Positions 1 through 64,000 of a stretch of DNA of 64,000 bases are shown piece by piece (within the stretch, counting starts at the first letter, position 1; the number at the start of each line of letters is the position of its first letter). Under the pieces are notes generated by a model, which was not told the origin of the DNA, made no database searches, and was given only the letters and a program-made list of their open reading frames with translations. The DNA comes from Chloranthus sessilifolius (taxonomy: Eukaryota > Streptophyta > Magnoliopsida > Chloranthales > Chloranthaceae). Made by a program: the position numbers and the translations under genes. The DNA lies in the NCBI GenBank assembly GCA_021018995.1, contig CM037588.1, positions 143,611,725 through 143,675,724 on the forward strand. Direction: 5' to 3'.

Positions 1-790
1 ATTCAATGAAATCTGAGAAAAATAATCTTGGAAATAAAATACCCAATCAAACACTTTTTCAAACACCTACTATGCAATAATTTTGCCATCAACCCAATTA
101 AAATTTAAAACTGCATGGAAATGGTCCACAATCCTTCTTATACACCAAACATCATACACATTATGTGCATTAAAATGAAATCTCAATCATGCCTCATATC
201 AAACACTTGATGTACAACCAGTCCCTAAAATTTCAGCAAAACTATGATCATTAAAGTATCCTACGAATAAAGATCAAAGGAAAAATAAATCGTGTGCATG
301 CTTCAAAATTAAAAGCATAAAATAAAATAAGTATAATAAAACCCCAATCCAACAAAACCATAATAAAAACAAAACTACAAAATTCCAACAAATCTTAGAA
401 ACAAAAATCCTAATTCAAGCAAAACTATATGAAGAACAAATAAGTGGAGCAGAAATATAATAAAATATCAAACAGAAAATGAGAAATCAAACCTATATGA
501 GGCAGCGAAGGGCCGGAGGCAATTGCAGTGATAATTTTGGGCGCTAGATTGACAAGGCCCAATTTGGGTCAGTAGTACGTTTTGCAAATTACAAAAAAGC
601 CAAAAGTACTCGATCAGAGTTTCCATGTCTTAATGAGAGTGGACTAAGTTCATTGAAAGAACTCTTGATGAAGATGAAGAACTCTTGATAAAGTTGTAGA
701 TGCCTTGAAATCCAAGCTGAAGCAAAATCGATAGAAAAACCTAAATAAAAATCACGTCTGAATCTTAGGGTTTGTAGAATAAAGGGTTTG
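1..790. other. AT-rich intergenic DNA
   Basis: No coding region, RNA gene or element end can be supported here. The first 480 bases are strongly A/T-rich with many short A runs. The remainder is mixed sequence leading into a 21-bp tandem repeat. Open frames in this stretch are short, biased in composition and resemble no family I know. Confidence 0.6.
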
Positions 791-896
791 AGCGAGAGGA
801 ATTTAGGGTTTAGCGAGAAGAACTTAGGGTTTGACGAGAAGAATTTAGGATTGGGCGAGAGGGTGGGTTGGGCGAGAAGGGAGGATGGCGAGAGCG
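791..896. repeat. 21-bp tandem repeat, about 4-5 degenerate copies
   Basis: The unit is close to AGCGAGAAGAATTTAGGGTTT. Copies begin at 791, 812 and 833, followed by shorter degenerate copies to about 896. Read on the minus strand it contains AAACCCTAAAT, a telo-box-like motif common in plant 5' leaders, so this could be a decayed promoter or leader. The open frame across it on the minus strand is only a translation of the repeat. Confidence 0.7.
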
Positions 897-954
897 CTTC
901 CTGAGAAGGGAGAAGGAGATTTGAGTTATAAAAAAAAAAAAAAAAATCCACGAT

Positions 955-1140
955 GGTTGATTATATAGTGATATCATACGCCGACGGCGACCTATAGTGG
1001 CCGTCGGCGTAGGTTACTATACGCCGACGACTATCTAAGTTGGCCGTCGGCGTAGGACCCGATTTTCGTTTGCAAGGGGGGAAAACCGGGACTTCGACCC
1101 AGATCTTTTATTTTATATAGCAAGACCACTAACCAATAAG
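955..1140. repeat. GC-rich inverted repeats, CACTA-like subterminal region
   Basis: TACGCCGACGGC at 977-988 faces its exact complement GCCGTCGGCGTA at 1000-1011. A second, slightly degenerate pair follows at 1020-1029 and 1043-1054. The next bases hold a GC-rich tract and a stretch resembling TTCGACCCAGATCTTT and GACCACTAACCAATAAG, of a kind I associate with plant CACTA subterminal regions. No CACTA terminus is visible beside it and its motif differs from the CACTA end at 4916-5198, so this is probably a truncated end of a different family. An alternative is a small foldback or MITE remnant. Confidence 0.4.
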
Positions 1141-3545
1141 TTAATTTTTACAAGGAATTTCCTTCTGCAGTTGTTGCACTTGCTATAAATCAGTTGCAGT
1201 TTCGCCATTTGGATTTCTAGGAGTTAGTATAGAGCTACCAACTCGGTCACAAAGGTTGAAGATTTGGTCATCAATTTTGTATGTATGGCATTTTGTTTGG
1301 TGCTACATGCCACATGATTCATGGAGCTATAACAGATATCTGATTCACCCTAAAATTGTATCAAAAAACTACTTGCACCATATATAGAAGTGCCAAAAAA
1401 TGAAGGGCACCATAGTCTGTCCAATTTTACTCGTCTAGTTGTCATGCACTTATAGCCCCTCTTAATTTGCATGGCAGAATTTTTTTTTTGTTAATGTAAG
1501 CTTATGGCCTGAAGTTGATCTATACGATGACACCAAAATTGATTGTGTATGGAATCGATGACCAAGTCACTCTGTGCTATCTAATTGATGACTTGTCTTA
1601 ACATACTGCAAACGTGTCATTCGCATTGTGATTTATATTTTGATTTTAGTTGTCTTAAATATTTATCTTCTCTAATAAGTTTTTATATGTTTGTCACACC
1701 TAAGAAGAGTATTGATGCATAATTCTAGTCTGGTTGGTGATTAAAAGATTTGTTGAATAATTTCTTTGTTGATTTTGATAATTAATTTTTTGCGATCCCT
1801 TAATGGAGATAGTTTATGTTCTTGGTATTTTTAATATTATTCTTCTTTGAATCCACTATTTGACATGGTTTTGAAGTGACTTTTTTTTTTCTTAGTGTTG
1901 ATGTTGCAGTTTGCCTTCTGTTTTGTAGCTGCAGGGTGATTTGTTGACTCCATTTATCAAGGAATTTTTTGGGTATGATCTGTTGGGAACCTTTTCTAAT
2001 GCCAATTTTCTTATGAATGCTGGTTATTGATTTCACTGTCTCTAAGAGAATAGATATAATGGTGGGTCCTTTGATGTCTTTTAAGGGATTGTAGTTTCTT
2101 TTCCGATGCAGGCAGAACAAAGACAAATTTTGAATTGGAACTAATGACATTTTGCCTAGCTTTTTAACTGTCACAGGAAAAGATATTTGATTTTCTTGGT
2201 CATTTGTGACATGATGTGGTAAGACATAAAATCCTTGGTTTGAGCAAGTATTGACCATATGCCAAAGTTCTCTTGAAATTAGGCATTACTGTTCAATGGG
2301 ATGTTGTTAGGTGATGGTCATAAATTTTTTATGTGGTGTCAAAATTCTCTTGATAAGTCACATTTTAATTGCGACTTATTCTTCAAATAAATAAATTTAT
2401 GACCTGTGCAACTTCTGCCCCTCCCCTTAGGCCACTCAGATCTATGAACATGTATGCCGGATATATAATATTGGAGACCCATGCACCATAGGTGGTGCAA
2501 GGTCCTGTGCACCTAAGCTCAACTCATATATATTAGGTTCTTATTTCGCGGAGTCTAGAAATAAGTCTCCCATCCAACTTTACAAAAGAAAAGAGTTCTC
2601 CTGAAAAATTGTTGACGAAACGACTAGCTGAATTGGCCTCCATCAGGCACAATATGTGTGTCGAGATCGTCGTCTTTGGATTTGCAATTTAGTTTCATGG
2701 TCTTTCCACCCATATGACCAATATAAGTACAGGAAACACTCCAACTCGATCAAAAAGGAGAAGCATAAAAAACAAAAGTGCACAAAACTCACCTGGATAG
2801 AGGAACTTCACCCAAATTCGACAATTAGATTGATTTGCGAGGGCTAAAAAATGGTCTACAAGACATCAATAATGGGTTGGATTAAACTTATATTGCTCAA
2901 AATAGAGACCAGATGAAAGAAACTTACTCAAAACTTTCCCTTGCCAAAGGACGTAATAGTTCCTACATAGTAGTAGAACCTCTTGCTTGTAAGTAAATGA
3001 CATCAGAATAAGAGTTTAGTGGTATATGTCCGGAAACAGAATATATTTGCCCTTCCACAAGATCAACCTGCTGCTGAAACGACAAAGTAGGATATTTATA
3101 AACACTAGTTTGCTGCTAAAATTCCTAGGTAAAAGAAATTCATATAATTCAAAAGTATGAAGCATATCCAAAACAGAAAGGGATTGAGCGGGAGTAGTGC
3201 ATGTAGCATAACCTGCTCTTTTGTTGGATTCCAGATTGTTATCAAGCCTTCCCTAGGGTGTCCCTTTCTATGAGAATGTTTATAGGTTAAGCCCACCACC
3301 TTCACTCTCATTAAGGGGGTAACTTCTCTATCACTAAGGCTTGCATCTTTATGGGCTTTCTCCATCCTCTTCTTCATACCTGATTGCCTGATTGCCTATG
3401 TAACTGATTAAAAAAAAATTGATTAGTGCATAATATTGTTCTGTTTGAGCTCCATAAACTGTTGGAAATGCCCACCACCAATAATTGGTATGGATTCTGA
3501 GTTGTATATGGTTTTTTGGTAGGGCGCACCAATAATTGGTATGGA
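1141..3545. other. Intergenic DNA without a recognisable gene
   Basis: AT-rich sequence with short open frames on both strands and no protein family I recognise. Copies of CCACCAATAATTGGTATGGA begin near the 3' end of this stretch, ahead of the larger duplication that follows. It may be the interior of a decayed DNA transposon, because a CACTA end lies 1.4 kb to the right, but nothing here proves that. Confidence 0.5.
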
Positions 3546-3920
3546 AATGCCCACCAATAATTGGTATGGAGCCTGAGTTATATATGCAATTTTTTCTTGG
3601 GTTTCATACAATTGTTGCTTATGCATTCTCTTGCAACTAAACATTATTAGACTTGAGAAATGCACATGGTGCTACTTGTTACAGGTGGGTTTGCTTTTGC
3701 TTTAATCCATTTTGCTCCTTGTATAAATGCCCACCAATAATTGGTATGGAGCCTGAGTTATATATGCAATTTTTTCTTGGGTTTCATACAATTGTTACTT
3801 ATGCATTCTCTTGCAACTAAACATTATTAGACTTGAGAAATGCACATGGTGCTACTTGTTACAGGTGGGTTTGCTTTTGCTTTAATCCATTTTGCTCTAA
3901 TCCATTTTGCTCCTTGTATA
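3546..3920. repeat. Tandem duplication of a 180-bp block
   Basis: Bases 3546-3725 are repeated almost exactly at 3726-3920. The first mismatch seen is a single G/A difference. The second copy also contains an extra 15-bp internal repeat of TAATCCATTTTGCTC. A shorter motif, CCACCAATAATTGGTATGGA, recurs several more times just upstream, so this is a small cluster of recent slippage or unequal exchange. The block has no recognised coding content. Confidence 0.9.
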
Positions 3921-4390
3921 CTTTGCTTTGTTCCACCCAGAAAATCTTGTCGTTCTTCGATGGGGCAAGAGCCCAACCATTCTTCACAAGGTTAGTTAAA
4001 TCTGCTAACAGAATTTTATTCCTACTGATAAAAATCTAAAGGTTTCTCGATCAAAGTCTAACCTATTTGGTGATTTTAAAAATAGGTTTGTGATCTGCCC
4101 TTTGTATTCTTCAGTACTGTAGATTATATTGTTCATCAGTTATCATTATGATTTTTTACCGAATATCATGGTAGCATTCCAAATGGCTTTAATCTTTCTC
4201 TCTTTTGTTTGGAAAAAAGAACTGGTGCTATCAGTGAATATAATTCTACTGCATTTCTTATTAATATTATTATTCTGTCTGCTTTAAAATGCAGTGCTAT
4301 GTTAAAGAAATGAAGACTATACTATCCAGCAAGAATTAGAAAATCCCAACGACATATGTTGGGGACAAAGAGATCGTTGGTTGAGCTTCG

Positions 4391-4540
4391 ATGGCGTTGA
4401 AAATTTCTACAAGGGTTAATTGCTAGATTTGGTCGTAAGATTCATGCAGTGGGAGATATTCCTGGAGTAAGGTTCAAGGTGGTGAAGGTTTTCGGTGTGC
4501 CACTTCTAGCTCTTTCCAAGAAGAAGAAAGAGAAACTGAG
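4391..4540 (+). pseudogene. RPS23: 40S ribosomal protein S23 (uS12) pseudogene, 3' fragment
   Basis: Translation from 4416 gives [17 protein letters not shown], then [16 protein letters not shown] and a lysine-rich tail KKKKEK. This closely follows the conserved C-terminus of eukaryotic cytosolic RPS23, the decoding-centre protein of the small subunit ([17 protein letters not shown]...VSLLALFKEKKEK). Just upstream, in a different frame, DGVENFY resembles DGCLNYI of the same protein, so a frameshift and a short deletion separate the two parts. The first two thirds of the protein are not recognised nearby and there is no stop at the normal place. It is a dead copy, either a truncated retrocopy or a fragment captured by the adjacent CACTA transposon, whose terminus lies about 650 bases downstream. 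Confidence 0.85.
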
Positions 4541-4915
4541 TCATGCTCGATCAAAGGTGCTCAATCAAAGGTGTAAAGCAATGAGACATTAAAATTCTAT
4601 GTCATTAGGTATTATTGGCAACCCGAGTCATGCTGGAAATAGGGCGTTGTTAAATGTGTTTATAGGATGTTGAATATATTAACATAATATCTTTGAACAT
4701 TTTAATGAGATGGTATTGAATGTATTAATACGATATTGTAGAATAAATTTATTTTTGACTTATTATTTTTCCATTTAGTTGAATGAATTATGAATTTTTT
4801 CCCTCGTAGAGAGATTTGTGGTTGATACAATATTTGTAATAGGTAGATTGGCTCCAATTATAGCAATAAAAATGGAAGCTGTGCATTTAAAAATAAAAAA
4901 TAAAAAATAAAAAAT
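4541..4915. other. AT-rich spacer
   Basis: AT-rich sequence between the RPS23 relic and the CACTA terminal repeats. It contains an imperfect repeat of AATGTATTAATA-like strings (around 4670-4740) but no gene or known element. Confidence 0.6.
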
Positions 4916-5198
4916 AATGGTCCATAACCGTTGTTTTTGGAAGTAAATTAACAACGATTCATTAGCGACCACTTATTTAAGCTGTGGTTTTGAAAAAAAT
5001 AACAATCCTTTTTTTTTCATTTAAACAATGGCCCAAAACCATTGTTAATTTGCAACGGACATGGGCCATTGTTTATTTAGTATATAAACAACGATTTTAG
5101 GCCGTTGTTTATATAGCCGTTACAACAGCTTATAACCGTTGCTTATGATATTTACAACGGTTTTTAGCCGTTGTTTTTTAATCAATTTTCACGTAGTG
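4916..5198. mobile_element. CACTA (En/Spm-type) DNA transposon terminus with subterminal repeats
   Basis: The stretch ends in TTTTCACGTAGTG. Its complement, CACTACGTGAAAA, is a typical CACTA-superfamily terminal inverted repeat. Inside it, short motifs of the type ACAACGG and CCGTTGT occur about ten times in both orientations between 4926 and 5180, as expected for transposase-binding subterminal repeats. The element therefore extends leftwards from 5198. The matching opposite end is not visible, so it is either truncated or starts before the window. A recognisable transposase is absent. The RPS23 fragment may be cargo of this element. Confidence 0.8.
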
Positions 5199-6091
5199 TT
5201 TTTCTATTTTTTTTTTCTATTTTTTCATTTTATGTACCTTAATCGGTTACTTGCTAACTTAGAATCATATTCCAATAGTGGACGCCGGCCGGTAGTGGCG
5301 GTACGGGATTGTCACCACCCATTTTTGAACTAAGGAAAACTCTCTTAAAATTGAACTCTAAAATTGAACAAAGGGACTTAATTAATTCATTTTTACGTGG
5401 GTAGATTTCACAAAAGGGTTAGGAAATTATGCAACGATACAATCGTCCCAGTTTCAAGTAGGGCGGCAGCCCTAGTGGTGATGACCCCGAAAAGAACCAC
5501 CCCATCCAGTATCTGAGAAGGCATTCGTGCCAGAGGTATATTGGGTGGGTGGCCGAACTTTCAAAAGCCTTAAAACCCTTGGGGAGCACGTTAGAATACC
5601 CCGAAAAAGCCTTGTATCCTCTAAGCACGGAAAAGAGGGACCCAAAAAGTGAAGAAAAAGTCCCTAGGGGCATTGCCCCGACCCCCCATACGTTGGATTT
5701 GAGATTCCCAATATTTTCTACACTCTAAAACACCCAAACGCCCTCGCCGGTCAAGAGCGGTCACCCTCTTATTGACTCTTTCGAGGGATCGGAGTGTTGT
5801 GTGAAAATTCGTGCCTTTAAAGATCAAGAGATATTTTCTCTTTGATTCTTAAAAAGGGCATTTGAGTCCCGTCGTAGAAAATTTTGGGGAGAGCTAAAAG
5901 CCATTCGAAAAGGGAGCTATCATCATCAAAACACAAAAAAAATAAAAAAAAAAAGTCAAAAAGTCAAAAAGATCTAAAAAGAGAGCTTGTGGTGCCGTAA
6001 CAACGGGATCACCATACCCGCCATCCCGTAGGGGAAGAAAAAAGTCTTTGGGCCATACCCGAGAAATCCATACCCTACCCGCCAACAAACC
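5199..6091 (+). other. Presumed 5' leader of element A
   Basis: Non-coding sequence between the CACTA terminus and the first gag codon of element A. It is less A/T-rich than the DNA to the left. I could not find an LTR end or a primer-binding site here, so the true left boundary of element A is unresolved. Short minus-strand open frames in it have no recognisable similarity. Confidence 0.4.
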
Positions 6092-8450
6092 ATGTCTTGG
6101 GCTGTTGATCCGACTGTCTTTGATCCGAATTCATCCCCACCACATTTCCCAACACATTCTCACATAGAGGAGATTCTCATATCCAATCCCTCCGCCCAAT
6201 CCCAATTTAATGTCACCGGACCCTTCAGTGCGCCCATTTTTCCCTTCATGTCAATCCAACATGCTCCCAATCAACCACCCAACTTTCCCCTTTCATCAAC
6301 CCAACATACACCTAACTTTCCACCCGGCTTTCCCTCCACATCCGTTTAAAACACATCCACTTTTCCCTCTCCATTCACTCAAAATACGCCCAATTTTCCC
6401 CCTACATCCCGAGCTTTCCCTATATTTCCATCCACTCAAGATACACCCAATTTTCTCCTTACTTCCACCCAAGTTTTCCCCACATTTCCATCCACTCAAA
6501 ATACACCCTCCCATCAACCCAAGCATTACCGTTACTATCTCATACACTCCCATCAAATGAACCATCCACATCCACCCTCATAACTAATTCCATGGCCATA
6601 ATGGAGGAGATTATGAACACATTCATGGCATAGAAGGAACCCATCATAATCCATCCCAAATATCCTCAAATCCCCAAAAAACTCTCTAAAACCTCCATTC
6701 CTCATTCACCCAAAATGTCAATCCTGATCAACCGTCCATAATACACACCACCCAAGGCTCCCATCATCAACCATGGAACCACCCAAGTGGGCCTCAAAGG
6801 CCCTATGTCCAACCCCAAGCCCATCAAGGCCCAATAGCACAGGCCCAAGCTCATCAAGGCCTAATAGCCCAGGCCCATCAAGGCCTAATGGCCCAAGCCC
6901 ATCAAGGCCCAATAGCCTAGGCCCAAGCCCATCAAGGCCTAATAGCCTAGGCCCAAGCCCATCAAGGCCTAATAGCCTAGGCCCAAGCCCATTAAGGCCT
7001 AATACCCAGGCCCAAGTCCATCAAGGCCCAATGCCCTATGCACAAGCCCATCAAGTACCAAACCTGGGAACCCCATTTGCAAACTCTCCATTATTCCCCC
7101 AATATCCCACATTCACCTATACCCAACAGGCCCCCATTTCCCCTCAAATAGTGCGCCCATCTCATCCAGTCCCTCAACCCAGCATGGGCCCCATTTATCC
7201 ACATCTCTCACACTCAACCCAATATAGGGATCTACCCCATACCATCAACCATCCCCAATTTATCCATCCACTCATTCCCCAACTAAATTCCAATCCCCAA
7301 AACATACCATGGCCTCATCAGGAACTCGCCCAAGATCTACAGTTCACCCATCCACGATTCACCCCACGAACCCATCATCAAAGTTTCCCCACCTCCAATG
7401 GCCCCATCAGGCACCTACTCAATCCACCAAAAATCCACCATTCACCCATCCTCTCACCACTCATCCAGATTCTCATCAATCACAGTGGCCCCATCAAACA
7501 CCCACTTAAACCATCCCTAATCCATCTGAAATTCTCATCCCATATGTTGATCCTCAATATGAAGAGGATGAGATCAGAAATAGTGGGGCCTATGCAGGGG
7601 CGGTCGCCGGTTTCAATCTCCCACCACCCACACTCACTAACCAGCAGGCCGTCCAGAATGAATGGCGGCAGCTCAGTGGGGGACCAGCCCCAACCCTACA
7701 ATCTAGAGAATTAGAGCTGCTAAAGCAAATGGATAAAATCCAAAAGTAGCTGATGAAGCTAGGGGGAGCTGAAATCCATGCAACAGATTTTTCGAATCTG
7801 TGCCTTTTTGCTGAGGTGCCTTTGCCACCTAAGTTCAAAGTGCTGTCATTCGATAAATATAATGGTGCCGGCAACCTAATCGCCCATCTAAAATCCTAGT
7901 GTGGGGATATGTGCGAATACGACAGAGATGAACGACTCCTCATCAAAGTGTTCCAATAGAGTCTCACAGGGCCCGCACTAAAATGGTTCACTTCTCTTGA
8001 GCCATCCATGATAAAAACGTGGAAAGACTTAACCCACCTATTCCAAGAGTAATACGTCTACAATATTAACATCGAGCCACGCAAATCTAATTTAGCTCGA
8101 TTGAAGCAAAAGTCGGATGAAACATTCAGTGAATATCTTGGAAGGTGGAGGGCCCTAGTAGCCAAGGTGAGGAATTGCATACTTGATGAGGAGCAAATTG
8201 AGATGATCTCGAAAATCATCCTACTCGTATCTATGATTTCCTAGTATCCTGGTAGTAATCTAGTTTCATTGACCTAGTAAGAAATGCCAACCATTGCAAA
8301 GTCGCATTAGGAGAGGGACGGTTGAACAAAAATGTAACCAGTGGGGCTAGTGGGGTCCAAAAATTTATTGAACAGAGGAATGTAAGAAGAACAGGGGCAG
8401 AGGCCCAAGCAATAATGACTTCACAGCCCAGCACTAGCATGGCATGATTT
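6092..8450 (+). pseudogene. Element A gag (proline-rich N-region plus capsid-like domain)
   Basis: The reading starts MSWAVDPTVFDPNSS at 6092. A long N-terminal region very rich in Pro, Ser, His and Asn runs to about 7700 and includes 10-residue repeats (SRPNSLGPSP). From about 7780 to 8250 it has the pattern of the plant 'retrotransposon gag' family: VPLPPKFKVLSFDKYNG, then LTGPALKWFTSL, then a FSEYLGRWRALVAKVR-like segment. This is the structural protein that would build virus-like particles. The copy is heavily broken and codes for nothing complete. Confidence 0.75.
6901..7020 (+). repeat. 30-bp in-frame tandem repeat in element A gag
   Basis: Units of 30 bases start at 6901, 6931, 6961 and, less perfectly, 6991. 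Each encodes the same ten residues, SRPNSLGPSP or close variants. Looser copies of AGCCCATCAAGGCC extend upstream to about 6820. Because the period is a multiple of three, the repeat could expand or contract without shifting the frame while the element was active. Confidence 0.85.
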
Positions 8451-9739
8451 TAATATGGGGCAGTACAACAAGCCCCAATACAAGCACATCAAGTATAGAG
8501 ACCTGACAATGGTCCATGGGCGCAGATGACCACTGAGCAGAGAAGAGTTGGATATAATCGAGTGTTTACACCCTTAGGACAATCCCTAGATATCCTCCTA
8601 CCTTTACTAATCGAAAGGGGTTTGGTTACTCAACTTCAACCATGACCTCCACCAAATCCAATCCCAAAAAACTATGACCCTAGCGGACACTGCAATTTCT
8701 ATTAAGAGCCGGGGCATCCAACTGATCGCTGCTTTCCATTAAATCATGCGATATAAGACCAAATTGAAGCAGGCAAGAATACCGCTCCAGCACCTCCCCA
8801 AGCTAACCAGCACACCAACATTCATCAAGCACTGCTGTCGTCCCACCCGTAGGGAGGAATGGGCCCAAGGGCCACCATCAACATACTGGAAGAAGAAATA
8901 GAAGAGGTTGACCCCTCAGAATATATCAGTATAGGGGAAAGTTTTGATAACTCATGGCAATGGGATCAGAAAAATGAAACCATTGGGGTAGTTGAGCCTC
9001 TGAATTTGGCCGACTATTTTCCCAATTTAACACCCCAGATAGCACCCTTAGACTTAAATCTATACATTCCCACACTGACTCCCATTAATCAAGTCCAACC
9101 CAGCTAGACCTCACCCCCAATGTACCAACCATATTCGACACCAACCCTCGTCAACTACATGGTGCCCAATTTTACCTCGCATTCTAAGTCAACTCTCATC
9201 AACCACTCTTGGCCTCGATTTGCCACACCATCATCAACCCATCCACCTTCACCTCCAGCATCAACCTAGTACAAATAGCCCAATACTGTAACACCACCCT
9301 CAATCAATCCATCTCCAACACCAACCCAATACAGTTGGCCCCATTTTACGACACCATCGGCCCAACCGCCTCCAGCACTAGTCAACCATGTTTGGCCCAG
9401 CTTTGCCACACCAGCCACGCCAGTTCAACCATACTCGGCACCACCATCCATCCCATTCCAAATCCCTGGACCTACTTATAACCCCCATCAGGTCCTACTA
9501 GACTACAGCCAAACAAATGCCAATGCAGGCAATAACAAAGGAGGAGTCAAATTTGTAACCCAATTAGGCAGAATTTCCAAACAACCTATGACATCGTTAC
9601 CAGCCCAACCAGAAGAGAGAAGGGAACCAGTAGCAGTACATCCCATGGAGCGCATACACGGGGAGTACATGATAGAAACTAAATTAAGGCAAACTCCGGC
9701 CCACATCACCATTTGGGACCTATTGATGACATCTTTGCC
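8451..9739 (+). pseudogene. Element A gag-pol linker with zinc-knuckle-like segment
   Basis: A Cys/His segment near 8685-8750 (reading like HCNFY...GHPTDRCFPLNHAI) resembles the degenerate CxxH..GHxTxxC segment found between gag and protease in plant Tat-type elements. It is followed by an acidic stretch (ILEEEIEEVDPSEYI, about 8880) and a long Pro/Thr/Asn-rich linker. No enzyme domain is recognised in this part. It is broken like the rest of element A. Confidence 0.55.
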
Positions 9740-10833
9740 TCATTTTCAAGCTCTAATGGGGGCACTTAAAGACGCTCATGTATCCAATAAGGTCTCACCA
9801 GATGAAGTAGGGCAAATGATCGGATAGATTTCGGCCCCTAACGCCATCTCATTTTCAGACGCTGGACTCCCAGCAAGAGAGAACCACTTAAGACCCCTCA
9901 ATTTTATGGTCGAAACTGGGAACTTAATCATACCACTTGTATTGATAAACAATGGTTCAACATTGAATGTATGCCCGCTGCAGACCGCAACCAAGATTGG
10001 GGTCGACTCGTCTATGTTTCGACTAGGAGGGAAGTGATAGGAGAAGTCAATCTTAAGCTCACCATTGGGCCGATGAACTTCTCAATCCCATTCTAAGTCA
10101 TGGACATCAAGTCCTCCTTTAACCTACTGTTAAGATGCCCGTGGCTGCATGAAATAGGGGCAGTACCCTCTACCCTGTATTAGCAACTTAAATTCATCCT
10201 AGAAGGGACAATTATACCTGTCATGGGAGAGGAATGAGAGGAAAGAGAGAAAATAGCCCACAACATTGAAACTCTCATGGTGTTGGATATACCATACACT
10301 GCTAAGGACACAGAACTTCACAACTTTCAGTATGAGGTGTCAACCCCAGTAGCGCCAGAATCTCTCGAGAAGATTACTGAGAAAACTGAAGGAGGAATGA
10401 TAGTAGCGGTAGCCATACTCCAGAAGTGGGGCTATCAAAGAGGTAAAGGGTTGGGTCCTCGCCTACAGGGAAGAAAAGAAGCAATCAGAGCCAAGGGCAG
10501 ATAGTGAGTCAAATTCGGCTTAGGATACAAGCCTACCAATGAGGAAGCCCAAGAGGCCAAGGAGAAGGCCCGAACCATTGCAGCAGTCAAAGCTATGGGG
10601 ATAAACCTAGAAGATGACACCCCTCCGCAGCCACACATCAGGAGCACTTTCGTAAGTGTAGGGGTAATCAAGATTGACCAAAATGGGGTAACTCGACTAA
10701 CCCCGCATAGAAGAGCCGCTGTCATGAGACCAATCCCCACATCATTCCCCCAGATATCGAAATTGACTTGACCTCTCTGTCCCTTTTCGAAGAGGAGGTA
10801 CCTTTGCCTGTACATCCACTTGCCCATCCCAAG
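9740..10833 (+). pseudogene. Element A aspartic protease followed by a G-patch domain
   Basis: At about 9930-9985 the sequence reads LVLINNGSTLNVCPL, which matches the retropepsin active-site region of plant gypsy elements (usual form IDNGSSLNVLP). At 10380-10500 a G-patch is clear: LQKWGYQRGKGLGPRLQG, with a further GLGY-type segment after it. G-patches are glycine-rich nucleic-acid-binding modules. A protease followed by a G-patch is the arrangement known from betaretroviruses. The region ends where element B is inserted. Decayed copy. Confidence 0.7.
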
Positions 10834-13567
10834 TGTAATGACCTTCAATTTCTAAAACATATTTGACTGCTTTGGTTTATGTGCCTGGCACAAAAATTGA
10901 GATAAGCTTAAAATTTTTATAATAGTAATATTAGAATTAATATTATTAATTTGTAAGCTTAGGAAGCCATAAGTCACGTATCACGCATGTCTGAGATCAG
11001 TTGAGCTATTTGATAGAATGTTATACACTGAGTATGCGTATGTGCTCAACACCAGAGCAAATGAGAAATGGAAATATTAAGGATATTTCCATGAATTAGC
11101 TTATAAGAGAAGGAAGGTTAGGGAATAGCACATACCTCTCCTCTTTGATATGAAAACTTCTGCCTACAAGCTATTACAAGTGTGAGAGAACTCTTTGAGA
11201 AAGTCGAGACTCGAGAAACCCTAGGTTGTAGATCCTCTGAATTAGAACGCGAAGGAATCGACGGGTGTATGTCAAATCTGTTTGGGGAAAGCAAAAACAC
11301 ATCTGTGTGTTGATGTGGTGATACACCTTTGGTTCCTCGGAGAGGTCAAAGCGGCAAACTCTTGAATCCCGAATCCGAAACCAACATTGAGCTGAGGATG
11401 CCATGAACCAAAGGAGCAGCCATAAAAGAGGTGAGTTACTAGGTATTTGTAGAGGTTTAGATGCCATAAATATTTGTTTGTGTGTGCTTGAATGATTTGT
11501 GGAGAATCATAAACATTTATGGTTGAAATAGGTTAAAAATTAACGAACTATATTTATGACAGAAGCTGTCATTTTTGATCGATCAAATACTCAATTTGAT
11601 CGATCAAATTATAATCCGATCGATCAAATTTGGGATTTAATCGATCGAATTATATAATTCACTTATACAACAAGAGGGTGATTTTGAGGAAGTTGATGCC
11701 CGATAAATCCGATCGATCAAATTGGGATTTGATCGATCAAATTTGGAACTGATCGATCAAACTATAAGTGATCGATCAAGTGGTAGAATGATCGATCAAT
11801 TGAGAAATTGATCGATCAATTGAGAAATTGATCGATCAAACTGTGAGATTGATCAATCAAATTTAGGATTTGATCGATCGAATTGTATAAATGCCTTATA
11901 TAACAGGAGGTCTGAATTTATGAAATTTTGACTTTGAAAATTTGATCGATCAACCATGAGGATTGATCGATGAAATTGAGGATTCAATCGATCAAATAGG
12001 GAAGTTGATCAATTGAATTCCTCTATTCTGTATGTGTTTAAATATGGGATTCGATTGATCAAAATTAGTAAATGATCGATCGAATAGTGAATTCGATCGA
12101 TCAAATTGGGAAGTTGATCGATCAGATTCCTTTGTTCTGTCTATGAAGGTTTAAGGGATCCGATCGATCAAATGAAGTGATTGATCGATCGAATAGTGAA
12201 TCCGATTGATCACATAGGGAAGTTAATCGATCTAATCCTCCTGTTTTGTCTACTTTGGTTTTTTAGGGAAAATAAGGTTAGACTTTGTACCAGTTATTGT
12301 TCTGACATCTCTGATACTTAGTACATTGTACATATGGTCTAGGTTAAAACTGAGACACATTAAAAAGCTTTTGATTTGCTTAGGACCTGATCTGAGGTAA
12401 GAGAAATTCAACTTAACTTGTATCAGATTTTGACTGCATGGTCTCATAGCATCTGTATCTGACTTCTGTTGTTTTAAAAGCATGCCTAGCATATCAATAA
12501 AAGCGTTTTCATCTTTGATTCCTGTATTCTGATATCTGCTATCAGATTCCCAATATTTTGTATATATATTGATTTAAAGTTCATGTGATGAATCCCCCTG
12601 ACGTGAAAGGATACCCATGACCAGCACGGTGGGATATCCGTGTATCTAATTTGTAAACCCCCTGGCACAAGTTGCTCTCCTTTGAAGATGCTTGATACAA
12701 ATATCTAAAATTGTTCATTGAATGACGATGGTCAGGGTTACCCATCAGCAAACATCTGGCTACCACGTGTTATATTCACTGGAGTTATTTAAGTATAGAA
12801 TTTAAGTCACTAAATATTGTATGCATAGCATCTGAAAACTTTGAAATTAAAGTTTGTTTTCTGTTATTCTTCATCTGTTCTGTTCTTTAAAGTTCTACAT
12901 CTATCATCTAATCATTTCTATCTGCATTCTCTGATTTAACCATCTGTTCTAAGATATGTTCTGCAAACCATATTCTACATTTTAGATGTAATTTAATTAA
13001 GTTTCTTCTATTAAGCTTAGATGGTTAGCTCACCCCTTATTTTTATCATAGGTTCTGAGGCTAGGGCTCCTGGTACTGAGAGTGACCCAGATTATCAGAC
13101 CAAGGCTGAGGCTGAGGATGAGGACACTGATACCCCAGCTAACGAGTTCTATCAGTAGCTTGGATATTTAGTCTTATATTTTTAGGGATCTGTCCATATT
13201 TATTTTGGATTATCTGTGTGACTGGTGGCCACTGTTCTGTGTTATTTTACTGTAGATGTTTACTTATAGTTGTATACATTCTATAGGAACCACTATTAGG
13301 AACCATTATTTTGGGTGATGGAAGTCCATCACCAGTGATTCTTCTTGGTTCCTTTTTGAGGATGTATATTCTTTTGTTATGCTTATATATATGATTTTAT
13401 TTCCTTTCTTTTATTTAGATCCTTATATGATGACTCGATTTGCCACTTTAGATAGTGTCTGCTTTGATTTCTACTAGTTGAGCAGATACTCTTTGGTTTG
13501 TTTTGGGGATCATCCAGGACATGATCCTGATGGCATAGGTTTTCAGGTGTAAAAATTTAGGCTGTCA
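10834..13567 (+). repeat. Element B 5' LTR
   Basis: It begins TGTAATGACC and ends GGCTGTCA, matching the 3' LTR over its whole length. A dense array of GATCGATC palindromes lies at 11575-12235. TATA-like strings follow it (TGTATATATATTG near 12556, TTATATATATG near 13384). Open frames seen inside are not genes. They recur in the other LTR only because the two LTRs are copies of each other. Confidence 0.93.
11575..12235. repeat. GATCGATC palindrome array in element B 5' LTR
   Basis: More than twenty copies of a palindromic motif centred on TTTGATCGATCAAA occur in about 660 bases, spaced irregularly by roughly 15-40 bases, with many one-base variants. The same array is present in the 3' LTR (21930-22530), and a further array lies before the extra gene (18744-19042). 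Confidence 0.93.
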
Positions 13568-13571
13568 TAGT

Positions 13572-13584
13572 TGGTATCAGAGCC
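13572..13584 (+). promoter_or_regulatory. Element B primer-binding site (initiator Met tRNA)
   Basis: TGGTATCAGAGCC lies four bases inside the 5' LTR. It complements the 3' end of plant initiator methionine tRNA, the usual primer of chromoviruses and many other plant LTR elements. Confidence 0.92.
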
Positions 13585-13680
13585 AAGGCTTTAGGTCGAA
13601 CCACGGGGATTATAGGTTGATTATTTTTACAATCTGTGTACTGATCAATGTTATTATTTTTACAATGACAGATCGGTGTT

Positions 13681-14960
13681 ATGGCCCCAAGGTTCAGAGG
13701 ACGTGGTAGAGGTAGAGATGGACCGAGAATGGTTCTTATGGAAGAGATGGATGAGGGCAGTGGTCCTCTATGTGGAGCAGGGTTTACTTCTACTTCTAAT
13801 ATTGTTCCCTTAGGAACTGGAAGAGGAGGTAGTGATGGAAGAATGGAGCAAGTATTGTAAGCTTTCGCTGTCAACGTAGCTCAACAGACCGTTGTGATGA
13901 ATCAATAAGCACCGAGACCACCTTATCAACCCGAAGGCTTTACGGAGTTTAGGAGAATGAGACCTCCTAATTTCTCAGGTCAAATAGATCCGACTAAGGC
14001 CAAGGGTTGGATAGAAGAGATGGAGAAAGTCTTTGAGGTGCTTCAATGCACTGATGTTGAGAAGGTGCGTTGGGTAACCTTCAATCTCGATGGTGATGCC
14101 AAGCCTTAGTGGAAATCGATATCGAGGCACCGTGAATAAGAATTCCCCAATGCCCCTTGGTCGTGGGTTGAGTTCGTTGAAACTTTCATCGATAAGTACT
14201 TTCCCAAGATAGTGAGACATCAGTGGGAAGTAAAATTTATAAAGTTGGAATAAGGAGCTATGACAATGCAAGAGTATGGTGTTGAATTTGATAGGTTGTC
14301 ACGATTTGCTCCGCAACCCGTAGCTATCGAGTTGTTCCAAGCTCAAAAATTTCAACTTGGCTTGAGGCCAAACCCACAAAAAGAAGTGGCCTTATGGGAG
14401 TTGGAGACATATGCGGGTGTTATGTCCAAGTCTCTCATTTCTGAAGAAGAAAATCAAAAGCAGTATGCTTGGAGAGATAGGCAGAATAAGGAGAGGTCAT
14501 TTCAGGGACAATCTCATGAGCCTGATCAGTCAAATAAGAGGGCTAGGTTCTGAAGACCTCCTAGATACCCTACTCATTCTAGATCAGCAGTATCTTCAGG
14601 ACCGTGTTCTTATTAGAGGTCAGCGGTACCTCTGTCATCCAGACCATTCAGATCTTCTAGATCTTCTACTAGTGGAGCTTCTATTGCACAAGAATCTTCT
14701 CAGGTCTCTTCATTTACTCTGGCTCCATCATGTGCAAAGTGTAAGAAACCACACAAGACAGAGGACTGCAGGAGAGACACGGGAGCTTGCTTCAGGTGTG
14801 GCAAGATGGGCCACATGGTTAGAAATTGTCTTGAGGAGAGCAAGGAAAGTAAGGAGAGGGATGGATCGGTATCCACTCAGAGATCTTCTCGACCTATTAT
14901 TCAATCGAGCAAATGCCATCACCGCAACGGATGCCCTGACATCAAATGACATCATCCAAG
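13681..14960 (+). pseudogene. Element B gag with CCHC zinc knuckle
   Basis: It starts MAPRFRGRGRGRDGP, an arginine/glycine-rich N-terminus. A capsid-like domain follows, including MQEYGVEFDRLSRFAP and a GLRPNPQKEVA segment, homologous to the D gag segment RENGVEFLRLARFAP. Near the end are a CAKCKKPHKTEDC-type segment and a retroviral zinc knuckle, CFRCGKMGHMVRNC (CX2CX4HX4C), about 14790-14832. Its role would be particle formation and RNA packaging. Broken copy. Confidence 0.85.
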
Positions 14961-15093
14961 GTATCATTACACTTTCAGTGTTAAATTAATTCATTGATAT
15001 TCATATAATATAGCATGTTTTGATAATTTTATGCGTATGAATGTTCATGATTGCTTTACACTTAACTTTATATGTTTAATATACAAATAAAAG
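14961..15093 (+). other. AT-rich spacer with splice-like borders between gag and protease (B)
   Basis: A 133-base, strongly A/T-rich, non-coding segment. It starts GTATCA after CATCCAAG and ends AAAAG before GTACCC. Element D has a segment of the same kind at the same place. It looks like a short plant intron. Introns near the gag-pol junction are known in Ogre elements of the Tat lineage. I do not know of a report for this lineage, so splicing here is inferred. Confidence 0.5.
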
Positions 15094-15600
15094 GTACCCT
15101 TGTCATGCGTCGTAAAGGCGACGTGAATCAAGCAGATGCTTGTGTGTTGATAGACCCCGAGTCTAGTCACTCATTTATCACTCCTTCATTCTCTGACCCT
15201 TGATTTTATATTGGCTGTATCCGTCTCTACGGGAAATTCAGTAAGCATAGATATAATATGCCAATCAGTTATCATGATGATTGAGGATCACGAAATGATG
15301 ATCTATAGGATTACTTTAAATATAGAAGGGTTTGATGTGATCCTTGGAATGGATTGGCTGTCAGCATACCATGCGAATGTGGATTGTCTTCGAAAGATTG
15401 TGACCTTTCAACCTCCAAAGAGAAAGTCCTTTCACTTTTATGGAATCAAATCCAAGGTCACACCGTTCATTTAAGCTATCCGAGCGGAGCGTATGATGAA
15501 AAATGGATGATGTGGATATCATGCTTACTTGTAAGATTATCAGGAGAAGAAAAGGGACATCGCTCTTATCATAGTTGCATGTGAATACCTAGATGTCTTT
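15094..15600 (+). pseudogene. Element B aspartic protease region
   Basis: It contains VLIDPESSHSFITPSF, the plant gypsy retropepsin active-site region (usual form DSGSTHSFI, here D-P-E-S-S). Further on, [21 protein letters not shown] is the conserved C-terminal hallmark of this protease in chromoviruses. The enzyme would cleave the gag-pol precursor. Broken copy. Confidence 0.8.
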
Positions 15601-16920
15601 CCTAAGGAATTACCCGGATTCCCACCTGATCGGGCGATCAAATTCGCAATCGAGTTAGCATCGGGTATTGAACTGTTGTCAAAGGATCCGTATAAAATGG
15701 TGCCTGTTGAGTTAAAGGAACTGAAGGATCAACTTCAGGAGCTGTTGGACAAAGGTTTTATTAGACCAAGTGTGTCTCCTTGGGGAGCACCTGCATTCTT
15801 TATGAAGAAGAAGGATGATTCGATGCGACTGTGCATCGATTACTGCCAGTTAAACAAGATGGCAATTAAGAATCGTTACACTTTCATGGATTGATGACCT
15901 TTTTGATCAGTTGCAAGGCGCAAGGTTTTTCTCAAAGATTGATCTAAGGTCGGGTTACCATCAACTAATGATTAAAGTGAATGACATTTCCAAAACCGCG
16001 TTTTGCACGAGTTATGGTCATTATGAGTTTTTGGTTATGCCTTTTGGGTTAACGAACACACCCGCATCGTTCATGGACTTGATGAACCGAGTATTCAGGC
16101 CACACCTCGATAAATTAGTAGTGATTTTTATTGACGATATCCTCATTTATTCAAAGACAAGAGCGGAATATGTGTAGCATTTACGAGCTGCTCTTCAAAC
16201 ACTCAGGGACAACCAACTATACGCCAAGCTTAGCAAGTGCGAGTTTTGGCTTGATCAGGTTAGTTTCTTAAGCCATGTTATTTTTGAGGAGGGTATAACA
16301 GTTGATCCTGCAAAGATCAAATCTGTAGTGAATTGGGAGCAACCGAAGATGGTAACGAAAGTCCATAGTTTCCTTAGCTTGGTGAGATACTATAGATGGT
16401 TTGTAGAAGGGTTCTCTAAACTCTCAAGTTTGCTTACTCAGGTTACAAAGAAGAATGCTAAGTTTGATTGGACGGAACAGTGTGAGAAGAGTTTTCAAGA
16501 ACTCAAGAAGCGTTTAACTATAACACCAGTGCTAGCTATACCTTCTGGTGGAGGAGGTTTTGCTATATACAGTGACGCATCTTACAGTGGATTGAGTTGT
16601 GTTCTCAATCAAGATAAGAAGGTTATCGCTTATAGCTCTAGACAACTCAAGGACCACGAGAAGAATTATTCCACACATGATTTGGAGTTAGCAGCGGTAA
16701 TTTTCACTTTGAAGATCTAGAGGCACTATCTGTATGGTGAGATGTTTGATATCTTCACAGATCATAAAAGCCTCAAGTACCTTTTTACCCAGAAGGATTT
16801 GAACATGCGACAACGAAGATGGATGGAGTTCTTGAAAGACTATGATTGTTCCATCCAGTATCATCCTGGGAAGGCCAATATAGTGGCGGATGCTTTGAGT
16901 CAAAAGTCTTCGGCTCAGTT
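15601..16920 (+). pseudogene. Element B reverse transcriptase and RNase H
   Basis: RT blocks are seen in order: LPGFPPDR, then [56 protein letters not shown] and [11 protein letters not shown] (catalytic Asp pair near 16130). A tether region follows, then RNase H with [14 protein letters not shown] and [11 protein letters not shown], ending at [12 protein letters not shown]. The family is chromovirus. It would copy element RNA to DNA in cytoplasmic particles. Several breaks are present. Confidence 0.88.
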
Positions 16921-17169
16921 ATCACATCTCATTATGAGAGTGCATCGGTGGCATTTCCTTAAGGATATGGCCTTGTGTGATACAAGGTTCGATGTTAAAG
17001 GTTCAGGCATTTTGATGGCCACCCTTGTTATCAGGCCAACATTATTTGATAATATTCACAAACTCCAAATGGTCGATGATGAGCTTATGGCCATTAGACA
17101 GGGAGTGATCAGCGGAACTCAAGTAGATTTCTCCATCAGGGAGAATGGCACTTTGTTATTTCAAGATCG

Positions 17170-18545
17170 AGTGTGCATACCTACCAACATTGAGCTTTGA
17201 GACACCATTTTAGAGGAAGCTCATAAATTAATGTACGATATACATCCTGGGAGTACTAAGATGTATCAAAATCTAAAAAAAAGCTTCTGGTGGAGAGGCT
17301 TAAAGAAGGATGTAGCAGAATACATGTCCAAATGCTTAGTCTGCCAGCAAGTAAAGGTAGATCATCAAAATCTGGCAGGATTGTTACAACGTTTGCCTAT
17401 GCCTGAGTGGAAATGGGAAGCCATTTCTATGGATTTTATACTGGGGTTGCCAAAGATGTTGAGGAAACACAATGCCATCTGGGTCATTGTGGATAGACTG
17501 ACCAAGTCTGCACATTTTCTATTATATTGTACTATGTATACCGCCAGCAAGCTTGTAGAGCTGTATCTTAAGGAGATTGTTCGGCTTTATGGTATACTAG
17601 TCAATATTATGTCTGATCGTGATCCAATTTATACATCACAATTCTGGTAGAGATTCTAAGAAGGCATGGGCTCTAGATTTGATTTCAGCTTAGCATTTCA
17701 TCCTCAGACAGATGGGCAGACTGAAAGAGTGAACCAGATCATAGAGGATATGTTGCGTGCATGCATATTAGACTTTCACGGGTCATGGGATCAATATTTG
17801 CCTCTGATTGAGTAGATATACTATAACAGTTATCAGTCCAGCATTGGCATGGCTCTCTACGAAACTTTATATGAACGACGATGCCGATCTCCATTGAATT
17901 GGGAGGAAGTCAGCGAGAAACGTATTTTGGGACCTGATATCATGGACAGTACAACTAAGATGGTTTGTTTGATCCGCGAGAGATTGAGAGTTGCTCAAAG
18001 TCGTCAGAAAAGTTATTCCGATCTTCATCGAACGCAAGTTGAGTTTCAGGTATACTTGATTGTGTTCAATACTTTAAGTTTCCTTGTCTGCTCAATTAGT
18101 ATAGAGTTAAAACCCATTTTCAGGTAGGAGACATGGTCTTTGTGAAAATCTCTCCAACAAAGGGCGTGATGCATTTTGAAAAATTGGAAAGCTAAGTTCA
18201 CGTTATATTGGACCTTTTGAAGTGTTGAGTCAGGTTGGAGAAGTTGCGTATCGAATTACGCTACCACCACAGCTGTCAAGCATGCATAACGTATTTCATG
18301 TTTCCATGTTGAAGAAATATATGAAAGACCCAACCCATGTCTTATATTTTTAGCCTATTGAGCTTCAAGAGGATCTGACTCTGATAGAGGAACCTATGCA
18401 AATTCTAGACCGTAAGGAGCAGGTGTTACGGACTAAGATGATTCCACTTATGCTAGCAAAGTGGCAGAATTATTATTCTACAGAGGCTACCTTGGAGAGC
18501 GAAGCTAAAATTCACGAGCAATACCCGCAGCTGTTTCATTGATAT
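17170..18545 (+). pseudogene. Element B integrase with C-terminal chromodomain
   Basis: The N-terminal zinc-binding HHCC part includes [18 protein letters not shown] and [12 protein letters not shown]. The DDE core includes WEAISMDFILGLP, SDRDPIYTSQFW and HPQTDGQTERVNQ. The last part carries the GPF/Y-like segment and a chromodomain-like end: LDRKEQVLRTK, then EATLESEAKIHEQYPQLF. Chromodomain integrases are thought to steer insertion to particular chromatin. Broken copy. Confidence 0.85.
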
Positions 18546-19282
18546 GCAAAGTAACCGTTAATTTTAAATTACCTCATTTTGTTACTTAATATTTGCTGAA
18601 TAAATACAATTACATAGATATAAAATGGTGTGTGTTGCATGGACTGCTAGTGCCTCATTAGGGGGAATTAACTGTGGTTCTTCAACGAAACTCATAGGTC
18701 AATTACACCTATAATTTTGGAAAACAGCTTTGCTGTCAAATCCAATCGATCAAATTTATGATTTGATCGATCAAATGCAAATGCGATCGATCAAATTGAG
18801 GATTTCATTTATCAACTACTAAATCGATCGATCAAATGGAGAAGTTGATCGATCAAATAAATATTTGGCTTTGTTCTATTCTCCACCCATCCGATCGATC
18901 AATTGGACGAATTGATCGATCGGATTTCCAATGTGATCGATCAACTTAAAGGATTGATCAATCGAACCTGTCGGGTTGGGGTTTTTATTTTGAAATCCGA
19001 TCGATCAAATTTGAACATTGATCGATCGAATCTATCGATTTAAGTTACGTTGGGTTTTATTTTTGCCCATTTGAATGATCAAGAAACCCAATCGTCCGAG
19101 AGCTCTTTGCTTCCCTTGGGTTCGAAATCCATTTTCGGCTACTTTCGGCTACCGGAGCTTCGCATTTTTACTTCCTTAGATCGCATATTGCTCCTTTCTC
19201 GCGGTAAACCCTAAATTTATCAATTTCTTTTGGGGTTTTGTGTATTTTTATCATTTTTCACACCATGGGACAATGAACTAAA
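18546..19282 (+). promoter_or_regulatory. Element B inter-gene region with GATCGATC array and leader
   Basis: After the chromodomain comes about 200 bases of ordinary sequence. From 18744 to 19042 there are about a dozen palindromes of the TTTGATCGATCAAA type, the same motif as in the LTRs. The 240 bases that follow hold pyrimidine-rich leader-like sequence and CGGTAAACCCTAAATTT near 19202, combining a splice-donor-like GTAAAC with a telo-box (AAACCCTA). The same string occurs at the same place in element D. I infer an internal promoter for the downstream gene. Confidence 0.6.
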
Positions 19283-20690
19283 ATGCTTCATGTAAGGTTC
19301 CTACCTCACGAGCTCGTGCACCTGTGCCGCTCGTTGAACCTACCTCACACCTCGTTGTGCAACCCATGGCACCACTTGTGTAACCAGTGCCACCCGTTCA
19401 ACCACCCCAACAGCCACTCATTAACCCGGAATTGCCAAAGGAGTGGTGGGCATCCAAAAAATCCTTGCCCGAGTATGAGTTTACTCCCACACTATTCGAG
19501 GATCAAACCGAAATGATATGGGCGATCAATTACATCTCGAAATTGGGGCTAAAACCATGCACAAACCATTCCATGACCACTATTGCTAGAGGATAGTTCA
19601 CTTATTCTACCAACACCTACGGAGGGGCGGTGACCGTCATCAATTAACCACTAAAATTGATGGGTTGGAGTATAAATTCAACCAATTTCATGTCTCCGCC
19701 ACCTTACAATGCCCATCCAAGTATGTTGAGACTTGTGGGTTGGCAGCACCATATATTAAGGATGTGCCATTTGAGGACATCGTCGCTAAGATGACGCATG
19801 GTCAACAAGGATCGGGTCAGTCCATTACCCGAGCCCAACTCCCGGATAATTTATGTATGCCCCATACCTTTATCAAGTGTATCATTCACACATTTTCGCA
19901 TCAATAAGAACATACGGGTATTGTGTAGCAAGCTCTGTTTTTAGTAATAAAAAATCGTTGGTTTTCCGTTGCCGACGTCATCATTGATGGCTTGCTAGAC
20001 GCCATGGATCGGATGTCTGAGAAGAAGGCAAAGGTGAAGAAAGAAATGTCATGCGCTCAGTTGATTACACATATGGTCGAGCAGTATAACGCTCTACGAG
20101 AGGCATATAGCATGGCGCCTGCAGAGATAAGAAGGAATAATAACACAAAAAATTTTAAGCTTAAAGACTTGACCAAAAGCTACAACCTTTTGGTGAAGAG
20201 GTTGCCTGAGGAGGGGGCTGTTCCACCAGTCCAAGCCGAAGAAGAGCCTGCCGAGCGAGCTCCAGATGTAGGGGAGGCAAAGCATGATCTTCCTCCTCAG
20301 ACGAACGTTGCACTACCGGCCCCCATTCCTACATGCCGACCCACACGTGCTAGTACTTCCAAACATTCTGAGCCCTCCACCACTACTCTAGCAAGTGTGC
20401 TTGCCATGATCAATGACGGAAACAAGAGGGTTCATGAGCAGCTCGATGAGATGTAGGATTTCCACCATCAGGTGCATCGACAATTGAATTTTCATGAGGG
20501 GATGCTCACTCTGTTGATGCAGCACACTTACTCGACCACAACTACCCCTATGATCGGTCATGCTCGCCTGCATGTCGTGGATCCTTGTGACTACAGTACC
20601 GAGCCACCCAGACCTAGTAGACCAGCACCTACGGAGCCTGAACCATCTGCTCTGCCAGTAGGTGATCACTAGATCTGTTATTTTTAAAAT
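19283..20690 (+). pseudogene. Element B extra 3' gene (PF20167-like domain protein)
   Basis: A proline-rich start is followed by ELPKEWWASKKSLPEYEFTP, then AINYISKLGLKP, KMTHGQQGSGQSITRAQLP and a MVEQYNALREAYSMAP segment. The order and key residues match the better-preserved D gene (EWWAAKTFEVEYIIDPTLF, KGSGSSIKRVDLP). The C-terminal part reads LAMINDGNKRVHEQLDEM, probably helical. The domain resembles the family Pfam calls putative plant transposon protein (PF20167, from memory). Biochemical function is unknown. Broken copy. Confidence 0.75.
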
Positions 20691-21185
20691 TATATACATA
20701 TATTTCTGATTCCATATTTAAATTTTGCTTCGCATTCACGATTGTTTCCTGCATGAATTATGTTTTTGAGTGCTTGTGCCTACTATATTCGCTATCTATT
20801 TTGCATGCTCTGTACTCTGATTATCCTGTATGCTTCACATCTACTTGTACTCTGGTTATGTCTGATACCTCTAACTTAATTGGTTAGATGCTCTGTGTGT
20901 GTCATTGTTTGAGTCGCTGTGGGGTGTTCTTCTGAGCATGTGACACTTGGGACCGATGCATCCATGTATGGATACAATCCTCTATGGCATTATGGGATGT
21001 CACGGGCAGTACATCCAGGTTACTACGAATCCTAACCCTTCACAAGCGTGCTTAGCGAAGTCTCTTACTGTTAGGACTGTTTGATTATGCTTCGTTCTGA
21101 GAGATTGTTAGAATTAGAGCACACCATAGACCTGTCTGAGTATGTTTGACATTTTTGAGGATAAAAATTCCTAAGAGGGGGAGAA
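20691..21185 (+). other. Element B 3' untranslated region and polypurine tract
   Basis: Non-coding sequence between the extra gene and the 3' LTR. It ends in TTTTTGAGGATAAAAATTCC and the purine run AAGAGGGGGAGAA (21173-21185), the plus-strand primer for DNA synthesis. Element D has the same conserved ending before its 3' LTR. Confidence 0.85.
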
Positions 21186-23821
21186 TGTAATGACCCTAAA
21201 ATTTTGAAACAAACTTGACTGCTTTGGTATATGTGCTTGACATGAAAATCGAGATAAACTTAAAAATTTTATAATAATAATATTAGAATTAATATTATTA
21301 ATCTGTAAGCTCAGGAAGCCATAAGTCACGTATCACACATATTTGAGATCAATTGAGCTATTTGGTAGAATGTTATACACTGAGTATGTGTATGTGCTCA
21401 ACACCGGAGCGAATGAATTAAAAATGGAAATATCAAGGATACTTCCATGAGTTAGCTTATAAGAGAAGGAAGGTTAGGGAATACCACTTACCTCACCTCT
21501 TAGATCTGAAAACGTTTGCCTGCAAGCTATTACAAGTGTGAGAAAACTCTTTGAGAATGCGGAGAATCGAGAAACCCTAGGTTGTAGATCCTTTGAATTA
21601 GAACGCGAAGGAATCGATGGGTGTACATCGAATCGGTTTGGGGAAAGCAAAAAAACATCTGTGTTGATGTGGTGATACACCTCTAGTTCCTCGGAGAGCT
21701 CAAAGCGACAAACTCTTGAATCCCGAATCTGAAACTCACCTTCAGCCGAGGATGCCGTGAACCAAAGGAGCAGCCATAACAGAGGTGAGTTACTAGGTAT
21801 TTGTAGAGGTTTAGCTATCATAAATATGTGTTTATGTGTGCTTGAATGATTTGTGGAGAATCATAAACATTTATGCTTGAAATAGGTTAAAAATCAATGA
21901 ACTGTATTTATGACAGAAGCTGTCATTTCCGATCGATCAAATTGAGTAATTAATCGATCAAATTGTAATCCGATCGATCAAATTTAGGATTTGATCGATC
22001 GAATTATATAATTCACTTATATAACAGGAGGGTGATTTTGAGGAAGTTGATGTCCGATAAATTCTATCGAACAAATTGAGATTTGATCGATCAAACTATA
22101 AGTGATCGATCAATTGAGAAATTGATCGATCAAACTGTGAGATTGATCGATCAAATTTGGAATTTGATCGATCGAATTGTATAAACGCCTTATATAACAG
22201 GAGGTCTGAATTTATGAAAATTTGACTTTGAAAATCTGATCGATCAACCATGAGGATTGATCGATCAAATTGAGGATCCGATCGATCAAATAGGAAAGTT
22301 GATCGATCGAATTCGTCTATTCTGTATATGTTTAAATATGGGATTCGATTGATCAAAATTAGTAAATGATCGATCGACTAGTGAATTCGATCAATCAAAT
22401 AGGGAAGTTGATCGATCAGATTCCTCTGTTCTGTCTATGAAGGTTTAAGGGATCCGATCAATCAAATGAAGTGATTGATCGATCGAATAGTGAATCCAAT
22501 CGATCAAATAGGGAAGTTGATCGATCGAATTCCCCTGTTTTGCTTGCTTTAATTTTTTGGGAAAAACAAGGCTAGACTTTGTACCAGTTATTGTCCTAAC
22601 ATCTCTGATACTTAGTACATTGTACGTATGGTCTAGGTTAAAATCGGGACACTTTAAAAATCTTTGGATTTGCTTAGAAAGACCTGATAAATTCAACTTA
22701 ACTTGTATTTGATTTTGACTGCATGGTCTCATAGTGTCTGTATCTGACTTCTGTTATTTTAAAAGTATGCCTAGCATATCAATAAAAGCTCTGTCATCTC
22801 TGATTCTTGTATTCTGATATCAGCTATCTGATTTTCGATGTTTTATATATGTATAGATTTAAAGTTCATGGGACAAATCCCACTAACATGGTAGGATAGC
22901 CACGACCAGTACGGCGGGATATCTGTGTATCTGATTTGTAAACCCCTTGGGATAGGTTACTCTCCTTTGAAGCGGCTTGATGCAAATATCTAGAATTATT
23001 CATTGAATAATGATGGTTGGGGTTACCCATCGGCAAACATTTGGCTACCGCGTGTTATATTTACGGGAGTTATTTAAGTATAGAATTTAAGTCACTAAAT
23101 ATTGTATGCATAGCATCTGAAAACTCTGAAATTAAAGTTTGTTTTCTATTATTCTACATCTGTTCTATTCTTTAAAGTTCTACATCTGTTATCTGATCAT
23201 TTCTATCTGCATTCTCTGATTTGACCATCTATTCTGAGATATATTTCTGTAAACCTTGTTTTATATTTTAGATGCAATTTAATTGAGTTTCTTCTATTGA
23301 GCTTAGATGGTTAGCTCATCCTTGATTTTATATCATAAGTTCTAAGGCTATGGCTCCTGGTACTGAGAGTGACCCGAATTATTAGCCCGAGGCTGAGGAG
23401 GACACTGACATCCCAGCTGACGAGTTCTATCAGTAGCTTGGGAATTTAGGCTAGCATTTTTAAGGATCTGTACATGTGTATTTTGGATTATCTTTGTGCC
23501 TGGTGGCCACTGTTCTGTATTATTTTACTGTAGATGTTTACTTATAGTTTTATACATTCTATAGGAACCACTATTGGGAACCATTGTTTTGGGTGATGGA
23601 TGTCCATCACTAGTGGTTCTTCTGGGTTCCTTTTTAAGGATATATATTCTTTCGTTATACTTATATATATGATTTTGTTTCATTTCTTTCGATCTGCCAC
23701 TTTAGATAGTGTCTGCTCTGATTTTCGCTAGATGAGCAGACACTCTTTGGCTTGTTTTGGGGATCATCCAGGATATGATCCTGATGGCAAGAGTTTTTGG
23801 GTACAGAAATTTGGGCTATCA
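21186..23821 (+). repeat. Element B 3' LTR
   Basis: It begins TGTAATGACC directly after the polypurine tract and ends GGGCTATCA. It aligns with the 5' LTR over its length with roughly 10% differences in sampled stretches. The GATCGATC array is at 21930-22530. Reading resumes in element A immediately afterwards. Confidence 0.92.
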
Positions 23822-24369
23822 CCCCAAGCCTGTATTGATATTTGATGAGTAGGTTCAAGATGAACTCATGGTTAACATGTTGGGGGATGACCCTCAAAAG
23901 TCATCTCAATCAACCTCCTCCACTAGACTAGGTAAAGGTGCGGCACCTCAAGTGAGGAATTGGGCTTCAATGCCCCTAACCTTGGAAGTATCAAATGATG
24001 GTAAATATGGCACTAGCTTCCAAAAAAAAAATAACCTATAAAAAGCAAGGTTGGCCCCTGGCAAGCAATTCCCTGTGTGTATAGAGACCCGCCTTGCCAA
24101 GGGCCGATCCCCGAAGAAAAAGAAAAAACTAAAAAAATAGAAAAAGAAAAAGTAAAAAATATGGAAAAAGCACCAAATAATCCAAACATATTGTCATTCA
24201 AGATTCCCGATCAAAATAAAAATGATGCCTTAATTGAAAAACCCGTCCCACGTGAAATCGACCCCTTTCCTGTCGAAATACAATGAGAGGTAGGAGTCAT
24301 GAGTCTAGACAAGGAGGTTCAAAGTGAGGAGCTTCCCAATGAACTCCTCAACCAATACACCGATTTTAG

Positions 24370-25090
24370 ACAAGGAGGTTCAAAGATATGCCTTATTTGG
24401 ACACCGATTTAGTCGAGCATGAGTTGCTGTTGTATCCAGATGATAAGCCAGTCAAGCAAAAGTTGAGGCGCCTCAGGCCAGAGTGTCTAGCAAAAGTTGG
24501 CTAGCCACTACGGTCTCCAAATACCCGTAGTGGCTAGCCAACATCGTACCGGTACCAAAGAAAGATGGAAAGGTTCGCATGTGCATTGACTTCAAAAACT
24601 TCAACAAGGCAAGCCCAAAAGATGACTTCCCTTTGCCACACATCGACATCTTGTTCGACCATACTGCTAGGCACGGGATGTTCTCATTCATGGATGGATT
24701 TTATGGGTACAATCAGATCAAGATGGCAGTGGTAGACCGAGAAAAGACAGCGTTCATCACTCCATGGGGCACTTTCTGCTATAGAGTCATGTCATTTGAG
24801 TTAAAAAATGCCGGAGCGACATATTAGAAAGTGATGACTGCACTATTCCATGACATGATGCACCGAGAAATCGAGGTGTACGTTGACGACATAATAGCCA
24901 AGTCTCAGGAAAGAGGTGATCATCTAGTGAACCTCTAAAAGCTATTTGAAAGACTAAAGAAGTACAGGTTGCGTCTGAACCCTCAAAAATGCACGTTCGG
25001 CGCTATGTCAGGAAAGTTGCTAGGATTCATCGTCAGCAGAAGAGGCATTGAAGTCAACCTAGTCAAAGTAAAAGCCATCATCAAAATGAC
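24370..25090 (+). pseudogene. Element A reverse transcriptase
   Basis: Recognisable blocks are KVRMCIDFKNFNKASPKDDFP, LFDHTARHGMFSFMDGFYG, YNQIKMAVVDREKTAFITPWG and EVYVDDIIAKSQ, with the catalytic aspartates near 24880-24890. GAT/C-terminal blocks include GFIVSRRGIEV-like residues near 25025. The form YVDDIIAKS is typical of the Tat lineage. Broken copy. Confidence 0.85.
24496..24542. repeat. Perfect 18-bp inverted repeat, 11-nt loop
   Basis: GTTGGCTAGCCACTACGG at 24496-24513 faces its exact complement at 24525-24542 across an 11-base spacer. It can form a strong hairpin. A perfect inverted repeat of this size inside otherwise ordinary sequence is unusual and suggests a template-switch event. 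Confidence 0.9.
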
Positions 25091-26150
25091 ACTGCCATCT
25101 ACCGAGAAAGAAGTTAGATGATTCTTGGGCAGAATACAGTACATTAGTTGGTTCATTGCACAGTTAACTCCTATCTATACACTGATTTTTAAGCTACTAA
25201 GAAAAGATTCGTCTGTCGAATGGAATGATGACTGCCAAACCGCATTTAAAAAAACCAAAAGTTATCTCTTCAACCCTCCAGTGTCCTCCAGTGTTGGTAC
25301 CACCTATACCAGGGAGACCCCTCCTAATGTACCTCTCAAAGACGGAATTTTCGATGGGGTGTATCCTTGGACAACACGATAAAACCAGTAGAAAAGAACA
25401 GGCAATCTAATACCTGAGCAATAAGTTCACTGATTACGAGACGCGCTATTCTCATCTGGAGAAAGCATGTCTGACTCTCGTGTGGGCCACCCAGAGGATT
25501 TGCCACTACTTGCTCTCTCAGGCAATACTCCTTCTGGTGTGAATGGATCTTCTGAAATACCTGTTCAAAAATCCAGCTCTTACTAGGCGGATCCCACACT
25601 GGCAGCTTCTCTTATCAGAATTTGACATCACCTATGTCACTCAGAAGTCAATCAAGGGGCAAGCACTTGCTGATCATCTTGCCGAGAATCCTTTACCTGA
25701 TTCCGAGTCTTTGAGAACCGAGTTCCCTGATGAAGACATCTTATTCATCACAGAGGATGATACAGAAGAGGCACAAGAGTCTTGGGTAATGCACTTTAAT
25801 GGGGCATCCAATGCAGAAGGTCAAGGAGTCAGCGTTATTCTAATTTCGCCGAAAGGGTCCCACATACCAATCTCCATCAAAATCAATTTCCCCTGTACCA
25901 ATAATATGGTCGAATATGAAGCCTGCATAGCTGGATTTCAAGTAGCTCTTGATCTGAACTAACTCATCTCAAGGTGTTTGGCGATTCACAGCTGATAATA
26001 ATCCAGACCAACGGAGATTGGAAGACAAAGGATGAAAAGTTAATTCACATAAACACCTTGAAGATTTGATAACATGCTTCGAAGAGGTTATCTTCTATGT
26101 CCTGTGTGCAGGGAATTGTTTTGCTGACGCACTTGTGACATTAGCATAAT
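25091..26150 (+). pseudogene. Element A RNase H plus second, archaeal-type RNase H
   Basis: The first RNase H follows the RT tether: KDSSVEWNDDCQTAFKK, then a PPVLVPPIPGRPLLMYLS-like strand, and WATQRICHYLLS further on. From about 25780 a second RNase H begins: SWVMHFNGASNAEGQGVSVI, then NNMVEYEACIAGFQVAL. The D..E..EYEA pattern is that of the archaeal-type RNase H acquired by the Tat lineage. This domain pair is the basis for placing element A. Broken copy. Confidence 0.82.
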
Positions 26151-26329
26151 GGTCAAAATTCCTTACAGCGTCGAGATGAAGCCTATCATGATTGGGCAAA
26201 GAAATTAGTCGGCCTTCTGCCTTTAGATCGAGGAACCCATAAAGTTAGATGATGAACCTTCGTGGTTCCCAAACATCAAGAATTTCCTTGAAACACATGA
26301 TTTCCCTGAGGGCACGACCAAGGCTAACA

Positions 26330-27250
26330 GATGGACCATCCAACGTCTAACATCAAATTACGTCATCTGTGGCGAGTGCCTCTACAAGCGATCATATAAC
26401 AACATCCTAGTCAGATGCTTAATTAAAAGCGAGGCAACCAACATCATAAAAAAAAATCCATGAAGGAGTATGCGGTGCCCATGTCAACGACCACATGCTC
26501 GCTAAAAAAATTCTACGATAAGGGTACTTCTGGACCACCATGGAATCTGATTGTTACAAGCATGTTCAGAGGTGCTACAAATGTTAAGAACACTCCAGTC
26601 TGATACATGCTCTAGCCATAGATCTACACAGCATGACCACTCCATGCCCATTTGCCACTTGGGGCCTTGACGTTGTTGGAAAGGTTAATCTGAAAGTTTC
26701 TAGCGGACATCCGTTCATCTTGGTCGCTATCGAGTACTTCATGAAATGGGTAGAGGCAACAGCCTACACAAACATCACGACCAATCATGTTGAGAAATTC
26801 ATTAAGAACAATATTATTTGTCAATTTGACATGCCTAAGGATATCATCGTGGACAATGACACCTATTTTATGAACAACCACATCAGAGCCTTATCCGAGT
26901 AGTACAAGATCAAACATCACCGCTCGTCACCATATCGGCTGCAAACCAATGGAGCCGATGAAGCAGCTAACAAGACACTTGTCTGCATCCTTGAGAAGAT
27001 GGTTGTCACATACCAAGACTAGAGTGAAATGCTATCATTTGCACTATGGGCCTATCGAATGTCGATCCTTACCACTATATGGGCAACACCATTCTCCCTT
27101 GTGTATGAAACTGAGGCAGTACTACCATTTGAAGTTGAAGTTGAAGTACCATCACTCTATATCCTCATCAAATAGATCTGCCAGAAGCCGAAAGAGAGAG
27201 ATCTCGCTTTAAGCAATTAAGCCTGATCAATGAAAAGAGGCTTCAAGCTT
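26330..27250 (+). pseudogene. Element A integrase
   Basis: A zinc-binding region (GVCGAHVNDHMLAKKIL, then CYKHVQRCYKC) is followed by the DDE core: WGLDVVGKVNLKVSSGHPFI, EYFMKWVEATAYTNIT and DMPKDIIVDNDTYF. The gene stops where the LTR of element E begins. Broken copy. Confidence 0.8.
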
Positions 27251-27265
27251 TATGTCACACCCAAG

Positions 27266-27965
27266 TGTTAAGACCTAAAAAGTACCACTTTTCACTCCTT
27301 AACTTAACCTTTGATTAGATCCTCAACCATCTAATAAGCCCTTGTTAAGTGTTTTATGTAGGTAATAACCAGCAGTGAAATAAGGCCAGGAATCCTGCTA
27401 AAGAGCCTGTTTTGGCACCAGAAGTCCCTCAGAAGGATGGACTCTGAATCCAGACCTGAAATGAGCCTAGCGCAGTCCAGTTGAGCTTCCCAAGACTCTA
27501 CAACAACTTCTCGAGCAGATGATTGACTGAAGAGCTTCAGAAACATAAACTCGCATAGCTCTCACGAAGCTCAAGAGTAGAACACATTGCACAGTCTCAC
27601 GCAGTTCAAAGCAGACCTCTCTCAACCTCACGCAGTTCGCTCAGAACGGCTGAGAAGAGAGCTTCAGAAGATGCCTCGCGCAGTTCTCGCACCATTCAAG
27701 AAGAAAGCATCCTTGCGAAGGCAAAGCCACCGTCACGAAGATCAATTAAGACATGGAACCTCGCATAGTTCAGAACTCATTGAAGCTTCGCGAGGTAACT
27801 TGCGAAGTCCAATGAAGAGAAGTACTCGCGAAGTTCTCGTGCTATTCAAATTTGCCCTCACGAAGAACAACCCAGTGACTGCTTGAACTCCAACCCCGCG
27901 ACATCTGAGGCTCTGATGTCTACTCAACCTTGCGACTGCCTACAGAGTAAACCAAGCCAACCTCG
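27266..27965 (+). repeat. Element E 5' LTR, first piece
   Basis: It runs from TGTTAAGACC to the CCTCG target site of element C. From 27548 to 27905 it is packed with variants of CTCGCGAAGTTC (for example CTCACGCAGTTC, CTCGCGCAGTTC, ACTCGCGAAGTTC), at least a dozen copies. The motif recurs upstream of E's extra gene at 59055-59210. Confidence 0.75.
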
Positions 27966-29813
27966 TGATGTTTGATTCTAAGTGTGCATGATTTATTTGT
28001 GCTTTGAAAATAGACTTACAAATAATGAATTATACTGAATTTGGAAAACTAAAAAGAATAAAGAAATATCAGCACAGATAGAAGTAAATTAGCCTGCAAG
28101 ATCAGGGCCAATTGTAGCAAGTTTTAAATGTAAGTGAGTAAAAGATCTTCCACAAAGAATTTTTTAAAAATGTAAGATAAACCTCCATATCTGAGCTACC
28201 AGATCTGGCCTCTGATCCTATCTACAAAGCACATAAGATGGGAGGTTGAATTTGTCACATTAACTAAATGGTAAAAGTAAAGATTAAACTAAATGATCCA
28301 GGTCTGAGTTGGGGGGATTATGATGTAAATTAATAAGAATGGAGAAATAATATCTAACTTTGATTTGGTTCTTGAAACAAAATGAGAATAAAAGTAGATC
28401 AAATGAGAGATGCTCTAATCTTCATCTGGCTACAAGCACAGATGCAAGAGGAAGTAATCTAACTCAAGGATTAGAGTTAAACTTATGGCTATGGTATGTC
28501 CACTTCAATGGCCACAGACCATCCAATAGTCTTTACTCTGAACCCTCAATTCAGAACAAGAAACACCACTACAAATGCTATGAAAGATTAGGTTACAAAC
28601 ACTAATTCCCACAGGGATAATGAATCAAGGGAAATTGCTTGAAAAACAGTAAATCTAAAGGAGTCTAGTGCAATAAGGAGATCACAGGGAACCCTCAACA
28701 CGAATCCAATTGAGAACGTACGGTTCACAGCAACCTTTTCAAATTCACCATTTGAGCGACTCTCGGATTTGTAGTCTTGAATACAATTCTCTCTTGAATT
28801 ACAAAAGTATCTCACAACTCTCAATTGTAAGTAAAAGTTAGGCTATTACAAGAGCTTCAGATAAGCTATCTGAATTGGAAATGGAGCAACATAAATGAAA
28901 CTCAAAATTTGGATGCCCAAATTGGGCAAATGGTTCATCTATTTATAGTTTCCCCCAGGTCTAGCTCAGATGTGTATCGACCAATCAGCAGTGCTTAGAT
29001 CTGTATCAACCAATGGTAGTCGAGCACGAGGATCCAGATCTGTTTTGGCCAATCAGAATTGCTTGATTTGTTTCAGCCAATCAGATGACAGAGGCATCAA
29101 TTCTGTTATGTAATTCGAAAATCTGTTAGAACTTCTAGAAGTTCCCGCCAATTGATTTCATCTTCGGGTGCTCACATGGGGTGGAATATGCCTTTGGTTC
29201 GTACTCAGAATCTTCCGAAATGTCCCTGAGTTTTTAAATGCATTGGGGCACGTGTAAAAGATTACTGAATTACCCTTACAGATGCTAGGAATCTCCAGAA
29301 TACCATTTCGCATAGTTTGGGGAACTTTTCGCAAGGTACTGTGACTTCTGAAGCTCTTTTCGCAAAGTTCAGGTTCTGTTCGCAAGGAGTTCTCTTCTTT
29401 TCGAATAGGTCAGAAATCCTGTCGAAGAGTTCAGGTGCTCTTCGAAAACTAAACCTGGAGCTTTCAGTTCTTTTCGCAAAGTTCAGGTTCTTTTCGAAAT
29501 ATTCAGATTCTTTTCGAAAAGCACTTTGTAATGCATTCTTCTGTTCGAATAGCTCCACACTTTCCAGGTTACAACCAGGCCTTTGTCTTCTTCAGTTTTG
29601 GTATTTTGACAGCTCGTGAGGTTGTCCCTTCTCTTTCTTCCTTTGGATCAACATGGATTATCATCTTTTTGGCACTTTTAGGCTGCTTTCATGGTTAAGC
29701 CTGTCTTTATTGTTAGCTATAACACAAGCACTTAAAACACTTATTTAGTTCTCTCAAGGGTCTATCAACGCCCAGGTTAAAGGGTGGAACATGGTATTTT
29801 CTAGTTCTCAACA
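27966..29813 (-). repeat. Element C 3' LTR
   Basis: On the minus strand it begins TGTTGAGAAC (ending at 29813) and closes AAACATCA at 27966. It is 1848 bp, against 1866 for the partner. An array of TTTTCGAAAAG/TTCGCAAAG motifs lies at 29308-29540. Small open frames inside it are shared with the other LTR only because of LTR identity. Confidence 0.94.
29308..29540. repeat. TTCG-motif array in element C 3' LTR
   Basis: About a dozen copies of TTCGCAAAGTTCAGG, TTTTCGAAAA and close variants occur in 230 bases. The same array is in the 5' LTR (41815-42050), and related motifs fill the stretch before the extra gene (34300-34655). Confidence 0.88.
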
Positions 29814-31553
29814 CACCCCCAAACCTAAGCTTTGATAGTCCCTGAGCAAAGACAGAATTAAAAATAGAATAAAATGCCACTTTTGTAGGGAACACAGTTG
29901 CATTTAGCATATGCAACAAGCCTTTTAAACCCCTAGGTGATCCCCAGTGGAGGAGTGAAGTCTCCTGAAGGTTTTCAGTGAAGGTACCCACAAACTTCTC
30001 CAATAAATCAGTTAATATCAATGCAGCTCATTTAAAGCGCATTTCTTTATCCAAATCAGTTATTCACACCTGCATTAGTCAAGCTATAAAAAGATCTCCA
30101 GGAAAACATTAGTTTAAAGCTAAAATTCAGCTGTAATTCCTTTATCATTCACTCAGTTGGTGTCAAAAAGTTTTTATAAGAAAAATTAATGAAAAGCTTG
30201 CCTTCTATTTGAAAATTCAGTTTATGATGTTACCCCAAATAATTTGATTTCAAACTCAACTCTCACTAGGGTTTTCACTCACCATGCAAATATGAGGGTT
30301 GCACTATTTCACACAGCTCAAGAGCAATTACAGTCCTCAAATAGGATTGTAAGCAGGAGCATAGGCTTTGCTTTTTAGTTCTGAATTCACTGCTCTTTTC
30401 ACCATAGATTACACAAATCTTTATCTCCATGTGACAGCTCAATCCATCATTGATCAGTAAGGACTTTGACTTGGGTGGTACTGTGGCTTATGAGTGAACT
30501 TTATCAAGAATAAAGACGTGGAATGGAATTCAGAATTGAGAAGTCAGTCAAGGTAAGGAAGTAGTAGACACATCTTTATTTCAGCACAATTTCATCTTCT
30601 TCTTTGAATTTTCAGAGCCAAAGTGGCCATCTTTTTCTCTTTCTTTTTCAAATTTCCAATGAAATGACTTTTTCTGACTTTTTTTCTTTTCGAAGCAACA
30701 TTGACTGGAGTGCAACATTTCTTTTGTTGATACATCATTGCCTTCAATTATTTTTCTTCTTTTACCAATCTGTTACCCAACTCTCCTTTCTTCAGCTTCC
30801 TTTCCTTTACCTTCTGAATTTTCAGAGTGAGGGTTAGGCTCAATGAGGTTGATTAGGTTGGTTGATGAGGTTACAAAGAAACCTTGGGTTTATAAGGCTC
30901 AACTGGTGTGTATCAAAGGCAGTTTCAAAAGGTGGGGCTTTTTGAAGTTCAAACTGTCCAAAAGGAGGCCTTACATCATGTCTTTAATATCATGATTGCT
31001 ATCAAGTTATTTCAATTTGAATATGTGTAACTTCTAGTGAAAATAAGCAGGTTCAAACAGTCCCTAGAGCAGAAAAATTGCCAATTCATATCTCCCAAAA
31101 ATTCATTTCAAGCCCAAGTCTCACTGGGTGTAGTTATCTATCAACTTCCTGAGGTATATCATCACTGTTTTCTCTCCTTTTAGGTTTACTAAAACATCAA
31201 TTTTTTTATTTTGAAAATTTTCTGACATTCTCTTCATGAAAGTATTGGAATTACACTAAAAATTAGTTTTAAAAGTTTTAACTTCTTCATTTTTCAGGTG
31301 TGAAATCACTTTATTTTCAAAAATTCTACTGATAATCAGCTGCATTAATGTTAACTTAATTATTGGCATTTCTGCCACACCCCCAAACCTATGGTGAGCA
31401 GGGTCCGCACTGGTCCAAAGTGTATTAGCAAAGAAAAGAAACAAGCAACCAGAAATTATAATGAAAAGAAAAAAGAAAAGAAATGCACAATGTATTAACA
31501 CAAAACCAAAATTTTATATTATAGACCCATAAAACAGATATGTACAATGTATT
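29814..31553 (-). other. Element C long 3' untranslated region with two polypurine-tract-like sites
   Basis: Between the extra gene and the 3' LTR are 1.7 kb without a supported gene. On the minus strand the sequence next to the LTR is CTTAGGTTTGGGGGTG (29814-29829), the polypurine tract. A near copy, CATAGGTTTGGGGGTGTG, lies 1.55 kb upstream at 31376-31393. Element E has the same internal site at 63381-63398. Confidence 0.75.
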
Positions 31554-34029
31554 CTAATAGCTGGGGTCAAAGTCTGTATCATAAGTTGGTTCAATGGGAT
31601 CAGAACTAGAGTCATTGTCAGAGTCAGAACTAGAAGCAGTGTTGGAGTCTGAACTTGATTTAGCCTTCTCCTGGATTGTTTTTTCAGCTCGGTGTATTCC
31701 TCAGTTTTGATCTTTTTGGTGAGGCCAATATACTTTTCAAGTCTAGTAGTCCTCAATTTTTCTTGTTCAAGCTGTGCTTGCAACATGGTCACCTTGTGCT
31801 GCTCACTCCTAACAATCTGAAAAGTTTGACCTAGCAGGTCCTGCATCTTCTCTCTCTCAAATTTCATGAATAACTCTAATTTCCGAATCTGGTTTTCATA
31901 AGGGGTTCTAATGTAAGCTTGCAAATCAGCTAACCTTTTGAGGACATCTCGACAGATATATGGATTCTCTTCCATAGCCCTTTTAAGAGTGGCAAATCTG
32001 GGGATGGGAATGGAGTGGTAGGGGACCAAAGGTATCCCAGCAGTGGGAGTGGGAGAAGAGGAGTCCAAAAGAATGACCTCAGGGTCGGTTTGAGTGGCTT
32101 GATCAGAAAAAGTGAGGAGAGGTGAAAATGGCTCAATAAGAACTACTTCAGGTTCTGTTTGGGTAGTATGGGCAGTAGTGGTGAGGGTGGGTGGGTCAAC
32201 AAATACTACCTCTGGTTTTGTTTGGGTAGCATGATCATCAATAGCAGGTACAGTGGCTAAGGTATTTGTGTGGGATGTGGAGGCTAAGGTTTGGAGAAGG
32301 GCATTGGTCACAGACTAATTGTTTGTGTTGATCTGTAGTTGGGCTTGGATGGATTGGAGAAAGGTAAATATTTGGCTAATTGATTCAGGTGTGGGTGTGG
32401 TATGCATAGTAGGGGTTGGTAGAACTGAAGTAGATGGTTGATATGTAATGGGTGAAATGGTTGTAAAGGGTGAAGTAGCCAAATGAGTGAAATGAGGAGG
32501 GTCAGGTATAGGTACAGATTCAAGCCCAATATTCTCTAAAATAGATCTTATCAGTGATGAATAAGCCTTTGTAGTGAATATCTCAGGTTCAGTTTGGGTA
32601 TGAGTTACCTCAGGTGTATTAGTTGAATTAGCAGGTGAACCTGAGAAGCTTTGGAGCAGAGGAGTACTAGGAGCTTGTTCAACAAAGTCAAGGGCTAAAT
32701 CTTGAATATTATTGAGAGAGATTGGTGGTGTGAGTATGGCTGGAGTGGTTGGTGTAGAGGAGTCTGCAACTGGGATTATGTTGGTTATGGGAGATGGGAT
32801 TGCTTGAAGGGGTGCAAGAATCGGAGTTGGGCTAGGTGAGGTGGGTAAGATGACCACTTCTTCAAGAACGGGTGCAGCTAAAGAGCTGGTCACCACAGGA
32901 AAGACAGCTTGTTCAATGTCACCTGCAGTTGAAATAGGTGCAGCTAAAGAGCTGGTCATCTCAGGGTCTGGCAAAGCAGGTTCAATAGTAGTGAAGGTGT
33001 CTGGGTATGGCAGTTCAATAGCAGTGAGGCGGGTTCCACTTCCTCCCTCATTCTTCTCAACATTGCTTGACTTGTAGTCCAAGCCTTTTTCCCAAACGCA
33101 TGAGGAGATATAACTTCAAATGGCTCTTGCTCATCAATATCAAACTTGGCTCTTAGTAGGGCTGTGATCAGCCTACCAAATGGTATTCCAGCTAATTTCT
33201 GCTCCTTTTTCAACTTGGTACTAATATCAGCCGTGGCTTCAAAAATCAACATAGGGGCATTGAAAAATTGTCCCTTAGAAAAATGGAAGAGAGCCTCTAA
33301 AATTGGTGTCCTTCTTTCTTGGTTGTGCCCAGTGACATAAAAACATCCCCTCAAAATAGAATCCATCAGTAAAAATTGAGGTGCTAGGTCTCTCCTCATT
33401 ATGGATTGTCCAGTTCCAACGATGCCTTGCATTAAATGTGCAGCCATTTCTCTGAAAGAGGCAGTTTCTGCTGCGGCCAGTGGACCAGCAGGATCATGTT
33501 GAAAAGGTATCCCCAAAGCATTCCCAATGTCTTCATAAGTGACAGTTATATCGCAATCATCAATGAAAATAACAAGAGTAGGGACATCAGCATCCTTCTC
33601 TATCACTTTTACTATGTTTTGGTACCATAATTTCACCATTTGTGGATAAATTTTCTCTGGAAGAGGGGTTAAGATATTGCTTAGTGAGGCATCCCTAATG
33701 TATTTCAAAGATAACTGACATTCAGGTTTGTTGTAGAAAAAGGTCTCATCAACAAAATATTCTGGAATTAGCTTCTGAGCTTCGATAAATGGGTTCGGCA
33801 GTACCAAATGAATAGGCAAAGGAGGAAGCTCAGACTCAGGGCTAGTGTCAGCTGTTGGGGTGGGTTCCTCATATCTCACCTTTTTCCCCTTCTCAATCAT
33901 ATCAGCTTTCTCCATTGAAAGTTTCCTTTTAGCTGAAGCTTTGGTTTTTCTTTTTTTTGACGGTTTGCTAATTTTCTTAGCAGAAGATTTTTGGAACATT
34001 TCAGCCAATGATTTTTCAGCTTTCCCCAT
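31554..34029 (-). pseudogene. Element C extra 3' gene (PF20167-like domain, coiled coil)
   Basis: It starts MGKAEKSLAEMFQ at 34029, followed by a strong basic cluster (KKISKPSKKRKTKASAKRK), a likely nuclear localisation signal. The conserved domain (about 33740-33130) includes SLKYIRDASLSNILTPL, YPQMVKLWYQNI, GTGQSIMRRDLAPQFLLMDS, GHNQERRTPILEALFHFSKG and IPFGRLITALL. Then come a long Pro/Thr/Ser-rich linker, a helical coiled-coil-like segment (ENQIRKLELFMKFEREKMQD, about 31890) and an acidic Ser/Asp tail. The E gene matches it segment by segment. Function is unknown. Broken copy with few breaks. Confidence 0.82.
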
Positions 34030-34870
34030 TCTAAAGCTTTGTATAAAAACTCCCACAATAAATGCTGATACCAAATCAAATTTTGCAAATGATAAACAGA
34101 GGAAATGCACAGAAAAATACCAAAATCTAGGGTTTTGGTTGTTGCTTGCTTGTGAAATCCACCGTAACCGAACTGTAAGCTAAAATCCCTCTCTTCAAGC
34201 TTAAATGATCGAACAAATGTGAAGAAAAGTGTGGCTGAATTCTAAAATCACGCAAGGAAAGAAAGAAAAAGGGTTTCTGTGAAACAGGACGTTCTCAGAA
34301 GGCTTTCGAATATGAAACCCTTACTTCGAAAGGGTTTAAATATGCTCAAAATGATTTTCGCAAATATCTTTGAAGTTTTCAAAAAGTTCAAAATAGTCCT
34401 TTTTTACAAGTGAGAATGGCATCAGTACCATTCGAAAAGCATATGGCTTAAGAATCAACTATTCGAACAGCGAATAGCTCCAGAACTAACTTTTTGAAAA
34501 GCAAATCATTTTGAACTAACTATTCGAAAAGCAAATCATTCTTTTCGAGCGCTTAATTCTGAGTTTTCAGCTCCTTTTCGAAAGGTTAATTAAACTTTTC
34601 GAGAAGGATTTTTTTCTTTGCGAGTTAATTTTTTTACATATTTAAACTTCTCGAATTGAAAGTAAAATGACTAAAAACAAAGAGCAAACAATTATGCAAA
34701 AATTATAAAACAAGCACTGATAAAATACATATTATACAGTTGGTTATCCTCAGATATGGGACGGATCTTGATGATAGATGGTTAGTACAGGCTCCAGGGT
34801 ATTTTCAATGCATCGTTTGAGCCTCTGACCATTTACTTTCAAGATTCTTCCATCACTTGGGTCCAAAATT
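34030..34870 (-). promoter_or_regulatory. Element C region upstream of extra gene with TTCG array
   Basis: Between the integrase end and the extra gene, 34300-34655 holds about ten copies of TTCGAAAAG, CTTTTCGA and TTCGCAAA, the motif family also found in the LTRs. Nearer the gene, on the minus strand, AAAACCCTAGATTTTGG (about 34125-34141) is a telo-box-type leader motif, as in the other three elements. I infer a promoter and leader for the extra gene. Confidence 0.6.
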
Positions 34871-35885
34871 TCAACAAATTTCGTAAGGAGATGCATGAAT
34901 GACTGTATATGGCCCTTCCCATCTGGATCTCAGCTTTCCAGGAAAAAACTTAAGTTTTGAGTTAAATAGACATACCTTAGAGCCAGCTATGAACTCTTTT
35001 CTCAACAAATTTTTATCATAGATGGCCTTGACTTTCTCTTTGTAAGATCTTGCAGTGGTGTATGCATCCATCCTCAGCTCTTCTAACTCCCCAAGCTACA
35101 ATTTCCTGTGATTATCAGCAGTAGTAAGATCCATGTTCAAGGTTTTAATAGCCCAAAAGGCCTTATATTCTAACTCCATTGGTAAATGGCATGCTTTGCC
35201 AAAGACCAATCTGAATGGGGACATGCCAATTGGGGTTTTATAGGCTATCCTATATGCCCACAATACATCATTCAGCTTAAAGGACCAATCCTTTCTGTCC
35301 TTCTTCACAGTCTTTTCCAGTATATGTTTGATTTCTCTATTGGAAATCTCCACTTGTCCACTGGTTTGTGGATGATATGGAGTAGCTACTCTATGAGTCA
35401 CAGAGTAATTTTTCAATAAAGCTTCAAAATATTTATTACAAAAATGGCTTCCCCATCACTGATAATAGCTCTGGGAAAACCAAACCTGGAAAAAATGTTA
35501 TCCTTTAAAAATTTCAGAACCACTCTGTGATCATTGGTTTTAGTGGCTGTGGCTTCAACCCATTTGGATACATAATCCACAGCTACTAAGATGAAATTAC
35601 ACCCATTGGAAGGAGAAAAGGGACCCATGAAGTCTATTCCCCAAATATCAAACAATTCAACTACCAAAATAGGCTGTAATGGCATTGAGTTTCTCTTAGA
35701 AATGCTGCCCAATTTCTGGCAGTTCTGGCAAGACTTACAGTGCTGCAGAGCATCTTTGAAAAGTTTAGGCCAATAAAATCCACACTGTAAAATCTTTGCA
35801 GCAGTTTTGTTTCCACTAAAATGACCTCCACAGGCCTGCTCATGACACATAGAAAGTATGCTATGAAAGTTTTCTTCAGGAACAC
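34871..35885 (-). pseudogene. Element C integrase
   Basis: On the minus strand: a zinc-binding part ([19 protein letters not shown], then CKSCQNCQK), the core segments [32 protein letters not shown] and [10 protein letters not shown], then [20 protein letters not shown] and [20 protein letters not shown], which are typical of Athila integrases. A C-terminal basic segment (SRWEGPYTVIHASPYE) ends near 34871. No chromodomain. Broken copy. Confidence 0.88.
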
Positions 35886-36066
35886 ATCTTCTTATTATTT
35901 GGTCTGCACAAATCTTGAACAGATAAGGATCCTCTCAAATAAAATGTTTAACCTTTGAGAAAAAAAGATCTTTATCCATTTTATTCCAATGTCGAGGAAT
36001 TCTTCCAGTAGCCAAAAAGTTGACTATGTTTGTAAACCAAGGGGTGTGTATACTGATAGCAAAAGG

Positions 36067-36780
36067 TTACTCATCAAGGAAAGATTCATCGATAGGCAGC
36101 CTATCAATCTCAGCAATTAAAATTCTAGATAGGTGATCAGCCACCACATTCTCCACAGCCTTTTTATCTTTGATCTGTAGATCAAACTCCTGTAATAGGA
36201 GGATCCACCTGATTAATCTTGGTTTGGTATCCTTCTTAGACAGAAGGTATTTCAGAGCTGAGTGGTCAGTGAACACCATTATTTGTGAACCCAAAATATA
36301 TGACCTAAATTTTTCTAAAGCAAAAACAATTGCCAGCAGCTCCTTCTCAGTTGTTGTGTAATTGAGCTGTGCATCAATCATTGATCTACTGGCATAAGCT
36401 ATGACATGAGGCAGCTTATCCTTTCTCTGCCCAAGAACAGCTCCCAAAGCATAATCTGATGCATCACACATCAGTTCAAAAGGCAGTGAATAATCTGGAG
36501 ATTGTAATATTGGAGCTGAAATCAAACAATTTTTTAAGAATTCCAATGCCTTCAAGCATTCATTGTTGAAAACAAAAGGGAAATCTTGGCACAATAAATG
36601 ACAAAGAGGCTTGGATATTTTACTGAAGTCCTTAATGAACCTTCTGTAGAATCCAGCATGTCCTAGAAAACTTCTGATTTGTTTAACAGTCTTGGGAGGT
36701 GGCAAATGTGCAATTAAATCAATTTTTGCTCTGTCCACCTCAATGCCTTTGTGGGAGACAACATGGCCAAGGACAATGCC
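36067..36780 (-). pseudogene. Element C RNase H
   Basis: From the RT connection ([20 protein letters not shown]) into RNase [57 protein letters not shown] and [18 protein letters not shown], closing with VVADHLSRI. The residues carrying the active-site acids (CDASD, EKE, TDH, ADHLSR) are visible. Family: Athila-type gypsy. Confidence 0.9.
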
Positions 36781-36799
36781 TTAGGTGACCATGAAATGG

Positions 36800-37400
36800 C
36801 TCTTCTCCTAGCTCAAAACTAGATTGGTTTCTTCACATCTCTGTAACACCAATTTGAGATGTTGTACACACTGGGCCAAACTGTCTCCATAGATTGAAAA
36901 ATCATCCATAAAAATCTCCATAAATTGGTCAATCATATCAAAGAAAATGGAGTACATGCATATTTGAAAGGTAGCAGGAGCATTACAAAGACCAAAAGGC
37001 ATTCTCCTATAGGCAAAAGTACCAAAAGGGCAAGTGAATGTGGTCTTTTCCTGATCTTGTGGATATACAGGAATCTGGTTGTAACCAGAGTAGCCATCAA
37101 GAAAACAATAATAAGCTTTTCCTGTAAGCTTATCTAAAATTTGATCAATGAAGGGAAGAGGGAAATGGTCTTTTCTGGTCATTGTGTTTAGTTTTCTGTA
37201 ATCAATACAGACCCTCAAACCAGTTGTTTGTCTGGTTGACATAAGCACACCAGAATCTGAGGTTACAACAGTGATCCCAGATTTCTTAGGTACCACTTGT
37301 GTAGGTGCCACCCAAGCTGAATCTGAAATAGGGTAAATGACCCCTGCATCCAACAATTTAACAACCTCTTTCATGACCACTTCTTGCACATGAGGATTCA
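36800..37400 (-). pseudogene. Element C reverse transcriptase
   Basis: Blocks in order on the minus strand: LLDAGVIYPISDSAWVAP, TTGLRVCIDYRKLNTMTRKD, FPLPFIDQILDKLTGKAYY, FLDGYSGYNQIPVYPQDQ, FGTFAYRRMPFGLCNAPAT and MEIFMDDFSIYGDS. The catalytic form FMDDFSIYG is characteristic of the Athila lineage. Confidence 0.92.
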
Positions 37401-37547
37401 GCCTCCTTTGTATTTCCCTAGACGACTTTGCATTTCTTCCAAATGAATTTTATGCATGCAAACAGCTGGACTGATTTCTCCCAAATTAGCAATAGTCCAG
37501 CCAATTGCTTTCTTATGTTGTTTCAATACAATCAACAACTCTTCCTC

Positions 37548-38552
37548 TTACTCCTCAGTGAGGGAGGAAGAAATAATCGCAGGCAATATTTTATGGTCTC
37601 CTAAAAATACATATTTCAAATTTTCTGGCAACTGCTTTAGCTCTACATCCGGTGGGCTGAGAAAAGAAGGTAACAAAGGTACCTTGGCTGTTTGTGGAAG
37701 GGGAAGAATAGCAGGTTTCCATGAAGAGAACCTTACTGATTGATCATGAGTTCCTTGCACAGCATTTACTTCCTCAGATTTTCCCCAAGCATCTTTAAAA
37801 TCTGTGATTAAATCTTCACACTGCAAAAACTGTGGTAGAGTCTCGTCCACCAGTTCATCCAATAGATCAACAAGAAAACATTCCTCAGAACTGAATTGAG
37901 GCTGTGTGACTGCATTATAAACATTTAATTTCACCTTCATATTTCCAAAAGAGACTTCCATAATACCAGACCTGCATTGAATACACGCATTTGCTGTAGC
38001 CAGGAATGGTCTCCCTAAAATGACAGGGATAGAAGTTTTGCTTTTTGTAGGTTCTATGTCCAATACCAGAAAATCAGCAGGGTAGAAAAACTTATCTACT
38101 CCTACCAATACATCCTCAATCATCCCAACTGGCTTTCTTTCAGATCTGTCTGCTAGTTGTAACACCACATGAGTGGGTTTTAATTCTCCCAAACCTAGTT
38201 TCTCATATACAGAATATGGAAGCAGGTTGACACTAGCACCTAGATCTAATAAAGCTTTTTCAATGGTATGTTCCCCAATAATGCAAGGGATTGTGGGGAT
38301 TCCAGGATCTTGAAGTTTAGGAGGTGTGGTAATGGACAACACCTGATTAACTCTTTCCACAGCAAAGACCTTCTTGGATAACTGTATCTTAAACTGTCTT
38401 TTGTGAGTGCAAATATCTTTAAGAAATTTTGCATATGCTGGAATTTGTTTGATTGCATCAAGCAAAGGTAGATTTATCTTGACTTGCTTGAAAGTCTCTA
38501 TCATTTCATCTATTTTTGTGTTCCCTTTATCAAAAGGGGATACAGATTTCAT
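37548..38552 (-). pseudogene. Element C aspartic protease region
   Basis: LLDLGASVNLLPYSVYEKLG carries the D-x-G-A-S active site of Athila-type proteases. IPVILGRPFLATANACIQ is the conserved C-terminal segment. The upstream part (DAIKQIPAYAKFLKDICTHK) is the conserved lead-in seen in this lineage. Beyond the protease the sequence runs into the linker before RT. Confidence 0.88.
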
Positions 38553-38645
38553 GGCATGAGGAAATGGTAAATGAGGAACTAGTCCTTTATCTACAGCTCT
38601 AGAAGCATTATCAGAATCTTTTTGATTTTTTTGTTTTTCATTTTT

Positions 38646-40140
38646 TTAATTTTTCTGAGGTACATCAGCACCCCCAATGCTAACATCATGTTGCTCCTGT
38701 TGCATATCTCTATCATTTTCCTTAATTTTTTCTTCTTCCTTGTCAGTACCCACTTTGTTATTTACAATTCTTCCACTTCTCAAAGTAGTGACAGTTCTTA
38801 CTTCTTCATGAGAAACAGAAGCCTCTCCAACTATGAACTGTCCTTTGGGATTGTTAAAAGATTGGCTGGGTAACCTTCCTTCCTCTCTTTTGGCCAAAGT
38901 ATTTGAAAGTTGACCTAATGTTTCTTCAATCTTCTTTATGCTCTGACTGTGAAAGTTCACAGTCTGAGTTAAAGACTCTAAATTCTGGAGTGAATTTAGA
39001 ACTTGATCTTCAAAAGAAGGGGATCTGGAAGGGGTTTGAACTGGAGTGTATTGACAGTTGTTGTGGAATGGGTCGCTAAAAGTTGGCTTGGTATAAAAAT
39101 TCACGATAAGGCTGAGCAGTTTTGAAAGGTACTTGGTTCTTTGATTGTTGCTGCTGTTGCGATTGATAATTGCCCTGGCTCCACCTTAAATTGGGGTGCC
39201 CTCTCCATGCATATTCATTTGACTGCATTTGTCCAAATGATTGGGCAGCATGAGCTTGTTCCACCACTAGATCTGGGAACTGTGGTGCAACAGGACATTG
39301 ATCATATGAATGAGTAGGGGACTGGCATATCAGACATGCCTCCTCTACTCTTACAACCATTGGATTTTTAAGTGAGTCCATCAATCTATCAAACTTTGTG
39401 GTTAAATTATCCATCTTCCTTTCTAACTCATTCACCTCATAAATCTTTCCTTTGGTGGTTTGTTGAGTGTTCAACCTAGCAGGATTCTCAATATCTCTTG
39501 ACAACGATTCCTGTTGAGTTGAATTTTCACCAATTACTTCAAATAAATCCCAGACCTCCTCAACTGTTTTTTGCAAGTAAGTGCCTCCATAGGAAGCATC
39601 TACCATATTGTTGCCCTTTTGATCAATTCCTTGATAGAAACTTTGAACAAGCTGCCATCGGGGGATTTGATGATGAGGACATTGCCTTAAAAGTTCTTTA
39701 AATCTTTCCCATGCTTCATGGAAAGTTTCAGTTAAATGTTGTGAGAAGAAAATAATACTTTGTCTCAACTGGCTTGTTTTAGACATAGGGAAATATTTGG
39801 CTAAAAATTGACACTGTAAATCATTCCAAGAAGTGATACTATTTGGTGCTAACATAGACAACCATGCTCTAGCTTTGTCCTTTAATGAAAAAGGAAAGAG
39901 TCTAAGCTTGGTTGCTTCTGGACCAAGTCCAGCTATGTTGAATGTGGTGCAAAGAGACAAGAATTCATCCACATGTTTGTATGGATCTTCCTTACTCAAC
40001 CCATGGAAGGAAGGAAGCATTTGAATAGTTGATGATTTGATCTCATAATTTCCTTCAACAGTAGGAAATTGAATGCAAAATGGAGAATTATAGGCACCAG
40101 GTGCAAAGTAATCCCTCAAAAGTCGAGGTTCTTCACCCAT
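38646..40140 (-). pseudogene. Element C gag (Athila type)
   Basis: It starts MGEEPRLLRDYFAPGAYNSP at 40140. The capsid-like region contains STIQMLPSFHGLSKEDPYKH, LRLFPFSLKDKARAWL, QFLAKYFPMSKTSQLRQ and QCPHHQIPRWQLVQSFYQGI. A single knuckle-like CLICQSPTHSYDQCP follows, then a Gln-rich stretch and a helical segment (SQSIKKIEETLGQLSNTLA). E's gag is similar over its whole length, so C and E are close relatives. Confidence 0.9.
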
Positions 40141-40427
40141 AGTAGCTGTTTCAGCAGAATCTGTGATGATTGTCTGGTTCGTAGTAGCCTTTCAACTTCT
40201 AAATTTAGAGGGACAATCTCAGGGCTGAGAGTCCTCCTACCAAACATATAACACAGAATAGAGAATCAGATTATGCACAGCAAACCTTCAGAATTCCTTT
40301 TAAAGTAGATTCCACGCTTCAAAATGTATATGAATAACTGCACAGATATAAACAATAGAATAGTTTAGCATTGACGTAAAGATAAAAATAAAATGAAAAC
40401 TTAGGTCTACCTATTTTAAAACAAATT

Positions 40428-40444
40428 CCCCGGCAACGGCGCCA
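40428..40444 (-). promoter_or_regulatory. Element C primer-binding site (aspartate tRNA type)
   Basis: On the minus strand TGGCGCCGTTGCCGGGG, six bases inside the 5' LTR (spacer AGTTTT). It matches the 3' end of plant aspartate tRNA with a few mismatches and is the usual site of Athila-type elements. E has the same site and the same six-base spacer. Confidence 0.88.
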
Positions 40445-40450
40445 AAAACT

Positions 40451-42316
40451 TGATGTTTGATTCTAAGTGTGCATGATTTATTTGTGTTTTGAAAATAGAC
40501 TTACAAATAATGAATTATACTGAATTTGGAAAACTAAAAAGAATAAAGAAATATCAGCACAGATAGAAGTAAATTAGCCTGCAAGATCAGGGCCAATTGT
40601 AGCAAGTTTTATATGTAAGTGAGTAAAAGATCGTCCACAGAGAATTTTTTTAAAATGTAAGATAAACCTCTATATCTGAGCTACCAGATCTGGCCTCTGA
40701 TCCTATCTACAAAGCACATAAGATGGGAGGTTGAATTTGTCACATTAACTAAATGGTAAAAGTAAAGATTAAAATAAATGATCCAGGTCTGAGTTGGGGG
40801 GATTTTGATGTAAATTAATAAGAATGGAGAAATAATATCTAACTTTGATTTGGTTCTTGAAACAAAATGAGAAAAAAAGTAGATCAAATGAGAGATGCTC
40901 CAATCTTCATCTGGCTACAAGCACAGATGCAAGAGGAAGTAATCTAACTCAAGGATTAGAGTTAAACTTATGGCTATGGTATGTCCACTTCAATGGCCAC
41001 AGACCATCTAATAGTCTTTACTCTGAACCCTCAATTCAGAACAAGAAACACCACTACAAATGCTATGAAAGATTAGGTTACAAACACTAATTCCCACAGG
41101 GATAATGAACCAAGGGAAATTGCTTGAAAAACAGTAAATCTAAAGGAGTCTAGTGTAATAAGGAGATCACAGGGAACCCTCAACACGAATCCAATTGAGA
41201 ACGTACGGTTCACAGCAACCTTTTCAAATTCACCATTATAATTACAGAGCACAGCTTGAACAGCTCTCGAATTTGTAGTCTTGAATACAATTCTCTCTTG
41301 AATTACAAAAGTATCTCACAGCTCTCAATTGCAAGTAAAAGTTAGGCTATTACAAGAGTTTCAGATAAGCTATCTGAATTGGAAATGGAGCAACATAAAT
41401 GAAACTCAAAATCTGGATGCCCAAATTGGGCAAATGGTTCATCTATTTATAGTTTCCCCCAGGTCTAGCTCAGATGTGTATCGACCAATCAGCAGTGCTT
41501 AGATCTGTATCAACCAATGGCAGTCGAGCACGAGGATCCAGATTTGTTTTGGCCAATCAGAATTGCTTGATTTATTTCAGTCAATCAGATGACAGAGGCA
41601 TCAATTCTATTATGTAATTCAAAAATCATTTAGAACTTCTAGAAGTTCTCGCCAATTGATTTCATCTTCAGGTGCTCACATGGGGTGGAATATGCCTTTG
41701 GTTCGTGCTCAGAATCTTTCGAAATGTCCCTAGGGTTTTAAATGCATTGGGGCACGTGCAAAAGATTACTGAATTACCCTTGCAGATGCTAGGAATCTCC
41801 AGAATACCATTTTGCATAGTTTGGAGAACTTTTCACAAGGTACTGTGACTTCTGAAGCTCTTTTCGCAAAGTTCAGGTTCTGTTCGCAAGAAGTTCTCTT
41901 CTTTTCGAATAGGTCAGAAATTCTGTCGAAGAGTTCAGGTGCTCTTCGAAAACTAAACCTGGAGCTTTTAGTTCTTTTCGCAAGTTCAGGTTCTTTTCGA
42001 AATGTTCAGATTCTTTTCGAAAAGCACTTTGTAATGCATTCTTCTGTTTGAATAGCTCCACACTTTCCAGGTTACAACCAGGCCTTTGTCTTCTTAAGTT
42101 TTGGTATTTTGATAGCTAGTGAGGTTGTCCCTTCTCTTTCCTCCTTTGGATCAACATGGATTATCATCTTTTTAGCACTTTTAGGCTGCTTTCATGGTTA
42201 AGCATGTCTTTATTGTTAGCTGTAATACAAGCACTTAAAATACTTATTTAGTTCTCTCAAGGGTCTATCAAGGCCCAAGTTAAAGGGTGGAACATGGTAT
42301 TTTCTAGTTCTCAACA
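40451..42316 (-). repeat. Element C 5' LTR
   Basis: 1866 bp, TGTTGAGAAC...AAACATCA on the minus strand. It matches 27966-29813 with about 2-3% substitutions plus a few small indels. TTCG-motif array at 41815-42050. Followed on the right by the target duplication CCTCG. Confidence 0.94.
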
Positions 42317-42321
42317 CCTCG

Positions 42322-43907
42322 CGATGGCTGAAGTTTTAATTTCAAATCATCCTATTGAAGAGCAAAAGCTACCATGCGATAAGTCTGGGAAACAATGGCT
42401 ACCTAGCGAAGCTCTGAATCTCAAACTTCCACCTCTTCAGCAGAGGACTTTCTGGGAATTTCCAGCAATTAGGGCACGCACTCCAATGCTCAAATCTCTG
42501 TGTACGCACCCCAAGGCATCGAAGGATCACTATTCGACCACGTGGCATCGTTAAGATTAGGGTTTCCTAACCCTAATGCGCCGCCACACCACTGCTATAA
42601 ATACCCATACTTAGCTGAAGGAGAGGGAGCTTAGACTTTCTTTTCTTTCTACATCCAGGAATAGCTGGGAACACATCTCATTTTTTTTCTTAGAAATTTG
42701 ATCTGAGATCGTTTAGTTTTTCTTTTTGTAGTTGTAAGTAGTTTTCTTTTTCTTTTTCCTTCTCTCCATAGTCCAGCACTTGCTGGCTATGTCTTTGTAT
42801 GCATTTTGAACTAGATTAATGGAAGTTCTGTAATAGGATCTGTAGTTTGTGAGATTTGTGTTTGAATGTGAGATGCTCTGTGCAAGGCTTCTGCCTTGTG
42901 ATCCGCCATTGCTTTGGCTGTGTTTCAAAGCAATGAAGGACCGATTCTAAGGGCCATTCAGATCTAAGTGACCTGTGTGTCTGGGCTATCATGGTCCTAT
43001 ACAGCCTTAGCCCCACCACAGGACCCACTAGATCTGAAATCCCCATGGGAGCTTGAGCTGGTAGCCTTGTGACCATGGTGGTAGCAGCGATATTCTTGTT
43101 TTGTCTTGGGCTCTGTGAGAAGGATAACCTCTGGGATAGTCTGTGACTATTCAACTGGACAGGTTATAGCCTTAGGGTGATTCTAATCCACCTATCCAAG
43201 ATGGATCCTTCTTCTTTACACCTGAACTTGTAGAAGTCTGGTGGGAGATTGTATAGAGGCAGACTCCCCTATATTTGTATAGATCCGCCATCAGATGTTG
43301 GATCTGATCTGATTATAGAGATTGTAGGCTTGTGACTGGACCATTGTAGCCTCACTCAAGCAATGGACAGCTAGATCGAAGGTTGTACTCAATCTCTTGC
43401 TGGTTCTATGTGTCTGGGCTATTATGGTCCTATACAGCCTTAGCCCCACACATAGAGCTTTAGAGGTTGAGGTTCCCTATGGATTCTCGAGCTGGTAGCC
43501 TGGATGAAATAGTGCCTGCAATGATTTACTTGTTATGTTTTGGCCCATCCCTCGATTGTAGTTCCCCTATGGGATAGTCTGTGACCATTTTAGTGGACAG
43601 GTTATAACCTTAAGGGTTGAATCATCGCAGAGTGATGGGTTGAATCCTTTCTCCTCGATGGTGATAATGTAGCCATTGGACAGGATTTCTATAACATCAG
43701 ATCTGAATCTAGGTCACAAAACTCCTCTGATCTGGGTTCAATAACATACTTCTCACCCTTTTATATTTATTTTCTACACTCCATCCATCCTCTCAAACCT
43801 TTCTGTAGTTTAAACATTAGAGTATCTTAGAATACTTAGAATAAGTGACCTTAAACTCCCCTCCTTTTAAGACTGCCAGATCTATAGTCAGATCTGGAGG
43901 GACTACT
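42322..43907 (+). repeat. Element E 5' LTR, second piece
   Basis: The part of E's LTR between the insertions of C and D. Its first 100 bases continue the CTCGCG-type motifs (CGATGG, CATGCGATAAG, CCTAGCGAAGC). Around 42597-42606 TATAAATACCC, with a plausible start site about 30 bases on, looks like the LTR promoter. An internal repeat follows: GTGTCTGGGCTAT-ATGGTCCTATACAGCC occurs near 42978 and 43410. It ends at the CTACT target site of D. Confidence 0.72.
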
Positions 43908-46401
43908 TGTAATAGCTCGAAAAATCATGCAAAACTATGACCTCGAGATCCGTGCCCGATCGGTCACAGGTTTGACCAATTAGGAGTTCGATAGTTAGCG
44001 TAGAGTGTGATGAGTGAATGAGATGAGATGGTTTGTGAAACCATGTGGTGTGTGTTGTGAATCTGAAGTCACATACACCTATTGGGGTGCATGTGCTTAA
44101 CACACAAGCTAGGGGGGGATAAAAGGGTTTAATAACCCTAAAATCAATAGTTTGGTTGTTGAGAGAGAAGTAAAGAAGAGAGAGAGAGGAGTAAAGAGGG
44201 TGATTAAGCAAGAAGTTATTGTGGGTGATTGGAAGGGGGATTCAAGTATTAAAGAGGCCGATTCTCACAAGAAAAGAACTGCTCAAGCCAAGTCGGAACC
44301 CTAGCCTTCCAACCACTTGATTTGAAATCAATTTGAGATTGATTCAAGGTAAATTTTTATGAATAAAATGCATAGATTGTAGAGGTTAGATTGTAGTTGA
44401 AAATGGTTTAGAAAAATACAGGAAAAAGTGTAGAAAAAGATTGAGAAGAACAGCCAAAAGGGGGCTGAATCTGACAATTTTGATTAATCGAAATTGGGTT
44501 TTGATTAATCGAAATTGGCCAAGAAGTTGAAAAGTCAAGGATTCGATTTGATTAATCGAATTGGAGTTCGATTAATCGACTTTGGATTTCGATTAATCGA
44601 TTTGGATATCGATTAATCGACTGGGAACCTCCAGTGGACCCCAGGGGCTGGAGGAAATGACTTGTAGAAAATCGACTAATCGAAATGGGATTTCGATTAA
44701 TCGATTTCAATTTTTGATTAATCGATTTGGGATCGATTAATCGATTTTAGGAACTCGATTACTCGAATTGAGAATCGACTTGGTAGACAGAGAATTTTGA
44801 TTAATCGAATTAGATTCGATTAATCGAATGAAATCTCGATTAATCGATTTGAGAATCGATTAATCGATATTGATTTCGATTAATCGATTTTGAAATCGAT
44901 TAATCGAATCGATATCGATTAATCGATTTTGGAGTTCGATTAATCGACTGAGATAAATTATGTTAACTTTTGAGTTTGACTTTAAGATTCTTGGAGGGTC
45001 TTGGACCTTCTTTATTGCATCCTTTGTGATGTGTTTCACATGTTATGTGGTACCATAGGTGGTACGAGTGAGCTAGTGCACAAGGAGCCACGTGGGACCT
45101 TGATGCATTGATCAAATGAAGACTTGAGGTAGAGAACACCTTGAACATGTACTTTATTTTACAAGAGCATGTATGTAGTGATATAGAATTCAATTCAAAT
45201 GTTTTATTGCTTAAGAATTGTGAAAAGAGTGTGTGTGTGTGACATCCATAAGAGTAATTATAATGAGCCATCCCCAGGGGATGATAAAGTGAAGAGATAA
45301 GGGCATCAGGTGTGATGTAAGTAAATGGATACATCCCAGGGATGTATCCACGATTTAATCATGTTTGATAGGGCCTAACTGATATAAGATAGCACACTTA
45401 CACGGTGAATAACTATATGTAAGGCATCGATATTTTTGTTATTTGAGGTTTGATAGGGTACCCCACCGACGTGGCGGGATATCCACGACTGACACGGCAG
45501 GATATCCGTGACCGATACGGCGGCGAAACCGTAGGCCAGTGCGGAGGCTTATCCGTACACAGTAAGCACACCCCAGGGGTGTTGATTTGAGACAAGTGAA
45601 ACCCCGCCACCAATCCCCAGGGGAAAGGGGCTTGGGTACTATATGGTATTCCCAGGGAATACGTTAAAAGTGTCTATATAGATGACGATGAAGGGTATCT
45701 CATCGGGGCTCGATGCTATATTGCTCGGGGATTACTTAAGTTGAAAGTTTAAGTTTTGCTTTAGGCCTTTTCAGCATCATTCATGAGTAAATAAAAGACA
45801 CGAGTAAACTACCAGTAAAATGTAATACTTTTAACTGTTTCATCAATAACTGCATAGACACATCATGCATGGCATATCATGGAATATATGTGAGTAATAA
45901 TTTATATGTTCAACTGTGTTTTGTTCCCTATTGAGCTAGGATGTAGCTCACCCTATAGACTATACGCCGCAGGTCCACTACTAGCAGCTGCCGAGGCTTC
46001 AGGAGACGCTGACCCCGGTGAGTCGGACCTTGCGGCCGGCGAAGAGTTGGAGCCACCTCCTGAGGACTTCTTCTAGAGGACTCCGTTGTGCCACTTTGAG
46101 GGCTTTTTGAGAGAGATTTGTACGGCTTGGTATGTCAAGCCTTGTTTTGTTTAACCATATATATATTGAGTTGGGATTATTCTTTTGGGACGAACCATCC
46201 GTGATGATTGCTATCGTCGATGGTTCGGATCGGTTCTCCATTCATGCAGAGGCATGAGGGTAGAACTGTCTTTTGGAGAACTGCTTTAATATAGATTTAA
46301 ATTCCGCAATTTCATTTATTATTCTATTTGATGCTTGATATTAGCTAAGGGGTCAAGATGATCGTGATAGCACGGGTTTCAGTGCGAAATTCGGCCACAC
46401 A
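43908..46401 (+). repeat. Element D 5' LTR
   Basis: It begins TGTAATAGCTCG and ends GGCCACACA. It is 2494 bp, against 2496 for the 3' LTR. It contains an AG-rich microsatellite near 44160-44190, the TTCGATTAATCGA array at 44478-44950 and TATA-like strings downstream (near 45672 and 46154). Minus-strand open frames in the LTR are repeated in the other LTR by copy identity and are not genes. Confidence 0.94.
44478..44950. repeat. TTCGATTAATCGAA palindrome array in element D 5' LTR
   Basis: About twenty copies of the palindrome ATTCGATTAATCGAAT and one-base variants occur in 470 bases. A matching array is in the 3' LTR (55137-55580) and a longer one lies between pol and the extra gene (51673-52483). 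Confidence 0.94.
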
Positions 46402-46404
46402 GCT

Positions 46405-46415
46405 TGGTATCAGCC
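46405..46415 (+). promoter_or_regulatory. Element D primer-binding site (initiator Met tRNA)
   Basis: TGGTATCAGCC, three bases after the 5' LTR. It is a slightly altered form of the site TGGTATCAGAGCC seen in element B. Confidence 0.85.
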
Positions 46416-46492
46416 ATTTTTTTTTAGCAATTCTGACAATCGTCCTTTTGGTCAGAACATAGGGGCTTCTGCTAACAAAACTTTAGTTTCAA

Positions 46493-47871
46493 ATGCAGCC
46501 GCAAATGTCATCTAGAGGAAGAGGCCGACCAAGGGGAGGCCAACAGAGGAGTTCTACGAGTGGAGATGATTACATCTCTCCTACTAATAGAGTGCCTTTA
46601 GAGGTACCGAGGCCCTAGGGGCGAGTAGTAGACAAGATGATAATGAAGAGGATCGAGATCAGGATCAAGATCTAAGAGAACAAGAGAGAGTGAGAGAAAG
46701 ACAAGAAGAGAGAGGAGCGACAAAGGATGATGCTCACTATGGAGACTATCGCAGCTGCCATGGCACAACAACAAGCAGCATCCTTTACAGCTCATGCATC
46801 AAGAGAACGCACCCACTACCACCTATAGGGCTACCGTGCCCTCATCTTTTACAGAGTTTAGGAGGATGAGACCTCCTTCATTTTCTGGGTAGGCAGACAC
46901 CATGGCCGCTGAGAACTGGCTGATGGAAATGGAGAAAGTCTTTAGCGTGCTAACATGCACGGAAGATGAGAGTGTGAGATGGGCAGCTTATATGTTGGAT
47001 GGGGAGGCTGGGCCTTGGTGGAAGTCCGTGATACGGACTCGGGCTCAGGAGACCCCAGAGTTGCCTTGGACTTGGGAGGAGTTTGTTGAGGAGTTCAACA
47101 AACAATATTTTTCGGAAGTGGTGAGGAACCAGCTTGAGATACAATTTTTACAGTTAATGCAAGGGAGAATGACACTGAGAGAAAATGGGGTTGAGTTTCT
47201 ACGACTTGCCCGTTTTGCTCCGGATTACGTCTCTACTGAAGTGATGAAGTCCAAGAGGTTTCAGCAAGGTTTGAAGCCTGAAGTTAGGGGAGGCGTAGCT
47301 CCATTTCAGCTGAGGACCTATGAAGAGGTCATGAGTAAAGCACTAGTGGTTGAAGAGGAGAATACAAATAGATATTGACAGAGAGAGCAGCAGAGAGGAG
47401 GAAATGAATAAGGAAGGACGGGGACCTATGAACCGGTGAACAAAAAGCCGAGGTTCATGGCCCAGAATCAGAGACCACAGTTCCAAGGGGGTTTCGGAAG
47501 ACCGGCGCAACAACAACACCAACAAAGGTTCCCATTACTTGCGTCGGGGAGACCTTTTCGCTATGAGAGCCCTGCCATGTCTACTGGCGCCACTATCACA
47601 CAGGGTTCTCGTACTGTTTCTTCCGCACCTCGGGAGACTTGCGCAAAGTGTGGCAAGCCTCATAGGACAGTGGATTGTAGATTGGGAACTAGGGGCTGTT
47701 TCCGATGTGGCAAGGTGGGCCACTTGATCAAGGATTGCCCCGAGACGGATAAGAGAAAGACGGTTTCAGTTGCAGCGCCACGACCCATTCAAGCAAGGAA
47801 GCCGATCGTTCAGGGGAGAGCCTATGCAGTCACTGCTCAGGAAGCAGGGAACGTGCATGACGTCATCCAAG
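46493..47871 (+). pseudogene. Element D gag with two Cys-rich knuckles
   Basis: It starts MQPQMSSRGRGRPRGG at 46493, basic and glycine-rich. The capsid-like part includes ENWLMEMEKVFSVL, EDESVRWAAYMLDGEAGPWW and RENGVEFLRLARFAPDYV. Near the end are CAKCGKPHRTVDC (about 47640) and the canonical zinc knuckle CFRCGKVGHLIKDC (about 47700-47740). Structural and RNA-packaging protein of the particle. Few breaks. Confidence 0.88.
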
Positions 47872-48037
47872 GTGAGACTCGTTAAAATTAAAGAAAATTT
47901 TCATTTCATTAAAATTTTAGATAGAGAAGGAGCATGCATTAGAAATTGTATAGATTTTTTTTTTATACAAAAGCTGTATGTGAATTAAGAGTGTAAATTG
48001 ATGTGTAAATTATTGTATGTATGTATGTATGCTATAG
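47872..48037 (+). other. AT-rich spacer with splice-like borders between gag and protease (D)
   Basis: A 166-base A/T-rich non-coding segment opening GTGAGA after CATCCAAG and closing GCTATAG. It corresponds in place, preceding sequence and character to the 133-base segment in element B at 14961-15093, while its own sequence has diverged. The look is that of a small plant intron; splicing is an inference. Confidence 0.5.
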
Positions 48038-48470
48038 GTACTTTAAATATATATGAAAAAGGATGCTTCGGTGGATATGACGCTCGAGTGTTGATAGACC
48101 CAGGGTCTACCCACTCATTCGTCACTCCACGTTTCGCCAAGAAGATGAAGATTGTTCCAGAGACGTTGGATTTCGTCCTATCTGTGTCTATTCCGACTGG
48201 AGAGTTAGTAGACACGGAGTTAGCTTGCAAATCCATCATTGTAGCAGTTCGAGACTTAGAGGTGCATGAATTAGAAGCAAAGTTGATACTGTTAGACATG
48301 CAAGGGTTTGATGTGATCCTTGGCATGGACTGGTTGGCGCAGCATTGTGCAACCGTCGATTGCAAGAACAAGGTAGTCATTTTCAGACCCAACACAAGAA
48401 GATCATTTCGGTTTCAAGGAGTGAGGTCATCATCTGCTAATCGATCTCAACAGTAAGGGCCGAGAAAATG
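48038..48470 (+). CDS. Element D aspartic protease region
   Basis: [20 protein letters not shown] carries the active site in the D-P-G-S-T form. The segment [20 protein letters not shown] is the conserved end of chromovirus proteases. The enzyme would mature the gag-pol precursor inside the particle. Part of a fossil element. Confidence 0.9.
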
Positions 48471-48539
48471 ATCAGAAAGGGTTACAGTGGATACTTAGCT
48501 TTCTTAAAGGAGGACAAGGAAGAAAAGAACATCATTTCT

Positions 48540-49900
48540 GAGATAGCAGTTGTGCGAGACTTCGCCGACGTGTTTCCAGAGGAATTGCCTGGATTACCTC
48601 CAAAGAGAGAAGTAGAATTCGCCATTGACTTAGCACCAGGAACGGAGCCTATTTCGAAGGCACCTTATAGAATGGCTCCCGCTGAGTTAAAGGAATTGAA
48701 GGAACAACTACAAGAACTAATGGACAAGGGGTTTGTTAGACCGAGCGTGTCTCCATGGGGAGCACCGGTCTTGTTTGTCAAGAAGAAGGATGGGTCAATG
48801 CGGCTATGCATTGACTATCGACAATTGAATAAACTCACTGTGAAGAACCGCTACCCTTTGCCTAGAATTGACGATCTATTCGACCAACTGCAAGGAGCAA
48901 GGTATTTTTCCAAGATCGACCTGAGATCTGGGTATCATCAGTTGTGAGTTAAGGCTGAGGACATTCAGAAGACAGCTTTTCGGACGCGGTATGGGCACTA
49001 TGAATTCCTTGTGATGCCGTTTGGATTGACGAATGCTCCGGCGTCGTTTATGGATATGATGAACCGAGTGTTTAAACCACACTTGGACTCCTGCATCATA
49101 GTGTTTGTTGATGATATACTGATATACTCCAAATCCAAGACGGAACACGAAGAACATTTGGGGATTGCTCTACAGACGCTACGTGAACACCAATTGTACG
49201 CCAAACTCAGCAAGTGTGAGTTTTGGTTGGAAGAAGTTAGCTTTTTGGGACATGTTGTCTCAAAGCATGGTGTCACTGTAGATCCAGCAAAGATAGAAGC
49301 AGTGGTTAAATGGGAGCAACCAAAGACAGTGACCGATGTCCGAAGTTTTCTGGGCTTAGCAGGCTATTATCGACGTTTCGTCGAGGGGTTTTCAAAGATA
49401 TCGGGACCTCTCACAAAGCTGATACGAAAAGATTCGAGGTTTGAGTGGAGTGAGGCATGCAAGAAGAGTTTTCAAGAACTCAAAATGAGACTCACTTCGG
49501 CTCCAGTGTTAGCGATTCCTTCGGGCAGTGGAGGATACGCCGTGTACAGCGACGCGTCATACAATGGCCTTGGTTGTGTGCTCAACCAACACAAGAAGGT
49601 GATAGCTTACAGATCAAGACAGCTGAAAGAACACGAGAAAAATTACCCGACTCATGACTTGGAACTAGCAGCAGTCATTTTTGCGCTGAAGATTTGGAGA
49701 CATTACTTGTATGGTGAGACTTTTGAAATTTTCACCGATCATAAGAGCCTCCGATACCTGTTTACACAGAAAGAGCTCAACATGAGACAGCGCAGGTGGA
49801 TGGAATTCCTCAAGGATTATGATTGCTCCATACAATACCATCCAGGCAAGGCGAATGTAGTAGCCGATGCATTGAGTCGGAAAGGTTCAGCTCAGTTAGC
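48540..49900 (+). pseudogene. Element D reverse transcriptase and RNase H
   Basis: [95 protein letters not shown] and [12 protein letters not shown] (aspartates near 49110). RNase [36 protein letters not shown] and [20 protein letters not shown], ending [13 protein letters not shown]. The residues of a standard chromovirus polymerase are present. Almost uninterrupted. Confidence 0.93.
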
Positions 49901-50179
49901 TTGTTTGATTTTGGGTATGCACCGATGGAAATTATTGGAAGACCTGGCATTCTACGATGCGAACATTGAGTCAAAAGCCACCGGATCCTTTTTGGCTAAC
50001 ATATCAGTAAAGCCAGTGATATTTGAGCATATCCACGATCTACAGATGAAAGATCCGGCATTAACAAAGATTCATCAAGACGTGAGTGAAGGCATTAGGT
50101 CGGACTTCTCAGTAAAAGAAGATGGTTCGTTGTTGTTTAAAGGCCGTCTCTGCATTCCGGACAATGCCGATCTAAGACG

Positions 50180-51460
50180 AACGATTCTTGATGAGGCCCA
50201 TAAGTCAAATTATGCTATCCACCCTGGTAGCACCAAAATGTACCAAGATTTGAAAAAGAACTACTGGTGGAGAGGACTGAAGCAAGACGTGGCCGAGTAC
50301 GTGTCACGGTGTTTGACTTGTCAGCAAGTGAAGGTTGATCATAGACATCCTGCTGGACTATTGCAACCTTTACCAATCCCAGAATAGAAGTGGGAATCGA
50401 TCTCAATGGACTTCATTGTTGGATTACCCCGCATCGCCTAAGAGACACAATGCCATTTGGGTCGTCAGAGACCGATTGACAAGACTTTTGCCGTACAATA
50501 CTATGTATACAGCAGGAAGACTGGCAGACTTATACATGAAGGAAATTGTAAGATTACATGGGATTCCAAGCAGCATAGTTTCAGATCGTGACCCACTATA
50601 TACGTCCAAGTTTTGGAAGAAATTTCAAGAAGGAATGGGAACACGACTAGACTTTAGTTCAGCTTTCCATCCTCAAACTGATGGGCAGACAGAGCGAGTG
50701 AACCAAGTAATAGAAGACATGCTCAGAGCGTGCATGCTTGATATGCAAGGATACTGGGATGAGTATCTACCGATGCTCGAGTTCGCATACAACAACAGTT
50801 TCCAAACGAGCATTGGCATGGCACCGTATGAAGCTCTGTATGGACGACGATGCAAGTCACCCCTCAATTGGGAGGAAACAGGTGAGAAATTTGTGTTAGG
50901 GCCAAAACTACTTGAAGAAAATGCCACCGTCGTTCGAATAATCAGAGAAAGGCTGAAGTCAGCACAGAGTAGACAGAAAAGTTACGCCGACATGAAGCGG
51001 ACTAGTGTCGACTATAAAGCGGGTGAGCACGTGTTTGTGAAAGTGTCACCTATGAAAGGTGTAATGAGATTTGGTAAGAGAGGGAAGTTAAGTCCACGTT
51101 ATGTTGGACCATTTGAAATTTTGGGACGCGTGGGTGAAGTTGCATATCGCATTGGTTTACCACCGCTATTTGATCGAGTACATAACGTGTTCTACATTTC
51201 GATGCTCAGGAAGTACGTGAATGATCCGTCTCATGTATTAGGAAAGCAACCTATAGAGATGTGTGAGGACATGAGCATGATAGAGGAACTAGTGGAAATC
51301 TTGCATCGAAAGGAACAAGTACTGCGCACTAAAGTGATTCCCTTAGTGCTTGTTTGATGGAACAATCATCCAAAAGAAGAGGCTACTTGGGAATGAGAGG
51401 CCGATGTGAAAGAACAATATCCAGCCTTGTTTCCAACGACGTGAGAATCCAATGTAAACC
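50180..51460 (+). pseudogene. Element D integrase with chromodomain
   Basis: Zinc-binding part: [35 protein letters not shown]. Core: SDRDPLYTSKFWKKFQEGMG, HPQTDGQTERVNQVIEDMLR and MAPYEALYGRRCKSPLNWEE. GPF/Y region near 51110: SPRYVGPFEILGRVGEVAYR, then FYISMLRKYVNDPSHV. The chromodomain lies at about 51290-51440, starting EILHRKEQVLRTKVIPLV. Inferred role: insertion into the genome, with chromatin targeting by the chromodomain. Confidence 0.92.
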
Positions 51461-52490
51461 ACAAAAGTGTTCGTGGAATCTCCACGATCCTTGTAATTTA
51501 ATGGAAATTTTGCTCAAGAGTATGATTAAAGGAACAGATTTTTTCTGGTATATACATGACCAAGTGAATGTGTTTTTATGGATCTACGAACCACTTGATG
51601 CCATAAATTGTCAAAAAAAAAATAATAATAATCAAAGAACCAAAGAACTTGAAAAATCTGCAGAAATTGGGCAAAATCGACTAATCGAATTTCAAATCGA
51701 TTAATCGATTTGGAATTTCGATTAATCGATTTTGTTCGATTAGTCGACTGGCATGTGCCAGTGACTGGAAATTGAAATGAGAGTTAGAATATACATGGAA
51801 TGCAATTTCGATTGATCGAGTTATAATTTCGATTAATCGATTTGGGATCGATTAATCGATTTTGGGAATTCGATTAATCGATTTTGGGAATTCGATTAAT
51901 CGAATTGGGAATTCGATTAATCGAACTGCAAGTTCGATTAATCGAACAAGCTGGGAATGTTAGAAGAATTGGGAGTAAATTAATGAAATTTCGATTAATT
52001 GAAGCAGTGCCGATTAATCGATTTTGGATTTCGATTAATCGAACTAGACCTCGATTAATCGATTTACTAAAGGGACTTGGAAGAAATTGAAGTCAGATAG
52101 ACGATTTTGATTAATCGAAGTGAATTTCGATTAATCGATTTTGAAATTTCGATTAATCGAAATAGATTTCGATTAATCGAATACTTAAGGAATTCTGGAA
52201 ATTTAGAAGTTACTGCACGATTTCGATTAATCGAAGTGAAATTCGATTAATCGATTTTGGAATTTCGATTAATCGAAATGGATTTCGATTAATCGACTGG
52301 CTCGCACCAGTGAGCTCAAAAACTTAAATTTTTAAACGGATACGATTTCGATTAATCGAAATGATTTCGATTAATCGAATTTAACTTTCGATTGATTGAT
52401 TTGGGAAATCGATTAATCGATTTTGCGCGGCTTAACCTAGTTTTGAATCTCGATTAATCGATTCTGAATTTCGATTAATCGAGCCAGGGC
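51461..52490. repeat. Long TTCGATTAATCGAA palindrome array between pol and extra gene (D)
   Basis: After about 200 bases of spacer, 51673-52483 holds some thirty copies of TTCGATTAATCGAA and variants, spaced mostly 15-30 bases apart. It is the same motif as in D's LTRs, at the same relative place as the array in B. Apparent reading frames through it (for example repeated RLIEL) are translations of the repeat. Confidence 0.93.
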
Positions 52491-52728
52491 CTATATATAT
52501 AAAATTAGGGATTTCATTCCCCATTCGAAATCATTTCACCTTGAGATTTTTGGGCGTTTGACCTTCTTCTTCTTCTCCGACCATCCGACGCCCTAGGGTT
52601 GCATCTCCGTTAGTTTTTCAGCTTGTATTCGAGTTGTATCGCCTTCAAACCCACGGTAAACCCTAAATTTTTGTTGTCTTTTCAATTTGAATTAAAGGAA
52701 ACCCTAGATTTTTGTTATTTCACCAACC
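52491..52728 (+). promoter_or_regulatory. Candidate internal promoter and leader of element D extra gene
   Basis: Directly after the palindrome array is a textbook TATA box, CTATATATATAAAA (52491-52504). A pyrimidine-rich leader follows (CTTCTTCTTCTTCTCCGACC near 52562), then CACGGTAAACCCTAAATTT at 52652-52670 with a splice-donor-like G|GTAAAC and a telo-box AAACCCTA, and a second box AAACCCTAG near 52700. The extra gene begins at 52729. The arrangement is that of an ordinary plant promoter with a leader intron. Expression is inferred. Confidence 0.65.
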
Positions 52729-54203
52729 ATGCCGCCCAAAACCCGGTTGTCTTCGAAGAAGGCAACCTCTAAGTTGCCGGTTAGGCGTAAGAACGCCGCA
52801 CCACCACCACCTACCCCATCGCCGGTGAGGACTCCGTCACCGTCGACATCGGAGACCACCTCCGGCTCGACGAGCGCATCTATGCGCGAGTCTTCCCGTG
52901 AGTCCACGCCGATGCCCCCACCACCCACTAATGTGATACAACCAAATGAATGGTGGGCCGCAAAGACCTTTGAGGTCGAATACATTATCGACCCTACCCT
53001 ATTCACAAATCCCAATTTACCGGGCGAGACCCAATGGGCTCGAAATTACCTCAACAACGTCGGTCTCGGCAACCTTCTCAAACCAATCCGGGGTTCTTAC
53101 TACCCTAGATTGGTGAGATTATTCTATCAAGGGCTTGTGGATGGCCCGACCGACGATGTGATCAAGACCACTATTGAGGGTCGCGACTACACGATCACTC
53201 GTCGTCACATACACGAGGTGCTTGAATGCTACCTCGATTTTACCCCAGAGAACACCCTATTCCCACCCTTTGAGGAGGAACCTCGCTTCGAGGAGGTCAT
53301 GACTCGCATGACCAACGGCAAGAAGGGGTCGGGATCCTCCATCAAGAGGGTTGACCTTCCCCACTACATGTGGATGCTTGATTCGATAATCAAGTGTAAC
53401 TTATACCTGATGCGCCACGATACGGAGCGCGTAGACAAAGTGCAACAGGCACTTTATGCGGCCTTCTGTGGCCGATGGTTTGATGCTACCATGGTCATCC
53501 TAGAAGGGATGAGGTACATCAAGGGGAAGCTGATGAAGGGCAACCTACGGCCCAAGGAGAAGATGCCCTATGCTCGCCTTATATCGAGCATGTTGGAGTG
53601 CTACTCCAATGACCCATCCTACACCGTCTCTCCTCACGAGATGAGGGCTACGGACTGCGTGAAGACATTCTCTAGGTCTTCATGGGCCCGTAGCTATAAC
53701 CTACTAAAGCGGACCCTCACCACCCGGGTCCCGCCCAAGAGCAAAGCAGTAGCACCGCCACCACCCACCACCACAAAGAGACCCACCCATGGTGGGGCAC
53801 ACCCAATGAGCCTTCGGAGAGGGTTCCCTCTCATACGCAGCCTCACCGACGCCACCGCCCACCCGCCCATGACACCCACATCATCTTACACTGCTGCCGA
53901 TCATCTGGACCGACCATCGAGGAGGTGTTGGCCCGTATGGAGGCCAACAACGAAAGGATGAACCGGAGGATGGACTTCCTTCTCTTTCACACCCTCCGCC
54001 ACATCTACCCGACCGACTACCGCCACTACCTCGCCCAGGAGGAGGAGTGGATAGTCGGACGCATAGCCTTCCATAGAGGACCCGTCTTCCATCCCACCAC
54101 TGCAGACGCGGTTCCTTCCACATCTGCCTCCGCTCCGCCGACTGAGCCGCTTCCACCACACCCACCACATGCCGCAGCCCGGCTCCAGCCACCACCACGC
54201 TAG
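52729..54203 (+). pseudogene. Element D extra 3' gene (PF20167-like domain), best preserved copy
   Basis: It starts MPPKTRLSSKKATSKLPVRR, a basic NLS-like region, then a Pro/Ser/Thr-rich stretch. The conserved domain (about residues 65-320) includes NEWWAAKTFEVEYIIDPTLF, ARNYLNNVGLGNLLKPI, YYPRLVRLFYQGLVDG, TITRRHIHEVLECYLDF, KKGSGSSIKRVDLPHYMWML, FCGRWFDATMVILEGM and MPYARLISSMLECYS. A proline-rich tail and a helical segment (LARMEANNERMNRRMDFLLF) follow. The largest open stretch is 410 codons. It resembles the 'putative plant transposon protein' family (PF20167, from memory). No transmembrane segment is seen, which argues against an envelope protein. Function is unknown. Confidence 0.82.
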
Positions 54204-54564
54204 CCACTGTACTGCGTCACCTCAGAGGAGCTGCCCAATGCCAGACTGCACCAGCCAAGCGAGGGGACTGCATGAGTTTTATCTTTCTTTTGTATGAGTC
54301 ATGATTGTATAGATGTATATTTTGTACGCCAACTCATGTGGCGCCTTGTAAAAATTTTCTGATATTAATAGAAATCCAAAATTTTTTTGTGTACATTGTT
54401 CAAATTCGTCAAATTTAAATTCTATGCTGGTATATGTAACTAAATAAATACGTCTGAGTCTATTGGACAGCCTCACCTGAGAGTGTGGGGGGGGGAGCGA
54501 GAGAGACCCCGACCGACGAATCTTGGGTTATTTTTGAGGACGAAAATTCCCAAGGTGGGGAGGA
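54204..54564 (+). other. Element D 3' untranslated region and polypurine tract
   Basis: Short non-coding region ending TTTTTGAGGACGAAAATTCC and the purine tract AAGGTGGGGAGGA (54552-54564) directly before the 3' LTR. The same layout and wording occur in element B at 21151-21185. Confidence 0.9.
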
Positions 54565-57060
54565 TGTAATAGCCCGAAAAATTACGCTAAACTATGACCT
54601 TGAGATCCGTGCCCGATCGGTCACAGGTTTGACCAATTAGGAGTTCGATAGTTAGCGTAGAGTGTGATGAGTGAATGAGATGAGATGGTTTATGAAACCA
54701 TGTGGTGTGTGTTGTGAATCTGAAGTCACATACACCTATTGGGGTGCATGTGCTTAACACACAAGCTAGGGGGGGGGATAAAAGGGTTTAATAACCCTAA
54801 AATCAATAGTTTGGTTGTTGAGAGAGAAGTAAAGAAGAGAGAGAGAGGAGTAAAGAGGGTGATTAAGCAAGAAGTTATTGTGGGTGATTGGAAGGGGGAT
54901 TCAAGTATTAAAGAGGTTGATTCTGCGCAAAGAATCCGTTCAAGCCAAAGCTGGAACCCTAGCCTTCCAACCACTTGATTTGAAATCAATTTGAGATTGA
55001 TTCAAGGTAAATTTTTGTGAATAAAATGCATAGATTGTAGTTGAAAATGGTTTAAATCATAGGAAAATGGTTTAGAAAAATAGAGGAAAAAGTGTGGAAA
55101 AAGATTGAGAAGAACAGCCAAAAGGGGGTTGAATCTGACAATTTCGATTAATCGAAATTGGGTTTCGATTAATCGAAATTGGCCAAGAAGTTGAAAAGTT
55201 AGTGGACCCCGATTTCGATTAATCGAATTGGAGTTCGATTAATCGACTGGGAACCTCCAGTGGACCCCAGGGGCTGGAGGAAATGACTTGTAGAAAATCA
55301 ACTAATCGAAATGGGATTTCGATTAATCGATTTCAATTTTCGATTAATCGATTTGGGATCGATTAATCAATTTTAGGAACTCGATTACTCGAATTGAGAA
55401 TCGACTTGGCTGAACAGAGAATTTCGATTAATCGAATTAGGATTCTATTAATCGAATGAGAATCTCGATTAATCGATTTGAGAATCGATTAATCGATATT
55501 GACTTTCGATTAATCGATTTTGGAAATCGATTAATCGAATCAGATTTGATTAATCAATTTTGGAGTTCGATTAATCGACTGAGATAAATTATGTTAACTT
55601 TTGAGTTTGACTTTAAGATTCTTGGAGGGTCTTGGACCTTCTTTATTGCATCCTTTGTGATGTGTTTCACATGTTATGTGGTACCATAGGTGGTACGAGT
55701 GAGCTAGTGCACAAGGAGCCACGTGGGACCTTGATGCATTGATCAAATGAAGACTTGAGGTAGGGAACACCTTGAACATGTACTTTATTTTACAAGAGCA
55801 TGTATGTAGTGATATAGAATTCAATTCAAATGTTTTATTGCTTAAGAATTGTGAAAAGAGTGTGTGTGTGTGACATCCATAAGAGTAATTATAATGAGCC
55901 ATCCCCAGGGAATGATAAAGTGAAGAGATAAGGGCATCAGGTGTGATGCAAGTAAATGGATACATCCCAGGGATGTATCCACGATTGAATCATGTTTGAT
56001 AGGGCCTAACTGATATAAGATAGCACACTTACACGGTGAATAACTATATGTAAGGCACCGATATTTTTGTTATTTGAGGTTTGATAGGGTACCCCACCGA
56101 CGTGGCGGGATATCCACGACTGACACGGCAGGATATCCGTGACCGATACGGCGGCGAAACCGTAGGCCAGTGCGGAGGCTTATCCGTACACAGTAAGCAC
56201 ACCCCAGGGGTGTTGATTTGAGACAAGTGAAACCCCGCCACCAATCCCCAGGGGAAAGGGGCTTGGGTACTATATGGTATTCCCAGGGAATACGTTAAAA
56301 GTGTCTATATAGATGACGATGAAGGGTATCTCATCGGGGCTCGATGCTATATTGCTCGGGGATTACTTAAGTTGAAAGTTTAAGTTTTGCTTTAGGCCTT
56401 TTCAGCATCATTCATGAGTAAATAAAAGACACGAGTAAACTACCAGTAAAATGTAATACTTTTAACTGTTTCATCAATAACTGCATAGACACATCATGCA
56501 TGGCATATCATGGAATATATGTAGTAATAATTTGTATGTTCAACTGTGTTTTGTTCCCTATTGAGCTAGGATGTAGCTCACCCTATAGACTATACGTCGC
56601 AGGTCCACTACTAGCAGCTGCCGAGGCCTCAGGAGACGCTGACCCCGGTGAGTCGGACCTTGCTGCCGGAGACGAGTTAGAGCCACCTCCTGAGGACTTC
56701 TTCTAGAGGACTTCGTTGTGCCACTTTGAGGGCTTTTTGAGAGAGATTTGTACGGCTTTTTATGTCAAGCCTTGTTTTGTTTAACCATATATATATTGAG
56801 TTGGGATTATTCTTTTGGGACGAACCATCCGTGATGATTGCTATCGTCGATGGTTTGGATCGGTTCTCCATTCATGCAGAGGCATGAGGGTAGAACTGTC
56901 TTTTAGAGAACTGCTTTAATATAGATTTAAATTCCGCAATTTTGTTTATTATTCTATTTGATGCTTGATATACCAATGTTCCGTGCATAGCTAAGGGGCA
57001 CGGTCAAGATGATCGTACTGATAGCACGGGTTTTGGGGTGCCGAAATCCTGGCTGTCACA
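54565..57060 (+). repeat. Element D 3' LTR
   Basis: It begins TGTAATAGCCCG and ends GGCTGTCACA, followed by the target duplication CTACT. The palindrome array is at 55137-55580. The second half is almost identical to the 5' LTR. Most differences lie in the first quarter and the array. Confidence 0.94.
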
Positions 57061-57065
57061 CTACT

Positions 57066-57272
57066 AGAGATGGCTCCTTTGGAGCTGTCGATCACCTTTC
57101 CCTGTGGGACAAACTCTTACTTATCAAAACTTGCTACAATGGACCCTGTATCTTGCAGGTCTAGGATTTCTTAGTTGTGCTGATTCCATTCCCTGTCTTA
57201 TTCTTTCTTTGATTTTTAAATGACTTTTGCCACCAACCAATAAAGCAAGCAGCAACTAAGAATTCACTAACA
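57066..57272 (+). repeat. Element E 5' LTR, last piece
   Basis: The end of E's LTR after the insertion of D, closing AATTCACTAACA at 57272. It is followed by the six-base spacer AGTTTT and the primer site, exactly as in element C. Confidence 0.8.
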
Positions 57273-57278
57273 AGTTTT

Positions 57279-57295
57279 TGGCGCCGCTGCCGGGG
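57279..57295 (+). promoter_or_regulatory. Element E primer-binding site (aspartate tRNA type)
   Basis: TGGCGCCGCTGCCGGGG, six bases after the LTR end, matching the site of element C apart from one base. Confidence 0.9.
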
Positions 57296-57762
57296 ACAGA
57301 TGATCTATTAGTAGACCCTTAGTTTTTGTATTCTTAGTATTCTTTACAAATGTGAATAATTGATACTGCTGACATAATTGTGGACCTTTCTTGCAGATCT
57401 AGACAGCAGCAGTGAAGGACAGTTGGACTGCAATTGGAGCTTAGCTACCTCTGTTTGCAAACTCTCTGAGTTTTAAAGCTCTGTCTATCTTTCTTAAAAA
57501 ATTTTCTAGCAGTATCTAGGATAGTTTTAAATGTATTCTTTGAATAGCTGTAAAGTAGTTAGATAAATTTGTTAATTGTACAAATATTCTTTAGCAATGT
57601 GCCTGCAAGAAGCTTTCCTTGCTGTTGGTGTACTTGTATGCTAGGGAGGAGATCTCTCAGCCCTGCTTTAGAGCCTCTTAACCCTGAGTTAGAAAGGGGA
57701 AGGAGACTTAGAAGAGACAGGCACACCACAGGAGAGCCCCCAAGTGAATCTGTGACAACAAT
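57296..57762 (+). other. Element E gag leader
   Basis: Non-coding leader between the primer site and the gag start, A/T-rich in its second half. Probably contains the packaging signal. No gene seen. Confidence 0.5.
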
Positions 57763-59075
57763 TATGGGTGAAGAACAACCCAGAACCCTCAAGGAGTTGA
57801 ATGCTCCGGATGACTATAACTCCCCTTTTAGCATTCAATTCCCTGATGTTCAGGGGAACTACGAAATAAAAACTTCAATCATCCAGATGCTGCCCTCTTT
57901 CCATGGGCTTAGCAAGGAGGACCCTTACAAGCATATTGACCCGTTCTTGGCCTTGTGCACCACTTTTAATATCACTGGTTTAAGACCTGAGGCTACTCGG
58001 CTCAGACTCTTTCCCTTCTCTCTGAAGGATAGGGCCGGTACCTGGTTGACCACTCTTCCCAACAATAGCATTGCTTCATGGAAAGACCTACAAACCAAGT
58101 TCCTGACCAAGTTCTTCCCTGAGACCAAAACTAGCCAGTTGAGAAAAGAGATTCTTTCTTTTGCTCAATCCCCAACTAAGGATTTTAACCAGTCCTGGGA
58201 TAGGTTTAAAGAAATGCTCAAACAATGCCCCCATCACAAGATCCCAGAGTGGCAGCTTGTACAAAGCTTCTACAATGGGATTGATGAGAAAAATAGAGAT
58301 ATGGTCGATGCTTCCTGTGGTGGATCCTACATGCACAAGACTGCTGAGGAGGCATGGGAATTGTTTGAGGTGATTAGTGAGAATGCTTTTCAAAAGCCAT
58401 CCCTGGCAAGAACTGGTCAGGAATCTGAGTCAAAGGTGGGATCTGCTGCTGGATAAAGAGGAAAAGTTTATGTGGTGTCTGGGAATAATGACCTGTAGCT
58501 GCAGATGGCAAACCTCTCTATGAAGTTTGACAAATTACTGACTGTGATGCAACCCAGGATGGCTGCTCATGTGGCGGAGGCATGTCTGATATGCCAGTCC
58601 CCACAGCACACAGTAGAGGAATGTCCATCTGCAGGGCAATTTCCTGAATTGGTTTTGGAATATGCTACTACTGCTCAATCTTATGGCCAGCAACAATCAG
58701 GGGGCTACAACAGACAGCCATATGGATACCAGCACCAAAATGCTGGGTACCAATGGAGAGACCACCCAAATCTGAGGTGGAGGCAAGACAACTACATGCA
58801 GCCCCAACAGATGTTGGCCCTACCATAATGGCCACAACAGCAGTTCAATCAAGGAAATGCCCCTAGGTCTAACTTCCAGCACCATCAATAGCCCCATCAG
58901 CAACAAAATCAATTGGTCTTACCCCACTCTCAGCCCAGAAATACTTCTTTCGAGGACCAGGTCTTGACCTCACTGCAAAACCTGGGTTCCTTGGCTCAGA
59001 CTGTGAATTCTCATGGTCAGAGCATCAAGAAGATGGAAGAACAGATTGGCCAACTAGCGAATACCTTCGCATGTT
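57763..59075 (+). pseudogene. Element E gag (Athila type)
   Basis: It starts MGEEQPRTLKELNAPDDYNS at 57763 and follows C's gag closely: SIIQMLPSFHGLSKEDPYKH, LRLFPFSLKDRAGTWL, TKTSQLRKEILSFAQ, QCPHHKIPEWQLVQSFYNGI, then the knuckle-like CLICQSPQHTVEECP and the helical segment GQSIKKMEEQIGQLANTF. The capsid-like part is open over more than 200 codons. No protease or polymerase sequence follows. Instead the sequence passes into the motif region before the extra gene. Few breaks. Confidence 0.88.
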
Positions 59076-59486
59076 TCAAATATAATTGTGTGGGGTTCCT
59101 CGCGTAGTTTAAATGAACATCCAATCTCGCGACCCATTCAGCCTATTTAGCGAGCAAATATTTTTGAAGCACGTCGAGCTTTGCGACATTAAAAATCCAA
59201 CCCCGCGCTGCTTTTCTTTTATGTTTTCTCTTTCTTCTCCAGCCAGCAAAACCCTAGCTCTGACTCCCATCCATCTCTCTCCTCCAGCATCCAGTTCACA
59301 ATCCATCATTCACCTTCTCGCTCTGGGGACTTACTCTTAAAGCCTCTCCCATCAGTTGCCCCATGCTAAGAACTCTCACGGTCTCTTCCGCATCATATTC
59401 AATGAAACCCTAACTTTTAGGGTAAGCCTCAGCTCTCAACCTTTACTTTTCATTTTGCCAACTACCACTCACAGAGGAGATGTTCT
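59055..59486 (+). promoter_or_regulatory. Element E motif array and leader of extra gene
   Basis: From 59055 to 59210 there are about seven CTCGCG/TAGCGA/TTGCGA motifs, the same family as in E's LTR. Then comes a pyrimidine-rich leader with AAACCCTAG (about 59250) and AAACCCTAAC (about 59405), followed by TTTTAGGGTAAGCC (about 59416), a good splice-donor-like site. The extra gene starts soon after. Same order of parts as in D. Confidence 0.6.
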
Positions 59487-62400
59487 ATGGCCCCTAAGAG
59501 CGCACCTGTCAAAAGAGCAAGGGATAAAGCTCCCATTGAGCCCACTCCCAAGAAAGCGAAGTCCTCTACGGCACAGCAAAAAGGGAAGGAGGTGGTTCCT
59601 GAGGTGGCTACAAAAACCCTCTGAGCTCCTCATGTCCATCCCCTTAGAGCCTGAAGCCATTTTCGATATATCTTTCTTTGAATCTGAGCCATTGTCAGCA
59701 CCTGCCATTGAATTCCTATGCAAGGCTGGTTTGTTCCCCTTAATGCAAATGATTCCTGCACTAGCCTATCCTAGGTTAGTGCAACTCTTTTACCAACACC
59801 TTAGGGTCAGATCAGACACACATGGGCAGCCAGGCCTCCTTGTGTTAGTTGACAATTTTGAGATGCTGCTTAGCCCAGCGTTGATTGCTGAAGTCATGGG
59901 CATCCCTGCCATTTTTTATCCCAACTGCGGTTATGGTGCCCCTGTGAGTGCCCCCCTTGATACCATTGCCCAGGCCATTACCAGAGGTTTGAAGGCCACA
60001 GGGGACTCCATCAGAAGAAGAGACTTGGATCCCAAACTGTTGTTCATCGATCAAGTCCTGAGGAAGAATATCTATTGCTCCGGCCATCAGCAAGAGAGGA
60101 GGACACCAATTGTGGATGCTCTCTATTCCTTCTCTCTGGGCCACAGATTTAATGCTGCATGGTTGATTTTTGAGGCCATGAAAGATATGATGGTGAAGCT
60201 TGGGCTGCAAAAGAAGATCCACACTCTCCCCTATGGTAGACTCATCACCAACTTACTTCTGAGGGGCGGATACAAGATACCAGTGGGGGAGTTATCTGCT
60301 GACCTCACTCCCACCACTTTTGCCAAAAGACAATGGGGGATCAGCAAAAGTCTGATGGATCCCTAGAAGAAGAAGAAGAAGGCTGAAGCTCAGGTTGTTT
60401 CTGAGTAGGGAGAGGGAGCTTCTGTGGCAAAGGCCACCCCTGCCCCCAAAAAGAAGGCTAAAGCCCCTGCTCTAAAGAAGGTGGTGCGAGCTTTTGTCAC
60501 CTCTGCTTCTACAGCAATCCCTCCATCCACCACACTTGCCTCTCCATTAGTTTCTTCACCTATTCCATCTCTCCCTTTCCCTCTCTTATCTCCCTTTTCC
60601 ATTCCACCTCCCACTTTGATTCATTCCTGGGAGGAAAGTATTGAACCCCATGACAACACTCCCCCTTCACCCACCTTACCTCACGACACAGTCCCAGTAT
60701 CTCCAACATCATCTGATCTACACCATGACAGCCCTCCCCTGATATCCTACCTCAAAAAGAAGACCTCTCACAAAACCTCTACCATTCCCTCACAAACACA
60801 AACACACCCTACTCCTTCTCCAACCATTGCAACCATACACACTGACCCAGAAACCATACCAACTATCCCTGCTTCACCTCCACTCCCAGACCTTGACTAT
60901 AACCTTGTCACCACTTTAGGGTATCAGGCCTCCATGACTACCTTGCTTGATACCTTGCCCACCCATGACATCCCTCTCCCAGATTTCCCACTCCCTTCAC
61001 CACATTATTCACCAGATCTTTCATCTTCTCCCCCTACAACTTTCCGTCATGCTCCCACTTCCCCTTTCCAACCTGTTCCCTCCTCTTCTCATTCTCCACC
61101 CCACCCAACCTCAGATACCCTTACCCATATTTTTCCCTCATACATGACCTCCAGACCTAGCTATCCACCACAACACAGACCCAAGTCCACATGCAGACTG
61201 ACATAACCAACATACAATCCACCCTTCAAACATTGACAAACCCACCAATCCCTATACAACCTCCTACCACCTTATTGATCCAGCCTCCTTCCACCTCTTA
61301 CTCCACAGTTACACCAGACCTCACCCAATTTGACTTACCTACACCCTTCACACTCCATGACACCATACCCCACCACTCTTTCCCCACTCTACCTATCCTT
61401 CCCCCACTACTATTACCTCCACCACAATTTACCAACACTTCTACCCAAACCAACCCCATTCCTTTCCCATCCACCTTCCCCATTCTACCCCACATCTTTG
61501 CAACCCCACCACTTCCATTTCAACCCTTACCCAGAACCATCCACATCCACTGCCCTTCTTTCATTCCACTTTCCACCCATACCTTCCATTCCCCCTCTTC
61601 TCCCACCCCCTCCTCAATTCACTGACCATTCCACACAGACCACCCCAGCCATTTCTATCCTTCCTCTAGACTTTATCACTACCCATCTTGCCCAGACACT
61701 CCTATTACACCCCTCCCTACTTCACCCTCCTCCATGCCATGAGGGACAATGCCTATATCAAGAGGGATGTTCTCAATGGCATGGCCCAACTCCGACAAGC
61801 CATCAAATACCCCTTGCTGCAGAAAATGAGTGACTTGAAGCTTGCTCACCACGAGCAGTTGAGAGATATTTCCAAGGGGTGGGAGGCAATTTTGGAGACA
61901 CTCAATGTGAATAAGGTTGCGGCAACTTATTACCTGATGACTAGTGAGATTGAAAAGGCCAATGTCGAAAGGGCAAAAAAGAACCACAGGTTATTTGAAA
62001 GGAAGCTGAACAATGCTTAAGAGATCAACCGACTTAGTAAGGAGCTTGCAGATACCAATCTCCTGTGTGCTAACAAGAAAATTGAGATTTTGGAACAGAG
62101 GGTTGCCTTCCTACTATCCCAACCAATACAAGCCACCCCTCTCGCCACCGCACCCCCTGAGGCCCCATCTTCTTCCACAAAACCAGGCCCTTCTTCTTCC
62201 ACGCCCCCTGCCCCTACACCTACACCACCTGTCCCCCCACCTCCTACAGCCCCATCTCCGGTACCTCCCCAAGCTCCTGCTCCTGTCTCAGTGCCTCCCC
62301 CTGTTCCCTCTCCTGCCCCCAAAAGGAAACTCACTCCTTCCAAGAAACCTCCCACTTCCAAAAGAGCCACTGCAGCCCGAAAAGGAAAAATGCCTGCCCC

Positions 62401-63154
62401 TCCATCCCCACCTCCAAAGGTCACTAGAGCTTCTGCTCAGGATGATCCCCATGGTCGCCTTCTTTCCAAAGAAGAACGCAGACAGGCTGCTGCTGCCCTT
62501 GGTTTGGATGCCACTGAGTTTTTTCCTTTTGACTCAGACTCTGATTTCGCACCACCTAGGGATCCTAGTGCCCAGACTACTGCTGCTGCTCCTTCATCAA
62601 GCCCTGCTGAACAAACTTATCCTCAGCGAAGGAAATTGGCTGCCAAAAGGACTACACCCCCAACTGCCTCTCTGAAAATTGGTAAAGACAAATCTGCCCA
62701 GTCTGAGGAGGCCCCACCAATAAGCCAGCCAGTGAAAGGGAAGAGCCCTGCCATTCCTGCAGCCAAAGAACAAGAACATTCTTCTGTGGCTCCCCCTAAG
62801 CTTCCTAAAGGGAAAAGTCCTCTCCTACCTCAGGAGAAAGCAAAAGATAAATCCCCTGTTGTCCCTCCTGAGCCAGCACAAGCCCAATCCCCTCTTATTC
62901 CCTCTCCTGCCCCCAAAGGGACGATCTCCAAAGGTAAGGGCCCCAAAGGAAAATCTCCCACAAAACCCCCTGAGCCAACCACTGATAAATCTTCCGAGAT
63001 CCCTCCTGAACCTAAGAGGAGAAAAATGAGGGTCAGGGCTCCAACCATACCCAAAACGGCCGACCAAAGAAAGGCAGAGAGAGAACAAAAGAAGAAAGAG
63101 GAGGAGGCTTTCCTTCAAGAGCATGCAAAGAAGATGGGTTGGGACAAGTTTTGA
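59487..63154 (+). pseudogene. Element E extra gene (PF20167-like domain, coiled coil, basic proline-rich tail)
   Basis: It starts MAPKSAPVKRARDKAPIEP at 59487, with NLS-like KR/KK clusters. The domain (about 59640-60330) has YPRLVQLFYQHLRV, LLSPALIAEVMGIPAIF, ATGDSIRRRDLDPKLLFIDQ, GHQQERRTPIVDALYSFSLG and LPYGRLITNLLLRG, very close to C. A long Pro/Thr/Ser linker (60430-61680) and a helical segment (AYIKRDVLNGMAQLRQAIKY, about 61750) also match C. The tail, 62090-63154, is rich in Pro, Lys and Ser with repeated KGKSP-type units and a charged end (KAEREQKKKEEEAFLQEHAK). Few breaks. Function is unknown. Confidence 0.82.
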
Positions 63155-64000
63155 GCCAAATTCTGACTAGATTGTACCTAGGATTTTGTCTGTTTCTGCA
63201 CTCTTTTGCTTCTGTTCTCTTGTAGTTTGTACATTTCTCATTTTTAATTTACCTACTTCTTCTGTCCTTACTATCTTGCTTTGTCTGTTGTGTGTTTTGT
63301 TCCCTGTTCTTTCCTTTTCTTTTTACCATCAATAAATCTGTTGCACAGACACCTTTGAATTAGTGAGGACACTGCTCCTCATAGGTTTGGGGGTGTGGCA
63401 GGCAGACCCTGCTAATGGAATAGTTAACCTAAGTGCACCAGACTCATCTGAGTAATATGGAAATGAACCTCTGTTCACTTAAGAATCATGAAAATAAGAA
63501 ATTCAAAATTTCTGCAAACTTTTGACATTATAAACTTTTAATATTCCACATTTTCATGTTAATATCACCAAGTAAACTTACTTGTATCAGCACTTAGTAA
63601 ATCATTAGAGAGAGAGAGAAAGGTGAGGACATACTTAAAAGTTCAAAGGAAGACCATAACCAGTGAGAATTGGGCCTATAAAAAAAAAATTCCATCTTTT
63701 GAGGAGTAACCAAGGCAATCTCTTCTAGTTGTAAGGACTGGCTGAGTCACTGTGCTCACTAGAAGTTAGGCAACTCCAAGTTGAAACAACTGACAGCACC
63801 CATGAGACTTTGGAAAGGATCAAGGCCTTCCCTTGGACAGTTTGAGCCTAAAAGGACCAACCCTAAAGCAACTGCCCTTGTCCATACCCCCCTTTGAGCT
63901 TTAAATCCTAAATCTCTTCAAAATATACCTGAGTACTTGAACTTGAACCTATGAACCTGCTTCAGCCGACCCTCACTCTGAGAATTCAGAAGGTAAAGGA
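63155..64000 (+). other. Element E 3' untranslated region with polypurine-tract-like site
   Basis: Non-coding. CATAGGTTTGGGGGTGTGG near 63380-63399 equals the internal polypurine-like site of C. The following bases share short stretches with C's 3' region (for example CCAGTGAGAATTGGGC near 63660 against CCAGTGAGACTTGGGC in C). The 3' LTR is expected beyond the window. Confidence 0.7.

Follow-up and report, generated by a model that had tools for sequence, protein, structure and literature searches.

The elements considered here are four LTR retrotransposons, designated B, C, D, and E, in the window, a 64-kb stretch of Chloranthus sessilifolius DNA. Element B (10834-23821, plus strand) is a Ty3/gypsy element of the chromovirus type, whose LTRs (10834-13567 and 21186-23821) are 86% identical. 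A PBS-like TGGTATCAGAGCC, which we take to be of the Met type, follows its 5′ LTR, and the direct repeat CCAAG is found at the element ends, exactly or within two bases, on both sides. Element D (43908-57060, plus strand) is of the same type, with a pol homologous to that of B (68% at the DNA level), LTRs at about 43908-46401 and 54565-57060 that are 94% identical, and the TSD CTACT. Chromodomain-like tails are visible in both B and D, although the Pfam scan of D did not call a chromodomain; presumably both belong to the Tekay/Del chromoviruses. Element C (27966-42316, minus strand) is an Athila-type Ty3/gypsy element with LTRs at about 27966-29814 and 40451-42316 (96% identical), the TSD CCTCG, and a PBS that is presumably of the tRNA-Asp type, an Athila trait; a second RNase H was absent from the C frames scanned. 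Element E (27253-64000, plus strand) is Athila-type by its PBS and gag, its 3′ LTR lies outside the window, and no pol was seen between its gag and its extra gene. Its presumed 5′ LTR is in three pieces (about 27253-27965, 42317-43907, and 57061-57270) because C and D inserted there, the insertion point of C falling inside an E-type box.

Each element carries an extra gene. In D this is an open frame of 410 amino acids with a basic N-terminus and a PF20167-like domain (52729-53958, plus strand), and in C it is a frame with a PF20167-like domain (32959-34029, minus strand), beyond which further frames, running to ∼31514, encode a Pro/Thr-rich region and a C-terminal part. The B gene (19285-20300, plus strand) is degraded by stops and frame changes. 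The E gene (59487-63154, plus strand) is similarly interrupted, its pieces being a basic N-terminal part from 59487, a PF20167-like frame at 59341-60363, and a Pro-rich and C-terminal part reaching 63154. Searching the window by tblastn with the D, C, and E proteins (E up to 0.01) gave matches at exactly four places, 19435-20228 in B, 32959-34029 in C, 52729-53958 in D, and 59341-60363 in E. The D and C proteins are 29% identical (E 4e-34), C and E 35% identical (E 2e-49), and the B gene is closest to that of D (31.6% identity over 234 amino acids, 9e-40, with stops within the B copy). The homology of the four genes proposed in the initial annotation is borne out. The domain detected by Pfam was PF20167 (Transposase_32), at 33.6 bits for D (E 4.6e-8), 36.2 bits for C (E 7e-9), and 39.2 bits for E (E 8.5e-10), all below the curated cut-off of 45 bits; the B gene is assigned to it through its homology to D only. 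In collections that are perhaps poor in plant sequences, the D protein had no homologue outside the source genome at E up to 0.001, and the D gene and D pol had no match among viral contigs.

Short CpG-containing boxes are arrayed in the LTRs and again just upstream of the extra gene. In B, TTTGATCGATCAAA-like boxes number 25 in the 5′ LTR (11574-12235, spaced mostly 19-21 bp) and 13 before the gene (18741-19083), both at up to 4 mismatches, and 22 in the 3′ LTR (21928-22529). In D, TTCGATTAATCGAA-like boxes at up to 4 mismatches number 19 in the 5′ LTR (44479-44948) and 29 within 51600-52500, where the pre-gene array (51671-52483) is followed immediately by a TATA box, TATATATATAAAA, at 52492; the 3′ LTR array (55143-55579) has 17. 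No clear TATA box lies close after the LTR arrays of B or D. All 42 exact copies of GATCGATC in the window are in the LTR arrays and pre-gene spacer of B, and all 47 exact copies of CGATTAATCG are in those of D, meaning that these two cores occur nowhere else in the 64 kb. When up to 3 mismatches are allowed, 56 of 71 matches to the B 14-mer and 65 of 77 to the D 14-mer still lie in the element's own LTRs and spacer, as against 5-18 and 1-5 expected over the window from three shuffles. Degenerate models derived de novo for B and D cross-match each other's arrays, whereas the exact cores discriminate between them.

The array in the C LTR (29300-29560) consists of CTTTTCGAAAAG-like boxes, of which 29200-29600 contains 11 when up to 3 mismatches are allowed, with a second copy in the other LTR (∼41717-42025). 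These boxes are spaced by 20-21 and 31-32 bp, and a TATA box, TATAAATAG, stands ∼350 bp downstream along the element (28941, minus strand). The pre-gene array of C (34290-34670; 10 boxes within 34250-34700 at the same mismatch limit) is less regular, with steps that include 24, 52, and 54 bp. Neither count was matched by any of 300 shuffles, and 20 of 22 window matches to the C 12-mer at up to 2 mismatches fall in its own LTRs and spacer (3-9 expected from three shuffles). Of four motif models trained on one LTR array of C, the best found 9 matches in the element's own pre-gene spacer and at most 2 per 400-bp window elsewhere outside the C LTRs; the other three found 4-5 in the spacer versus 2 elsewhere.

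Element E is less clear-cut. Its LTR array (CTCGCGAAG or TCGCGA type) spans 27500-27965 and resumes at 42317-42440, with a TATA box, TATAAATA, at 42596, ∼170 bp downstream, and both exact copies of CTCGCGAAG in the window belong to this LTR. The array before the gene (59041-59215, TCGC/GCGA type) is weak and unphased, and trained E models did not single out the spacer. At up to 3 mismatches there are 12 sites in the LTR piece, a count reached by 0 of 300 shuffles, and 2 in the spacer, a count reached by 18%; at up to 4 mismatches the spacer has 8 sites, which 0.3% of shuffles reach. By TCGC/GCGA count, the top two 170-bp windows in all 64 kb are nonetheless in the E LTR (9) and the E pre-gene spacer (7), against a mean of 0.39, while only 8 of 28 matches to the E 10-mer at up to 2 mismatches are in its own LTRs and spacer (12-18 expected from three shuffles). 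The earlier proposal of an element-specific CpG motif in both places is thus clear for B, C, and D from exact or model counts; for E it stands in the LTR, and the spacer array emerges only in the 4-mer count and the loosest site count.

In each of the four elements the motif is best taken as a palindrome, which corrects the first reading. The B palindrome TTTGAT-CG-ATCAAA and the D palindrome TTCGAT-TA-ATCGAA are symmetric variants of one another, and two D-related LTRs carry other palindromes, CGACTAGTCG or CTCGCTCGAGCGAG, at the corresponding position. Information content is 1.1-2.0 bits over the inner ten box positions and mostly 0.1-0.8 bits over the linkers, in a set of sites whose selection by match favours the box. 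The spacing is mostly about two helical turns and in C also three: of 213 spacings no longer than 80 bp, 161 measure 19-22 bp, with gaps of 46 and 72 bp in the B and D arrays. Boxes that are palindromic, mostly helix-phased, and different between related LTRs are as expected for the sites of element-encoded dimers.

The association was also seen in the 2.17-Gb source genome, where 45 of 150 listed PF20167 loci were inspected (30 short and 20 long, 5 in both). The best 30 of the 150 listed matches represent another family, the Ty1/copia element F, which was picked by PF20167 alone, with no use of the motif; at the one copy tested, RVT_2 (E 1e-34) was found upstream of the gene (locus L055, adjoining L046). 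Copy L046 scores 61.8 bits for PF20167, above the 45-bit cut-off, and the N-termini of the C, D, E, and F proteins are all basic. A different palindrome, CACGGACGTCCGTG, is arrayed before the F gene in 28 of 30 loci, the other two having 0 and 3 boxes; the reversed motif gave 0 of 30, as did 700 bp taken within and downstream of the gene. Among the 20 longer loci (5 of them shared with the 30), 14 have F boxes at up to 3 mismatches at the presumed start of the 3′ LTR, a position taken from the PPT and TG start rather than from an LTR pair. At the same threshold none of the 20 has boxes between the domain end and the LTR, and TATAAA lies close downstream of the array in 11. Kinship of F with the window genes is based on PF20167, since tblastn of the window with five F-family proteins found no match and BLASTP against the window proteins was weak (E 0.001-0.2). 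The array predicted before the same gene was found in a Ty1/copia family, in agreement with the claim that gene and element-specific boxes are associated in a fixed placement, and the comparison of genes with boxes now covers five gene families, B to F. An AT-rich repeat in locus L036, GATTATCTG, was considered as a further box array and dropped as an ordinary-looking tandem repeat that is not palindromic.

The initial annotation held that no such arrangement had been described for LTR elements, but the layout has been published for Sireviruses. The available sections of Bousios 2010 (PMC2829016) report LTR boxes that are palindromic, element-specific, high-copy, CpG-containing, and upstream of the TATA box, and place 77 of 79 internal box copies upstream of ENV in ENV-carrying Sireviruses. 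They call the boxes Sirevirus-specific (Ty1/copia) and match them mainly to stress-factor sites; those sections neither name a binder nor propose the ENV protein as one. The likeness to palindromic boxes in the LTR and upstream of the extra gene holds for B, C, and D, more weakly for E, and for F with an inferred LTR. Unlike Sireviruses, B, C, and D are Ty3/gypsy-type by RVT_1 and/or RT_RNaseH, and E has a Ty3-type gag. A CGG-CCG core, reported in 12 of 13 Sireviruses with Tnd-1 as the exception (PMC2829016, available sections), is absent from the boxes of B (GATCGATC), D (CGATTAATCG), C (TTCGAA), and E (TCGCGA). The F box CGGACGTCCG has this core and F has RVT_2 at the copy tested; family F seems to belong to the known Sirevirus kind. 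What is new here is that Ty3/gypsy elements have this layout too, that it goes with a single gene family, and that a specific mechanism is proposed.

On balance we favour, by a modest degree, a reading in which the extra protein is a dimeric PF20167-type binder of its own boxes that switches on or de-silences both promoters. The gene would encode a nuclear, sequence-specific DNA-binding protein that recognises, as a dimer, the CpG palindromes of the element family that encodes it, and a box spacing of about two helical turns would allow several dimers to line up along the same side of the helix. Since arrays precede both the LTR promoter and the internal promoter of the gene itself, the protein could activate both or keep both unmethylated, the outcome being positive autoregulation of element transcription. 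As the specificity of the protein drifts, the arrays would drift or be replaced, giving separate switches in related elements. We infer the protein's identity as the box binder, its dimerisation, its nuclear site, and activation or de-silencing rather than repression; to our knowledge, no DNA-binding activity has been demonstrated for PF20167.

The boxes might instead be sites for host transcription factors of the stress type, the extra gene being one driven unit with some other, 'env-like' role. This is close to the reading in Bousios 2010, whose available sections describe mainly stress-factor matches and four Sireviruses with LTR boxes and no ENV gene (PMC2829016), from which it follows that an element can have boxes and lack the gene in cis. 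The maximum 19-residue hydropathy also reaches 1.68 in the E domain, 1.64 and 2.03 in the C side pieces, and 2.05 in F copy L046, in keeping with an envelope, whereas D (0.98) and the C domain piece (1.02) have no strong membrane span. We consider host-factor sites unlikely, as boxes that differ among B, D, C, E, and F in one genome, and between related LTRs, are hard to reconcile with conserved host factors. Repression is a further alternative, in which the protein binds the boxes to control the copy number of its own element, acting on both its own promoter and that of the LTR, or to compete with relatives. The positions of the arrays are equally compatible with this, and TnpA of Spm works in both directions; a repressor gene is somewhat less expected than an activator at high copy in three lineages, and the VANC precedent, an anti-silencer in the available parts of PMC5735166, leans slightly the same way, leaving repression rather improbable.

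Two further explanations dispense with a bound protein. Palindromes could act as RNA or DNA hairpins, for instance in the packaging of RNA or in setting off siRNA production, and excess small RNAs have been reported over maize Sirevirus palindrome clusters (Bousios 2016, as cited in the available text of PMC10760457). However, hairpins predict neither the ∼10.5-bp phasing, including the two- and three-turn steps of C, nor the position upstream of TATA boxes, nor the tie to a gene, and we judge them very improbable. Neutral, satellite-like expansion beside a coincidental gene would fit the frequency of tandem arrays in plant LTR elements, where about half of the Retand clusters have them (PMC11963269, in part). 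It is at odds with one motif at two distant places per element, with B and D motifs confined to those places in the window, with the lack of F boxes between domain and LTR, and with conserved boxes amid varying linkers (bearing in mind that match-picked sites favour the box), and appears very improbable as well.

Of the proposal in the initial annotation, the gene-box pairing and fixed placement are supported, and the lack of precedent in LTR elements does not hold. Kinship to VANC finds no support. VANC carries DUF1985, which Pfam did not match in D, C, or E (threshold E 10) or in F (threshold E 1); PF20167 was the sole match in D, C, and E, and F added one insignificant other. VANC is therefore retained only as an analogy. 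In the available portions of PMC5735166 and PMC10398659, VANDAL elements likewise encode a protein and carry family-specific short motifs that are tandem, non-coding, and divergent among relatives, with VANC binding and loss of methylation demonstrated. Unlike the elements here, these are DNA transposons with a non-palindromic site (YAGTATTAY for VANC21). Extra ORFs with Transposase_32 similarity 3′ of pol are shared with the sunflower Athila aORF, which is predicted to be nuclear (PMC11728184), and with SIRE and OTA elements (PMC6317226), but the available sections of these papers describe neither box arrays nor a DNA-binding role, and a sunflower follow-up, as far as its available text goes, leaves modulation of the epigenetic landscape by such proteins for future study (PMC12844716). 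Retand TRP28 also combines an extra ORF of predicted DNA binding with tandem arrays between pol and the 3′ LTR, while differing in its PF04195 domain and antisense ORF; LTR counterpart arrays are not described in the available portion of that paper (PMC11963269).

More tentatively, and short of calling it probable, we suggest that the PF20167 gene and its boxes may form a portable, self-specific control module present in at least three lineages (Athila, chromovirus, and Sirevirus), in which plant 'envelope-like' proteins would be DNA-binding anti-silencers or activators whose sites change symmetrically in the wake of changes in the protein, an independently arisen counterpart of VANC. What 'env-like' genes do in plant LTR retrotransposons has long been an open question, and the one-to-one pairing of gene and palindrome reduces it to whether each protein binds the boxes of its own element. 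Should this be the case, the genes would offer a large natural collection of dimeric DNA binders that differ in specificity, would show that element-encoded sequence-specific control arose a second time, independently of VANC, and would account for the way in which abundant elements of the same genome each regulate themselves separately. Exact boxes occur genome-wide 3,821 times for B, 60,765 times for D, and 2,526 times for F, compared to 4, 5, and 2 for the respective reversed controls.

By its plant LTR elements and a plant-only Pfam name, the window (143611725-143675724 of its contig) is plant DNA, and its retrotransposons lie in a nested arrangement. Element B (10834-23821, + strand), element C (27966-42316, - strand) and element D (43908-57060, + strand) have LTR pairs that are 86%, 96% and 94% identical, respectively, and each is flanked by short direct repeats. 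C and D are inserted in element E (+ strand), whose PBS and gag follow directly after D. Target duplications CTACT (D) and CCTCG (C) bracket the two inserts, and the E 5' LTR is thus split into three pieces (about 27253-27965, 42317-43907 and 57061-57270, + strand), its start being judged from the sequence and the 3' LTR lying outside the window. The pol regions of B and D are homologous (68% at the DNA level), of Ty3/gypsy type and end in chromodomain-like tails, and no second RNase H was found among the C pol frames scanned. The lineage names given to these elements are presumptive.

As the initial annotation had proposed, B, C, D and E each carry a homologous extra gene (E-values of 4e-34 for D/C, 2e-49 for C/E and 9e-40 for B/D), and tblastn at E-values up to 0.01 found no fifth copy in the window. 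The D gene is an uninterrupted 410-aa frame, the domain piece of the C gene is open over 357 aa, and the genes of E and B are broken. PF20167 (Transposase_32) matches those of D, C and E at E-values of 5e-8 to 9e-10, under the Pfam curated score. The N-terminal pieces are basic, with 11 (D), 19 (C) and 12 (family F, a Ty1/copia family elsewhere in this genome) lysines plus arginines in the first 60 residues and 11 in the first 48 of E. The telo-box-like motif AAACCCTA, present 14 times in the window with both strands counted, stands shortly upstream of the presumed start in all four genes (about 19206 in B; 34128-34135 in C; 52658 and 52699 in D; 59249 and 59405 in E), and in D a TATA box lies directly 3' of the array. 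Judging from these two features, the leaders look promoter-like. In E, gag is followed directly by the pre-gene array and extra gene (57563-59215) with no pol seen between them, so array and gene outlasted the loss of pol.

The arrays consist of short palindromic boxes private to each element. Every exact window copy of GATCGATC (42/42) falls in the LTR arrays and pre-gene spacer of B, as does every copy of CGATTAATCG (47/47) in those of D; aligned on the dyad, the boxes read TTTGAT-CG-ATCAAA (B) and TTCGAT-TA-ATCGAA (D). The box of C reads CTTTTCGAAAAG. Four models were trained on a single LTR array; the best gave nine sites in the C spacer and at most two in any other 400-bp window outside the C LTRs; the other three gave 4-5 sites in the spacer versus two elsewhere. 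The E box is of the CTCGCGAAG/TCGCGA type, and the two windows of the 64 kb richest in TCGC/GCGA are the E LTR and E spacer. Arrays in both places, claimed for all four elements, thus held for B, D and C and faltered at the E spacer; E is the weak case, because stricter models miss its spacer array and only 8 of 28 sites fall within the LTR and spacer of E itself. C is inserted exactly inside an E-type box (27961-27965 and 42317-42325; target CCTCG/CGATG), a single case that is curious, as boxes are candidate sites that may be protein-bound.

Information content is 1.1-2.0 bits at the inner ten box positions and mostly 0.1-0.8 bits in the linkers (single positions up to 1.2), a contrast that agrees with sites rather than simple copying of a repeat unit, and one that is favoured by picking sites by box match. 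Across 14 arrays, partly related and hence not independent, 161 of 213 box-to-box steps up to 80 bp measure 19-22 bp. The C LTR array is informative in that all ten steps measure 20-21 or 31-32 bp, equal to two or three turns of the helix, and no step corresponds to two and a half turns. The C spacer is less regular (steps include 24, 29-31, 52 and 54 bp), E boxes are unphased, and the longer gaps in B and D (46 and 72 bp) agree less well with helical phasing.

A genome search with the PF20167 profile alone yielded 13,856 loose first-look candidates, and 150 places were scored and listed, the best 30 of which are one family, F. Ty1/copia reverse transcriptase lies upstream of the F gene (RVT_2, E-value 1.4e-34, one copy tested). 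A new pre-gene palindrome, CACGGACGTCCGTG, occurs as at least four boxes (up to three mismatches) in 28 of these 30 loci, the exceptions being L005 (none) and L017 (three); the reversed motif reached four in 0/30. Among 20 longer loci (from the list of 150, ranks 1, 9, 14, 19, 28, 33 and 35-48; five belong to the best 30 as well), a copia-type RNase H ends ahead of the array in 16 (ad hoc pattern), at least three pre-gene boxes are present in 18, at least two at the presumed 3' LTR start in 14, and both in 13. At that start a PPT and TG are visible in 12 and TATAAA in 11, and boxes between domain and LTR were found in 0/20. Exact boxes number 3,821 (B), 60,765 (D) and 2,526 (F) across 2.17 Gb, and reversed-letter controls 4, 5 and 2. 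Among the first 50 sites listed for each, one D cluster triple (3.0 and 7.0 kb apart) repeats the D geometry (3.3 and 7.4 kb) and one B triple (3.3 and 6.2 kb) comes near that of B (3.3 and 7.0 kb); other near pairs (5.3-12 kb) do not repeat it.

Box differences were seen between related LTRs, those of neighbouring elements within the sampled loci. Related LTRs keep array placement and differ in box letters: an LTR 80% identical to D's (L043) mixes CGACTAGTCG with other forms, one at 67% identity to D (L038; aligned part starting immediately past the array) has CTCGCTCGAGCGAG, one at 67% to B (L048) has ATTGATCGATCAAT, and one at 73% to D (L054) retains the D box. Between B and D, as between D and L043, the boxes differ symmetrically. 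ATTGATCGATCAAT-type boxes with constant core and varying flank letters occur in the B-related LTRs of L048, L050 and L003 (near 500-1500, 3000-4200 and 800-1700).

In three lineages, a gene of one family sits downstream of palindromic arrays private to its element, and these arrays recur at the LTR promoter. The simplest account would be that the extra gene encodes a dimeric protein regulating the LTR promoter as well as the promoter before its own gene. The sequence does not decide between activation, protection from methylation and repression; activation and de-silencing are favoured, since either would promote element spread.

The initial annotation's remark that no such description was known to it for LTR elements is answered by the Sireviruses. 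In the accessible text of Bousios et al. (2010, PMC2829016), 13 of them have palindromic element-specific boxes in LTRs upstream of TATA; nine that carry ENV also have boxes upstream of it (77/79 internal copies), and four lacking ENV have them in the LTR only. That text terms the boxes Sirevirus-specific, reports matches mainly to stress-factor sites and names no binder. In maize, small RNAs map to such palindromes (a 2016 paper as cited in PMC10760457). Transposase_32 ORFs are known in Athila (PMC11728184), and PMC12844716 leaves open whether such ORFs act epigenetically. The present system is of this box-ENV kind, sharing element-specific palindromic boxes in the LTR and upstream of an extra gene but extended here to Ty3/gypsy elements; the literature searched, with subscription papers mostly outside its scope, yielded no description of gene-box pairing in Ty3/gypsy or of an encoded protein as binder. 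Its layout also resembles that of VANC in VANDAL transposons, an assignment rejected because the Pfam scans gave no match to the VANC domain (DUF1985).

Elsewhere in the window, 6000-9900 is strongly C-rich with Pro-rich, gag-like frames; a Pfam scan of two frames gave no match, and neither an extra-gene homologue nor a box array was found there. The degraded stretch 23822-27252 resembles, by eye, pol of another Ty3/gypsy element and contains no box array. At 3545-3897 a 173-bp unit is duplicated in tandem with a step of 180 bp, its copies being 99% identical.
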